Part shown: piece after piece, positions 1-64,000 of the stretch
How positions within the stretch are numbered: the stretch's first letter is position 1
How the letters are laid out: each line of letters begins with the position of its first letter
Origin: Mesostigma viride
Taxonomy: Eukaryota > Streptophyta > Mesostigmatophyceae > Mesostigmatales > Mesostigmataceae
Direction of reading: 5' to 3'
Length of the DNA: 64,000 nucleotides
Assembly: GCA_009746045.1 (NCBI GenBank)
Contig: RPFO01000412.1
Span: 284,992-348,991 of the forward strand
Program-made: the position numbers and the translations under genes
Notes under the pieces: model-generated
The model's database searches: none
What the model was told of the DNA's origin: nothing
The model's input: only the letters and a program-made list of their open reading frames with translations

Positions 1-999
1 GTGGTGAATCATTGCCAACTTAAGCGTCAGGAGCCAGGAAAATTATTTATTACGTCCATATGGTGTGGCTTTCCATGGCTACCTCAAGGTAGCGTGAACA
101 TTGGTAATTATGGTAGGTGAGTGGTGGCGGCGGCCCTGGTATGCGCATGGGCCGACAATGGGTCGATAACGACAGCTGGTATGTTGGAACATGGTGCATG
201 CGCATGCATGACTCGGTACGGCATGGTATGACATGCACATGACACAATACTATAATCTGGTGAAGATAGTGACCAATGGTCCTAGTGCCATTGTACAACT
301 TGGCACATAGTCATAGTGTCCGTTCACGTAGGACAAATCCCACTTAGGTACTACTATCCGAGCATATCTATTTGTTAATTAGGGCTCGAATACAGTTGCC
401 CGTATTATAGATTTCTGCACGGTCAGCATAATGGGCATATTCAAGACAGGATTCTTGACAATGGTTGCAATGCAGCAATGTGTGAATATGGTTGGAAACG
501 GAGCTTTGTTAAAATTGGATAATGTTACAGCGCTCACACACTTGAGGCTTGTACACGCGCTTGCCAAGTCAAGGCAAAACACGTGAGGCGGGCTCGCAAG
601 AGATCTGCCCAAATGGCATTGGCCTATTGTTTATATACTTGTGCACTGTGCTTGCTAGTCAGTTGGATGGAGACTAGGGACGACGAAACAACTGCTGAAG
701 CTGAAAGCGAATGATGATTGTATTAGTAATAATACAATGAGAGAGCAATGGAAGCTGAGGGCTCAGAATGGAACGTCTGGGCAAACTCGGTGCTGCGGCA
801 CTCCCCAGTGCTACGCCTATATGCCTATGGCGGTGCTACCTGCAGCACCTCACCAGTGGACAAACTGTACACTGCAATGCCATGCGACCACGTCACTAGC
901 ATCAACTACACTCGGCCCGTCCAGAACCGGATAACCCGGTCTGGCGGGTCGAGCTAGAGTCTAGGCACAGTCTGGCACTAACCGCACATCGGTCCACAT

Positions 1000-1043
1000 G
1001 ACACCTCAGTACCGTACACCCTGCCGTACTGTACTGAGGTGTC
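1000..1043. repeat. Near-perfect hairpin
   Basis: The left arm GACACCTCAGTACCGTACA (1000-1018) pairs with the right arm CGTACTGTACTGAGGTGTC (1025-1043) around a six-base loop, with two mismatches. It could be a foldback relic or a transcribed stem-loop. Nothing nearby shows which. Confidence 0.7.
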
Positions 1044-1527
1044 CCGCTCAGCCGCGGTAGGCAATACGCGGCGCGCAGGCCGGAAATCCGTGTGTCAGCC
1101 TAAGCATCTCATCTAACTCCCATTATGTTTTCCTTTCAGGTTGAAGGCTAGCGACTTCAAGCCTGACCCTGCCCAGCTAGGAGACTGACTCCAAGCTGAC
1201 TGAGGTGCTGAGCAACTGACACCCATACTGCACATCTGGACTGAAAAAGATGGGCCCCAGAACTCGTGCAATACTTGTGATGGCATCACGTTTAGCTCAA
1301 CATGCCCGGGAGTTCCTCCTCCTCGCGAGCTCACAAGGGAGATAGCTATGCCTGTCTGCCTATCCAGGGAGTGCATCACCAGCCAAGAGAGCCATTGTAA
1401 AAATGCCAAGGTAACCGTTTAAGAGGTTCCATGTTGTTCCATCATCATCGCCCACTCAGAGAAAAAAATACCCAGCCAGGCTGGGTCAACTGAGCTCCGG
1501 TTACCTGCAACCTGAGGAGTGACAGTA

Positions 1528-1778
1528 GACAGGTTTATTGCACCCTGCACTGTCCATGTTGTACCTGCACAACATGTGAGGACCAGCCACCCCTGCCCTG
1601 CACAGAGGGCTGAAGTCCTAGTGACAGGTGACAGGACTATGACATCCTGGACCTGTCCACGTTGCACCTGCACAACGTGTGAGACCAGCCACCCCTGCCC
1701 TGCACATGGGTGACTGAAGTCCTGGTGACAGGTGACATGAATATTTCATCCTGCACCTGTGCTGAGCACATTGTACTA
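1528..1778. repeat. Tandem repeat, about 103-bp unit, 2.4 copies
   Basis: Two full units start at 1528 and 1630 and a partial third at 1734, each opening with GACAGG or GACATG. Shared blocks include CCAGCCACCCCTGCCCTGCA and TGAAGTCCT.GTGACAGGT. The units differ by point changes and small indels, so this is an old duplication. No coding function is visible. Confidence 0.7.
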
Positions 1779-2182
1779 GACAACATGACAGCACCCATGC
1801 CTTTACTGCCACTGAACAGTGAGGCCAGGTGGCCCAGGAGAGCCACAGTGAACTGTGATCCTGGGTAACCACCTGTCAAGGGAGCTTTGACCCTCCACTT
1901 GAATGGGAGGCACCTGAGCCACTGAGCTCAAGGCCAATCCACCAAAGGCATACACCCTAGTGGAGAAAGAATGTGAGGTACATCCCCTGCCCACCTATGA
2001 AGGTGGGCAGAACGAAATTCCATGGTGTTGAAAAAATCAAAACAGATTTTATTGGGCATAGGGCACGCAGATGTATGAAAACAGACTCCAACCAACCCCC
2101 CTTGCTGGAAGCCACAACCTACCCCTTGGACCTGCCCAAGGGGTACTGGGTGACCTAGGCGGCCCTGGTGAACAGGACCCTG

Positions 2183-3903
2183 CTAGGCGTCCCCCCTATG
2201 GGGCAGGGTTGCCTGCTTGCCAATAGGGTTCATCAAGTGGTACAACAGCTGGTATTGGTCAGCTGCCTGCTGAGGCACTTTAGTGATGCATGTCAGCAGC
2301 GTTGTGTTGCTTCCCACGTGACGGGTGGACTCCCAGTAGGTGGACTCCTGTTTGAGGACCACCCAGTCAAGGTCAGTGTGCACAGCATAGGGGTTAGCAA
2401 GGAAACTGAGGACTGACTGACTGTCAGTGAGGCAAGTGTGCCACCACCCCAGCATTGCTGCCTGCTTGCATCTGCAACCAAACCAGCACATGATTCAAGT
2501 ACCTGGCATGAAGCACTGCTGACACCACTGCCCTGCACTCAGCAGCATTGCTGCTGACAGCCTTGCGTCTATGCAACCGGCTTGTACCATGAAATGAGAG
2601 ACAAGGGTGCATCATCATTCTGCACAAAATACAAGCCTGACTCCCTTGCCTGCAACTTGGTAATCTGCCTGGACTCCATGGAACTATCCATCATAGCTTG
2701 GATGTGAATGGTTTTGTGGAGATCCAAGGAGTGCAAGATAAGGGGAGGGCCTTCCTGGAGAGTTTTGGTGATGGCTTTGTGACCTACTTGCATCAAGACA
2801 TCATCATCAACTCTGCTAACCACAGCCAGGTGAGGTGCACACGTTGAGCACAACCACCCCAGCTTGCCTCTAATGGTAGGACAGGCTCCAGGTTTGATTT
2901 TTGTTTTGCAAACCTCCAAGCAGCTGCGCATGTAATCATTGGGAGAGTAGAGTGCACACACCCCACTGGTTTTGATGCTGCTGGAGTTGTAACATTGTGC
3001 CACAAAATTTTATGGCAGTGGTGCCCAGCTCTACTTGCTTGCCAATCTCAAAATGCTGTGACACTTGTTGAATAAAATCATCCACAGCACGCCTTGGCCC
3101 AGCAATCAGCTGATCATCCCCATGCCACACAAAGGTGAGAATACCATGAGGGTGTAAAGAAGCAAGGTCTATGTCATCATATCTAGCCCCTAGCTTTTCA
3201 AACACAGCCTGAGCTGAACATCCTGAAAATTCGAGGAGCTGATTGCAGCCCTTCAACACCTATGTGGCTTTCAGGTACTGCTGAGGGATGTGTTTTGCCC
3301 AAACTCTGGGAGTGGAGACTACATACACCTGACCATGCCACACTTGTTGTGCTATCTCAGGTGAGCCTTTCAAGAAAGCCCTTTTAATGTCTGTAGCCTT
3401 ACTACATAGTCATTCCCCATCATTGAGGATGACCCACAAAGACAGACAGCAAGATTTTTAAGGACGTTTGCTGAATGCCTGGCGTGTACAACTCTGCCTC
3501 TGTCAGATCAGTGGTGCCCTTGAACTTTCACACAAGGTCGAGCATGGAAAATGACTGACCCATCTGCTGCTGGCTTATGTTTACACACAAACTTCAGGCG
3601 CAAGTGCTTGCACCCTGCAGGCTTTTTGTCAATAGGTGTGACAGGTGGAGTATGAGAAGGACTAAGAGGATCTGGCACTACCCATTCTTCCCTGGCCTTG
3701 TTAAAGGCCTCCACCCATTTTAGGAATCCTATGTGTGTGCGACAGTCTTGCTCTATCTGTTCATAAGAAAGAGGAGACACTTTTTGGCACATCATGTCTA
3801 CCCAATCCAAATGAGTTGGATGAATGTTTTGGTTGTGAACCAAGTCTGCCACACAGGTTCTTGCCCTGGGGCATACTTGGGTGTAGCAAATTTTACAGAA
3901 CAA
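2183..3903 (-). pseudogene. Decayed Ty1/copia-type pol (RT and RNase H)
   Basis: Minus-strand fragments in changing frames add up to a copia-style pol. Near 3500-3620 lies the RT opening (KFVCKHKPAADGSVIFHARP, like the family pattern W.f..K...dG....ARlv). At about 3100-3150 is the catalytic segment FVWHGDDQLIAG with the paired aspartates, followed by FCGTMLQL. At 2830-2870 is the connection (RGKLGWLCSTCAPHLAVVS), and at 2430-2560 an RNase H portion (SSNAAECRAVVSAVLHARYL, TDSQSVLSFL). At least three frame changes and no integrase or gag mean it is not functional. The upstream (higher-coordinate) part stops at about 3990, where gypsy sequence begins. Confidence 0.8.
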
Positions 3904-4129
3904 TGTTTGGGGTTAAGAAGGTTTTCCAAGAGAAATTTGAAATGATTCAGATCAAACACCACCCATGTCCTGGATGGATTAGTCTATCACTGAGATGAGG
4001 AACACCGGGTAGGGAACAGAGAAAAGGAGTGCTGCATAGAATCTCGGGTGTTAAATTCTCCAACATCCTCTCTTCCTTTTTCTTTTGTTGCTTTCTTCTT
4101 TTGATTCCTATTCCTTTACGTAATTAAAG

Positions 4130-5853
4130 ATGGATCCAGTGGGTGGAGATATGTCGCCTATACCTACCAATAATAATAATAATACTACTACTAATAACAT
4201 TAACAATAACAATACTCGTGGTAACCGACGGGACTCCTTGGAAACGGTACACCATCTCACTCCTCAAGGTATTCTGCGTACCTCACCGCCTTCTCCTGTG
4301 CTGGTGGTCGCCGTCGTCCCTCAATTACCCCACCTACCTATGAACAACGTATTTCCCAAGTCAGATTTAGTGAGGAACCTTCTTTCGTTGTGAACCAGGC
4401 CCCTGCCCCTTCTGCAACCTTGGCTCACCCCTCCAGCAGGTCCTCACACACTAACAATGCTCCTAGGCCTCCTTCCCACCCTGTGCCTTCAATGCCTGCT
4501 ATTAACACGGGTCGTACCTCGGCCCCTGTCGGCCCTTCTGGGCGCCCTAGTGCAGTCCCCTTTTTCCCACCTGCTTCCTGGTCCTACCCTGAGACGGCCT
4601 ATGAGGCTGCCCAGGTTCCTACCCGTGTGGCTGATTTAGAAGTTAATAATGATTTCAGTACCATGCCCCTAGATGATAGGAATTATGATCATTTTGCCTA
4701 TTCCTCTCTTCGTGAGCAATATACTGTCCCCTTCTCCTATGGGCACCATCCGGAAACGGTGGCTCCCTCTAGACCCCTACCCAAGACTTTTCCTATCCCT
4801 TCCTTCTATCCCGCTTATGTAGCAGTGGAAGATAGTGGCCCTATGGGAAAAACTGATTCTTCTAATCCCCCTAAGCCTCCTGCTCTTCCCCTCTTTGCCA
4901 ACCTTCCTAAGCTGGATGTCAAGTCTACCCCTCAACAGTTTTTCACCTTCATTATGTTGCTCACCCAGAACACAGAGTCCTGGCAGAACCACAATAGGTG
5001 GCGCCTCTCTGATGCTGTACTAGTTCCTCATTATCTTACTACCTGCATTACTCCTGAACTTGCTAACCTCATCCAGTGTGAGTCTCTTGCCTCTCATGCC
5101 TACCCAAACTCTGTAGCAGAATTGTTCAAGCGTTTAGAGAACCATTTAGTCCCTCCCGATGCAGATTGGCAGGATAGATTATCCTTTGGCACCTTGCAGC
5201 AGGGTACCAAGTCCTTCAAAGAATATATGAAAGAGTTTGATGCTCAGATGGTACGAATTAGGGATTTGTCGGGTGCAGAAGTACGTGCTCGCTTCCTTCA
5301 GGGCCTCAGTAGACCCTTATTGCGTGAAGTCAAGCGCCAGTTCTCTGCCTACCGTTTTACTGACCTGCCCCTCAAGCATGTGCGCAGCATCTTTTACGAG
5401 TAGCAGATTTCTTCTCCACACCTTCTCTTCCTACCCGTTCCCGTATTAATAATATAGCCTTACCCCTGAGGAGGAAACTCCTATGTAGAAGAATTAGATA
5501 TCTGTGTGACTGACCTTTCAGCTCTGGATGTCTCTCATATTACCTGCTATCATTGTAAGGAAGTAGGTCACTTAAACGTGAGTGCCCCAAGTTCCTTTCG
5601 GGTGCTCCCCCTCATCCCGACGCTCGCCCTCCTCGTACCCCTCAGCGTGCTCCTATTCGTCCCACTTCAGGACGCATTCCTTCAGCTACCCCTAGTAGGC
5701 TGAATGCTGTGCAGACAGGATCCCCAGGGTTCCCCTATGATAATCAGGCTCCCGCACCCTCTTCAATCCCTCGTGACCCTCCAGCAGTGGCTTTTCCGCC
5801 AGGGTCTTCTTCGGGGTTCGTTCCTATGGATTTGGGGGGGGAGGGGGAACAGT
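4130..5853 (+). pseudogene. gag: Gypsy gag (capsid region and zinc knuckle), frameshifted
   Basis: Gag would form the virus-like particle. The frame opens at 4130 with an Asn-rich N-terminus, changes frame near 4280, and continues to 5403 through a capsid-like domain: about 4890-5390 includes FKEYMKEFDAQMVRIRDLSG and ARFLQGLSRPLLREVKRQ, typical of the retrotransposon gag family. A further frame change leads to a CCHC zinc knuckle that begins CYHCKEVGHL at about 5536. A one-base shift inside the knuckle stops the last cysteine being read in frame. The Pro/Ser-rich tail ends at a stop near 5853, before pol in another frame. With three shifts this copy probably makes no normal Gag. Some shifts could be sequence errors. 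Confidence 0.8.
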
Positions 5854-5917
5854 AGGCCTGTCAGCCGGGGGTAACCTGGACAGGTCCTTAGATAGTACCC
5901 CAGATATTAATTTTTGC

Positions 5918-8900
5918 TTGCCTGTTTTTATAACCTCTGTAGGAGCTGAATCATCCCTACCACTACGTGTGCGTCCTCTTATGTTCTTGAATGGTGGTTT
6001 AACCGTCCCTCACACTGTTGTAGACCCCTTCTTGCATGCTGATGAACTCTTGAATGTCTCTGTGTTGGTAGATAGCGGTGCGGCTAGCTCCTTTGTGAGC
6101 GAGGCCCTAGTTAGACGTTTAGGACTAGTCCCTACCCCTCACACCAAACCCGTTACTGTTCATTATGCTGATGGTCGCACCAGTCATTCCCCGGGTACGG
6201 TGTCCCTTCCCATGGTTATACAAGGACGTACTGTCAACCTGACGGCCACTATAGGCCCTATCACTACCGCTGATGTATTACTAGGATTAGATTGGCACCA
6301 GGATAATAAGATTACTATTAATTATGATACCATGGTCATTTGGTTTCCAGATAGCTCTTACTGGGTACCTGAACGTCATTATAGATTGGAAAATTTATCC
6401 TTGGTAGATATTACTCCTCCTACACCTGTTGATCCTCCTGTAAGACCTATACCTGAAGTAATAATGTCAAATGACGAATTACGTTCTGAATTAAAGCAAA
6501 ATGGATACCTATTATGTATGTTCCTTCAGTTAGAAGTACAACAGATACCTATCACTAACAATAGTGTGGATATAGATGTAAATACAGTGGATACAATAGG
6601 AGTAGGATTTACTGAAAATGAAATAGTAAGATACATGGCTGTGATAGATTCCTCAAAAGTATTTGAAGAAAAGACTCCTTCTTATCCTCCTCCTCGTTCT
6701 GTTTTACACCGTGTAGTTATCAAGGACGGTGCAGTTCCTACGCACTCTCCGATGTATAGAATGGGCCCTACCGAGTTAAAGGAACTAAAACAGATTTTAG
6801 TGTCATTATTAGAAGCAGGATTGATAGAGCCTAGTAACTCCCCCTACTCAGCTGGTGTCCTGTTAGTTCCTAAGCCAAATGGCAAGTTTCGCCTAGTTAC
6901 TGATTATAGGAAGTTGAATGATATTACTGTGAAATCTAAATACCCTCTACCTCGTATTGACGATATATTTAATAAGGTTAAAGGTTCCACTTGTTTCACA
7001 GTACTGGATTGTGCGGATGGTTTTTGGCAGTTGCGGATAGCTCCTGAGGATTGCCATAAAACCGCCTTTGCTACCCCTTTTGGTCATTACCAGTTTAGAG
7101 TAGCGGCTATGGGACTCTGTAACTCGCCTGCCTCTTTTCAAATGTTAATGAATGAAGTGCTTAGACCTGTTATGGGAAATTCTCATCTTCCTCAGGTGTC
7201 CTCTGATCTAAAGGATCCCTCCTTCTCCTCTGTTTCTTTATCTGAGCATGACCGTTCTTGTGCTCAAGCTTACTTAGATGATATTCTTATTTACTCTCCT
7301 GATTTTGAAACGCACCTACGTGATTTAAAGAAAGTATTAGAAATAATGGCTGAAAATTCTTTGTGGGCGCGCCGTGCTAAAGTGCGTTCGGGTAGGAGTG
7401 TCCCATTTTTAGGGCACGTTCTGTCAGATGCCGGGGTCGCTACCGACCCGGATAAAACTAAGTCAATTCAGGAATGGCCTACTCCTACCGACGTTAAAGG
7501 TGTACGTAGTTTCCTAGGAATTGCTTCTTACTATAGGCGTTTTATCCCGCGTTTCGCCACTATAGCAGCCCCTATTAATCATTTATTAAAGAAGGATATC
7601 CCCTTTGTTTGGAGTAGTGAGTGTCAGTCTGCTTTTCAGTGCCTAAAATCCCTACTCCTTTCCCCTCCTGTACTCATCCTACCGGATACTACTAAACCCT
7701 TTGTTGTGGCTACAGATGCTAGTAAAGTAGCTATAGGTGGTGTCCTTCTCCAGGATCAGGGTCAGGGCTTACAGCCAATTGAATATATCTCTAGGACAAT
7801 GCTCCCTGCGGAGCGTAACTATCCCGTCCACCAGCAGGAACTCTTAGCGGTGGTGTATTGTTGCCACGCGTGGCAGCACTTCCTTAAAGGTGCTCAATTT
7901 GATGTCTGCCTGAATGAACCCTGTGAGCTAGATCCTTATAGGTTAGTTATCCAAACGGATCATCGTCCCCTTACCCATCTTCTCTCCCAACCCAACCTTA
8001 CCCCTCGGCAAGCGCGCTGGATGGAATTTTTAGCACAGTTTTCCCCTTTTAAACTTCAGTATGTCAAGGGTGTAGATAACATAGTACCAGATGCACTCTC
8101 TCGTCGTGCAGACTATTCCTTCTTCGAGGACCTTGATGTTCTCAATATTACTCTAGTTCCTACTACTATGGGTGTAACCCCTTATGGTGAACTACCTGAT
8201 GATGATTCCTATGCCTACCTCTTTCATACAGCTGTTCGCATGCCTGATCTCCTTTCTCACGTAGGACTCTCTCTCCCGTGTGAGGCCCTTCCTGTGGCCT
8301 CGGTGGGGGGGGAGGGGAAAAATAAAATTTCTATACCGCTTAGCCATATAGCGACTAGGTCAGGAAAGTCTTATGAAAACGTAGTCCCCCTAGGACCTCC
8401 CCTTCTCTTCGGCAAGGCGGTAGGAGATCTCTTTAAACCTGTTCTGGATACTTCTGTAGCGATGCCTACCTCTGATCTTGAACGCCTTATTAGTAGATTT
8501 ACGGCCACTGAGCCGGAAGCATTAGCTGCCATTGCTGCACATCCCCAACAATTAGGCAAGCACCCTTGTAAATTTGTAGGTGGGTTTTTATATGTGCAGA
8601 TAGCAGATTCTCCCCCTCAATGGCGCCTGTATGTCCCTCCTATCTGTCGCTCCTCCTTGCTCTTTGAGTTGCATGACTTAGCTGCTCACCAGGGTGGTAA
8701 ACGGGTACGGGACCTAGTAGCCCGCTCTTATTACTGGCCTTCCCTTTATAAGGATGTGGATGAGTATGTTAGAACTTGTCAATCTTGCCAGGAAATGAAA
8801 CCCAATAATGTAGGACAGATAGCAGAACCTAGGACCTTGCCTGACCCTATCATGCCTTGGGATTCTATCATGATGGATTTTGTAGGACCTTTTAGAAAGA

Positions 8901-9988
8901 ATGATAGGGGCAATGCCCAAATCCTTGTGTTCATAGATCGTTTTACTCGTATGTGCCATCTTGTGCCGTGTCCTTTAGAACTCACCGCACGTGATTGCGC
9001 ACGCCTATACCTCAATAATGTATATAGATATCATGGATTGAGTAGGCAGTTTATTAGTGATAAGGATAAATTATTTACCTCAGATTTTTGGCAGCAGTTT
9101 TTCGCTGCCATCGGTACCAAGGTTACCTACGGTACTGCCTACCACTCCTCCTCCTCTCATTTAGTAGAGCGTCTTAATAGAGTAGTAGAAGAAGCGCTTA
9201 GGCACTATGTTAATGGCTCGGGTAGTGATTGGGAGGATTATTTATGTTTGGTAGAGTTCTCCCTCAACAATTGTCCCCAAGCTGCGCATGGATATACGCC
9301 CTTCTTCTTAGATACTGGGAGACAGCCCCTTACCCCTACCTCTCTCTTAGCTAGTCCTCTACGGGACAAGGATGATGTGTCCCGAGATACTGTAGAAGGT
9401 GTACAGTCCTTACTAGATAGAATGAAAACTGCTCATGACCACGCGATCTCAGGGTATCAAAAAGCTCAGGCTAAGTACCTTGCTAGGTTGCGTGCCTCCT
9501 TAGATAGACGAGCACCTGAGATAGAAGTAGGAGATCTAGTATTAGTAGAAGGCCCCCGTGTTGGCCGTTTTGCTCATAAGTTTGAAGCAGAACTGAAGGT
9601 CAAACTTAGGCCTGCCTTCTTAGGACCCTTCCATGTGTTGTCTAGGGTAGGAAATTTCTTGTATAAGGTCGATATCCCTACCTCTTGGCAAACGCATTCA
9701 AACACCTTCCATAGGAGCCAGCTTAAACTGTACCACCCTAGTACGTTCGCTGGCAGGGAGTTAGCGCCTGCCCCTTTAGAGCATAATCCTGACACTGGGG
9801 AAGTAGAAGACGAAGTAGAAAGCATCGTGGCCCATCGAGATATCAAAAAGGGCCGCGGTACCCAGCGTCAGTATAAAGTGAAGTGGATGTATGCTCGTAG
9901 TGAAGTAGATAAGGTTTGGTATACGGAGAGTGAGCTAGATGGGTGTAGTCGCCTGCTGCAGGAATATAAAACCCTGCACAAGCTCTAG
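5918..9988 (+). CDS. pol: Gypsy Pol: protease-RT-RNase H-integrase-chromodomain
   Basis: Pol is a 1356-residue intact frame. In order: aspartic protease with VLVDSGAASSFVSEALVRR (residues about 48-66); reverse transcriptase with LVTDYRKLNDITVKSKYPLP, FTVLDCADGFWQLRIAPEDC and the catalytic AYLDDILIYS (about 450); RNase H starting FVVATDASKVAIGGVL; integrase with the HHCC zinc finger (HDLAAHQGGK... CQSCQ at about 910-955) and the catalytic core (MDFVGPF, FISDKDKLFTS, HLVERLNRVVEEALR); and a C-terminal chromodomain (about 1295-1350: QYKVKWMYARSEVDKVWY). A chromodomain places it near the chromoviruses, where it guides integration to marked chromatin. The first in-frame start-like codon is TTG, so Pol is probably made by frameshift from Gag. 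Its base order gives the empty site for two insertions in copy 2. Confidence 0.95.
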   Translation: MPVFITSVGAESSLPLRVRPLMFLNGGLTVPHTVVDPFLHADELLNVSVLVDSGAASSFVSEALVRRLGLVPTPHTKPVTVHYADGRTSHSPGTVSLPMVIQGRTVNLTATIGPITTADVLLGLDWHQDNKITINYDTMVIWFPDSSYWVPERHYRLENLSLVDITPPTPVDPPVRPIPEVIMSNDELRSELKQNGYLLCMFLQLEVQQIPITNNSVDIDVNTVDTIGVGFTENEIVRYMAVIDSSKVFEEKTPSYPPPRSVLHRVVIKDGAVPTHSPMYRMGPTELKELKQILVSLLEAGLIEPSNSPYSAGVLLVPKPNGKFRLVTDYRKLNDITVKSKYPLPRIDDIFNKVKGSTCFTVLDCADGFWQLRIAPEDCHKTAFATPFGHYQFRVAAMGLCNSPASFQMLMNEVLRPVMGNSHLPQVSSDLKDPSFSSVSLSEHDRSCAQAYLDDILIYSPDFETHLRDLKKVLEIMAENSLWARRAKVRSGRSVPFLGHVLSDAGVATDPDKTKSIQEWPTPTDVKGVRSFLGIASYYRRFIPRFATIAAPINHLLKKDIPFVWSSECQSAFQCLKSLLLSPPVLILPDTTKPFVVATDASKVAIGGVLLQDQGQGLQPIEYISRTMLPAERNYPVHQQELLAVVYCCHAWQHFLKGAQFDVCLNEPCELDPYRLVIQTDHRPLTHLLSQPNLTPRQARWMEFLAQFSPFKLQYVKGVDNIVPDALSRRADYSFFEDLDVLNITLVPTTMGVTPYGELPDDDSYAYLFHTAVRMPDLLSHVGLSLPCEALPVASVGGEGKNKISIPLSHIATRSGKSYENVVPLGPPLLFGKAVGDLFKPVLDTSVAMPTSDLERLISRFTATEPEALAAIAAHPQQLGKHPCKFVGGFLYVQIADSPPQWRLYVPPICRSSLLFELHDLAAHQGGKRVRDLVARSYYWPSLYKDVDEYVRTCQSCQEMKPNNVGQIAEPRTLPDPIMPWDSIMMDFVGPFRKNDRGNAQILVFIDRFTRMCHLVPCPLELTARDCARLYLNNVYRYHGLSRQFISDKDKLFTSDFWQQFFAAIGTKVTYGTAYHSSSSHLVERLNRVVEEALRHYVNGSGSDWEDYLCLVEFSLNNCPQAAHGYTPFFLDTGRQPLTPTSLLASPLRDKDDVSRDTVEGVQSLLDRMKTAHDHAISGYQKAQAKYLARLRASLDRRAPEIEVGDLVLVEGPRVGRFAHKFEAELKVKLRPAFLGPFHVLSRVGNFLYKVDIPTSWQTHSNTFHRSQLKLYHPSTFAGRELAPAPLEHNPDTGEVEDEVESIVAHRDIKKGRGTQRQYKVKWMYARSEVDKVWYTESELDGCSRLLQEYKTLHKL

Positions 9989-10064
9989 TCGTAGGCCTTC
10001 TCCTCTCTTATGTTATGTCTGCTGTCGACGGGTGGTTGGTTGTCCCCTCCCCTCCGCAGCCGTC

Positions 10065-12376
10065 ATGACAGAGCCTACCCCTCCGGCTGAGAGCCCGCTG
10101 CCGTCCCTGCCCCTACCGGACCCTGAGCTGTATTTCGAGGCCCTTCCGGGCCGTTGGGTGTCGCGATCATGTTACCGGGGTGGCGTTGTGCAGCCGGCCC
10201 TTCAGGCCCAACATGCGAGCTTAGTCAGGGCGGCCCTCTTCGGGGTCACGTGGTATGGTCCTTCCCCTGATGAGCCGCACCAGCTTGTCCTGCACGGTTC
10301 GATGATGCCGGACACTGTTTGTTGGGGTGTGGTTCCAGCTGTCCCGCCTTGGGGCAGATAGATGCGGTTCTCCGGTGTTGCCGTGTGTTCTCCTACCTCT
10401 CCACTCCTGTGGGCCGTACCTGCCTACGGGAGGTGTTCCCGTGGCTTCCAGCTGAGGGTGATGCTGAGGTAGACGAGAACCCCTGCGACCTTTTACGGGC
10501 CGTAGAGTTCATGGAGATAGCTGATCAGTCGGCGGGACTAGCGGTTAGTGGTCCTACCCCTTCGGGCGCCCCAGCCGAGGTACATTATACTCCAGATTAT
10601 TCTGCCTCGAGCGCTGCGTCCGCCTCCTCGGTGTCTGTCCCTCCCTCTCCGGTCCCGTCGTCCCCTCGGTCGACCCGGGATGTCGCAGTGGAGCCTACCC
10701 CTTCGGGTTTGCCTGATCCTCTTTCGGCGACGGTCTCGGCTATGCAGGCTCAGATCCAGTCTTTGACCACGGCGTTTGGGGCCTTCCTTGCGGCCCAGGC
10801 GCAGGTCCCGGCCACGCCGGCTGGATCCGCGCCCCCTACCCCTTCTGTCGCCCCGGCGACTACGGCTTCGCCCGCGCCCCCGCCTGCGCCCGCGGTCGCT
10901 GTGGTTCCGGCGGCTCCTGCGACTCCTGCTGCCTCTGCGCCTGTTACCGCTCTACCTGCGCCTACGCGGGAGTCTCCTGCCCCTGTTAGCTCGCCCTCCG
11001 TCGCTGCTTCCGAGCCTCCTCCCGCTCAGGCGCAGACGTCGCGGGGTTTCTTTGGCGATACTAGCGGGCTTCCCAGACTTTGGGAGGGTGGTCCTCCGCA
11101 GAGGATTCCGGTTCCTGACTGGGGCCTGGATGGTAGTCAATCTTATGCAGGACTGCCTGTCCCTACGGGCCCCATTTTCAACATGTGGCCTGAGGGTGCA
11201 CCGGCAACGGAGACCGGCGCGCCTGCGTCGTTGGCGGGTCCGTCACGGCCCTCTCTGGCTTCAGGTCCGGCGCGACCTCCTGTTTTACCAGTGCCCCCTG
11301 CGTCGGTGTCGGCTCCTGCCCCTGCGTCAGCCCCTGCTCCGGTCCCTCCTCCTTCGGCCTCGCGGTCTTTGGCCGCGGTTGTTCGGTCCACCGGTCAGGA
11401 TCCTCGCGCCACCCGCGCTGCCGATTCCCTCAGGGAGTTGTCCCAGGGTGATCGGGACAGGGCTCCTTCTGTGGTGCACGCGACGCCGGAGTCGCGTGAC
11501 ACGCCCATTCCGGGGTATGGTATGTCCGCACTCGCCTGCCGACAGTGTGACCTGCCGCGCGCCTCTGCTGAGCTTGCCATCTCTCCCATGTCCTATGGGT
11601 TCTCCCAGGTGTGTCGGGCGCCCCGGGATCGTGGCCTACCCATTGAGACTGATCGGCCTCCGTTCGACATGGTTATTTTAGCTGATCCGGTGTTCGAGGG
11701 TGAGATCCTGGTCCGGCGCGTCCTGTATCGCTGGGCGAGGCGCCACAACGACTTGGACACCTACGGTGGGTTTCAGTGGGCTTACCCTCCCCCTCTGGGC
11801 ATTATGGCTTCGGATGCCCTTACAGTAGAGTTTCCTGCGGTGCCGGGTGCGGCGTACACTACGGTCCTCCAGCCCATCCTTGAGTGGGATGCCCGCCGCC
11901 CGGCGCCTATCCCGGGCCAGGGTCTAGACTCCCGCGGTCACCCTCCTCCTCGTGCCAGCGACTACCTAGAGACATTCGGGTCGCGACAGTGTGTTCGTCG
12001 GTGGCGCTCCCGCGAGGTTCGGCACATCCGGTTGTGGCCGTCCAACGTGGAGCCCCTGGTGGACCTGTTCTTCCCGACGGGTATGCGCCCTCGGATTCGG
12101 TATCATTGCCTCCTCCTGCGGGCCCTTTGCCTGATCGCGGTAGAGCCTTTCCTTCGCCTCTTTGCCTGTGGCTTTCTGGACTGGGCCCGTGGCCAGGTCG
12201 TCCTCACGCAGCATAGGTATTACTGGGCCTTCCTGGGCCTCTTTCCTGACGGCGTGTGGGCCGATGTTTTCCTCACTGTAGATAGGCATGACAATGTTGA
12301 GGATGTGGCTCACTACCAGGCCTACCTGGAGGTCCTGCTGGCCTCTCGTGGCACTTACCAGACGGATGGCCACTAG
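10065..12376 (+). pseudogene. Gypsy ORF3 of unknown function (copy 1, one frameshift)
   Basis: ORF3 starts with ATG at 10065, 77 bases after the pol stop, in the position where some gypsy elements carry env. One G is missing near 10300 compared with copy 2 (CACGGTTCG against CACGGGTTCG). After that a single frame runs from 10319 to 12376. The protein has an N-terminal part with a Cys/His cluster (in copy 2, HCLLGCGSRC), a Pro/Ala/Ser-rich linker of about 300 residues, and a conserved C-terminal domain of about 290 residues from GYGMSALACRQCDLPRASAE to the end. I see no signal peptide and only one possible hydrophobic stretch (about 12100-12180), so an envelope glycoprotein is not supported. 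Expression as a separate spliced RNA is possible. I do not recognise the C-terminal domain. Confidence 0.75.
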
Positions 12377-12753
12377 ATAGAGGGCCTTAGGCCCGACCTG
12401 AGGGTGTTGTCCCTCCGGTATGTAGAGTCGCCCTCATATTCTGGCCAGTTGGTTGGCTGTTCTTGGTCCTTAGCGCTGATGTGTTTACTCTGTGTGTCCT
12501 GCCCAGTGCCGTCCCCCCCGGCCAGGACTCCGTTCCAGGCAGTTAGGGGAACCTACCACCAGGCTTGGTGCTGGCTAACCCTACACCACCCGGCGTGGTG
12601 GTGGAGACCGTGTGAACTATTGGTGCTTTGTATCTGGGATGGTCTATCGATTGTGTTGGTGTGTGCTGGGTGCGTTAGGATTATTTTCCTACCCCTCTGG
12701 TTCCCTCCTCTCTGCGTAGGGAGAGGGCTCCCTACCTTTTGTGGGGGGGGAGG
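12377..12753 (+). other. Gypsy 3' untranslated region with polypurine tract
   Basis: This non-coding stretch between the ORF3 stop and the LTR is conserved in copy 2 (21814-22188, inverted). It ends in GTGGGGGGGGAGG (12741-12753), a purine run directly before the LTR, where plus-strand DNA synthesis would be primed. Confidence 0.8.
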
Positions 12754-13324
12754 TGTTACGTCGCGTAACAATTCGTTGTAGTTACGGACGTAAATTAGGT
12801 CCTTGGCCTCGGTTGTTCCTAGGTTACGTGCAGTTCTAGTTTGGACATGATTGTCCCCGTAACAGTACTGTGGTATAGTGGGTGCCTTTGGGCGCCGCGC
12901 CGCGTACTATATTAGTGGTCCTTATCCTTTTGTAGAATGTAGTGGACAGGCGTGCATCTGTGCACCTGCTTGTGTTTCTGTGTTTCTGCAGGCGAGGGCC
13001 AGGTCGGCCCGAGCCTGTTGGACCGTTGGTGACCATTTATGCACGTTCCACTCCTTGTGTGGTCACTCGGCGTGTGTTAAATGAATTAGCACATATTAGC
13101 TTGGGTCACGGCAGTTTAGTTGTGTTTCCTTCCTCTTTTCCTGGAGTAAACGGGTTTGATTAAATGGCCTATGGCGTATTACAGTAGTACATATGTAAAT
13201 GCATTGAGATCTGGTTCGTCTCGGTCGTCTTTCGCTAGGGGTGTAAATAGAAGCAGCCTCACTAGTTTAGGTAGTATCAGGACAGGTAGAGGTAGAGGTG
13301 GCGGCCGAGGCTTGCGGCGTAACA
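12754..13324 (+). repeat. Gypsy 3' LTR, copy 1
   Basis: This 571-bp LTR starts TGTTACGTCGCG and ends GCGGCGTAACA, so TGTTACG/CGTAACA are short inverted termini. It directly follows the polypurine tract. The same sequence occurs inverted at 21242-21813 next to copy 2, which fixes both ends. The following bases CTAAG would be the right-hand target duplication, but there is no left LTR to test this. Confidence 0.9.
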
Positions 13325-15020
13325 CTAAGAATCGTAACTTTTGATACGTGGTATTTGATGCGGATTTTAACTTAAAGCGGGAATGACTGTAGTCACAAGT
13401 CTCAACCAGCGCTCAATCAATTTCCCACGTTTAGTTGCGTTTTATAAATCATTACCACGTTTAGTTGCGTTTTATAAGGATGCGTTACCGCGTTAAGTTG
13501 CATGCGACGCCGAAGTTTGGGCGGCGACCGCAACTTAAGCATCGGTGCATGCCATCGCAACATTCTGCCCGGCTATACTTCCTGCAAGGGTGGGGATGTA
13601 AATGACACTTGCTCTAGGTGCACCAACCAAGGGCACCTGCTGCACCACCACGATCTCTCAGAGCTCAACCGTCTCTCAGGCCTGTCATGGGGTGGAAGAT
13701 CATCATGGCTATGTCGCGTCCGTGATCTATCACGTCCGCAATTCAGATTTGGCGTAATTCTGACGTCCGCAGCCTTGTGCGGGTTGCTATATGTACCGTG
13801 GCCCGGTACTGACGCCCCGGATCTCAGTTGTACTTTCGCGCCAAGTCCGCTGAATTTGCTGACGGAACTTTTGTGCGGACCTGAATTTCACTCACATTCG
13901 TCACAAGGGCAGTTTGCCGAATGCTGGTACACAGCAAGCTGGCGAGGCGCTGAGCAGCTGTGCAATTTCAGGATTTCAACGTGGGACACCAGACACAAAT
14001 GCAAGGAAGCCCCAGGCGGTGCCTGCCATGGCCGATAGATTTGCCCTTGTATATTTGTGTTCGCTTGACAGATAAAGCTTGAAGTTTAGCTTGTCGGAAA
14101 TTAGACAATGTTATGATTGGTTGATGTCAAAAGTGGCGCTAGTGGCGCCAGCCGCCAGGCTTGAGCTTTGAGCAGTATAGAAGGATGAGCAACGAAACAT
14201 GGTGGTCGTTGTTCGTCCGTTTCTCTCCCTCACAACTGGTTTGTTGTCTTCATGGGGTGAAATAGTTCGAGCAGCCCGGAGCAGCCCCCGTGAGTGGTTG
14301 CATGCAGTCAGTTGCCATGAGGATGGACTGACGGATACGACAATGTACTGGTTTTGTTAAGAATGTGTGTAAGACTGAGAACGAGACAAGGGGCAGGGCC
14401 TTCGGGCACCCTGGTCGTCGTTGGCAAGAATGCCGGTAGGAACTAGGTCGGGAACACACGCACTGCCGCCACAAGGGGCCTGCAGTGGCGTCACCCAAGG
14501 GGCCTCACAGCTGCTCTTATAACTACAACATTACAACTCGACAGTCTTTGTAATTTGTCATGTATCTCATTGGAATTGAAATGTCTTTTGGTTGCTTTGA
14601 TGATAAAGCATGGTCTCAAGAATCGGCTGAGTGGGCCGGATTGCCTGTCATGAAGGTGGCGGTGCCGTTAAGGACCGCACCTTTCATTCTCATTTTAAGG
14701 TGGCATATCACACACATGATTACTGCTGATAGTGGATGCATTCCAAGAAGCGGTAATGACCAGTCCAGGATGATATGGCACGCAAACGCGACAGCTATAC
14801 AAACTGAGGCTAGGGCATGGCTTCTCATCAGAGAGTGACTCTCTGCTTAGGCAGAGCTTGGCTAAATTCTTAATGCATCATCCATAGGGAGTCCCATTAT
14901 AGACGTACAGAGCGTGGCTAAATCCATGGGGGCCATTACGGGCGCACATGCGCGTGGGCCACTTGCTAGGCTAAGCCTTACTAATCTGCACTACTGCTAT
15001 ATTCCCTAGACTGGGTTTGC
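13325..15020. other. Unassigned sequence between gypsy LTR and LINE remnant
   Basis: I see no supportable gene. A 22-bp phrase CCACGTTTAGTTGCGTTTTA is directly repeated at about 13426 and 13455. A 178-codon open frame at 13502-14038 has an irregular composition and no motif I know. The stretch at 14100-14260, with a TATA-like TATAGAAGG, could be an LTR or promoter relic, but I found no partner. Confidence 0.3.
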
Positions 15021-15081
15021 TGGGGTGGCAGGAGGTGCCTGCCAGGGCTTATGGTCGACGTGGATGACGTCCCCCCTCCAG

Positions 15082-15668
15082 CACTACATTTCGCCGCCTA
15101 GGACACCTTTTTTAGCGGGGAATGTGGTTCGGTCTAGTAGGGGAAAACGGTGGCAGGTCTCCGAGCGTCAGATATTAGGAAATTTCGTTACGTTCGTATC
15201 GAGAGTATATTTCTGACAATTTTCCTCGTTCGGACAGAGCCACAGTGATTTTCAGCATCCGTCCAGTACCAAAGCATGGACCTAGCAGGAATTCCGTCAG
15301 ACATCTCGGAAGTAGCAATTTTTAGTATCGAGCGCACTTTCGCTAGTGTTCAGTACGAATTCGGCCTCCGTCAGGTCAGCAAGCGGCGTGGGAATATACT
15401 GAACCGAACGAAACGGTGGACTGTACTAAGAAATTCGTACTCAAATTTCGTCATCGGAATCGGAGGGAAATATTCTACCAAGGACTAGAGATTTCATCGA
15501 ATTTTCAGAACTGGCCAATTGATGCCAAATGGCGCGATTCTAGATAACAAGTGTTGCTTTACTGGTATCCGACGGTGCCGAACTTCGAAATTGAATTTGT
15601 AACCCCCGCCGTATTGACGGAACCACATTCTCGCATAAATTGGGTTTCCGCGGTGGCGAAATGTAGTG
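15082..15668. mobile_element. MITE with CACTA termini, 587 bp
   Basis: The left end CACTACATTTCGCC is an exact inverted match of the right end GGCGAAATGTAGTG. It splits the C-terminal coding part of a LINE ORF1: HKPWQ sequence resumes just left of 15082. The subterminal phrase GGACACCTTTTTTAGCGGGG recurs in the elements at 24397-24876 and 26200-26326, so the three form one family. It holds no transposase. A CACTA end suggests the CACTA/EnSpm superfamily, but the expected 3-bp target duplication is not clean (AG on both sides). Confidence 0.75.
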
Positions 15669-16369
15669 AGTATACCCGTTTCCCCCCTGCACTCTGCCGG
15701 AGTTGGAGGTAGGTCGGTCATAGCCCGCGTCGTCGTTGTTGCTGGGCCAGGGTCAAGTCGTCCAACGTGAAGCGAGTCCTCGAGAGCTTCTTGAGGCATT
15801 TAAGAACGACAGGTTATCCACCATGTACTCAAAGGTGAGGAGCAGGGGAGCCGGGCTAGCCTTACCCCGCGGCCCGCGCGCGGGGAAGGCGGACAGCCGA
15901 CATTTCGGCAGGCTGCTCACCAGTGAGTTGCATGGGGGCAAGAATGTCCCGCCATGAGAAAAGACTGCGAGGTAGACCTACTACCGGCTGGTCGAAGTGC
16001 TTGACGATGACATTGTGGCTGCGCTGGGTGCGGTCAGCCTCCTCGCGGAGGTCGAGGGCTTGTTGCTTGCCGAGCTGTGCCGCGGCCCGCGATGGTGGAG
16101 GTGGTGGAGGGGTGTGGTGCTTGAGCAAATCCGCCCAGGTCTGGGTGCATGCATGGAAGGAGCATCGCTGGCCGGGCCAGCAGATGCCGGGCTGCCGGCT
16201 GGGCAGCGATATCCTTCACCGCCTGGGCGGTGAGGCCTGCGGTGTCTTGCAGGCACTCAATGGCGATGGCGTAGGCGTGGATGCGCTTGTCCCCAACGTG
16301 GGACAAGTGCACAGCCAAATTCCCTGCGATCACTGTTATTCCTTTTTGCCTGGTACCGGCCACTCGCAG

Positions 16370-17440
16370 GTTTGACCGTCAGATATTCGGCCCGCCAGTC
16401 TGAACCGTAGGATCTTAGTTTTGAAATAAAAGTATGACACTTTTGAAATGTTGGTGGTTTTTGGGAAACTACGGAAAAGGTGGCGCCCTTGCGCGGTTGT
16501 ATGCATGGCCGTAGATCAATCATCGGACAGTTAAACTGGATCAGCGGAAACCCAGAACGAGACGTTTGTTGTCAGGATCCATTTCTGAAAAACAGCGGCG
16601 AAAATCGTAGGGGGAAGGGTGGGGGTGGCGGGGCGGGAGGTGGCCAAAGAAACCACGGCAGTTACAAAAGGCGCCATGACGGCGCGCATTGGATCGACTT
16701 GTCAGCCTGGATCAGTTGCCATGCAACAAGAATATTCTGCCGGAAGCCTGCTTCTTTGTCCGGGCCTCGACACTTTCTAGAATCATCGGAATCTGTCTTG
16801 ACTGGCCCACTCTGGTTCCGTGAGACAACCTCTACTAAAATGGCAGCCTGAAGATTCAATCATGGCTCCGGACTGCTCCTGAGGATGGTGGATATATTCT
16901 CCCTTTTTTATTTCCGCGAGGCGGTTATTATTCAAGCGGATCACTGAACTTTTCACGCGGACAAACAAGTTACAGGTAGGTACTGCAACCTGGTTCAAAA
17001 AGCATTGAACTTCCCCGCCTCCCTGGAAACTGAACCCCCGACGCAGTCGACGGGGCACGTGTAGGGTGTAGATTCCGTAACGTCTTTATTTTATGTCCAT
17101 CTACGGACACGATGGTCCGAGAAATGAAAAATTCATCGCTTTGGACCAAATCTGACCAAATCTCGGGGACAAATTCTTCAAGGCTGGCCACCAACCAAGT
17201 CTGACGAAATCTACCAGTTCGTACTTCAGTGTCCCACTGCAGTGGTACAAGTTCGGCTCTTGTCCCACTCGGGGACAAGCCGCTTGTATCACTGTCCATG
17301 CACTCGTGGGACGCAGCGCGTTGTGGCCACTCGGGACGACTTGTTGTAGTCACTCGATCATGCCATGCGGCCCTCGTGACTACAAGTCGGCCCTCGTGAC
17401 CACAAAGCGCTGGTCCCACTCGGGTCCAGTGACACAAGCT
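16370..17440. other. Probable inserted sequence within LINE ORF1 remnant
   Basis: This kilobase separates the N-terminal and middle parts of the minus-strand LINE ORF1 and looks like neither. It contains short alternating blocks of the kind GTCCCACTCGGG.ACAAG and CCCTCGTGACTACAAG (17210-17440) and no convincing gene. I found no TIRs or target duplication, so its nature is open. Confidence 0.3.
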
Positions 17441-18294
17441 ACACTTGTCCATGTCGAGGAGCTGGGCCTTGATGTCGGCAGTGGAGGTGGAAGTGGCAGT
17501 GGAGGTGGAGGCGACTGTGGTGGAAAGGTACGCTCAGTAGCTATAGCCAGCGTGCCTCCCATGCATTGCATGCTGCCACATCGGCAGCAAGGGGGGTCAC
17601 GTGCTGCTGGAAGGCTTCCGTAAGCGGATGGAACGCCGATCGAGTGTGGGTGCGGAGATGGATGGATCGAGCCCAGATCTCGCCATCAGAGCGCATGTCA
17701 GCCGAGAAGGGAGTTGAGAGTGGTGTGCTGGAGTTGGGGGCGGGAGCACCCGAACAGAGCGCCGGGGTTAAACCATTTGCCGTCCGTGGTGATGAGGCGG
17801 TTGATGCTGTCGAGATGGATATGCACAGGTCGTAAAGCCGGCGAGGCGTAGTCCCCGAAAAAGAGGCAGTGCAGGACACTGGCTGGGGACATGTTGGTCC
17901 AGTCGTGATCGTCGACCTTGAAAGGTTGGCCGGCCGAAAGCGCCGCGCGGTTCGATTCTGTGGGGCGCGATTCTGCTGGGCGACTGCGTTTAGGATCAGG
18001 CGATGCCGATGGCGAGGCCGCAGGAGCCGAGTGCACTACCAACGCTTGAGTAGTGGCCTCGCTGGGCCTGGCAGGCCGGACGGAACTACAGCCGGAGCTG
18101 CAGGCGAATTTTCTTGGCTCATCACAGCCGCCAGGCTGCGTTGCGTAGTCGAGCGTTTGCTCGTCATAATATTGCGTTTTAGTTTCGGGAAAATATATCA
18201 GCGTGTGCGTATTAAAAAGACGAAGCGATAGTGATATTCACGGCTGAATTTGGTGCCTAAACGTGAAAGTTACCGTAGTATAGTGCCGGGCCTC

Positions 18295-19140
18295 AAGAGC
18301 CAGGCAGTCCAACCAAAGTCGGGCAGAATCGGCTGCTCAATGAGCGTGATGTCGTCGGCCTAAATGAGCTCTGCGCGAGTAAATTCCGCTTGTTAGCCGG
18401 CCCCCCTTCCCCGGGCTTGTTCTGAATCTCCAGGCCAGGGGCACGGCCAGAAACGCTAGCAGAGCGGGTGACGTCGGTGCTTGGCGCGCAACATAATCCA
18501 CTGCAATAATGAACACGTACGGTGACAGGAAGCAGCCCTGCCAGACGCTTGTCTGCAGTGGACATGGCGGGGTATTGCCGTGTTGGGTGCGCACGGAGGA
18601 GGTCGACCCCTCATACAGCGAGCGGATGACAGCAATCAGGGGGGTTCCCGGGGACACAAGCGCGGGCCGGCGAGAACGGCCCAAAGAGCGTCCCAGAGAA
18701 CAGAGTCGAATGCCTTGATAAAGTCGACGAAGATTAAGGTGGCGGGAAACTCACCAGGCTGCAGAAGCGGTGCGATCTCCTCTATGAGGCGGCGCGCAAC
18801 GAAGATGGCCATGACCGTGTTGCGCCCAGGACGAAAGCCCATTTGACTCTCCCCCAAGCGTCGGTCGAGAGCAGAACGAAGGCGGTTGAGGATCATGCGC
18901 ATCAACAACTTGAGCGCGGCGCTCTGGATGCAGCTTCCTCGGTAGTTGTCGGGGTCGTCAGGAGAACCTTTGCTTTTGTGGAGCATCACCCGGAAGCTGT
19001 CGGTTGCCATTCATGATCGATAGGCGGGGCATCAGCCAGCAGAAGCCGGTTGCAGACGTCGAGCAGAAACTGCGTGAGCGCCGTGCGGGGAGCTGGTTGG
19101 GACCAACGGCAGCGTAGAGGCGGAGCTGGCGGGCAGCGGA
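18295..19140 (-). pseudogene. LINE ORF2 reverse transcriptase fragment
   Basis: A minus-strand partial RT is nearly colinear with the LINE at 45000-45850. From high to low coordinate it has LHKSKGSPDDPDNYRG, MGFRPGRNTVMAIFVARRL, FVDFIKAFDSVLWDALW (RT block with the first catalytic Asp) and LYEGSTSSVRTQHG. A frame change near 18650 and an unclear stretch around 18430 come before the ADDITLIEQP segment, which holds the catalytic Asp pair. It is cut at 18295 just after that and at about 19140, with no endonuclease. It is truncated and shifted, so it is a relic. Confidence 0.85.
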
Positions 19141-19154
19141 TTCAGGGAAAACCG

Positions 19155-19202
19155 ATATTATTATTATTATTATTAAATATTATTATTATTATTATTATTA
19201 TT
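19155..19202. repeat. (ATT)n microsatellite
   Basis: An almost pure run of ATT units sits exactly between the minus-strand ORF2 fragment and the plus-strand ORF1 fragment of the same LINE family. It may be a junction scar or a retrotransposition tail, and it marks a head-to-head join of two partial LINEs. Confidence 0.85.
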
Positions 19203-21108
19203 CCATCCATTCCATCCACCTGGGCGGACATGCTTAAGCAACACACCACCTCCACCACCTCCGCCGTCGCAGCCCAGCTCCAACGGCAGACGCTTGACCT
19301 CCGCGAGGAGGCCGAGCTCGCCAAGCGTAGCCTCAACGTCATTGTCAAGAACCTCAAGATGGAGGAAGGTGAGAATTCCGAAAAGCTTGCACGCGCTTTT
19401 GAGAGAGAAATCCTTGATCGCATGGGCCTTACTGGTGAGATCGAGCTGGTCGCCCACCGCCTTCCCCGCGCGCGGGGTAAGGCAGGGGCGCCCCCGCTCC
19501 TTCTCACCTTTAACCCATACCCCGTGCAGCCATTTTTGACACTTTCAGACCCCTAAAATTGCCAAAAATCATAACTCATAGACCACAACTCCAAATACCC
19601 TCAACCCAGGTGCCAAGAATATCTACACTTCAAGGGCTTTCAGAATCTCTAATAATATCATGGTTCCAATGAGTGGTTTGCAAGATATTCACAGTCAAAG
19701 TTGGACGAAAGGCGAACTTTTTCGAGCAAAAAAAAGTTGACCCCCCCCTAACTTCCCAGGGAGGGTAGGGAACCTCAATACCAACATTGGGCAACTTAGT
19801 TGGATAGTCCAATGGTGGTTTCCTTGGGTCAGACCGCACGGATAGCCCATCGGACCTATATAATATGCTCACTTACGTGTGTGGGTTACGCGCGCGTAAG
19901 CAGCCATTTATGCCAGGCAATGTGTTTATGCATTATAAACAGCCACAATAGACTTCCAAAGGTGCTGGGATACAAAGAAGTTGCTAAACCTGCACTGACA
20001 GGATGGTATCCCCCAAAGAAACACCATAAACTGAGCAGATATGGGGCTAATGCCGCTCATACAGCAGGCATTGAAACCTGCTGCAAGTGGCATGGTATAC
20101 TACTCAAACAAAGATGTGTAAACGACAGATTCCCGTGCAGACGACATGCAAAAACGTTGCCGAACCTGGCTTGATGACGACCTTACCGGATTCCGCGGGC
20201 AGGCACCCTCATATCTCACACATACTAATGCTCTACAGGCATAGGCCGCCATAGCCGCATCATGCATGCATCCGCCATGATGACTACGCCGATATTCCGT
20301 GCACAAATGACCAGTAAACGCGTCCGCAATCCCAGCAAACGCTGCAGCGGATGTCCCGTACCAAACCTGGATGCTCGGGCTGGCGCAGACTGCCCGGCCA
20401 TAAGGAGAAAATCGAAATATAGTAAGCTACCACTCATCCGTCACTAGCAACCAAGAAGGCAGTATTTTCCTACCTGTATTTTCCCAATCCTAAAGATCTG
20501 GCCATGCCTGACCGAAGAAAAACACGCACCGTCATTCTGAGCAACATTCTGAACCGTTTCATGCCGCGAGGCGCAAAATTTCCATGATAACGGCACGTTG
20601 ACAGCCATATCTCGCTACGCGCGCGCGCGAGTGAAAATTTCCCGCCAAAGTCACGTGATACTTTCTCAATGCACGTTGTAATTACCAGGCTATGGCGTAT
20701 ATACCCCCCAAACCTATGCATCACCTTCGTCCCTAAGTGTTCCCAGACCCACCGGACCACTGACATCCGTACCGGGTGGCGCGGCGCTCGCGTAAGATTT
20801 TGCCACGTGGCGGGGGGTGCAAGTGTATCCAAATGGATACACTTCACGGGGTATGGGTTAAGACCCCGGCGGACAAGATTTCGTTTCTCAGACGCCGCAA
20901 GCGGCTCGAGAAGACTCTCTTCACCCTTGATGACGACTTGACCCTGGCGCAGCAACAACGGCGACGGGAGCTATGGCCGACCTACCTCCAGCTCCGGCAG
21001 ACCAAGGCGGGGCAGCCGGTGTACTGGAAGGGGGCGGCCATCTACGTCGGCCACAAGCCCTGGCAGGCGACCCCCGCGGCCCCAGCGACTCCAGACGCCC
21101 CAGCTTAG
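19203..21108 (+). pseudogene. LINE ORF1 fragment (middle and C-terminal), interrupted
   Basis: The left part (19230-19509) reads LDLREEAELAKRSLNVIVKN and ends LLLTF. The right part (20862-21108) continues KTPADKISFLRRRKRLEKTL and LDDDLTLAQQQRRRELWPTY and ends GHKPWQATP. This is the L1-type ORF1 arrangement of coiled coil, RRM-like domain and basic C-terminal domain that coats LINE RNA. Removing the TTAA-flanked insert 19514-20857 joins the two parts in frame at TTT AAG, so the ORF was intact when the insert arrived. The N-terminus is missing beyond the (ATT)n run. Confidence 0.85.
19514..20857. mobile_element. piggyBac-type non-autonomous element, family 2 (1344 bp)
   Basis: TTAA at 19510-19513 and again at 20858-20861 flanks a left end CCCATACCCCGTG and a right end CACGGGGTATGGG, exact inverted copies. 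Duplication of TTAA plus a CCC start is the piggyBac pattern. Removing the element restores the LINE ORF1 frame exactly. It has no transposase frame and is AT-richer than its surroundings. Its TIR differs from the CCCCTAAATGG family at 54014 and 60787. Confidence 0.85.
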
Positions 21109-21241
21109 GGGAATACGGCAGTAGTAGTGTAGCATAGATAGCCTGTGGCCATGTACATGTACGCCTCCTAGAGGCACTATCCCAGCTAAGCCATGCGCTT
21201 TATTTAATCATGTACATGTGTGCCTATGATGAGCCGCCACA
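21109..21241. other. Flank between LINE ORF1 remnant and gypsy LTR
   Basis: A short non-coding stretch follows the LINE ORF1 stop and leads into the outer edge of the copy 2 LTR. The five bases before the LTR (GCCAC, 21237-21241) are the candidate target duplication; the other side lies beyond the window. Confidence 0.5.
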
Positions 21242-21813
21242 TGTTACGCCGCAAGCCTCGGCCGCCACCTCTACCTCTACCTCTTCTGATGCTACCTAGA
21301 CTAGTAAGGCCGCCTCTAGTTAAACCCCTAGCGAAAGACGAACGAGACGATCCAGATCTCAATGCATTGACACATGTACTACTGTAATATGCCATAGGCC
21401 ATTTAACCAAACCCGTTTACTCCAGGAATAGAGGAAGGAAACACAACTACACTGCCGTGACCCAAGCCTATATGTGTTAATTCATTTAACACACGCCGAG
21501 TGACCACACAAGGAGTGGAACGTGCATAAATGGTCACCAACGGTCCAACAGGCTCGGGCCGACCTGGCCCTCGCCTGCCGAAACACAGAAACACAGGCAG
21601 GTGCACAGATGCACGCCGGTCCACTACATTCTACCAAAGGATAAGGACCACTAATAAAGTACGCGGCGCGGCGCCCAAAGGCACCCAATATACCACAGTA
21701 CTGTTACGAGGACAATCATGTCCCAGCTAGAACTACACGTAAACCTAAGAACAACCGAGGCCAAGGACCTAATTTACGTCCGTAACTACAACGAATTGTT
21801 ACGCGACGTAACA
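21242..21813 (-). repeat. Gypsy 3' LTR, copy 2
   Basis: On the plus strand it reads TGTTACGCCGCAAG to GCGACGTAACA, the inverse of the copy 1 LTR at 12754-13324, with scattered base differences. The polypurine tract CCTCCCCCCCCCAC lies directly after it at 21814. Confidence 0.9.
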
Positions 21814-22188
21814 CCTCCCCCCCCCACAAAAGGTAGGGAGCCCTCTCCCTACGCAGAGAGAAGGAAACAAAAGGGGTAGGAAAAACCTAATGCACCCAGC
21901 ACACACCAACACAATCGATAGACCATCCCAGATACAAAGCACCAATAGTTCACACGGTCTCCACCACCACGCCGGGTGGTGTAGGGTTAGCCAGCACCAA
22001 GCCTGGTGGTAGGTTCCCCTAACTGCCTGGAACGGAGTCCTGGCCGGGGGGGACGGCACTGGGCAGGACACACAGAGTAAACACATCAGCGCTAAGGACC
22101 AAGAACAGCCAACCAACTGGCCAGAATATGAGGGCGACTCTATATACCGGAGGGACAACACCCTCAGGTCGGGCCTAAGGCCCTCTAT

Positions 22189-24990
22189 CTAGTGGCCATC
22201 CGTCTGATAAGTGCCACGAGAGGCCAGCAGGACCTCCAGGTAGGCCTGGTAGTGGGCCACATCCTCGACATTGTCATGCCTATCTACAGTGAGGAAAACA
22301 TCGGCCCACACGCCGTCAGGAAAGAGGCCCAGAAAGGCCCAGTAATACCTATGCTGCGTAAGAACGACCTGGCCACGGGCCCAGTCCAGAAAGCCACAGG
22401 CAAAGAGGCGAAGGAAAGGCTCTACCGCGATCAAACAGAGGGCCCGCAGGAGGAGGCGATGGTACCGGATCCGAGGGCGCAAACCCGTCGGGAAGAACAG
22501 GTCCACCAGGGGCTCCACGTTGGACGGCCACAACCGGATGTGCCGAACCTCTCGGGAGCGCCACCGACGAGCACACTGTCGCGACCCGAATGTCTCTAGG
22601 TAGTCGCTGGCCCGAGGAGGAGGGTGACCGCGGGAGTCTAGACCCTGGCCCGGGATAGGCGCCGGGCGACGGGCATCCCACTCAAGGATGGGCTGGAGGA
22701 CCGTGTTGTACGTAGCACCCGGTACCGCAGGAAACTCTACCGTAAGGGCATCCGAAGCCATAATGCCCAGAGGCGGAGGGTAAGCCCACTGGAACCCACC
22801 GTAGGTGTCCAAGTCGTTGTGGCGCCTAGCCCAGCGATACAGAACGCGCCGAACCAGGATCTCACCCTGGAACACAGGATCAGCTAAAATAACCATGTCG
22901 AAAGGAGGCCGATCAGTCTCAATGGGTAGGCCACGATCCCGAGGCGCCCGACACACCTGGGAGAACCCGTAGGACATGGGAGAGATGGCAAGCTCAGCAG
23001 AGGCGCGCGGCAGGTCACACTGTCGGCAGGCGAGTGCGGACATACCATACCCAGGAATGGGCGTGTCGCGCGACTCCGGCGTCGCATGCACCACAGAAGG
23101 GGCCCTGTCCCGATCACCCTGGGACAACTCCCGGAGGGAATCGGCAGCGCGGGTGGCACGAGGATCCTGACTGGTGGACCGAACAACCGCCGCCAAAGAC
23201 CGCGAGGCCGAAGGGGCAGGGGCCGAAGCAGGGGCCGACGCAGGGGCGGGAGCCGACACCGACGCAGGTGACACTGGTACAACAGGAGGTCGCGCCGGAC
23301 CCGAAGCCAGAGAGGGCCGTGACGGACCCGCCATGCACCGCAGCTGGCGCGCCGGTCTCCGTTGCCGGCGCACCCTCAGGCCACATATTGAAAATAGGGC
23401 TCGTAGGGACAGGCAGTCCGGCATAAGATTGGTTGCCATCCAAACTCCAGTCGGGCACCGGAATCCTCTGCGGGGGACCACCCTCCCAAAGCCTGGGATG
23501 ATCGCCCGTGTCGCTGAAGAAACCCCGCACTGGCTGCGATGGCGCAGCGGGTGGCCCAGAGGAGGCGACGGCGGGCACAGCCGAAGGGACGGAAGACTCG
23601 CGCCGCGGCGCAGAAACGTCGGTCGCAGGCACAGCGGCAACTGGAGGTGTCGGAGCCGCAGCAGCCGAAGGGGTACCTAGGGGGCGCAGGCGAAACCACC
23701 GGTGCCGAAACAACCGAAGGGGTAGGGGGCGCGGACACCACAGACACCCCACCTGGCGTGGCCGGAGTCTGCGCTTGGGCCGCCATGAAGGCCCCGAACG
23801 CCGTGGTCAGGGACTGGATCTGAGCCTGCATAGCCGAAACCGTCGCCGAAAGAGGATCAGGCAAACCCAAAGGGGTAGGCTCCACTGCAACACGCCGGGT
23901 CGACCGTGGGGACGACGGGACGGGAGAGGGAGGAGCAGACGCTGAGGAGGAGGGCGCAGCGCTCGAGGCTGAATATTCTGGAGTATAATGTACCTCGGCT
24001 GGGGCGCCCGTAGGGGCAGGACCACCAACTGCTAATCCCGCCGACTGATCAGCTATCTCCATGAATTCTACGGCCCGTAAAAGGTCGCAGGGGTTCTCAT
24101 CTACCTCTGCATCACCCTCAGCCGGAAGCCAGGGGAACACCTCCCGTAGGCAGGTGCGGCCCACAGGGGTAGAAAGGTAGGAGAACACTCGGGAGCACTG
24201 GAGAACCGCAGCTATCTGTCCTAAGGCCGGACAGCGGGAACCACACCCTAACAAACAGTGCCCGGTATCGTCGAACCCGTGCAAAACAAGCTGGTGCGGC
24301 TCATCAGGGGAAGGGCCGTACCACGTGACCCCAAAGAGGGCGGCCCTGACTAAACCCGCATGTTGGGCCTGGAGGGCCGGCTGCACAACGCCACCCCACT
24401 ACAATACGGTTCGTAGGAGACGCGAAATGAGTGAGAATGTTACCCGAGCGGTAACGAGGATTCGCACCGTTGATTTTAACATATGTTTCTTTTTTTGCGC
24501 CATTTGGCGAGCATCGACTGGAGCCTGAACCTAGCGGGGGGAATCGTGCGGGGGAATCTTTCAGGGGAATCTTGCGGGGAAAAATTCCGAACGTGAATTT
24601 AGCGAAGTCCTACTACATTTTGATTGGGTACACGGTACTACAGTTTCGTCACTGAAAATTTTCTGTAGTTGCGTTGGTGTTTCGTACGTTCCGCTGAAAT
24701 TTTCGTGTTCAGTGCCCAGATCACAATTTGATCCGGGAGCAAAATGATTGGCTGTACGGTACGAACCAAAAACGAAATTTTAGTATCTAAGTTCCGCAGC
24801 GCTTGCTGAATTTGCCCCGGAAGCCCGGGGGCACTTTCCCCGCTGAAAAAGGTGTCCGCGGAAGCGTATTGTAGTGCGGGTAACTGGACCGCGACACCCA
24901 GCGGCCCGGCAGGGCCTCAAAATACAGCTCAGGGTCCGGTGGGGGCGGGGACGGCAGCGAGCTCTCAGCCGGAGGGGTAGGCTCTGACAT
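22189..24990 (-). pseudogene. Gypsy ORF3, copy 2 (frameshifts plus MITE)
   Basis: The equivalent of 10065-12376. The ATG is at 24990 (MSEPTPPAES). A 480-bp MITE interrupts it after WVSR. The N-terminal region then reads intact through the place where copy 1 lost a base (HGFDDTGHCLLGCGSRCPAL). In the Pro/Ala linker two frame changes occur, near 23680 and 23335. The C-terminal domain is again open to the stop at 22189 and almost identical to copy 1. The linker is far more divergent between copies than the C-terminal domain, which fits a structured domain joined to a loose spacer. Confidence 0.8.
24397..24876. mobile_element. MITE with CACTA termini, 480 bp
   Basis: CACTACAATACG at the left and CGTATTGTAGTG at the right are perfect inverted 12-mers. 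It splits ORF3 of gypsy copy 2; copy 1 (10170-10190) shows the sequence without it. The subterminal GGACACCTTTTTCAGCGGGG, read inward from the right end, links it to the elements at 15082 and 26200. No transposase frame. The target duplication is unclear: the flanks CCACCC and CGGGTAAC leave one base more than copy 1. Confidence 0.8.
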
Positions 24991-25066
24991 GACGGCTGCG
25001 GAGGGGAGGGGACAACCAACCACCCGTCGACAGCAGACATAACATAAGAGAGGAGAAGGTCTACAC

Positions 25067-25166
25067 CTAGAGCTTATGCAGGGTTTTATACTCCTGCAGC
25101 AGGCGACTACACCCATCTAGCTCACTCTCCGTATACCAGACCTTATCTACCTCACTACGAGCATAC
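25067..25166 (-). pseudogene. pol: C-terminal end of gypsy copy 2 pol (chromodomain end)
   Basis: This reads RSEVDKVWYTESELDGCSRLLQEYKT on the minus strand, the last part of the chromodomain, identical in layout to copy 1 (9890-9988). It is cut from the rest of pol by the giant element, which enters between KWMY and ARSEVD. Confidence 0.9.
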
Positions 25167-25614
25167 GGGTGGTCCCACGCGGAATGGGGTAGATTTTTGC
25201 AAGAAAAAAACGCTAATTTCAATCGTCCGAAAACCGGACATTGCGCCGAAATTCTTGCCGAAAATTTGGCAGCCGAGCGAATTTTTCGCCGGACGGACTT
25301 TGCGCCGAAATTTTTTGTCTGCCGTGCTTCGAACTCAACCGACTCCTGCTGTTGCGTGCACTTTGTCCGATGCCTGCAGGCCACGCACGAATTTTGCGAC
25401 CGAAATATGACGACTAGACAAGTTTATCGACGACCTACATCGATCTATTGCCACTTTTGAAGTCCTTGGCTTGCTAGCAGCTTTTGATTATCAATGCCGG
25501 GAACAAAATTGCCGAAATTTTTTATTGAATCAGTACATATATGTGCACATGTCCGTAATTTTATCATTCGCAATTTTGACATTGTCGGAGTATTTGACAA
25601 CTTAGGCATTGCGC
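25167..25614. repeat. Left TIR and subterminal region of the giant element
   Basis: The TIR proper runs to about 25232. It is followed by repeated phrases such as TGCGCCGAAATT (about 25247, 25309) and CCGAAAATTT, the sort of subterminal motif that transposases bind. There is no gene. Confidence 0.75.
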
Positions 25615-26217
25615 CTAGAAAAAGGTGCCCCATCCGTCGATGTCAAAATCGCCGAAGGAGTACACTCCCTGGTACTGGTCTCCCCTGTAGTTGGGAGGCT
25701 CGCCTGTATACATTTTGGTGTTCCACTTGGCCCCGCCGTTCTCCGCAGCAGCCAGGAACTCCTGCTGGGCCTCGGCCCTCAGGCGCATCATTGATACATT
25801 GGGAGAGCCCGGAATTTCCGTGCTCTCCACCACCACTCTCGCCTGATTGTCAGGCACGCATTGGTAAGCAGGGTTCAAATCTGAATCGGGTGGCACCAGA
25901 TCGATCATGCCATTGCCGAACGCAATGACACCTGCACCCCACTGTGCAGAAGGTCCGAGCAACTCTACATCAATTCTGATGTTTGCAGCGTGCTCATTTT
26001 TGTCGACCATCACATAGGTATGCTGAGAACCGAAAATATTGCTCTGCTCCATTTGTGACAGTGTTAAATTTCGGCAAGGTTGGCTGCTTGCAATCGACAG
26101 GAAATTGGTGACCCCGACAGCCAGACGCGCAAGGGTTATAACTGCAGGTAGAACCCAAAATTTGTCGATAAGGAGTAATGGAAGGGCACGACCACCAGTC
26201 ACTAGTATTCGCTTCAC
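25615..26217 (-). CDS. Unknown ORF near the left end of the giant element
   Basis: An open frame of about 200 codons ends at 25615 with FDIDGWGTFF. Residues about 55-200 have even composition (HAANIRIDVELLGPSAQWGA, then VVVESTEIPGSPNVSMMRLR) and look like a real protein. The upstream 50 residues are less convincing. Another frame over 25994-26254 is Cys-rich (TSDWWSCPSITPYRQ and later cysteines), so a splice or frame change near 26050 is possible. A small MITE at 26200-26326 overlaps the presumed start and may have cut it. I recognise no family. Position suggests cargo of the transposon or a captured fragment. Confidence 0.4.
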   Translation of the reverse strand: MKRILVTGGRALPLLLIDKFWVLPAVITLARLAVGVTNFLSIASSQPCRNLTLSQMEQSNIFGSQHTYVMVDKNEHAANIRIDVELLGPSAQWGAGVIAFGNGMIDLVPPDSDLNPAYQCVPDNQARVVVESTEIPGSPNVSMMRLRAEAQQEFLAAAENGGAKWNTKMYTGEPPNYRGDQYQGVYSFGDFDIDGWGTFF

Positions 26218-26326
26218 CGGACACCTTTTTCAGCTTCCGGATAAAATTCAGCAAGAGCAGCGGCGATTAGATACTAAATATTGCGTTATTGGTTCGTACC
26301 GTACCCAGACAAAAATTGTACTAGTG
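26200..26326. mobile_element. Short MITE of the CACTA-ended family, 127 bp
   Basis: The ends are CACTAGTA and TACTAGTG. From the left it reads TTCGCTTCACCGGACACCTTTTTCAGC, matching the subterminal part of the elements at 15082 and 24397. It is a strongly deleted copy inside the giant element. Confidence 0.6.
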
Positions 26327-26370
26327 ACGCAATTGTACTAGGCGGAATGACAACTGCGCCCGGCAAATAA

Positions 26371-26591
26371 GTATTTATTGCTCAAACCCACAAAAACTTG
26401 TTCCGGAGCTGTTCGAAGCGAAGAGCAATGGAAGGGATCGGACCCGAGCCAGATTTGAGTGCGGAACATGATGGCTGGCCTACCTCACTCCGAACATTAA
26501 TGTGGACCCGGGTTCGAATCCTGTCAGTGCTATTCGCTTCGAACAGTTCCGGAACGATTTTTTTTGTGGGGGTGGAGCAATAAATTCTCGA
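26371..26591. repeat. Foldback element with long inverted arms
   Basis: The left arm (TTTATTGCTC, then CCACAAAAA, TTGTTCCGGAGCTGTTCGAA) is matched by an inverted right arm (TTCGAACAGTTCCGGAACGA, then TTTTTTGTGGG and GAGCAATAAA), each about 50 bp. The loop contains GGGTTCGAATCC at 26511, which resembles a tRNA B box. It may be a MITE or a tRNA-derived foldback. I see no target duplication. Confidence 0.6.
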
Positions 26592-26872
26592 CATGCAGAA
26601 ACAAATGTCGAATAGATTGTGCAAAAAAATATCGAAATCCTTATCATTATTTAAATATACAGCATAAAATTATGTTGCAGTAAAAAATAACTGTTAATTG
26701 AAGGCCGCAAAAAATTATCAACTACCCTTAAACTTGACCACAGAAAGATCTCGAAAAATATATACAATATATGCGGCCACCTTTTTACACCCTACTGAAG
26801 CCCCACTCTAAAGATATAATACGAGCCGAAACTAGGGCGTCGTCTACCCGCAGCGAGACCCCAATTTCTTGT

Positions 26873-29800
26873 TTAAGTCGGTGCCGGCCCCTCCGGGGCT
26901 TCATCCTTGATCACCAGCGTAGTAAGCCACTTGTCGAGCTCCTTGCTCATCCTGATGTCGGCACACATTCCGTCGCTGCGCACGCGTGCTTCTAGCCGGA
27001 GAGCCGGAGCGACGCAGAGATAGCAATTCACAAGCTCGGGCTGGCGTGACGGTGGCCAATCCTCAACGTTGAGCGTGAAATGCAGGGGGTCATGCTTATC
27101 CCGCTTCCAAATCCGAACGGGAAGAATGCCGTTCCCGGCGAGGAACAGCTCCTTCTCCCGTCCGTTCCGGCCCTCGACCCACCTCTCGAAGTTCTCGTCT
27201 AACACGATCGGCCCGGCTTCGCTTACAACCTCAGCCAACCAGAACGGGTGGATGGGATCGTGATCCGTGTCCTTGTCCGATGGAACTGCCACATAGTCGT
27301 GGAGTCTCATCTGCCGGCCCATCGCCTCCCGCTTGTCCTTCAGCTGCTCCCCCCGCGTCACCATGCGAACCGGAGGGTTGGGCTGGCTCGGTGGCAGCAA
27401 ACGGACAGTTTTCATCGAGCTTCCTGCATCATTGAACTCGATGATAAACGACCACTCGCTTAGACATCCCTCAAACCGCCCAGCCAAACAGGGCGGACAG
27501 TAGCAGGAATAGCGCCTAATCATCAAAAGGCCAGGGTCGGACTTGTCCAGTCGCCACCAATGCGCCTTCTTGATGCCAGGCACCTCCTCAACCTCCGCGC
27601 GTCGGCCGGACTCGACGTCCTGTCATCAAATAGTTAGGACAAAAAGAATACCGTTCAAATTAGCAAAATTGACCAAAAACCAATAAAACAGGGTATAGCT
27701 GCAGAGAGACCCCTTAAAAAAAAAATTAACGACAAGACATCAAGTGATCAAAATTCGACACAGGGTATAGCTGCAGAGAGACCCCATTCGAATCATAATA
27801 ACAACGTACGACAAGATATAAGTGATCAAAATTCGACACAGGGTATAGCTGCAGAGAGACCCCATTCGAATCATAATAACAACGTACGACAAGATATCAA
27901 GTGATCGAAATTCGACACAGGGTATAGCTGCAGAGAGACCCCTTCATACCGATAGAACAAGCGAAATTTCATACCTAAAAGAAAAGCAACCCATTGACAG
28001 TATATAGGGTCTCTCTGCAGAGATACCTTTATTGGGTTTGAATTTTTATAGAACAGCGGCAGTTGACGTCTTAAAACCTGAAATAACACAAAATTCCGTA
28101 CCGGGGGTAAAAGGAAGAAGTGGCGAGTGACGTTCTCGGCCCGCGCGCGGGCCGACTCCCTGCTCGATGTCTTGCCGCCCTGCCAGTTCTGGTTCAAGTA
28201 GGCGACTAGCTGGTGGGTCTCAAGTATGTGCTGGTTTTCGGGAATCCTCTGCATTTCCCTCAAGACGCACTTGCACTTCGCTCCTTGACCATCCACCTCC
28301 CCCTTCCCATGCTGCTCCCCCATGTAGTGGAACTCAAAGGCCTGCAGGTCGGGATCCCCCATGAGCAGACCGTTAATCTGGTTAATCACGTACCTGGACT
28401 TAAACTGCACCGCGCAGTTGTCCGAGCACATGTACAGGTTTCGCACCTCTACCCCTACTTCTACCCGCAGGGTTTCCAGAATCTTGCGAAGAGCGTATAC
28501 GAGTGCGCGCTCGCCCCGCTTGATACTGGAATCCCCCAGGAAAAAGAAGACGCGCTTTTCCAGCTCGCCGTTGAGCCGATAACGCACGATCATGGGCATC
28601 AGGATGTGGCTGCGCTTGTGGAAGTACTGCGACTGCAGTTGGACGTAGCTGCTGTTCTCGTAGTTCTCGGCCCAGTCGCCGTGCACGAGCACGTCCCCCT
28701 CTCTCAGATTCTTCTCCCGATCCTTGATTGTATCCGCCTGCGACCAGGCCGTAAAGCAGTGCACGGTGAACTTGTCCCACCTCTTAAGAATCTCGTCCCG
28801 CAGCTCAGCTGGGGTGGACCTCATTTGGACTTGCTCGGGCCGCTTCACCTTCTTCGCCGCCCTGCCATCGGTCTCGCCCTGTTTCGCAAAGGTCCGCAGA
28901 CAGTTTCGATTTGCAATAAAATCGCATTTCGATCAGATAACTGCAACTCACAAAGGGTCTCGCTGCAGCTATAGGTCACAAAAAAAAAAGTCAACAACAT
29001 TTAACGGAGAAATAAAATCGAAACCAACTCACATTCACCCGTCGGGTCACAGTCTGCTCCACCATCTCGAACTTGAACCAATTCAGAATCTCCGTGGAAT
29101 TCTTGTCCCGATCACACTGCACCCAGTTATTATGGATGCCGCATGATTCCTCAGGACAGAACCCCTCCACACACGCCATCTTCAGTATGCGGTGAACCCT
29201 CTCCGTCCTCGGCACCCCATCTTCGTCCTCCACCAGCCTCTCAGAAATGTCGAGGTCTTCCAGGTCCCGTCCCCGCCATTCATCTTCCCCCTCCCCCTCT
29301 TCCTTCCATCCCCCGCCCATTCCGCCCCCTTCACGCAGCCCGTTATCCCTGCCGTCAGTCTCGGCGGACACCGGGCAGTGAAAGTGCTTGATCCAGTCCG
29401 TCGAGTGAATGGCTTTCCACATTCCGCAAGTACCGTCCGGCTCTGTACTTGGAGCATCCCGCACACTCCGCGCCACACTTGCAGTTCTTGCCGTGGTTCG
29501 CATTGCAGTGCTTGGTCCACGCCCCCATGGCCGACTGCATGGTGACGTGCTTCTCACACGCGCACAGGTTCCTCTCCTTCCACTTGCCCTTGATGCAATC
29601 GGGCGCGTATTTGCAGAAGGTCGTGTAGCCCACGTGAATGCCCACGTCCTTATCATACTGGTTACTCCTTTTGTTCCAGTACGCATGCTTTTCGAGAAAG
29701 TGATTGTACATGTCCTCCTTGGAGGTCATGTAATAGCGCGCTCCCTCAACGGCGACGAGCACCCCGCGATTGCCATGACCCTCCCTGCTGTAAGTGCGCT

Positions 29801-30599
29801 TGACATCCTTCATCTGGGAGGAGGCGCGCGACTCATCATCGTGCATCCACGCGTCCACTATCGCGTCAATCACGAATTGCGGCAAAGGGCGCCCCTTGCG
29901 AGCCTGCGCGTGTCTGAGGTAGTCCAACTTCTGCTGCCTTCGTATCGCGCGAATTCCGCGAATCTTCTTGGCGTCCATCCCCGTCAGGTTCTCCAACTCC
30001 GCGGCCGAAAACTCCTTCTCCAAGTCGTCACCACAGTAAAGCGTGGACATCAGCACCATCCTGACGTCTCTGTCTGCGTCGCTTTTGGTCAGACCATCAA
30101 AAAAGCCGTTAATCCGAGCCACCCAGAACCTGTTCAGTTCTGCCATCCGCTCCTGATTGTAAAGCTTTTTCGCCTCCTCATGATACTTCCCGTGACCTAG
30201 TTCAGCGGCCCTAGAGTTAAAGCCAGCAATCATCTGGTCGAAAGCCGGCCCCCGCCCCTCGGGTTTTGTCATCGCCTGAGCCGCTTCAAACGCCTGGTCA
30301 GCGAAATATTCCCCAATAACCCTCTTTGATTTCGAGTATTCTCCCGGCCGCTTGACTTCCTTGGCTTCAGGCTGCGCTGGATTCTGGTTCTCATCTCCGA
30401 AAACCCTTTTTGCGCCAGTTGACTGCTTCGTCCCGGTGTTCAACTTAATTGCACTGAATCCTGGACGACCGGACGCAAGGGCGAAAACTCCCACCCGTTC
30501 GCGTGCTGCATGCCATGACGACCGGCACAACGAAATCCATGCAAATCGAGTATCGTTGGGAAAAGCGACAATTACAGACAAAGTTCGAAAGTGTATCAT
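26873..30599 (-). CDS. Candidate DDE/RNase H-fold transposase, spliced gene
   Basis: Four coding parts are joined by GT-AG introns. 30599-29033 has MDAKKIRGIRAIRRQQKLDY, then HVGYTTFCKYAPDCIKGKW and a Cys/His cluster (CKCGAECAGC), with a frame change near 29440, then FCPEESCGIHNNW. 28878-28102 has VLVHGDWAENY, LYMCSDNCAVQFKSRYVINQ and YMGEQHGKGEVDGQGAKCKC. 27619-26873 has AHWWRLDKSDPGLLMIRRYSC and a C-x2-C pair. From memory, the set DFAENY / SDG..QYK / HGKG..DG, with a C-rich tail, recurs in uncharacterised transposon-like proteins of invertebrates; its acidic residues would suit a DDD/E catalytic core. As the only enzyme-like gene native to the element it is the best candidate for moving it. 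The true start is uncertain; 30599 is only the open-frame limit. Confidence 0.65.
27620..28101 (-). repeat. Intron with five palindrome repeats
   Basis: A GT-AG intron between the catalytic and C-terminal parts of the transposase gene. A unit of about 75 bp (AAAATTCGACACAGGGTATAG, then CTGCAGAGAGACCCC and AATAACAACGTACGACAAGA) is repeated in tandem from 27750 to 27941, with further palindrome copies at 27691 and 28007. Almost the whole intron is made of this repeat. Confidence 0.75.
28879..29032 (-). other. Intron of the transposase gene
   Basis: The donor GTGAGTTGG follows the coding end TVTRRVN. The acceptor AAACAG comes before GETDGRAAKKVKRPEQVQ. It holds one palindrome copy (28955-28977). 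The exact donor could instead be GTGAATGTG a few bases upstream. Confidence 0.6.
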
Positions 30600-30613
30600 T
30601 TTTTACCACGATT

Positions 30614-30873
30614 GGGGTCTAGCTGCAGCTAGACCCTTAGAGGGGCTTTTTCCGTTAGACGAAAAGATTACCTGATGTGGTGAACTTAGCATACCCCGAC
30701 CAAGATTGGGGTCTCGCTGCAGCTAGACCCTTCATTGCGGCGTGCGATTGTTAAATCACAGACTTCTGATTCATTAATTTAATAGCAACCATAAAGAGGG
30801 TCTAGCTGCAGCGAGACCCTTGAATTTAAGCTATTGCTTGTGGTTATAAATGGTCTAGCTGCAGAGAGACCCC
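30614..30873. promoter_or_regulatory. Palindrome cluster upstream of the transposase gene
   Basis: Four copies of the 22-bp palindrome lie at 30614-30636, 30708-30730, 30798-30819 and 30851-30873, directly upstream of the minus-strand gene. The first is perfect (GGGTCTAGCTG and its inverse). A similar cluster precedes the plus-strand gene at 47353. Likely a regulatory or transposase-binding region; this is inference from position. Confidence 0.55.
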
Positions 30874-31228
30874 AATAAGGACGAAAAGATTTCAGGTTTT
30901 CCTCACCTTCGCGGCTCATTCTCTTATTAGTTCTCCCAGAACACTCAGATACCTGCATGGCGAGAATAACAAAAATAACACAGTAGCATTGATAAAATTG
31001 TTTATCAGAAAATATATATTCATTGAGAATGATAGATTACGGAGGTGAGATAGGCATGCAACATAAGGAAAAACCCGAGAACTGGGAGAATAACCCTGAA
31101 GAAATTAATAGTAATCTGACACAGACATCCAAGGATCACGCCAGCGGCACAAGGTACAACTAACTATACATCACAAAACTACACGCAGCAACAGCGCTGC
31201 CGGCCCACCATGCAGGCCTGGAAGGAAT
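30874..31228. other. Non-coding stretch including the LINE 3' end
   Basis: No gene. The 3' untranslated region of the minus-strand LINE lies in the right part; the border with giant-element DNA could not be set, because I found neither a tail nor a target duplication. 30990-31130 is AT-rich. Confidence 0.4.
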
Positions 31229-34200
31229 CTAGACCGCATGGGTCGCGACAAAGTCGGCCCGGGTGCGGCGGAATAACACATCAGCCACGGTGCGAGTGAG
31301 GGCGAGTGACAGACGCTGCCGCCAATACGAGGACCACGTGCGGGCCGACCACGGGGCGGTCTGACCCTCGAGGTCGAGGCGGTCTTCACGGCGCTGGCAG
31401 CACTCGTGGAAAAACTCCGCTGTCTTGGGGCCCATGGCCCCGAACTCCTCAAGGACAAAGGGGATGACCCGGTGGGGCCCCACATTGCCGTAGGAGGCAA
31501 ACTTGTCGCGCTCAGCCACAGCGGCAGCAGCGCCGGCATCCACAGCCGCCCGGAGGATGTGGCGACCGGAAAGCGGCCGAGCCACGGAGACATCGATGAG
31601 CAGGTGGCAACCCTGCCCGTCGTAGTCAAGCACGGTAATGTCGGGGCGGTGGTTGGGTGAGTAGAGGGCGGCCCCATCCGCGTCCTCGCACTTAATGGTG
31701 GAGTGGGGAAAGACCGACCGAACCATGGCACACACCACCCGGAGGAGAGCGGTATGGAGATAGAGGAACCAGTTCTGGTTCTGCTGGCCACCCATGCACG
31801 CGATGTAGTGCGTCCCAGTAGTATCCAGAGCAAGCCCGCAGCTGCCGCAGGACGCACCCGCCGTGATGAGAGGTTGCGGGGCAAAGAGCTGGTGGCGGAG
31901 AGCGATGGCGTAAAGGGCCGGAACCAGTGTGAACAAAGGGCTCATGGGGAGGGCGCGCAGGAATGCGGACCCCACGCTCCCCTCAAGGGAAACGGAGTGA
32001 AGCCAAGCCTTCCCCTGATCGTTCAAGCTCGCATGCAGACCCATCCAGTCGGCACAGTGTAGTATACCCGCGTAGGTCTTTTGTTGTTTTTCATGAACGC
32101 AGGCAGGGAAGACACTAGGACTGACGACAGTGGACACGCCGGGCGTGCCCCGGGGCAGGCGACGGTGGACGGCCTGAGCGGGGCGGACGAGGTCGCAAGC
32201 CTGCTGGATCCCGAGGTAAGAATCCTGCACAGCCTGCACAAAGGGGAAGGGGGATGGGGTGACCAAGTCGGGAATGGCGCTGACGGCGCTGGGGACCAAC
32301 CGGCGGATCTCCGCCCAGGCCTGAGCAACAGAGCCAAGGAAGGCGGCGGGGGCGAGGCGGGCGGCGCGGGTGAGCCCACACCCGCCCATGCGGCAGGGGA
32401 GGGTGGCCAAGCGCATGGAGTGAGCTGGCAGGCTAGGGCCGGGGAGGAGCACCTGCAAGGCGGCCTGAATGCGCTCGTCATGGCCTTCCGCGGCAAGCCG
32501 CACCAAGTGGGGGGGAGCGCCACGGAGCCAGTGAACCACCCGCGGGTGGGCGCAAAACCACAGGAGGAGCCCTTTGGTCTGGGGGTCCTTGAGGCGCGCC
32601 CAAGTCTCAAGGACATGGGTGCGCTGTTCCACGGTGGCCCGGAGCTCCTCTTCGACGTAGTCAGGGTCACCCACAGGGACGCCCAGGCACGAGAAACCGC
32701 GCGCCCGCGCCAATGCCCCCGGGATAGCCGCGGGGAAGCCAGAGCAGTCCCCCTGGGGCGAAAAGACTGCACACTTGGGGAGGGTGAGCCGAAGGTTGAT
32801 GGCCGCCATGGCCACTTCAAGGGCAGCCAGGGCGGCAACCACAGCGTCGGCCGGGCCAAGGGCATGGATATCGTCCATGTAGGCGAGGAGCACGACATCC
32901 GGGTGCGCAGCGTGGACACCTTGGAGAGCCTTGTGCAGCGGGGCAGACAGGTAAAAGGGGCCGAGGGGGTCACCTTGCTGGGTTCCCGTGCGGGAAGCGA
33001 TGTCGGCGAACGTCCCATCCTCCATGAGGAAGGAGAGTTGAGTGGGTTCGCCGTAGCAGGCTGCTGTCCACGCAAGAAGGTCAGGGAACGCCTCGCCGAC
33101 GGCCTCAAAGATGCTAGCCTTGGTGACAGCATTGAACGCATTGTGGCAATCCACCTTCAGCGCCACATGGGTCGGATGCGTCTCGAGGTAGGCCTGAACT
33201 GTGTGCACGATGATGTCGCTGCCCCCTTTGGTGGCGACGCCAAGCTGGGCCGCGACGGACTCCTCAGTATCACTCCGGTTGGGGCAGAAGTAGGCGCGAA
33301 ACTCGGGGGCCTTTTGGCGACAAATGACCTTACTCACCAGCTTGCGTAGGACCTCGCCGCAAGCAATGGGACGAACGCGGCCAGCAGGCGGGGGGACGTC
33401 GTCTTTCAGGAGGGCAATGAGGCGTGCCCCAGCCAGCCAAGGGCGCGCCGCGGGGGCCAGGGACCCCGCGGCCAAGTCGGCGGCAGCCTCAAAGAGTGCG
33501 GTCGCCCCGCCATGGCCCGCCATCACGGAGAGGTGCTCGTAGCGCCAGCCTGAGGGGCCGGTGGAGGAGGCGTTCGGCAGATCCTTCAGCACAGCCGTGA
33601 AGATGTCCAGGTCCAGGACAATAGGCGGGGGCGGGGGGGTGGCCGGGGCGGGCACCGCAAAGGCCGGTTCGTCGGGGTGAAGGTCGCGCAAAGCCTGCAG
33701 GGTCGGGGGAGTGGAGGGAGCCAACGCGGTCAGTTCAAGCTTTTGCATGGCCCGGCTCAATTCACCTACCTTCACCAACCGCATGACGTCAGCTTCCACC
33801 CGGGCAAAGGAGGCGGCCCCCGACACCCGGGTGGAGGCCGGAGGCTGCAGCGCCCACAGCCCTTCCCAATCCCCGAGGAGGAACCGCCGGCAGCGAGCGA
33901 TGACCGCACCCTGTACGCCACGCACGCCCCGCTCCAACGGCGCTAAGAGGAGCCGGGGGGTGACGAGAAACAGCTTGTGGCCGAGTTCGTCGAGAGGGTG
34001 ACTATGCATCCGGGCCAGGGAAAGCAGGGCGCAGCGCGTAAACAAGCTCCGGGCGCGGTGAGGGACGTCCGGGAGCGTCATGCAAGGGTTGCGCGCACAG
34101 GCGGCAAAAGGGAGCGTGGCCAGGAATGCCCAGCCTGCCGAGAGGTCCCCCGGATCGCTCGTACCCTGCGATGCCGGTGGAGGGGCAGGGGCCGACCGAG

Positions 34201-35149
34201 GGGCCGCCCCGGACCGGGAGGCCGGTGCGGCCGCCGGGCCGCCGGGCAGGCCGTTCTGGGGGGTTTGGCGGCGGCACTGCCGCTCATGCTGGTACCGCCC
34301 GTGGATCGAAAAAATCCGCTGGCAATGGGCTGCCGGGCAGCGGTAGCAGTCCATGGCGCGCATGGCGGCCTCCGTGATGTGGGGGTGGGAAGCCCGAATG
34401 TGCACCAGCAACGAATTCCGGTTGGGCAGGCGCGCGCCACACGGGTCACCAAGGGGACCATCGACTTGGCAATAATGGAAGCCATCTGAGGGGGTGCGCC
34501 CACCCGGTTGGGCCGGCCCGGGTCGAGAGGGGGAGGGGTCGGGAGCACCCTCAGCCAGAGGAACTACAGCTGCAGCGGAACCCAGGGCGGGGCCGGCCGC
34601 CGGGCGGTCAGCAGGGCTCGTGGCAGCCGAGGACAAGACCGGCGCGGGGACGGCCCCCACGGCCGGGAGGGGGGCGCTGGAGGAGGCAGCCAAGCCGGCG
34701 CGCGACCCACGACCACGCACAGGGGAGGCAGGTGTCGGGGCAGGCGCGTGGGACTGGCGGCGCACGGACACGGGCGAGGGCCCCAGCGGGAGAACGCCAG
34801 GAGGCAAGGGGGAAAGGACCGCGGCCCGGCAAAGGGGGCAGGTGGCGGAGGTCGTGTGCAAGCTCGTGGCGATGCAAGCTTGATGGAAGACGTGGCCGCA
34901 AGCAGGGAGGCGGCAGAGACCGTCACCAGGGCGAGGCAGGTCCAAGCAGATGGGGCAGGAGGGGCCGCTGGCAGTGACATCCACCAAGTGGGCCGGCCCG
35001 TAGTGGGCGGGCGCCGCGTCCCACCCCAGCTCCCAGCTCGGCAGTCGGGCGATCTCATCGGCGGAGAGAAGACGGCGGCGCGGACCAGCAGGGTGCCAGA
35101 CATGGGGGATGCCCGCAAGCTCGAGCACATCGTGCAAGATGGCGGGCAC
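31229..35149 (-). CDS. LINE ORF2: RING-C2H2-RT-restriction-like endonuclease
   Basis: 1306 residues. RING-H2 finger at about 60-110 (CPICLDLPRPGDGLCRLPAC, then GHVFHQAC and CPLC). A C2H2-like region at about 225-290 (CQVDGPLGDPCGARLP, CPAAHCQRIFSIHGRYQHE). Reverse transcriptase at about 520-800 with ASSTGPSGWRYEHLSVMAGH, VDCHNAFNAV, TGTQQGDPLGP and the catalytic AYMDD. Near 1110 a CCHC motif (CGSCGLALDTTGTHYIAC), then RPDITVLDYDGQGCHLLIDV, the R-PD-D pattern of the LINE restriction-like endonuclease that nicks the target. There is no N-terminal AP endonuclease. The first start-like codon is GTG; the frame overlaps the end of ORF1, so translation may depend on frameshifting. A RING in a LINE ORF2 suggests ubiquitin-ligase activity, which is unproven. 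Confidence 0.9.
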   Translation of the reverse strand: MPAILHDVLELAGIPHVWHPAGPRRRLLSADEIARLPSWELGWDAAPAHYGPAHLVDVTASGPSCPICLDLPRPGDGLCRLPACGHVFHQACIATSLHTTSATCPLCRAAVLSPLPPGVLPLGPSPVSVRRQSHAPAPTPASPVRGRGSRAGLAASSSAPLPAVGAVPAPVLSSAATSPADRPAAGPALGSAAAVVPLAEGAPDPSPSRPGPAQPGGRTPSDGFHYCQVDGPLGDPCGARLPNRNSLLVHIRASHPHITEAAMRAMDCYRCPAAHCQRIFSIHGRYQHERQCRRQTPQNGLPGGPAAAPASRSGAAPRSAPAPPPASQGTSDPGDLSAGWAFLATLPFAACARNPCMTLPDVPHRARSLFTRCALLSLARMHSHPLDELGHKLFLVTPRLLLAPLERGVRGVQGAVIARCRRFLLGDWEGLWALQPPASTRVSGAASFARVEADVMRLVKVGELSRAMQKLELTALAPSTPPTLQALRDLHPDEPAFAVPAPATPPPPPIVLDLDIFTAVLKDLPNASSTGPSGWRYEHLSVMAGHGGATALFEAAADLAAGSLAPAARPWLAGARLIALLKDDVPPPAGRVRPIACGEVLRKLVSKVICRQKAPEFRAYFCPNRSDTEESVAAQLGVATKGGSDIIVHTVQAYLETHPTHVALKVDCHNAFNAVTKASIFEAVGEAFPDLLAWTAACYGEPTQLSFLMEDGTFADIASRTGTQQGDPLGPFYLSAPLHKALQGVHAAHPDVVLLAYMDDIHALGPADAVVAALAALEVAMAAINLRLTLPKCAVFSPQGDCSGFPAAIPGALARARGFSCLGVPVGDPDYVEEELRATVEQRTHVLETWARLKDPQTKGLLLWFCAHPRVVHWLRGAPPHLVRLAAEGHDERIQAALQVLLPGPSLPAHSMRLATLPCRMGGCGLTRAARLAPAAFLGSVAQAWAEIRRLVPSAVSAIPDLVTPSPFPFVQAVQDSYLGIQQACDLVRPAQAVHRRLPRGTPGVSTVVSPSVFPACVHEKQQKTYAGILHCADWMGLHASLNDQGKAWLHSVSLEGSVGSAFLRALPMSPLFTLVPALYAIALRHQLFAPQPLITAGASCGSCGLALDTTGTHYIACMGGQQNQNWFLYLHTALLRVVCAMVRSVFPHSTIKCEDADGAALYSPNHRPDITVLDYDGQGCHLLIDVSVARPLSGRHILRAAVDAGAAAAVAERDKFASYGNVGPHRVIPFVLEEFGAMGPKTAEFFHECCQRREDRLDLEGQTAPWSARTWSSYWRQRLSLALTRTVADVLFRRTRADFVATHAV

Positions 35150-35163
35150 GGCCGCACCCGCGC

Positions 35164-36522
35164 TCAGCTCAAGAACACGCCCCCCCCCGCATCGTACAGA
35201 ACCAGGTCGCCGGCGTGCACGGTGACAGGAGCCCCGAAGTCAACGCGCAGGCGGGCGGCTTGCGCTGGGGTGACCGCCGTAGTCAAGCGCCCGTGGGCCT
35301 GCGCAACAAGGCCGGCCGAGCCGGGCCCGGCAGAGGCAAGAAACGTGTGCAGCTGAGGGCGATCGAGCAAGGCGTGGTCGGTGGCCCCCCCAGCGAGATA
35401 TGTCGCACGGGCGGCCTGCTGGGCCTGCACGGCAAGCCCTGTAGCAAAGAGCACCACCGCCTGCGCCACTTGAGCGTCCAGATTCAGGAGCCATTCTTGG
35501 CGCACCGCGGGCAGGTGCCAAGGCAGGCGGCCGCCGGCATGGTAGTCCTCGAGGACAAACCCCCAAAGCGTGGAGGCAAGGACAGGGGGGGAGGCTGCCT
35601 GCAGCATGTGCCGGACACGAACCACAAGGGCACTAAATTCAGGGGGCCGTGGGAGCGTAGGAAACGCCGCGTGCAAGCCGACAGCGTCCAACAGCAAGGG
35701 GCAATACAGCCAAGAGAACGTGGCGTGCCGGAGCGCGCTGACGCCCGCAATGTTGGTGGGGGGCCAAACGGAGAAGTCGTGGGACCCAAGCGCGGCCGAC
35801 CAGGGGCCCACCACAGGAGTCGCCGCAGGGTGTCCCACAGCCTCAGGGAGGAGAGCCGCCAGGGACCCCTCAAGCACAGGAGGACGCAGGTCAGTGGCCA
35901 CCGCCGTGCTGGCCGGAGGTGGATCCCCAGAGCTAGGCGGGGCAGGGCCAGGGGACCCCGCGGAGGGGCCGGACGTGACGGCGCGGGGAGAGCGGGAGCA
36001 CGGTGTGGAACCCTCCACGAGGGCCGCAAGGCCCAGGAGAGGGTCCAGCGAGGGGCTGCGGGAGGGGGCGCGGGCCGAATGGGATCCCGGGGTCGACACG
36101 GCCGCGCGTCGGGAGCCTAGGGACGGCCGAGGCGGGGCCACGCAATGAGGGCACGCCCAAGGACCCGGGGGAGGCAGCCGGAAGAGGGGCGGGACCAAGC
36201 AGCGCGTGTGCCAGCCGCATTGGCACGAATCACACACAAGGAGACGGGGGGCATCCTCACCACTGTGGCAGACCTCGCACACAAGCGAGAGTGGCACAGG
36301 GGCGCCACGACCGCCGTCGTCCAGGTCGCCCATCTCCTGCAGGTGCGCCGCGATGCGTAAGGACCGACGCGGCGCAGGGGCGCCACTAGGCAGCGCATCC
36401 CGCGCCCGGGAGGTGCGGCGTCGTGAAGGAGGCATGGGGGAGATGCGTAAAACAACGGAACCGGAAGCGCGGGGGGGAGAGCGAGATGCGGACGCGGGGG
36501 GTTTGGGGGGCGTGCCCCCCAA
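35164..36522 (-). CDS. LINE ORF1 with PHD finger
   Basis: 452 residues. An Arg/Pro/Ser-rich N-terminus is followed at about 85-135 by a PHD-type zinc finger: CEVCHSGEDAPRLLVCDSCQ, then CGWHTRC and WACPHC, the Cys4-His-Cys3 pattern that usually reads histone H3 tails. After a Pro-rich linker comes an unrecognised domain (about 240-440: DFSVWPPTNIAGVSALRHAT, then LDAQVAQAVVLFATGLAVQA). A chromatin reader in a LINE ORF1 could direct the particle to certain chromatin. Before its stop the coding strand has a run of nine G (35180-35188). ORF2 is already open in another frame there. Confidence 0.85.
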   Translation of the reverse strand: MGGTPPKPPASASRSPPRASGSVVLRISPMPPSRRRTSRARDALPSGAPAPRRSLRIAAHLQEMGDLDDGGRGAPVPLSLVCEVCHSGEDAPRLLVCDSCQCGWHTRCLVPPLFRLPPPGPWACPHCVAPPRPSLGSRRAAVSTPGSHSARAPSRSPSLDPLLGLAALVEGSTPCSRSPRAVTSGPSAGSPGPAPPSSGDPPPASTAVATDLRPPVLEGSLAALLPEAVGHPAATPVVGPWSAALGSHDFSVWPPTNIAGVSALRHATFSWLYCPLLLDAVGLHAAFPTLPRPPEFSALVVRVRHMLQAASPPVLASTLWGFVLEDYHAGGRLPWHLPAVRQEWLLNLDAQVAQAVVLFATGLAVQAQQAARATYLAGGATDHALLDRPQLHTFLASAGPGSAGLVAQAHGRLTTAVTPAQAARLRVDFGAPVTVHAGDLVLYDAGGGVFLS

Positions 36523-37039
36523 GCGGGGGGTTTGGGGGGCGGCAGCCCCCCAACGCGGGGCGGCCGCGGTGCCGCATATATATTAAAAATATAATTACTT
36601 ACAGCAGAGTGAAATCACTCAAACCAAAACAAACGCCCAGCTAGAAACCTATATACAGAGCCATGTCAAAGCTCTATACTACGATAAGACCAATGGAAAC
36701 GCCTACTAACGGGAGGAACCCGTTAGTAGCCGCATATATATACTAATTACAGTATATTTTGCAAAAGATTTTATAATATATTGTGAATAGCATGGATTAA
36801 TTCCACATACTTTAATAATATGGTATGTTAAAGTATATAGAATCATTATTTAGTAAATCATTTACAAGAAAAAGTGGTATAGACTATTATTATTATATAG
36901 TTCGGCAATCTATGATAGTAAGACGTACCGGATGTCAGGTTTATCAGCGGCCTCCAGGGCTATAGCGTCTCGCTGCAGCGTGACCGTTTGGTGCTATGAC
37001 TGATTTCAGTAGATGTGCAGAAAAAAATTTATTTCCATG

Positions 37040-37112
37040 ACCACACCAGGAATCGAACCCAGAACCTCATTGTACATTGACGCATGGTAACGATGTCAGC
37101 CAAACATCCGAA
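37040..37112 (-). other. tRNA-like B-box sequence (relic)
   Basis: On the minus strand, TCTGGGTTCGATTCCTGG looks like a tRNA T arm, preceded by a possible A box (GTTTGGCTGACATCG). The 3' acceptor bases TGTGGTC have no matching 5' strand, so a full cloverleaf does not form. Possibly a tRNA-derived SINE relic. Confidence 0.3.
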
Positions 37113-37419
37113 TGTTCCCAGGTAAATGGGCTGGAGGTCGTCTCTTTTTATACCTGCGGCCACAAGCACGGGTGACGGCATATTGGATGTCGTCCAATCC
37201 GCTAGCTTGGTTCCAAAAGATGGGATCGAGCTTTTGCACCAGCGCCGCGCTTCCAGTTTTCAGTTCCGTGGGGAGGAACGAGGATGCCACGTTTCCAATT
37301 TTTTCAATACCGTTCAGCCTTGTAACGCCGCGTCCGGTTTGCGAATTGCGACCGTCCCATCGCCCATCGAAAAAGAAGCGCAGCCGCAGAGAGACCCCAT
37401 AGCTGATACGAGCTGCCAT
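37096..37419 (-). CDS. Small open frame of unknown function
   Basis: 107 codons including GIEKIGNVASSFLPTELKTG and LVQKLDPIFWNQASGLDDIQ, a composition that looks protein-like. It may be an exon or a decayed gene of the giant element; it ends in the tRNA-like area. The opposite strand is also open, so I hold this lightly. Confidence 0.25.
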   Translation of the reverse strand: MAARISYGVSLRLRFFFDGRWDGRNSQTGRGVTRLNGIEKIGNVASSFLPTELKTGSAALVQKLDPIFWNQASGLDDIQYAVTRACGRRYKKRRPPAHLPGNIRMFG

Positions 37420-38165
37420 ATCGTTTCGACGTTTGCATGCTACCTGCTGGATTATAAAATCCTACGTTGATACCTGCCTGGTGCCGGAAGTTTACAAGGA
37501 AATCGGTCTGCTTTCGCCGCACAACGAAAAAAAGGTGAGCTTTTGCCGCATCCTGGATGGTAGGCTGACTAAAATTGTTCTATCAAAAACGGCAACTAAA
37601 CAGCGCATGCACGCCGACGACACAGTTAGCCAGCTGGGCGAAGACATGTCCTTGCTGCCATCGCAAGAAACTCTATGTTGCAGCAAGAGTGATAAAAATG
37701 TCTGGCTTCCTTCTTTTCGTTGCTAGCTAAACCCTGCAGACATCTCGGTAGAGTCAGCTAAGCCGATCCTAATCCACATCTGGCATCCATCCCTTTAGTC
37801 TAGTTGCCATGGAGCGTTTCTTGGTCTCGCACATGTCGATCATGGTGGTGCTAGGCTTTCACTTGGGTCACCCTTTCCATGTTTGCTATGCCTTTGGTCT
37901 CAATACCAGTGGTTACCAGTGGTTAGGTTATAGGTGTAGATGTGCACATACTGCATTTGCTGCGTTTCTAATCGGTGCTCCTGTTTGATGCTTTTTTTCC
38001 CCTTCATATCGTTTCGACGTTTGCATGCTACCTGCCGGATTATAACATCGGACGTTGCTACCTGCCTGCATAACGATAGTTTGCAAGAAATCTTCATTTT
38101 GCCGAAACACAAAAAAAGGTGATCTTTTGCCGCAACGTGGATGGTAGGCTGACTAAAATTGTGCT
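37419..38165 (+). repeat. Direct repeat pair of about 160 bp
   Basis: 37419-37580 and 38007-38165 share CATATCGTTTCGACGTTTGC, ATGCTACCTGC.GGATTATAA and GGATGGTAGGCTGACTAAAA, with moderate divergence. The second copy leads directly into the minisatellite, so it may mark the array's left border. Confidence 0.75.
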
Positions 38166-40004
38166 GCTACGTATCAATACATGTGGGGGGGTGCTGCTAC
38201 GTATCAATACATGTGGGGGGGGGATGCTACGTATCAATACATGTGGGGGGGGATGCTACGTATCAATACATGTGGGGGGGTGATGCTACGTATCAATACA
38301 CGTGGGGGGTGCTGCTACGTATCAATACATGTGGGGGGTGCTGCTACGTATCAATACATGTGGGGGGTGATGCTACGTATCAATACATGTGGGGGGGGGA
38401 TGCTACGTATCAATACATGTGGGGGGTGATGCTACGTATCAATACATGTGGGGGGTGCTGCTACGTATCAATACATGTGGGGGTGCTGCTACGTATCAAT
38501 ACATGTGGGGGGTGCTGCTACGTATCAATACATGTGGGGGGGTGCTGCTACGTATCAATACATGTGGGGGGGTGCTGCTACGTATCAATACATGTGGGGG
38601 GGGATGCTACGTATTAATACATGTGGGGGGGTGATGCTACGTATCAATACATGTGGGGGGGGATGCTACGTATCAATACATGTGGGGGGGTGCGGCTACG
38701 TATCAATACATGTGGGGGGGTGCTGCTACGTATCAATACATGTGGGGGGTGCTGCTACGTATCAATACATGTGGGGGGGTGATGCTACGTATCAATACAT
38801 GTGGGGGGGTGATGCTACGTATCAATACATGTGGGGGGTGCTGCTACGTATCAATACATGTGGGGGGGGATGCTACGTATTAATACATGTGGGGGGGTGC
38901 TGCTACGTATCAATACATGTGGGGGGGTGCTGCTACGTATCAATACATGTGGGGGGGTGCTGCTACATATCAATACATGTGGGGGGTGCTGCTACGTATC
39001 AATACATGTGGGGGGTGCTGCTACGTATTAATACATGTGGGGGGGTGATGCTACGTATCAATACATGTGGGGGGTGATGCTACGTATCAATACACGTGGG
39101 GGGTGCTGCTACGTATCAATACATGTGGGGGGGTGCTGCTACGTATCAATACATGTGGGGGGTGCTGCTACGTATCAATACATGTGGGGGGGTGCTGCTA
39201 CGTATCAATACATGTGGGGGGGTGCTGCTACGTATCAATACATGTGGGGGGGATGCTACGTATTAATACATGTGGGGGGGTGATGCTACGTATCAATACA
39301 TGTGGGGGGGATGCTACGTATCAATACATGTGGGGGGTGCTGCTACGTATCAATACATGTGGGGGGGTGCTGCTACGTATCAATACATGTGGGGGGGTGC
39401 TGCTACGTATCAATACATGTGGGGGGGTGCTGCTACGTATCAATACATGTGGGGGGGTGCTGCTACGTATCAATACATGTGGGGGGGTGCTGCTACGTAT
39501 CAATACATGTGGGGGGGGATGCTACGTATTAATACATGTGGGGGGTGATGCTACGTATCAATACATGTGGGGGGGTGATGCTACGTATCAATACACGTGG
39601 GGGGGTGCTGCTACGTATCAATACATGTGGGGGGTGCTGCTACGTATCAATACATGTGGGGGGTGCTGCTACGTATCAATACATGTGGGGGGTGCTGCTA
39701 CGTATCAATACATGTGGGGGGGTGCTGCTACGTATCAATACATGTGGGGGGGGGATGCTACGTATTAATACATGTGGGGGGGTGATGCTACGTATCAATA
39801 CATGTGGGGGGGGGATGCTACGTATCAATACATGTGGGGGGGTGCGGCTACGTATCAATACATGTGGGGGGGTGCTGCTACGTATCAATACATGTGGGGG
39901 GGTGCTGCTACGTATCAATACATGTGGGGGGGTGCTGCTACGTATCAATACATGTGGGGGGGTGATGCTACGTATCAATACATGTGGGGGGGTGATGCTA
40001 CGTA
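38161..40004 (+). repeat. G-rich minisatellite, about 60 units of about 30 bp
   Basis: The unit is G(C/A)TGCTACGTATCAATACATGT, or GGATGCTACG..., followed by six to nine G. Units differ mainly in the G-run length, in CTG/ATG/CGG and in rare ATTAATAC, so the array is young or homogenised. Because unit length varies, several frames stay open and spell CCYVSIHVGG again and again; these are not genes. Each unit contains TACGTA and ACATGT palindromes, and the G runs could form quadruplexes. Confidence 0.95.
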
Positions 40005-40215
40005 TCATTTATTTATTCATGCCATCAGCCCCCCACATTTAATTATTAATGCCAGCACCCCCCAACATTCATTTATTCATGCCATCACACCCCCACATTC
40101 TTTTATTCATGGCAGCACCCCCCCCACATTTATTTATTCATGCCATCACCCCCCCACATTTAATTATTAATGCCAGCAACCCCCAACATTCATTTATTCA
40201 TGCCATCACACCCCC
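40005..40215 (-). repeat. Inverted, diverged array of the same satellite (left part)
   Basis: At 40005 the array switches to units such as CCCCCACATTTATTTATTCA plus TGCCATCA. This is the reverse strand of the minisatellite unit (CCCCCACATGTATTGATACG plus TAGCATCA) with base changes. The array is therefore head-to-head, and this arm is more diverged. Confidence 0.75.
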
Positions 40216-40270
40216 TAGCATAACCAGCCCTAGGTATCATCCAAAGCTATGAGGATGATGTGACGGAATG

Positions 40271-40774
40271 CAATATACGAGAATGCTCATAACTTTTGAC
40301 TCCGGCCATGAAATTTCATCGGGTTGGTTGCATTAGACGCGTCTTTTGAAGACGAACACGCTGATATAATTTTCTACAGCTATCGCTCAATATTTCCGAA
40401 GATACCGGCACCGCCCTGCCCAGCAAATATCGCTGTTGCAATATACGAGAATGCTCATAACTTTTGACTCCGGCCATGAAATTTCATCGGGTTGGTTGCA
40501 TTAGACTCGTCTTTTGAAGACGAACACGCTGATATAATTTTCTCTAGCTATCGCTCAATATTTCCGAAGATACCGGCACCGCCCTGCCCAGCAAATATCG
40601 CTGTTGCAATATACGAGAATGCTCATAACTTTTGACTCCGGCCATGAAACTTCATCGGGTTGGTTGCATTAGACTCGTCTTTTGAAGACGAACACGCTGA
40701 TATAATTTTCTCCAGCTATCGCTCAATATTTCCGAAGATACCGGCACCGCCCTGCCCAGCAAATATCGCTGTTT
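40271..40774 (+). promoter_or_regulatory. LINE 5' tandem monomers (3 x 168 bp)
   Basis: Units start with CAATATACGAGAATGCTCAT at 40271, 40439 and 40607 and are nearly identical. Tandem 5' monomers that act as promoters are known for mouse L1. Placement directly before ORF1 suggests the same role here. The last ends at a T-run before ATGGCGG (ORF1). Confidence 0.8.
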
Positions 40775-40786
40775 TTTCAGCTCGAT

Positions 40787-42259
40787 ATGGCGGAATACGA
40801 CTCATCCCAGCAATCACAAGCGTCCGCGGCCCTGCACCAACTCGCTGACGAAGCCATGGCGTCATTGGAAACACCCTTGCACGCTATGCCGGACGCCACT
40901 GTCAGCATCCAGCCGCTCCACTCCACCGCTCCGCCGAACAGCGACCTTGCCATGGATACCCGCGAGGAGGCCTTTTCTGCCGAGGACGCTGCCGCATTTT
41001 TACCTGGCAAATGGCCAGGCCTTAACGCCATCATGCGCCTGTCCCGAGCTGCCGCCCTCACCATCCTGCACCTGGCTGCCGAGAAAAAGTGCGAGATCCG
41101 GGACTGCAACCAACAGGTTACCCACCTGTCGGACTTTCTCCACGACGACCCCGACGACACTGACCTCTGCCTCGCAGTCTGGTGGACGTGCTCCCGTCTT
41201 TCCGACAGCGCCCTTGAGCGCTTTGTCATGGCCTCTCTGGACCTGGGAGCCGACCCCACTGTTGCGGCCGCCATCAACATCACCGCCAAGCAAGTCGCCA
41301 ATACGTGCTTCGATCGCCTCCCTCCCCTCCTCAACGCTGCCCTCAACCCTGTCCACAACCACCTCGCCACCCACCACGCCCATTCCTCACACGCCGACAC
41401 CTCCATCCACTCCGCCATCACCCACATTGCAGCAGGGCTGCAGCAGCAGCAGCAGCTCCTCCACCAGCTCCAGCAACAACTTGCCGCCTCCATAACTCCT
41501 GCCAAGACCACCTATGCCGCCACGCTTCAGAACCCTACGGAGCTCATCAACGAAATCAAAACAGCCGTCAAGGCCAGCACAAGGGATGCTATGCACGAAC
41601 CCATTCGCTCATGCAGTATTGTGGTACGTGGCGTCCCCTCGAACGTCAACGATGCACGCCTGGGCACCTACCTCCGGGGCGACCCCTTCCTGGGGAAGCT
41701 CGGCGTGGCCCAAAGCGTCGTCATCAAAACGGCACGACGGCTCGGCGGCCCCACCGCCCCTGTCTTGGTGGAATTCCACCGCAAGGAGGACAAACTGCAG
41801 GTGCAGAAGGCCCGCCGGAACCTCCACGATACCCAACTGAGCATCGACGATTACTATACCCCGGAGCAGCTTGAGGCCCGGGCTGCCGCTTTGAACCGGC
41901 CGGAGGTCCACGAGGCTCGGGCAGCCCAGCAGGCCAACCCGCAACTACGGTGCAGCATCTATGCCCGCCTCTTTAATGGCGTCTTCATCGTCCGCATTAA
42001 CGGCCAGGACCTTCCTCCAATGACGGCGACCCCCATGGATACCGCCATGCCAGCGCCCCAGCCCGGCCCTGCTCGGCCCCCGCCGTCACCGCCATCGCCA
42101 CCGGCATCGACGGTCACCTGCTCCCCAGCACGTGTGGGGATCCGCCGGGGCAACTTCAGCTCAGGTATGGCTGCCAGGCTTGGCCGTCCCCCTAATAAAT
42201 TCGTTCGCTTTGCACCTGAGCCGGAGCCCGCGCTGCGAACCCTTCTCTCCTATCAATGA
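40787..42259 (+). CDS. LINE ORF1 nucleic-acid-binding protein
   Basis: 490 residues in one open frame starting ATGGCGGAATACG. It has an acidic N-terminus, a helical middle (about 60-190), a Gln-rich coiled-coil stretch (GLQQQQQLLHQLQQQLAAS, about 220), and an RRM-like region (RSCSIVVRGVPSNVNDARLG to FHRKEDKLQVQKA). The C-terminal domain (LHDTQLSIDDYYTPEQLEAR) matches the LDDDLTLAQQQRRREL region of the other LINE copies. The tail is Pro-rich. Such proteins bind LINE RNA as a chaperone. ORF2 begins in another frame about 100 bases on. Confidence 0.85.
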   Translation: MAEYDSSQQSQASAALHQLADEAMASLETPLHAMPDATVSIQPLHSTAPPNSDLAMDTREEAFSAEDAAAFLPGKWPGLNAIMRLSRAAALTILHLAAEKKCEIRDCNQQVTHLSDFLHDDPDDTDLCLAVWWTCSRLSDSALERFVMASLDLGADPTVAAAINITAKQVANTCFDRLPPLLNAALNPVHNHLATHHAHSSHADTSIHSAITHIAAGLQQQQQLLHQLQQQLAASITPAKTTYAATLQNPTELINEIKTAVKASTRDAMHEPIRSCSIVVRGVPSNVNDARLGTYLRGDPFLGKLGVAQSVVIKTARRLGGPTAPVLVEFHRKEDKLQVQKARRNLHDTQLSIDDYYTPEQLEARAAALNRPEVHEARAAQQANPQLRCSIYARLFNGVFIVRINGQDLPPMTATPMDTAMPAPQPGPARPPPSPPSPPASTVTCSPARVGIRRGNFSSGMAARLGRPPNKFVRFAPEPEPALRTLLSYQ

Positions 42260-42376
42260 CGACGCTCGCGGCCCCGCGGCTCCGCGGCTCTAGCAGTGGG
42301 ATCTGCCTAACTCCCCTTCCCGCCCCTTTGCCTTCGCAGCCCTCGGGCTGTCGGATGAGAGAGCAACGGGTCGGCA

Positions 42377-45300
42377 GTGAGCCAGGTTAGCCCCGCCTCG
42401 CGCGGCCGCCTCCGAAACCTCCTCAGACTGCACGCATTTCTTATGCGTGCAGACGCAAACTCATTCTACCTGGCCACCCGAGCCAACCGTCGGCGTCGCC
42501 TCGACGCGTTGGCAGGAAGAATCGAAATGGTGATTGAAAGCATAAGTCCCCAACCCGCCCCCCCTACCCCACCACCTCCACCCCCACCCCCATCACCACC
42601 CTGCTCCATCTCCGCCCCCACCCCCGCCTGCACCCCCCTTTTCGGTCAACGCGCGCCCTTGGTCATCGCCACCTTCAACGCCCGCACGCTCCAGCCCGAC
42701 GCTGACCGCTGTCACTGCCTGCGCAGTGACGACTGTCAGTGCCATCGAGTCTCCAATCTTATTGGTTTCTGCATCGACAATAATATCGCCATCCTGGGAA
42801 TCCAAGAACACAGGCGCACTGCATCGGCCCGCGGATCAACTGCCCTTGTTGCTGACGACATCGACGGCTGGCGGTTCTACTACGGAGGCGGCGACGGCAC
42901 CGGGAACGGGGGCGTCGGTCTCCTCTGCTCCCCGCTCGCCGTACGCCACATGGGCGAACCCCAGCTGGTCAACGCTCGCCTCCTCGTGGCCACTTTTCAT
43001 TCGATGGAGGGCCACTCGACCTACGCCCTGACGGTGGGCGTTGGTTACGCACCCCACTCCGGCCACCCAGAACAAGACCGCAAGGACTTCTTTGCAGCGC
43101 TGGAGAACCTGGCGAACGGCATCCCTGGTCGCAACTACCTCGCTCTGCTGCTGGACGCCAACGCCACGCTACCACCGGTACTGGCGGATGTCAGCACGCC
43201 CCCAACGGTACGGTCTCCAATGCCAACACCGAACTTTTTGCTGATTTGCTTACGACATGCGATTTGGTCACTGCCAACACCCGCTTTCCACATAGTCCAG
43301 ATGCTTTGGTCACACACACCTCGCCAACTGGCACTGAACGCTGCATTGACTATGTTGTAATGCGCAAGCGTCATCAAGGATCTGTCCTAGCTGCTCGCTC
43401 GCATGTGATCCCCCTGGTGCGCTCCGATCATCGCATCGTCACCGCCCGCATCCGCCTGCGATTCCCCTCGCCCTTTCGTAAGCACGTGGCACCACCTGAT
43501 TTGCGCACACTTCAGTTGCTCGAGAAATCTGACGACGCTCTGGAGGACTTCCCTGAAAAACGCGCCCACAAGCGCGCCGCAGAGGCGTTCGTCGACGCGC
43601 TGGACATCCCGGCCAGCCACGCCCAGCTGTTCGCTGCCGGCCCGGCATCGGCCCTTCGGCACCTCGCTGACAAGCTGCCCGCGGCCGGGGCCCTACTGCC
43701 CCCCCGCCGCCCGCCCCGCTTCACCAGCCTGCACCGGCTCCCCGCCGTCACATTACAATTCGTTCAAGTGGCCCGCCGGAGCGGCTGTACAATTTTTCCC
43801 AGTGAGCGCGCTGCCAAGTGTACTTGTGGGCAAATTTTTAGGTGCCCCGTCACTTCGAGGTACTAAAAATTAGGCTACGGTACGAATTCAGCGAATTTCA
43901 GCGAATTTTCAGTCGAACCAAAGGAAGTGACGCCAACTACCAAAAAGTTTCCGTTACGAATTTTCAGCCCAACACTCGCGCAAAATGAAGTGACGGCAAC
44001 TACCAAAAAGTTTCCGTTACGAATTTTCACTCCCACACGTTTGCACAAAAGGAAGTGACGGCAACTACCAAAAAGTTTCCGTTACGAATTTTCAGTCCCA
44101 CACTTCGCGCAAATTTTAGTAGGGCTGCACGCGAGCTACCTTTCAAAATTTTGCGCTAGTATGGAACGCATTTCATTCGTCTGGAGGAACGCTGCCCGCC
44201 AACTACCCCCGTTCAGAAAGTTCCGCCGAAATTTACCCGAGATTTGGAAATCTGAACGTCCGCGCAAATTTTAGTAGGGCTGCACGCAAGCTACCTTTCA
44301 AAATTTTGCGCAAGTATGGAACGCAATTCATTCGTCCGGAGGAATGCTGCTCGTCAACTGCCCCCGTTCAGAAAGTTGCGCCGAACTTTACTTGAGATTT
44401 GGAAATCTGAACGTGCGGTTGGAGTTTCGCGGGGAAACCCAAGTTCCCAAGTAATTCACCAATGACGCGCTTCGAACACTTGTCCGCTAAAACCTAAGCA
44501 GCCGCTCCGGCTGGCCACTTAAACGAAACTTGATGTCCAGGCCCGGCAAGCCCTGCGCGACAACCGCGACCCCGCCCGCTACGCCCGCCTCAAAGCCGAT
44601 TACCACTCGGCCATCCGGCAGGCGACCAAGGAGCAGGAGGACCTTCATGTCCGCGAGTACTTCGCCCACCTCAAGGACCAGCACGGCAAGTACGCCTGGA
44701 CCCGCCTGCGTCACGCCCAACGGCCCGCCGGCGGCGCGCAGCCGGCGCCGCGGACGCTCTCTGGCTCACCGCAGCAGCAGCTCAACCAGTGGTATTCCTC
44801 CCAGTCCCGGCTGCTCGGCGCCCCCCCGCCGCCTCCGCCGCTTGGCCCTCTGGCGGCCGCACGCCTGGCAGTAGCACCGGCGGACGTCCCTGCGCCGCCC
44901 ACGCCACCCGCCGCTGAGCAGGACTACACGTACCCAGCCCTGACGGAACCCCTGGCCCACCCCAACGAGCTCCCGCCGTTCACCGAGCTCGAGCTGAGCA
45001 CCGCCGCCAAGCAACTCCGCTTCTATGCTGCCGTTGGACCTGACCAGCTCCCAGCCCCGGTGATTAAGCTGACGGCGCTCACGGGGTTCCTGCTTGACGT
45101 TTGCAACCGGATCCTGCTTGCCGACGCGCCGCCGATTCCGGAGTGGCAGCACAGCTACCGTATTATGCTGTACAAAAACAAAGGTTCCCCTGACGACCCC
45201 GCCAACTACAGAGGAGTCTGCATCCAGAGCGCCGCACTTAAGTTGTTCATGCGCATGATCCTCAACCGCCTTCGTTCTGCTCTCGACTGTCACCTTGGGG

Positions 45301-46675
45301 AAAGTCAAATGGGCTTCCGTCCTGGGCGCAACACCGTCATGGCCATCTTCGTCGCGCGTCGCCTCTTCGAGGAAATCGCTCTCCTGCAACCTGGTGAGTT
45401 TCCCGCCATCCTGATCTTCGTCGACTTCATCAAGGCTTTTGATTCTGTCCTCTGGGACGCTCTATGGGCTGTACTTGCTCGCGCTCGCGTCCCCACTCCC
45501 CTGATTACCGTCATCCGCACGCTGTATGAGGGGTCCACCACTTCGGTGCGCACTCAGCACGGCATTACCCCGCCCTGCCCACTGCAGACCGGCGTCTGGC
45601 AGGGTTGCGTCCTGTCGCCGTACCTGTTTATTATTGTAGTGGATTATGTTATGCGCCAGGCACGTGCTCGCTTTGCTAGCATTGCAGGCCGTGCCCCTGG
45701 CCTAGCGATCACGAACGAGCTTGGGGAAGGGGGCCGACTAACAAGCAGAATTTACTAGCTGACCTCATTTATGCCGACGACATCACGCTCATCGAGAAGC
45801 CGGAGTCTGCCCAACTTTGGCTGGACTGCCTGGCGCTCGAGGCTCGGGCGGTTGGTCTAGAAATCAGCCCCAAAACGGAGGCCCTGGCCCTCGGCATGGC
45901 AGGGCCCCCACCCACACTCCGCCTCTTAGACGATGCCGAGGTCAACTACCCTACTTCAGGCCGCTTCAAGCTGCTCGGCAGTTGGCTTCCTGACTGCGAG
46001 GACGACATGACGACACGGATCGGCATAGTGGCGTGGGCGCACCTCCATGACCACCGCCGCTGGTGGAGCAACCCCGCCCTACCCCGGATCGTCAAGCGTG
46101 ACCTCTTCAAGGTCGTCATTCTGACGATCCTGACCTACGGCGCCGAGACGTGGACACTGATGCAGGAGCTGGAGCAACGACTCGACGGCGCCGTCACCAA
46201 GATGCTGCGCAAGGCCCTTAACATCCCCTTTGGTTTGCACATTAGTAATGAGGATTTGTACGCTGATTTGCCCTATGTTTCCCACATTATTAGGCACAGG
46301 CGCCTGGGCCTAGCCGGGCACCTGGCCCGCACAGATCAGGTAGATACATCAGATAGACTAGCTGGCACCAAGCCCGCCCAGCCTGGGCGATATGTCCTCA
46401 CCTGGCGTGCCCCCGGCCGCGCGCGGCAGGGCCGCCACCCGTGGACTTTTCGTGATAGACTCGGCATGGACATGTGCTACACTAGACGTGACGGGCTCAC
46501 CCCCGGGCAGCCTCCTGGTTTGTCTGTAATATGGAGGCAGATGGTGCGCAAGGATAGATGGCAAGTAGTGATGAAGGAGACCACCCCCAAGCCTGTGGGG
46601 GCTCCGCGTGTGACCAAGTATGGCATTCATAGCGATTCGGGCCGCGGTGCCCACACCCCTGTAACTAGGACCTAG
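42377..46675 (+). pseudogene. LINE ORF2 (AP endonuclease-RT), frameshifted and interrupted
   Basis: The endonuclease starts at about 42650: VIATFNARTLQPDADRC, ILGIQEHRRT (catalytic Glu) and LLLDANATLPP. After a frame change near 43245 it ends with RCIDYVVMRKR and VRSDHRIVTARIRL (the SDH motif). A TIR element then interrupts ORF2. It resumes at about 44536 with the linker DVQARQALRDNRDPARYARL and RT blocks: YKNKGSPDDPANYRG, MGFRPGRNTVMAIFVARRLF, FVDFIKAFDSVLWDALW, LQTGVWQGCVLSPYLF, and after a second frame change near 45755 LIYADDITLIE. The C-terminal part has TYGAETWTLMQELEQRLDGA and RHRRLGLAGHLART. The two shifts and the insert make it non-functional. 45000-45850 is closely similar to the minus-strand fragment at 18295-19140. 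Confidence 0.9.
43750..44536. mobile_element. Non-autonomous TIR element in LINE ORF2 (about 0.79 kb)
   Basis: TIRs TTCGTTCAAGTGGCCCGCCG (43759) and the inverse of TTCGTTTAAGTGGCCAGCCG (ending 44527) match at 27 of 29 positions. The interior is made of tandem repeats: three units of about 60 bp (TACCAAAAAGTTTCCGTTAC) and two of about 155 bp (TTTTAGTAGGGCTGCACGC). There is no coding frame. The outer borders and target duplication are not certain. Confidence 0.8.
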
Positions 46676-46783
46676 ATAGCTTATACCATCCATTCCATCC
46701 CATGTTCCCCTCCCACTGAGGACTTATGCTCACGTGACGCAGTCACGTGTCTATTAATTAATTAATTAATTAATCACACCCCC

Positions 46784-47345
46784 ACATTCTTTTATTCATG
46801 GCAGCACCCCCCCACATTTTTTATTCATGCCATCACCCCCCACATTTAATTATTAATGCCAGCACCCCCAACATTCATTTATTCATGCCATCACCCCCCA
46901 CATTCTTTTATTCATGGCAGCACCCCCCCACATTTATTTATTCATGCCATCACCCCCCACATTTAATTATTAATGCCAGCACCCCCAACATTCATTTATT
47001 CATGCCATCACACCCCCACATTCTTTTATTCATGGCAGCACCCCCCACATTTATTTATTCATGCCATCACCCCCCACATTTTTATTCATGCAGCACCCCC
47101 CACATTTATTTATTCATGCCATCACCCCCACATTTTTTATTCATGCAGCACCCCCCACATTCATTTATTCATGCCATCACCCCCCACATTTTTTATTCAT
47201 GGCAGCACCCCCCACATTTATTTATTCATGCCATCACCCCCCACATTTTTATTAATGCCAGCACCCCCCCACATGCATTTATACATAGCATCCCCCCCCA
47301 CATGTATTTATACGTAGCTTCCCCCCCCCACATGTATTTATACGT
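46784..47345 (-). repeat. Inverted, diverged satellite array (right part)
   Basis: This continues the array cut by the LINE. Units CACATTTATTTATTCATGCC plus ATCACCCCCC alternate with TTTTATTCATGGCAGCACCC types. The last units (47270-47345: CACATGTATTTATACGTAGC) return to sequence close to the reverse strand of the main minisatellite. Confidence 0.8.
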
Positions 47346-47352
47346 GGTCGTA

Positions 47353-47816
47353 AGGGTCTCGCTGCGGGTAGACCCTCGGAATTTTGTTTTTGTATTGACG
47401 TAAGGGTCTCGCTGCAGCGAGACCCCAAGGAATGTCAATTTTTCATGTTTTCATGATGGGGGGTCTTTCTTTTCTCACCCTTAAAATGATTTGTTTTTGT
47501 ATCGGTGTTAGGGTCTCGCTGCAGCGAGACCCCTACGAATGTCGACTTTTAATGTTTGCAAGATGGGAGGGGGCTTTCTTCGCTCACCCTAAAAATTATT
47601 TGTTTTTGTTTGACGTTAGGGTCTCGCTGCAGCGAGACCCCAAGGAATGTATACTTTTTTATGTTTGCATGATGGGAGGTTGCTTTTTTCGCTCACCCTA
47701 AAAATGATTTGTTTTTGCTTGAAGTGAGGGTCTCGCTGCAGCGAGACGCCAAAGTTTTGCATTAAACTAAATGTCCCTTTTAGAATCCACGAAAGGGTCT
47801 AGCTGCAGCGAGACCC
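47353..47816. promoter_or_regulatory. Palindrome array upstream of the large gene
   Basis: Six palindromes start at 47353, 47404, 47511, 47619, 47728 and 47795. Those at 47404, 47511 and 47619 are perfect (GGGTCTCGCTG and its inverse). The middle ones sit in tandem units of about 108 bp that share TCACCCTAAAAAT, TTGTTTTTG and AATGT. The array ends 78 bases before the first ATG of the large gene. It mirrors the cluster upstream of the transposase gene. Confidence 0.7.
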
Positions 47817-47893
47817 TCCCCATCGTTTTTCTGCCGGCGATTCAGATTCTGAATGACATTTGTGAAACTTGCTTTTTTGATATTGTTCTGCAG

Positions 47894-50800
47894 ATGTCGT
47901 CCTCCTATTCCGATTCTGTCAAGGCCACTCCCGTTTCACCCAAGATGACGTCGAACACCTCGCCGGACCGAACGGCAACGGAGGCGTTTCCTCCGTTGCA
48001 GTTCGGTCCCGTAAATGCTCTGCGAGGTCCCCCCCACCGAGTCCCCCTCGCCCTCCAAGTCCAACTTGCCCCCCAGCGAGTTGGACAGAATTATACCCCC
48101 CAACTCTCTCGCTGCTGCGTCTCGCGCTCCGTCCCGCTCTCCGCCCCGTAAGTCTCCATCGCCGCCCCCCAAGTCGGCCGGAGCTACTGCGTCCCGCTCG
48201 CCGCCCCGCAAGTCCCCCAAGTCCCCCGCAACTGCGACCCGTTCGCCGAACCGCAAGTCCCCCTCTCCGCCCAAAGTTCCCCCCGCTACCGCGTCCCGCT
48301 CTCCTTCTCGCAAGTCCCCCTCGCCGTCAACCAAGAACCCCGCAACTGCGTCCCGCTCGCCGTCCCGCTCTCCTTCCCCCAAGTCCCGCTCGCCGCCACC
48401 CAAGTCCCCCGCTTCTGCGTCCCGCTCGCCGTCCCCCAAGCATTCCAGTTCTAAGCGTAAGCCTGCGGCCGAGTGGGTAGAGGAAGACGACCGCACCAAA
48501 GAGCTCAGGAAGCTGAGGAAGTCTATCAGTGAGCTTGTTGAGGAGGACGAGCGCGATCAGACTAACGGGAGGCCTGAAGACCCGGAATCGCCGGTTCGGG
48601 AGTCGCGTCAGAAGCGGTTGTCCGATTTGTTAGCAATGGCCGCAAGCTTTGCTGACGAATACGCGGCTCTCGACAAGAAGGACAAGGAGAAGGAGAAGGC
48701 GGAGAGGGAGGCCATCGAGAAGGCGGAGAGGGAGAGGGTGGAGAGGGAGGAGAAGGAGAGGCTGGAGAAGGCGGAGAGGGAGGAGGAGGAGAGGGAGTAC
48801 AAGGAGAAAAAGGCTGCCCAGGAGAAGGAGCACAGGATCCTGGTGGCGAAGCAGAAGGAGGAGGCGAAGAAGAAGACGGAGGCGGCAGCGAAGGAATTCT
48901 TGCGGAGGAGGCCGCTCTTTTTTTGCAGATGCGACAGGAGAGGATGAAGGCGGAAGAGGCCGCGAGGAAGATGGAGGAGGAGGCTGCGAGGAAGGAGGAG
49001 GAGGCTGCGAAGGCAGTTGAGGGGGAGAAGGACGAGAACGGAGAACCCCTTCTTCACGAAGGATTTTCAGTCGATTATCAGGTATGTTTATTAATGTGAG
49101 ACGTACATTTTTCAGATGGCTTGAACGGCGTGTGTGTATCGTAGAAAGGGTGGGATTTTATGTCATACATTGATCGTAAGGGTCTAGCTGCGGAGAGACG
49201 TTGACCTAGGAGTTAAGGTTGTTGACGACGACGACGATGTGTGGCCTTTTTTTTACTCTTGTTGTCTGCAGCCCTCCACGGTGGCCATTCTGAAACAGTA
49301 CCTGGCTCAGACTGAGTCTGAGGCTGGGGTGAGTCGTAAAGCCGAAAAGGGCTTGAGAGGCTTGATCCGCTTTCTTTCGGCCGAGATAGCGTTTGCAGAG
49401 AAGTCCGGTGTCGTCGTGGACCGTCCGGAGTCGGCACACATAATTTGGAAGAACGACCGCCTGGGCCGTCTTGCATTGTTCGAAGCCACACAGCGAGCCA
49501 TTCATGGGAAGAGGGTCGTTGGTGACGACATTATGAGGTTTTGAAGATCGCGCAGTCGTGCATCCTTAATCTGAAGGAGGATGTCGGACGTTACTTTCCC
49601 CGTCGTGCTTTAATATGGTCGACGCTCTTTGATGAGGTTGAAAAGTTCGAGGTCCACATTGGCTTCACATGCATCGAGGCTTCCTATATGGAAACCTTGA
49701 AAACCACTGCGTTGCATCAGCTCTTTAAACTCATGACTGGAGATATGAGAGCGGATTCGAGGGCTTCACTGTCGGAAGATGAAGTGTTTGATATTGTCAG
49801 GCAAGGATTTGTTGACACGTCCAACAGTGACTTATCGTAATTGTGCCGGGAAGAATGAATGACGTAGGAGGATTGGAGGAGCGCGCACATGAAGTGATCG
49901 CGCATTTGGACATGGCAAGAGACCACTTACTGCAATCTTTTGTTAAGTGGCGGACTGACTTTCTTGTCAGCCCGGACGCCAGCCTTTCGCGGGAAGCGGT
50001 CGCTTTCTTTTTGGATTGGGCTGGACAGGTGATCCAAAGTTTCCGGCACCGGGAGGACTTCCATGTTATTCAGACATATAAGCCATACCGGGAAGTCGTC
50101 CAGGAATGGTTGGATCAAATCTCGTTGGTTGATTGTCTCCAGAGTATCCGAACCAAGACAGACACGGAGTGGTCTGATTTAGAGGCGGGAGGCCATTGGC
50201 AGTCCCTCGAGTTGTTCTTCGAGGCGGAATTGAGGCGGCAACTGGAAAAGGAGAGAGCCCATCAAGTGCCGATATGGCCTTTGGGGAAGATTTTGAGGAG
50301 GTGGAAGTTCTACGTTTCGGTACGTTAACTTGCCGATATCGTTTATCGATTTGGGTTGTTTCCATTCCCTGAATAGGGCTCTATATGCTGACCAACCTTC
50401 ATGGTTTGTCCTGTCATATCATGCAGGGGGGCTCCATGCCAGGGGACGTATCGGAGGATTTACCTAATTTGTCAGACTTGGTTGATAAGGTGGGTGCTTG
50501 TCCGTCGAGTTTCCACGAGCATCTTACATGGGGTCTAGCTGCAGGTAGACCCTCACCCTTTTATTGAGACTGACATGTTCGGCTAATTTCAACGGTGCCC
50601 CCAACCAATCTGTTGTCTTTTTTCAGGGGGCGGCTGCGGCGATGGCTGTTGACAGTGCTGGTATTTGGTCTGGACTCGAGATGGAAATGGTAAGCATTAA
50701 ACGATATCCGGATGTCTGCATTTCGCCTGAAGTTTTAGTGAGCGCATTATGCGAAATATACAAATGTCGACTAATTTTGATTTCCAATGAGCTGTCGTAT

Positions 50801-53800
50801 TCGGTGTTGACAGGCGGGGGGTTTGGCCTCAGCAGGCGCTGCCGGAGAGGAAGAAAACGCTGGAGGAGATGAGGATGAGGGAGACGCTGAGGGAGAAGTG
50901 GCTGTGCAGGTACGTTCATCCGCCGCGAGTTCGTGTGATTTTTTTCGTGCTGAGGGGTATCTCCGCAGAGAGACGATGGTGCAACAATCGAACTGAGGTC
51001 AAGTCCCTTCTTGTTCGTTTTTTTTTTCATGCAGGCGGGGGCTGTCGCTGGGGGTACTGCGGGGGGGAAGGCGGCGAAGCCCCATTGACAGTATGAAAGG
51101 GAAAAGCTGGATTCCCGCAAGAAGGTTGCGAAGGATCATATTATTGCTGTTGGCCTGATCATGCTTAAGTCTCCGCCCGATGGCGTCGATTCGGAGGGAC
51201 CTGCGGGGTCCGAGTTTCGCAAGTACCTGACACGACTTGAGGCGGAAGTCGATGCCGATTTCGATACGGAGGTGTTGGGTGCGCTACCTTTAAGAGTGAA
51301 TTGGCATATGAATTCGCAAATCTGGTGAAGTCGAAAGCCACCAAGAATTTCAAGTGGCAGCCTAAGGAGTACTCAGAGGCAAAGGTTGACAAGATCGAGA
51401 AATTCATGAAGGCTGATTTTCGTCGTCGGGCCGCTGAGGGAAAAAGGGCGCTGAATGCGGTGGCAAAGGCCAACAGTAAGAAGAACGCGGAGGCGAAGGC
51501 GGCGGAGAAGGAGGCGAAGAAGGCGGAGAAGGAGAAGGCTAAGGAGGCCAAGAAGCAGCAGAAAACTGGACAGGTACGATTGTTGTGAAAATTTAGACCT
51601 CTCGCTGCGGGTAGACGCTGACTGGCTGCGGGACTTGGTGTTTAGTGTCAGTAAGGTATTATTCCAACAGAACTTTGTTCGTCCCTGAACAGGATGTCGT
51701 GGTCGGCCTAAAGATTACTGACTTGAGCAAATCCTGCGGTCCTTTTCGATTTTTTACTTCAGGATGACGGGGGGGACGAAGACGCCACGGTGGAGAAGAA
51801 GTTACCTGGTCATGACGCCGTGTTCGCGCTGGTGAAGGATATGCTCAAGTACTGCTCGAGTAGGCGGATGGCGGACGTCGATGACCTGCCAAACTGGCCC
51901 GAGTTCTCCCCCTTTCTTGAGCTGCTCCGGTCACTCAACAAGCTTTTTAAGGAGGGGGTGCTCACGAGCAGTGGGAACCCGGACACCGACCCTATCATTG
52001 AAAGCTGGAAGCCTTCGAAAAAGGTCGACTCGAACAAGGAGGTCAGGGACCAGAACATCCGGAAGGCCAATACTCTCAGGGAAACGCGTTGGATTCGGCC
52101 GGCCGATTTTAAGCAGACCGGATGTTTCAGTATGCGGATCCAGACGGTCAACGCGCTTATTTTGCCAGAGGCTTTGAGGCAGCGGCGTTTAAACCTTGAA
52201 ACCATTAAGGAGAACGGCCGCATTCTCCTCAATGCGCGGGACAACGCCTTGCACTTCAAGGTTGTTGTCCCGGTCTGGCAGTTCCCTTTCCAGGCGCTTG
52301 CCGAATCTCAACCTGACCTGTTCGACAAGCAAATCTTGTGCATGCCGGATTTCGTCAAGTGGCTGAAGCATCACCACGGCGCCAAGATTGACGCGGAGGA
52401 TGTGGGGTCCAGGTACTTCCGGCCCCTTTCGGATACTGAAGTCGACGTGTGGCTTAACACGGAGTCCACCACCTCTTTCCTCGCGAGAGGACTTGAGTGG
52501 CGTACCTACGCCAGGGTGGACGAGGTGGAAGCAGTTTTGCCTCAGGAGATCGAGGGCAGTCGGCAAGTTTTCAACCTGCTGTGCAATACTGCGATGAAGT
52601 CCTACGATCCGAAATTTTTTGAGGAACGGGTACCGGTACCGTATCTGGTTCTCCGGTACGCGGTGGTGGATGGGAACCACTACTTTAAGGGGTTAAAGTC
52701 GTTTCTCAGGGGGCCGGATGGCGGGTGGGGAGAGGTTCGGGCAATGATGTGCGAGGGTGGGGCGGAGTCCAATTTCGCAAATACTCCTAAGGAGGCGGAG
52801 CACGCATTCCAGGACCTGTTGCGGAAATTCCGTGGTGGTTACATGGGTACGAACGTCATTCTTCTCAAGGGTGGCGACCTGCTCCCGTCGTGGAGTGAGC
52901 TGCGAAATCTACCTAAGGCAAAAGAAGATGTAAGCTATCTATTTTGGCAGGGTCTAGCTGCGGGTAGACCCTCGGAATTTTCGTGGTTGTTTTTTGTGTG
53001 CGCTTCAAGTTTTTTGCGAGGGTCTCGCTGCAGCTAGACCCTCTCCTTTTTTTTGTTGGAATTTTCGTTGCGTATTGTCGGCCGTTTCTTTTTCGAATTT
53101 TGTTAGGGTCTATCCGCAGCTATACCCCTCGCCTTTTATGACTGAGTTTTGTCGTTGCTCGCTCGATGTTAATTGATGTCGCAGGCGGTGCTGACCGGCA
53201 AGCTGGAGAAGCTGTTCGACATCGCCAAGGGGGCGAATTCGGAGGACTTAGCCGTGGCGGATCGTACGCTGGGCCAGGCGTTGCTTGACGTGTGGAACTA
53301 CAACAAGCTATATCTACACGGCAAAGTCACGCGTGGGAAGGGCCACTATATTGCGGATGGCCACTATACCAATCTGCTCACGTACATCCTCCCGGCTATG
53401 CGGCAAGCGGGGGGAGGGAAGGGAATGTGGAGCCGGCAGCGGTGGATGTACACGAGGAGGAAGCAGAAGGAAAGAAAAAGCCGGCCCACAGCATTGCTTC
53501 AGTGCATTCCGCTTACAGTCGCACGCTGGCCAACACGTTTCTCCGTCTGACACAGGAGCAGACTGATGATCCTGCCTCAACGAAACCCGCGCCTGAGGAG
53601 GTGATGATGCAAAGGTGCAAATTCGCGAATGCAGAGGGGGAGAAGAAAGGCCAGAAGGTCTCTTGGACCGCTTTCAGGAACTTGGCCAGCCTTCCTATGA
53701 TGGACGCCGTGATCGATTGCATCATGAGCTGCCAGGTTGGACCGGAAAAGCTCACCAAGTTGGTGGAGTTCGCCAAGGATGTGCTGGAGTGCCTGCGGCT

Positions 53801-56800
53801 GACCATTTGCGCCAGATTCAAGGAGGATGAGACGCTGGAAGCGCAATGCAAGGACGCAAAGGGCAAGGAGTTTGTGGCGTCTCATATTTTCGAACTCGTC
53901 TTCAATCTCCATCCTCTCGCTCGGCCGGTCGGCAGGAAGGAGATTGTGGCCAGATACCGGGAATTTTGGGATGTGGCCGTCATCATAACGAGGAACATCG
54001 CCTACCTTCTTAACCCCTAAATGGTCTTGCTGCCGATTTTCCGCCAAAAAGTGACTTACAGCCGATTTGTCGGCACCTACTCGGGGGACCAGTTTGCGAG
54101 AATACTATTGGGAATTAGGAAACGTTTAGCTGAGAAGAATGAAAGTTTATAAGTTTCTCCAGAACATGATACTAGGGTTTGCTATATTTTGACCAAGTTT
54201 AACAGGTGTTCCAGACCGTCAAAGTACAAGGGGTCAGGGTACTTTTTCACGTACAACGTGCATTCCGGAAAACGACGACCTGGCCATGGCGGCTTGCGCC
54301 CACGCATGGCATTTACGTTTGCGTTCGAATTTTCTGGCCAAACTTAGGATATTGATTTTATACGTCCTAAAGATCATACAGGCCAATTTTTGGTTCGCGG
54401 GAATGCCATTTGATAGGTGTCGGCAGCGTTCTTGCTGGAAAAAACTGCGATCAGGCCGGACGATAGAAACGTTGACAGCAATACCTTTCCGGCGTATTTT
54501 AAAGGATATATCGGTTTCTTTGTACTTTTTATGATACATATTAGTCGTAAACGTGCAAGGGTGGCCAGAAATCGCCGAATCCAACGACCATGCTGCACAA
54601 CTTTGGTGTGCCGAAATGCGCCATTTTGCTGCCACCGCCTGGGCCAAGGTAACGCCATCCATGCCTGGTAAAGCTTAAGCATCGTTTTCCTATCGATGTT
54701 TGACGTTTATATATACGTTCTAGCTTGTGTAGCACATTCTTTTTGCATTATTCATGCTCTTTCTTGACCCTGGCCTGGCCCCTTTCTAAAACACCCTTCT
54801 TAGATGCTTCCCTCAGTCAGTTGACCTGCCACAGGGTGATGGTGATAAGTTTTAGAGGCTGTATGGGTTTGAATACCTCCATATATGTTTGTTATACAAT
54901 TCCCACACACATATTGCATGAGTGTGAGGCAGTTGGCTGGTCTCTGTGGCATCATCAAGCATGTAACCGGTGAGTAGAAGCTTCCCATTGTCAGCATGTG
55001 CCACCAGGTGTGCTGGCCATCACCTGGAAAGCTATAGCAGCTTAGGCCTAGTTTATCCTTGCTAGGGCAGGCTGAAATAGGCTTAAAATCACTAGTTTGT
55101 TGGTGGCTGCCTCCTAGAATGCATGCCTTGCGTAGGGTATCCGTACCACGTTACCTACGTGCATGGACAAGGTGGCACCTGCACATAGGTGCCATGTAAG
55201 GGCAGTGTGATGATGCAGTTATGTTTCCCCATCATTGTGGAAGGGAAATGTATTGTTTGGCATGGTTGGGGGCCATATTAGTAGGTATTAGTAGGTAGTA
55301 TGCCCACTCCTACCCCCTTGGTTGCTTTTTACCAACGGTATCCCTATGGGCTGTACTGGGTGTAACTGCTGGTATACCCACCCAAATGATGACCCCAATG
55401 GCTCAAACTGTTCAGCAACTAATTGTTTATCATCCCTGAAGTGGTAGGTGCCTAGCTCTTACAACATAATTCAAAATGCACATTCTACCAAAAATGAAAA
55501 CGCTCGTCTTGACCCCCCTGACTTTGACGGCAGTTATACATGGCCTACGATGAATATATGTGAGGTTGTGATATATCATGGCTTAGGGCAACTCATGGAC
55601 ATGCTTGCCCCCCAAGGACAGCCAATCGATATTGCTAGGTTGTACAGGGGCTGGTTTACAAAATAGGTGAGTTACTGCCGATTTATCGGCAGCATTTCCG
55701 CCCATTTAGGGGTTAAAGCCAAAAAACACGCCGCACATCTGAGGATTCCGAGAAAGGATCTCAGTAGTGGCAAGATCGACTTTCAGGAGATTCTGCTAAA
55801 AGAGAGCGAGGACAAGACGGTGGGTTTGGCACTTTTGGCTCCGGAAGCGTTCAGGAAGTACGCTCCAAAAGTTGGATTACTCGAAGGGGGGGTGAAGGAG
55901 GCGGCGATGAAGGGGCCGGTGAAGGGGCTGGAGAAGGGGAAGGGGAAGGGGAAGGGGAAGGAGACGGAGGCGAAGAAGGAGGAGGAGGCGAAGGAGGAGG
56001 AGGAGTGGGACGTGAAGTATATGAGTGGCAGAGTGTGGACTGGGGCCGTCGCCGGGTCTGGTTTTGCTGTCAGGCCCTAGACGGTGATGATGATGACAAG
56101 TCGCTCGTCAAGCAGGTGGCAGGCGAGGTTGCCTCAGCTTCAGCCCGCCCCTTTCCCTTGGGCAGGTCCCTTCCGTGCCTGAGCCTGCTGAACTTGGCGA
56201 ACATTTGGGGTGATAAGTGGAGTAACTTTCAGAGAGGGTGGTGGGCGTTCGGTCCTTGCCCGACAGCTTCGGACATTCCCCAACCGGGCGGGATGTACGA
56301 TCATGTGCTGAAGGCTAATTGCGCCCACGACTTTTTCTCCAGGTTCGAACCGATGGTGATCGTGTTTGGTACCAAGACGGAGATTAAGGGGTTTCAAGAG
56401 ATAGTGGAAAGGATCGGGAAAGGGAGTGAATTGTGGGAGCGGCTTGAACGGGGGGAAGGTGATGAGGGGCCTAGGCTCGGAAGGGCGAAGAAGCGAAAAG
56501 CTTCCCACGAAGCTGGGGGATTGTCCGCCATGGTGGAGAGGGATGACCAACAGTTGTTGGAGGGAGGGGATGGAGGGGATGGAGGTCCGGCAGGAGGGTC
56601 TAACCGCGGAGAGACCCCCGTCGAGGTCAGAACGCAGCAGGCCGAACAGATGACGGGGCCTGAAGGTGATTCGGATCCGCCTGCGGCGAAGAAGCCCGCT
56701 TCTCAAGTGACTCGACGGGCAGTCGTGTCACTTGTTGAGGATGATGGAGGTGGGCCTTCCAAGCCTGCCGCGTCGCAGCCCGTTTTTCAGGTTCCGAAGA

Positions 56801-58089
56801 AGCAGCTTCGGGTTCCCCCGCCGACTCTGCCCACCCCGGCGCCTCTGCCCATTTCTCAGGTACCGAAGAGTACGCTTCGGGTTCCCCCGCGGACTCAGCC
56901 CATTTCTCAGGTACCGAAGAAGCAGCTTCGTAAGCAACTTGTGGCAGTGGCTGATTCGGACGACGATGCTGAGGAGGAGGAGGAGGAGGAGGAGGAGGAC
57001 GACGATGCTGAGGAGGAGGAGGGGGAGGAGGAGGAGGAGGAGGAGGAGGAGGAGGAGCAGCACGTTGCTACCAAGAAATCCGCCCTGGGTGGGAAGGCTG
57101 CGGAGCACGTTGCTTCCAAGAAATCGGCCAAGGTGGGGAAGGCTGCCAAGCCTGCCCTGCCTCAGAAACGGCGTCGAAAAGCAGTTGTGCTTTCAGATTC
57201 GGACGATGAGGAGGAGAAGGAGGAGGAGGATGGCGGCGGAGAGGAGGAGGACGGGGGAAAGGAGCGCGTTGCTTCCAAGAAGTTACCCAAGACCGCGAAG
57301 ACTGCCAAGGTTGCCGAGCCCGCCAAACCCGCCCCGGCGCCTGCCCCCCACCCCCAGACGGGGTCTACCTGCGAGCAGAGGTCGAAGGAAAAGGCCAAAA
57401 AGGGTAAGAAAAAATCTGCGAGTGAATTCTGGTATGTAGAGTGTTTTGATTTTTTACGGTTGGCAGTCCGATTTCTACTAACTCGATTTTAGTCATGCGT
57501 TGATGGCATGATCGGTTTGCTCGCAGGTAAGGAGGATGTGGAGCAGTTACTTCGCTTGGCTAATGTGGCGGTGGGCTTCGGACCAGCGGCTGTACATGCT
57601 GACACTTCCGGACGGGAGGAGCCTAAGGGGGCGGAAGACAGTTAGGCGGGCGATGAGGATGATGAGAAGCCCACGCTGGAAATGAGACTTATGGACGGGG
57701 AAATGGGGTTCGGAGCACCAGAGGCCTTTTGGTGTGATGGGTGGACTTCAGCCATTATGCAAGCAGGGAACAAGGATACGGCTACGCCAATGTATGCCAA
57801 GCTAGAAGACGTCATGCTTTATGGGCAGGTGTCTGGATACGACACCAAGTGGAGGGACGTCGCATTTAAGTTTTTCGCTGAGGGGGAGAAGGGAGGGAAG
57901 TTGAAGAACAAGTTGTGGTGGATGCCGCTGGACTACGCGATGAAGGTGGTAAAGCTGACGGATGGCAAGAGCTGGAAGGATGTGGAAGTCTGGGCGCCTG
58001 CAAAGGAGATCGATAGCAAGAGGAGGAAGTCGAAAACGGAACAGCAGATCGCGGAAGCGAAATTACGGAAGAGGCCCTCGAAAGCTTGA
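47894..58089 (+). pseudogene. Very large spliced gene of unknown function (element cargo)
   Basis: About ten exons with GT-AG introns (for example 49082-49271, 50320-50426, 50490-50626, 50690-50813, 50910-51034, 51574-51762, 52931-53184, 57432-57526). The product would exceed 2000 residues. N-terminus: repeated SRSP(S/P)RKSPSP, then a Glu/Lys/Arg coiled coil (48640-49060). Middle: alpha-helical, unrecognised (PGHDAVFALVKDMLKYCSSR; FRPLSDTEVDVWLNTESTTS). Late part: three repeats of (S/F)QVPK..LRVPP, long Asp/Glu runs and Lys-rich blocks (56930-57420), suggesting a nuclear, possibly chromatin-binding protein. C-terminus: FWCDGWTSAIMQAGNKDTAT. Disruptions: frame changes near 48030, 48900, 49535, 49838, 51280 and 53410, stops at about 51087 and 57642, and the TTAA element. 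Many could be sequence errors, since the protein sense persists through all exons. Confidence 0.6.
54014..55712. mobile_element. piggyBac-type non-autonomous element, family 1 (1699 bp)
   Basis: TTAA at 54010-54013 and 55713-55716 flanks CCCCTAAATGG and CCATTTAGGGG. Subterminal GCTGCCGAT blocks occur on both sides. Excising it joins ...RNIAYLL to KAKKHAAHLRIP in frame in the host gene, so it landed in a coding exon. No transposase frame. It is inverted relative to its sister at 60787-62954, and supplies the empty TA site (54225-54226) for the MITE there. Confidence 0.9.
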
Positions 58090-58383
58090 GGGAAAGTTAG
58101 CACTTGGACATGCGCTGGCAATGCTCGTCCTATGGTTAATACAAAGGTTAGGATGATGTCGAGTCTCTCCACGTAAAATTTACATGAATTACTAACTTTC
58201 AAGCCTCTCGATGTGGAATGTACGCTCAAATTGACATGAATTAAGCATTATGACACCAAATTAGCTCGAAAATACGCGATCGGACGCCAAATTCGCGCGA
58301 AAAAAAGATATCGGACGATTGAAACTAGCGTTTTTTTCTTGCAAAATGCGCCAAAAATGACCCCATTCCGCGTGGGACCACCC
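58090..58383. repeat. Right subterminal region and TIR of the giant element
   Basis: The TIR runs from about 58305 to 58383. Before it lies AT-rich DNA with partial repeats (AATTTACATGAATTA and AAATTGACATGAATTA; CCTCTCGATGTGGAATGTACG and GTCTCTCCACGT). The gene ends at 58089, so the right end is only about 290 bp beyond the coding sequence. Confidence 0.8.
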
Positions 58384-60786
58384 ATACATCCACTTCACCT
58401 TATACTGGCGCTGGGTACCGCGGCCCTTTCTGATATCTCTATGGGCCACGATACCCTCTACCTCATCCTCTACCTCACCAGTATCCGGATTATGCTCTAA
58501 AGGGGCAGGGGCTAATTCTCTACCAGCGAACGTGCTCTGATGATAGAGCTTCAGCTGGCTTCTATGAAAGGTGCGCGAGTGGGTCTGCCAAGAGGTAGGA
58601 ATATCTATCTCATACAAGAAATTACCTACTCTAGACAACACACGGAAGGGTCCTAAGAAGGCGGGCCTAAGTTTCACTTTCAGTTCAGCTTCGAACTTGT
58701 GAGCGAATCGGCCAACACGGGGGCCTTCTACTAGGACTAAATCTCCTATTTCTATCTCAGGTGCTCTTCTATCTAATGAGGCACGCAACCTAGCAAGGTA
58801 CTTGGCCTGCGCCCTATGGTACCCTGCAATAGCGTTGTCGTGTGCATTCTTCATCTTATCTAATAACGCCTGCACACCTTCTACAGTATCCCGGGACACA
58901 TCATCCTTGTCCCTTAAAGGACTAGCTAAGAGAGAGGTAGGGGTAAGAGGTTGTCTACCAGTATCTAGGAAGAAGGGCGTATAACCATGCGCAGCCTGAG
59001 GGCAGTTGTTAAGGGAAAACTCTACCAGACATAGATAATCCTCCCAATCACTCCCAGAGCCATTCACATAGTGCCGCAGAGCTTCTTCCACTACCCTATT
59101 CAAACGTTCTACTAAATGAGATGAGGAGGAGTGGTAGGCAGTACCGAATGTGACCTTGGTACCGATAGCAGCGAAGAACTGCTGCCAAAAATCAGAAGTA
59201 AATAACTTATCTTTATCACTAATAAACTGCCTACTCAAACCATGATATCTATATACGTTATTAAGGTATAGGCGTGCGCAATCGCGTGCGGTGAGTTCTA
59301 AGGGACACGGCACGAGATGACACATACGAGTAAAACGATCTACAAAAACAAGGATCTGGGCGTTACCTCTATCATTCTTCCTAAAAGGTCCTACAAAATC
59401 CATCATAATAGAATCCCAAGGCATGATGGGATCAGGTAAGGTCCTAGGCTCTGCTATCTGTCCTACATTGTTGGGTTTCATTTCCTGACAAGATTGACAG
59501 GTTCTAACGTACTCATCTACATCCTTTAAAAGGGAAGGCCAGTAGTAAGAGCGGGCTACTAGGTCCCGTACCCGTTTACCACCCTGATGAGCAGCTAAGT
59601 CATGCAACTCAAAGAGCAAGGAGGAGCGACAGATAGGAGGGACATACAGGCGCCATTGAGGGGGAGATTCTGCTATCTGCACATATAAAAATCCACCTAC
59701 AAATTTACAAGGGTGTTTGCCTAATTGTTGGGGATGGGCAGCAATGGCAGCTAATGCTTCCGGCTCAGTGGCCGTAAATCTACTAATAAGGCGTTCAAGA
59801 TCAGAGGTAGGCATCGCTACAGAGGTATCCATAACAGGTTTAAAGAGATCTCCTACCGCCTTGCCAAAGAGAAGGGGAGGTCCTAGAGGGACTATGTTTT
59901 CATAAGACTTTCCTGACCTAGTCGCTATATGGCTAAGCGGTATAGAAATTTTATTTTTCCCCTCCCCCCCCACCGAGACCACAGGAAGGGCCTCACACGG
60001 GAGAGAGAGTCCTACGTGAGAAAGGAGATCAGGCATGCGAACAGCTGTATGAAAGAGGTAGGCATAGGATTCATCATCAGGTAGTTCACCATACGGGGTT
60101 ACACCCATAGTAGTAGGAACTAGAGTAGTATTGAGAACATCAAGGTCCTCGAAAAAGGAGTAATCTGCACGACGGGAGAGTGCATCTGGTACTATGTTAT
60201 CTACACCCTTAACATACTGAAGTTTAAAAGGGGAAAACTGTGCTAAAAACTCCATCCAGCGCGCTTGACGAGGGGTGAGGTTGGGTTGTGAGAGAAGATG
60301 GGTAAGGGGACGGTGATCCGTCTGGATAACTAATCTATAAGGATCAATCTCACAGGGTTCATTCAGACAAACATCAAATTGAGCACCTTTAAGAAAGTGC
60401 TGCCACGCGTGGCAACAATACACCACAGCTAATAGTTCTTGCTGGTGTACGGGATAGTTACGCTCCGCAGGAAGCATTGTCCTAGAGATATACTCGATTG
60501 GCTGTAAGCCCTGACCCTGATCCTGGAGAAGGACGCCCCCTATAGCTACCTTGCTAGCATCTGTAGCTACAACAAAGGGTTTAGTAGTATCCGGCAGGAT
60601 GAGTACGGGAGGGGAGAGGAGTACATAGGGATTTTAGACACTAAAAAGCCGACTGACATTCACTACTCCAAACAAAGGGGATATCCTTCTTTAATAGATG
60701 ATTAATAGGAGCTGCTATAGTTGCGAAACGCGGGATAAAACGCCTATAGTAAGAAGCAATTCCTAGAAAACTACGTACACCTTTAA

Positions 60787-62954
60787 CCCCTAAATGGGCA
60801 GAAATACTGCCGATGCATCGGCTGTAACTTCACAATTTTGCAAACCAGATGCCATCCAACCCACCCATATCCAATGGCTGTCCTTGGGGGCCAAGCATGT
60901 CCATGAGTTGCCCTTCGGGTTGGTATATCACAACCTTACATATGTGCAGGGTAGGCCATGTATAACTGCCGTCAAAGTCAGGGGGGTCAAGACGAGCGTT
61001 TTCATTTTTGGTAGAATGTGCATTTTGAATTATGTTGTAAGAGCTAGGCACCTACCACTTCAGGGATGATAAACAATTAGTTGCTGAACAGTTTGAGCCA
61101 TTGGGGTCATCATTTGGGTGGGTATACCAGCAGTTACACCCAGTACAGCCCATAGGGGTACCGTTGGTAAAAAGCAACCAAGGGGGTAGGGGTGGGCATA
61201 CTACCTACTAATACCTACTAAAAATGTCCCCCAACCATGCCACACACTACATTTCCCTTCCACAATGATGGGGAAACATAACTGCATCATCACACTGCCC
61301 TTACATGGCACCTATGTGCAGGTGCCACCTTGTCCATGCACGTAGGTAACGTGGTACGGATACCCTACGCAAGGCATGCATTCTAGGAGGCAGCCACCAA
61401 CAAACTAGTGATTTTAAGCCTATTTCAGCTTGCCCTAGCAAGGATAAACTAGGCCTAAGCTGCTATAGCTTGCCAGGTGATGGCCAGCACACCTGGTGGC
61501 ACATGCTGACAATGGGAAGCTTGTACTCACCGGGTACATGCTTGATGATGCCACAGAGACCAGCCAACTGCCTCACACTCATGCAATATGTGTGTGGGAA
61601 ATGTATAACAAACATATATGGATGTATTCAAACCCATACAGCCTCTAAAACTTATCACCATCACACTATGGCAGGTCAACTGACTGAGGGAAGCATCTAA
61701 GAATGGTGTTTTAGGAAGGGGCCAGGCCATGGTCAAGAAAGAGCATGAATAATGCAAAAAGAATGTGCTACACAAGCTATAACGTATATATAAACGTCAA
61801 ACATCGACAAGAAAACGATAACTCAGCTTTACCTGGCATGGCTGGCATTACCTTGGCCCAGGCGGTGGCCGCAAAATGGCGCATTTCGGCACACCAAAGT
61901 TGTGCAGCATGGTCGCTAGATTCGACGATTTCTGGCCACCCTTGCACGTTTACGACTAAAAATCATCATAAAAATTAAAAAGAAACCGATATATCCTTTA
62001 AAATACGCCGGAAAGGTATTGCTGTCACCGTTTCTATCGTCCGGCCTGATCGCAGTTTTTTCCAGCAAGAACGCTGCCGACACCTATCAAATGGCATTCC
62101 CGCGAACCAAAAATTGGCCTGTATCATCTTTAGGACGTATAAAATCAATTCCCTGAGTTTGGTCAGAAAATTCGAACGAAAACGTAAATGCCATGCGTGG
62201 GCGCAAGCCGCCATGGCCAGGTCGTCGTTTTCCGGAATGCACGTTGTACGTGAAAAAGTACCCTGACCCCTTGTACACCCTCCGCATTGGTAGTTTTAAT
62301 TCGGTTCAGCCGAAAGGCCCTTCGGAATTAGACAATAGCGTTTTATTGGTTGAAAGTGCTACTGTGCCCGCCCAATTAATTAATTATTAGTTTGTTTGTT
62401 TGGTTACCGAACAACCGTTGCACTGGCTGCGAAATTTAATAATTCTTTGTTTGTTGACTTTGTTCTGTATAACCCAGCCGGATGCACTGCTCTTACGGCT
62501 AGGAAAAGCACATTTTTCAGCCAGAGATTTAATATTTCTTTGTTTGTTAGCGAGAAAGCTGCACACGTGACAGGAAAATAATATTTATTTACACTTTCTT
62601 TGTTTGTTTGGTAGCTTCAAAAACTACAGTTCACTACACTCGGGAATTAGTTAATTAAAATTCTTTTGTTTTATTTATCGTTTGCAGCTGGTCGGCGCCG
62701 AGCCTCATAATTATTTAGTAAAACTACCAATGCGGAGGGTGTACTTTGACCGGCCAGAACACCTCTATAACTTTGTCAGAAGTATGCAAACCCTAGTACC
62801 ATGCTGTGAGGAAAATTATAAACTTTCGATCTTCTCAGCTAAACGTTTCCTAATTCTCAACAGTTTTCGCGGCATTTGGTCCCCCGAGAAGGGGCCGACG
62901 TGTCGGCTGTAACTCAGTTTTAGGCGGAAAATCGGCAGCCAGACCATTTAGGGG
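60787..62954. mobile_element. piggyBac-type element, family 1, second copy (2168 bp)
   Basis: TTAA (60783-60786 and 62955-62958) with CCCCTAAATGG and CCATTTAGGGG ends. It sits in gypsy copy 2 pol between PTPTDV and KGVRSF. Copy 1 at about 7493-7496 has the single TTAA (GACGTTAAAGG), an exact empty site. Apart from the nested MITE it is 1700 bp, the length of the copy at 54014, and lies in the opposite orientation. Confidence 0.93.
62276..62741. mobile_element. TA-target MITE nested in the piggyBac-type element (466 bp)
   Basis: The ends CACCCTCCGCATTGGTAGTT and its exact inverse form 23-bp TIRs. TA is duplicated at 62274-62275 and 62742-62743. The sister element shows the uninterrupted site CAAAGTACAAGG (TA at 54225-54226). 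TA duplication suggests Tc1/mariner type. The interior is AT-rich with repeated TTTGTTTGTT and no coding frame. Confidence 0.9.
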
Positions 62955-63155
62955 TTAACGTCGGTAGGGGTAGGCCATTCCTGAATTGACTTAGTCTTGT
63001 CAGGGTCGGTAGCCACCCCGGCATCTGACAGGACGTGCCCTAAAAATGGGACACTCCTACCAGAGCGAACTTTAGCACGGCGCGCCCATAAAGAATTTTC
63101 AGCCATGATTTCTAATACTTTCTTTAAATCACGTAGGTGCGTTTCAAAATCAGGA

Positions 63156-63230
63156 GAATAAATAAGAATAAATAAGAGAATAAATAAGAGAATAAATAAG
63201 GATATCATAATAAATAAGGATATCATCTAA
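63156..63230. repeat. Microsatellite expansion at the RT active site
   Basis: Copy 1 reads AYLDDILIYSPDF without interruption. Here GAATAAATAAGA-type units of 10-13 bp and a duplicated GGATATCAT stand between LDDILIY and SPDF, adding about 20 residues without stopping the frame. Confidence 0.85.
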
Positions 63231-64000
63231 GTAAGCTTGAGCACAAGAACGGTCATGCTCAGATAAAGAAACAGAGGAGAAGGAAGGATCCTTTAAATCA
63301 GAGGACACTTGAGGGAGGTGAGAATTTCCCATAACAGGTCTAAGCACTTCATTCATTAACATTTGGAAAGAGGCAGGAGAGTTACAGAGTCCCATAGCCG
63401 CTACTCTAAACTGGTAATGCCCAAAAGGGGTAGCAAAGGCGGTTTTGTGGCAATCCTCAGGAGCTATACGTAGTTGCCAAAAACCATCCGCGCAATCTAA
63501 TACTGTGAAACAGGTAGAACCTTTAACCTTATTAAATATATCATCAATACGAGGTAGAGGGTATTTAGACTTCACAGTAATATCGTTTAACTTCCTATAA
63601 TCAGTAACTAGGCGAAACTTGCCATTTGGCTTAGGAACTAACAGGACACCAGCTGAGTAGGGGGAGTTACTAGGCTCTATCAATCCTGCTTCTAATAGTG
63701 ACACTAAAATCTGTTTTAGTTCCTTTAATTCGGTAGGGCCCATTCTATACATCGGAGAGTGCGTAGGAACTGCACCGTCCTTGATAACTACACGGTGTAA
63801 ACAGAACGAGGAGGAGGATAAGAAGGAGTCTTTTCTTCAAATACTTTTGAGGAATCTATCACAGCCATGTATCTTACTATTTCATTTTCAGTAAATCCCA
63901 CTCCTATTGTATCCACTGTATTTACATCTATATCCACACTATTATTAGTGATAGGTATCTCTTGTACTTCTAACTGAAGGAACATACATAATAGGTATCC

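What the first reader, a model, noticed from the sequence alone, without database searches (positions are those of the whole stretch)
25167..58383. A 33-kb DNA transposon with TIRs, a 4-bp target duplication and an empty site in the same window
The termini match as inverted repeats (24 identical outer bases, GGGTGGTCCCACGCGGAATG onward, then a second matching block). ATAC stands on both sides, and gypsy copy 1 carries the uninterrupted sequence at 9889-9892. This proves one precise insertion event of 33.2 kb. Inside are a DDE-like transposase candidate, a huge unknown gene and a private repeat family. The TIR and 4-bp duplication match no superfamily I can name with confidence, and cargo-carrying DNA transposons of this size are rarely described.
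Basis: partly seen in the sequence, partly recalled or inferred. Interest (0 to 1): 0.93.

Follow-up and report, generated by a model that had tools for sequence, protein, structure and literature searches.

The report
Giant nested DNA transposon in Mesostigma
A very large "jumping gene" of the cut-and-paste type has landed inside another mobile element in a green alga related to land plants; giant elements like it are known in other algae, but this one belongs to a poorly known family and carries an unknown second gene and its own set of short mirror-image DNA sites.

Summary
24 bp are identical as inverted ends (25167-25190 / 58360-58383). ATAC stands on both sides, and gypsy copy 1 carries the uncut site at 9889-9892: with the flanks joined, 182 of 200 positions match without a gap. 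On the minus strand lies an intron-containing gene for a DDE-like transposase, about 99% identical to an annotated Mesostigma viride protein (cluster of 4), which also names the host. The 33.2 kb are not one unit: a LINE with an 11-bp target duplication, a second LINE and a 1.7-kb TTAA transposon sit in a backbone of about 20 kb. The backbone carries the transposase, an outward-facing orphan gene (47.9-58.1 kb, frame-broken here) and 24 copies of a 22-bp dyad; no dyad lies in the flanks or nested elements. The 4-bp duplication speaks against KDZ and CACTA and fits Sola, but no Sola protein could be compared. Giant DNA transposons with nested elements and an accessory gene on the opposite strand are published for Ectocarpus, and a 31.7-kb one for Chlamydomonas. 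So: real, a new family of a known kind. Other copies could not be searched because the genome tool did not complete.

The parts
25163..25166 (.). left target site duplication ATAC
58384..58387 (.). right target site duplication ATAC
9889..9892 (.). empty target site in gypsy copy 1 (ATAC on the minus strand), inside the chromodomain-coding end of pol
   Evidence: 182 of 200 identical, no gap; domain position
25167..25190 (+). left terminal inverted repeat, 24 identical bases (similarity goes on to base 64)
58360..58383 (-). right terminal inverted repeat, 24 identical bases (similarity goes on to base 73)
30907..30952 (-). transposase first exon (approximate), with the MSRE start
   Evidence: weak tblastn stretch of P0001 (30952-30851, 58.8%) and the ATG at 30919-30907
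29442..30506 (-). transposase second exon, contains a Cys/His cluster; change of frame at its end (29441/29442)
   Evidence: 99.2% to P0001 over 355 aa
29039..29440 (-). second exon continued after the frame change
   Evidence: 98.5% to P0001 over 137 aa
28102..28878 (-). transposase exon with the DDE-like core (HGDWAENY, SDNCAVQFKS, HGKGEVDG)
   Evidence: 99.6% to P0001, 66.7% to P0002, 44.0% to P0003
26873..27619 (-). transposase last exon, C-terminal Cys cluster (YSCYCPPC)
   Evidence: 59.2% to P0002 over 250 aa; P0001 is read in another frame here
25618..26052 (-). small ORF (145 aa from Met), possible third gene, no Pfam match
   Evidence: codon-position GC 0.57/0.41/0.64
47892..58088 (+). 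gene 2: large multi-exon orphan gene (borders read by eye), about six frame changes, interrupted by the TTAA element
   Evidence: no relative found; no Pfam family above cut-off
26840..28976 (.). 7 copies of the 22-bp dyad (26840, 27691, 27763, 27841, 27920, 28007, 28955), 3' flank and introns of the transposase gene
30615..30872 (.). 4 copies of the 22-bp dyad (30615, 30709, 30798, 30851) in transposase intron 1
36965..36986 (.). 1 copy of the 22-bp dyad in the central region
47354..47816 (.). 6 copies of the 22-bp dyad just upstream of gene 2 (4 in a 109-bp tandem array)
49180..56617 (.). 6 copies of the 22-bp dyad (49180, 50531, 52950, 53020, 53106 in inferred introns of gene 2; 56596, a weak one, in an open frame)
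38161..40215 (.). central tandem arrays (30-bp units), left part
46773..47341 (.). central tandem array, right part (split from the left part by LINE2)
40216..46772 (+). nested LINE2 (RT; endonuclease match below cut-off), TSD ATCACACCCCC at 40205-40215 and 46773-46783
31232..36579 (-). nested LINE1 (coding part): PHD in ORF1, RING + RT in ORF2; no clear TSD found
54014..55712 (.). nested TTAA transposon (TIR CCCCTAAATGG, TSD TTAA at 54010-54013 and 55713-55716) inside what reads as an exon of gene 2

Best explanation
This is one copy of a giant, intron-containing, cut-and-paste DNA transposon of the streptophyte alga Mesostigma viride. Shown: a precise insertion with 24-bp inverted ends and a 4-bp duplication into the 3' part of a gypsy pol gene; a resident gene for a protein with three conserved acidic motifs; an outward-facing second large reading-frame series on the opposite strand; a 22-bp dyad family confined to the element within this window; nested insertions, two of them (LINE2, TTAA element) with their own target duplications. 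Inferred: the protein is a DDE transposase that binds the inverted ends (24 bp plus shared subterminal blocks), cuts the element out and joins it to a target with a 4-bp stagger. The backbone was about 20 kb; the two LINEs and the TTAA element enlarged it before or after this landing. Gene 2 is an accessory gene whose product helps or regulates the element; the dyads, clustered just upstream of gene 2 and just inside the transposase gene, are the likeliest regulatory or self-recognition sites. This copy probably no longer makes both proteins intact and would need intact copies elsewhere to move again. Superfamily: most likely Sola or a new group, not proven.
For: TIR, TSD and empty site. Transposase relatives: P0001 (99%, a cluster of 4 sequences), P0002 (62%) and P0003 (41%), the three named Mesvir1; P0004 and P0005 from environmental data. 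Motifs D(W/Y/F)AENY, SD(N/G)C..QFKS and HGKGE.DG are present in 4 of the 4 relatives tested, P0001-P0004; P0005 is a 481-aa piece without this region and was not tested. 63 columns are invariant in the four-sequence alignment. Codon-position GC: the third position is highest in 4 of 4 transposase exons and in 10 of 12 gene-2 pieces measured; five non-coding stretches lack this. Dyads: 24 of 24 within the element, 0 in 30.8 kb of flanks, 0 in nested elements, 1 hit in total over 20 shuffles of the element. Nested TSDs. 4-bp TSDs of Sola2 (PMC3627910, passages) and of Sola1 with a 32-bp TIR (PMC6875170 Table 2).
Against: No second copy could be shown at DNA level: the genome search did not complete. 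The transposase matches no Pfam family above cut-off; the best catalytic match, DUF7869, has E 0.12 and is seen in 1 of 4 relatives, beside an equally weak TniQ match (E 0.11). Gene-2 frames were chosen by eye before the GC test, 2 of 12 pieces do not show the third-position peak, and its low-complexity pieces were mostly not measured. Gene 2 is broken in several places, so its product and its part in mobility are guesses. The dyad consensus was taken from the window itself, and the flanks are mostly gypsy sequence, a poor control for the rest of the genome.
Confidence: 0.8

Rival explanations
1. This copy is a passive passenger: a giant non-autonomous element whose ends are recognised by a transposase made by intact relatives elsewhere (P0001/P0002 type). 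The resident genes were already broken when it landed.
For: Frame change at 29441/29442 in the transposase, while the 99% identical P0001 reads through that point. Gene 2 has several frame changes and a TTAA insertion. The same situation is described for giant Ectocarpus elements (PMC12477816).
Against: Order of events unknown; the breaks may postdate the landing. Some could be assembly errors, or the gene predictor may have bridged the frame in P0001.
Confidence: 0.4
2. The transposase is not Sola but a new superfamily of DDE transposases with 4-bp duplications, found so far in Mesostigma and a few environmental sequences.
For: Only 5 relatives in two searches of a 5.8-billion-protein collection (6766 and 8000 candidates scored, the second capped). 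No Pfam match above cut-off, no NCBIfam match for the 2 relatives scanned, no PDB relative. If the E of HGKGE is the third catalytic residue, the C(2)C motif that marks EnSpm/Mirage/Chapaev is missing between it and the second D (reading of the alignment against the definition in PMC12730594).
Against: Repbase proteins were not available, so a match to Sola, Academ or Kolobok proteins was never tested. The word-based search misses remote relatives: one search did not even recover P0003 and P0004.
Confidence: 0.35
3. The element is a viral genome or virus remnant that acquired transposon ends, as in Teratorn.
For: Large, carries an orphan gene and many dyad sites.
Against: Apart from the reverse transcriptases, RING and PHD of the nested LINEs, no Pfam match above cut-off in the ORFs and pieces of the element scanned, and none of a capsid or packaging protein (not every ORF was scanned). 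No relative of the transposase or of the gene-2 piece 51760-52932 confirmed in viral contigs. No exact dyad match there.
Confidence: 0.04
4. Assembly artefact: two unrelated element ends joined by mis-assembly.
For: A repeat-rich genome, 66% repeats by PMC6947507.
Against: Matched 24-bp ends, exact 4-bp duplication, exact empty site, and a dyad family spread from 26.8 to 56.6 kb between the ends.
Confidence: 0.03

Closest known systems
Giant Sola-1 transposon Sola1-1_Ec32 of Ectocarpus (PMC12477816; section 5 read in both parts, other passages)
   Same: 21.5 kb, transposase gene, large accessory gene on the opposite strand. The paper says that most giant families of this genome carry nested unrelated elements and that the transposase gene is frequently broken.
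   Different: Its accessory protein has ParB-like and DNA methyltransferase domains; gene 2 here has no Pfam match above cut-off. Transposases not compared. The passages I read mention no dyad sites.
Sola2 elements of Dictyostelium fasciculatum and Polysphondylium pallidum (PMC3627910, passages)
   Same: 4-bp AT-rich target duplications, short TIRs (12-21 bp), an 888-aa transposase in one family, unrelated extra genes (Fanzor).
   Different: No TnpB/Fanzor-type Pfam match in the pieces scanned here; the target ATAC has a C; sequence homology untested.
KDZ giant transposons (31.7-kb KDZ moving in Chlamydomonas, as cited in PMC12477816; TSD from PMC12730594, passages)
   Same: Size, green-alga host, complex transposase, accessory genes.
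   Different: Zisupton of KDZ makes 8-bp duplications, here 4 bp; no KDZ sequence was compared.
Teratorn (PMC6431247, passages)
   Same: Giant element with short TIRs and a transposase.
   Different: piggyBac-like with herpesvirus genes; none recognised here.

Membership tests
DDE cut-and-paste DNA transposon (class II, TIR order) | terminal inverted repeats | tested here: met
   24 identical bases
DDE cut-and-paste DNA transposon (class II, TIR order) | target site duplication with empty site | tested here: met
   ATAC, 182 of 200 gapless
DDE cut-and-paste DNA transposon (class II, TIR order) | transposase with three conserved acidic residues in an RNase H fold | tested here: inconclusive
DDE cut-and-paste DNA transposon (class II, TIR order) | several copies in the genome with the same ends | not tested
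   The genome search failed in all 15 tries; indirect only: P0001 stands for a cluster of 4 sequences
Sola1/Sola2 | 4-bp target duplication | tested here: met
   one insertion; definition
Sola1/Sola2 | homology to Sola transposases | not testable with these tools
   no Repbase proteins held; supplements closed
KDZ | 8-bp target duplication | tested here: not met
   4 bp in this insertion; 8 bp stated for Zisupton in PMC12730594
EnSpm/CACTA | CACT(A/G) ends and 3-bp TSD (recalled) | tested here: not met
   ends GGGTGG, 4-bp TSD
[quoted passage not shown]
   no CxxC between SDNC and HGKGE in the alignment, but which E is catalytic is inferred; definition PMC12730594
piggyBac/Kolobok/Sola3 | TTAA target (recalled) | tested here: not met
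   target ATAC
Ginger | integrase-like transposase (Pfam rve) | tested here: not met
   no rve match at E up to 1 in P0001-P0004

The most novel reading that the evidence does not exclude
The element marks its own DNA: a protein it encodes (gene 2, or the Cys-rich transposase) binds the 22-bp dyad GGGTCT-MKC-TGCA-GMK-AGACCC as a dimer at about two dozen places across the backbone, clustered at the starts of both genes. It controls their expression or the chromatin state of the element, much as ParB spreads from parS or as the ParB-methyltransferase of Sola1-1_Ec32 is thought to act. Half-sites vary independently of each other (170 matches against 172.9 +/- 3.3 in shuffles; no covariation above shuffles), as expected of protein half-sites rather than of an RNA hairpin under selection. 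This would be a new kind of self-recognition module in a eukaryotic DNA transposon, with an orphan protein and a DDE transposase lineage not yet named.
Probability: 0.15. Interest if true: 0.75.

Novelty: new member of a known kind. Interest (0 to 1): 0.45.

Why it matters
How far eukaryotic cut-and-paste transposases can move tens of kilobases with extra genes is still an open matter; the cases I saw in print are from brown and red algae, Chlamydomonas, fungi and fish. A clean case with ends, duplication and empty site in the earliest-diverging streptophyte lineage widens that range. Its two dozen dyad sites and orphan second gene give a directly testable model for how a giant element recognises and regulates itself.

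Tried and rejected
Other copies: a 19-base part of the TIR, exact, in viral contigs and genome contigs, 0. Transposase alignment A1 in viral contigs (72 pattern stretches, none confirmed) and genome contigs (219, none confirmed). Gene-2 piece 51760-52932 in viral contigs (1 pattern stretch, not confirmed). Dyad pattern in viral contigs, 0. A 1075-aa query of gene-2 pieces against the protein collection: none at E 0.001 among the 8000 candidates scored (capped); only proteins of 0.55-1.75 times that length are candidates, so a full-length relative of about 2000 aa could be missed. NCBIfam: nothing for P0002, P0004, the gene-2 piece or LINE1 ORF2. PDB: nothing meaningful for A1 (best E 0.82) or the gene-2 piece (best E 0.0087, a viral RNA polymerase over 64 residues, and 0.035, a transcriptional regulator; not believed). 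Below-cut-off Pfam matches of gene-2 pieces, not believed: Bromo_TP 0.02, RVT_thumb 0.069, PuR_N 0.22, Nrap_D6 0.24, RecQ_Zn_bind 0.012, SIR4_SID 0.096. tRNA and Rfam scans empty; a tRNA-like T-arm near 26500, seen by eye, is therefore not supported. RNA-hairpin reading of the dyads disfavoured for lack of covariation above shuffles, though 79.1% of cells pair against 6.9-47.1% when the partner is slid, so the dyad symmetry itself is real. LINE1 target duplication: best candidates are 9 bp, near chance by a rough estimate of mine. Literature: DUF7869 in no held paper; Mesostigma with 'DNA transposon' and 'terminal inverted repeat': 1 paper, on arthropod MULEs, listing only. These searches cover only the held open-licence library. 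Yuan & Wessler 2011 is not held.
Full report
Check of the observation. The two ends of 25167-58383 share 24 identical outer bases as inverted repeats, and the likeness goes on, with one main gap, to base 64 on the left and 73 on the right. The outer 23-mer has exactly these two matches in the window at up to three mismatches; 100 shuffles give none. ATAC flanks the element on both sides. Joining 100 bp left and right with one ATAC gives a sequence that aligns to the same place of gypsy copy 1 (9789-9988, minus strand) without a gap, 182 of 200 identical. The longer flanks align at 94.1% over 288 bp and 91.8% over 2405 bp. This is a precise insertion near the 3' end of a gypsy pol gene; in copy 1 the site falls in the part that encodes the chromodomain (residues 1346-1398 of the frame 5777-9985).

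What lies inside. On the minus strand, exons at 30952-30907 (approximate), 30506-29442, 29440-29039, 28878-28102 and 27619-26873 encode a protein whose annotated relatives are named 'jgi/Mesvir1', that is Mesostigma viride: P0001, 99% identical and standing for a cluster of 4 sequences, P0002 (62%) and P0003 (41%). This names the host, a unicellular streptophyte alga whose genome is 66% repeats (PMC6947507, section 2.3 read). P0004 and P0005 are distant relatives from environmental data. Three acidic motifs are present in 4 of the 4 relatives tested (P0001-P0004): D(W/Y/F)AENY, SD(N/G)C..QFKS and HGKGE.DG. Pfam gives only DUF7869 at E 0.12, in 1 of 4 relatives, over the last two motifs, and TniQ at E 0.11 elsewhere in the same protein. 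This copy has a change of frame at 29441/29442; P0001 reads through there, so intact relatives seem to exist, unless the gene predictor bridged it.

Gene 2 runs the other way, from about 47892 to 58088, with borders read by eye. Of 12 pieces measured, 10 have their highest GC at the third codon position, as have 4 of 4 transposase exons (for instance 0.58/0.38/0.70 in 51760-52933 against 0.59/0.36/0.80 in the catalytic exon); one piece ties and one (57496-57642) does not; five non-coding stretches do not show the pattern. No relative was found (with the limits given under Tried and rejected) and no Pfam family reaches its cut-off. It has about six frame changes outside evident introns (my reading) and is interrupted, in what reads as an exon, by a TTAA transposon. 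Both genes point outward to the TIRs; tandem arrays fill the middle.

Nested elements. LINE2, 40216-46772, splits the central array with an 11-bp duplication ATCACACCCCC. A transposon with ends CCCCTAAATGG and TTAA duplications lies at 54014-55712, and a longer sister lies at 60787-62954 in gypsy copy 2. LINE1, coding 31232-36579, has PHD, RING and RT domains and no clear duplication. Taking off 6568, 1703 and about 5350 bp leaves about 19.6 kb. Whether the guests rode along or came later is unknown; in Ectocarpus such guests are generally fixed among copies (PMC12477816).

The repeat family. At up to 5 mismatches, 24 copies of GGGTCTCGCTGCAGCGAGACCC lie in the window (17 at up to 3, 25 at up to 6). 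All are within the element, 0 in the nested elements and 0 in the 30.8 kb outside; 20 shuffles of the element gave one hit in all. By my exon borders, 23 of 24 fall in introns or outside genes and one weak copy in an open frame. Six stand just upstream of gene 2 and four in transposase intron 1. Flanks are unrelated except in two short tandem arrays. The two halves do not covary above shuffles, which speaks for a protein dyad site rather than a selected RNA hairpin. The consensus was taken from the window itself and the flanks are mostly gypsy sequence, so absence from the rest of the genome is not shown.

Comparison with the known. The 4-bp duplication of this one insertion speaks against KDZ (8 bp for Zisupton) and, with the ends, against CACTA; TTAA families are excluded by the target. 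The C(2)C motif of the EnSpm-Mirage-Chapaev lineage is not seen where it should be if the E of HGKGE is catalytic. A 4-bp duplication with short TIRs is stated for Sola2 (PMC3627910) and Sola1 (PMC6875170), so Sola is the leading candidate, but no Sola protein could be compared. As a kind, the object is known: giant DNA transposons of KDZ, EnSpm and Sola-1 in Ectocarpus, with maximum lengths from 15.2 to 30.3 kb, nested guests, broken transposases and accessory genes, one of them on the opposite strand in a 21.5-kb Sola1 element; and a 31.7-kb KDZ seen to move in Chlamydomonas (PMC12477816).

Verdict. The dyad system and the orphan gene are the parts that deserve work.

Noticed in passing
60787-62954 and 54014-55712: Two copies of a TTAA-targeting transposon (TIR CCCCTAAATGG, TSD TTAA), about 95% identical over 1.5 kb: one inside gypsy copy 2 (empty site in copy 1 near 7493), one inside gene 2 of the giant element.
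   Followed up: yes
31232-36579 (minus): LINE with a PHD finger in ORF1 and a RING-H2 finger N-terminal to the RT in ORF2. By eye the C-terminus has a Cys/His knuckle followed by a PD..D-like motif, perhaps a restriction-like endonuclease; not tested.
   Followed up: partly
24398-24878: A 0.48-kb insertion in gypsy copy 2, absent from copy 1 at 10176/10177, with CACTACAATACG inverted ends: perhaps a small non-autonomous CACTA element.
   Followed up: partly
18286-19139 and 45001-45847: A fragment 81% identical to the RT region of nested LINE2 lies in inverted orientation in the left part of the window.
   Followed up: no
38161-40215, 46773-47341: Long tandem arrays of 30-bp units in the centre of the giant element; the array 38161-40007 matches the one at 46773-47345 in inverted orientation at about 75%.
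   Followed up: no
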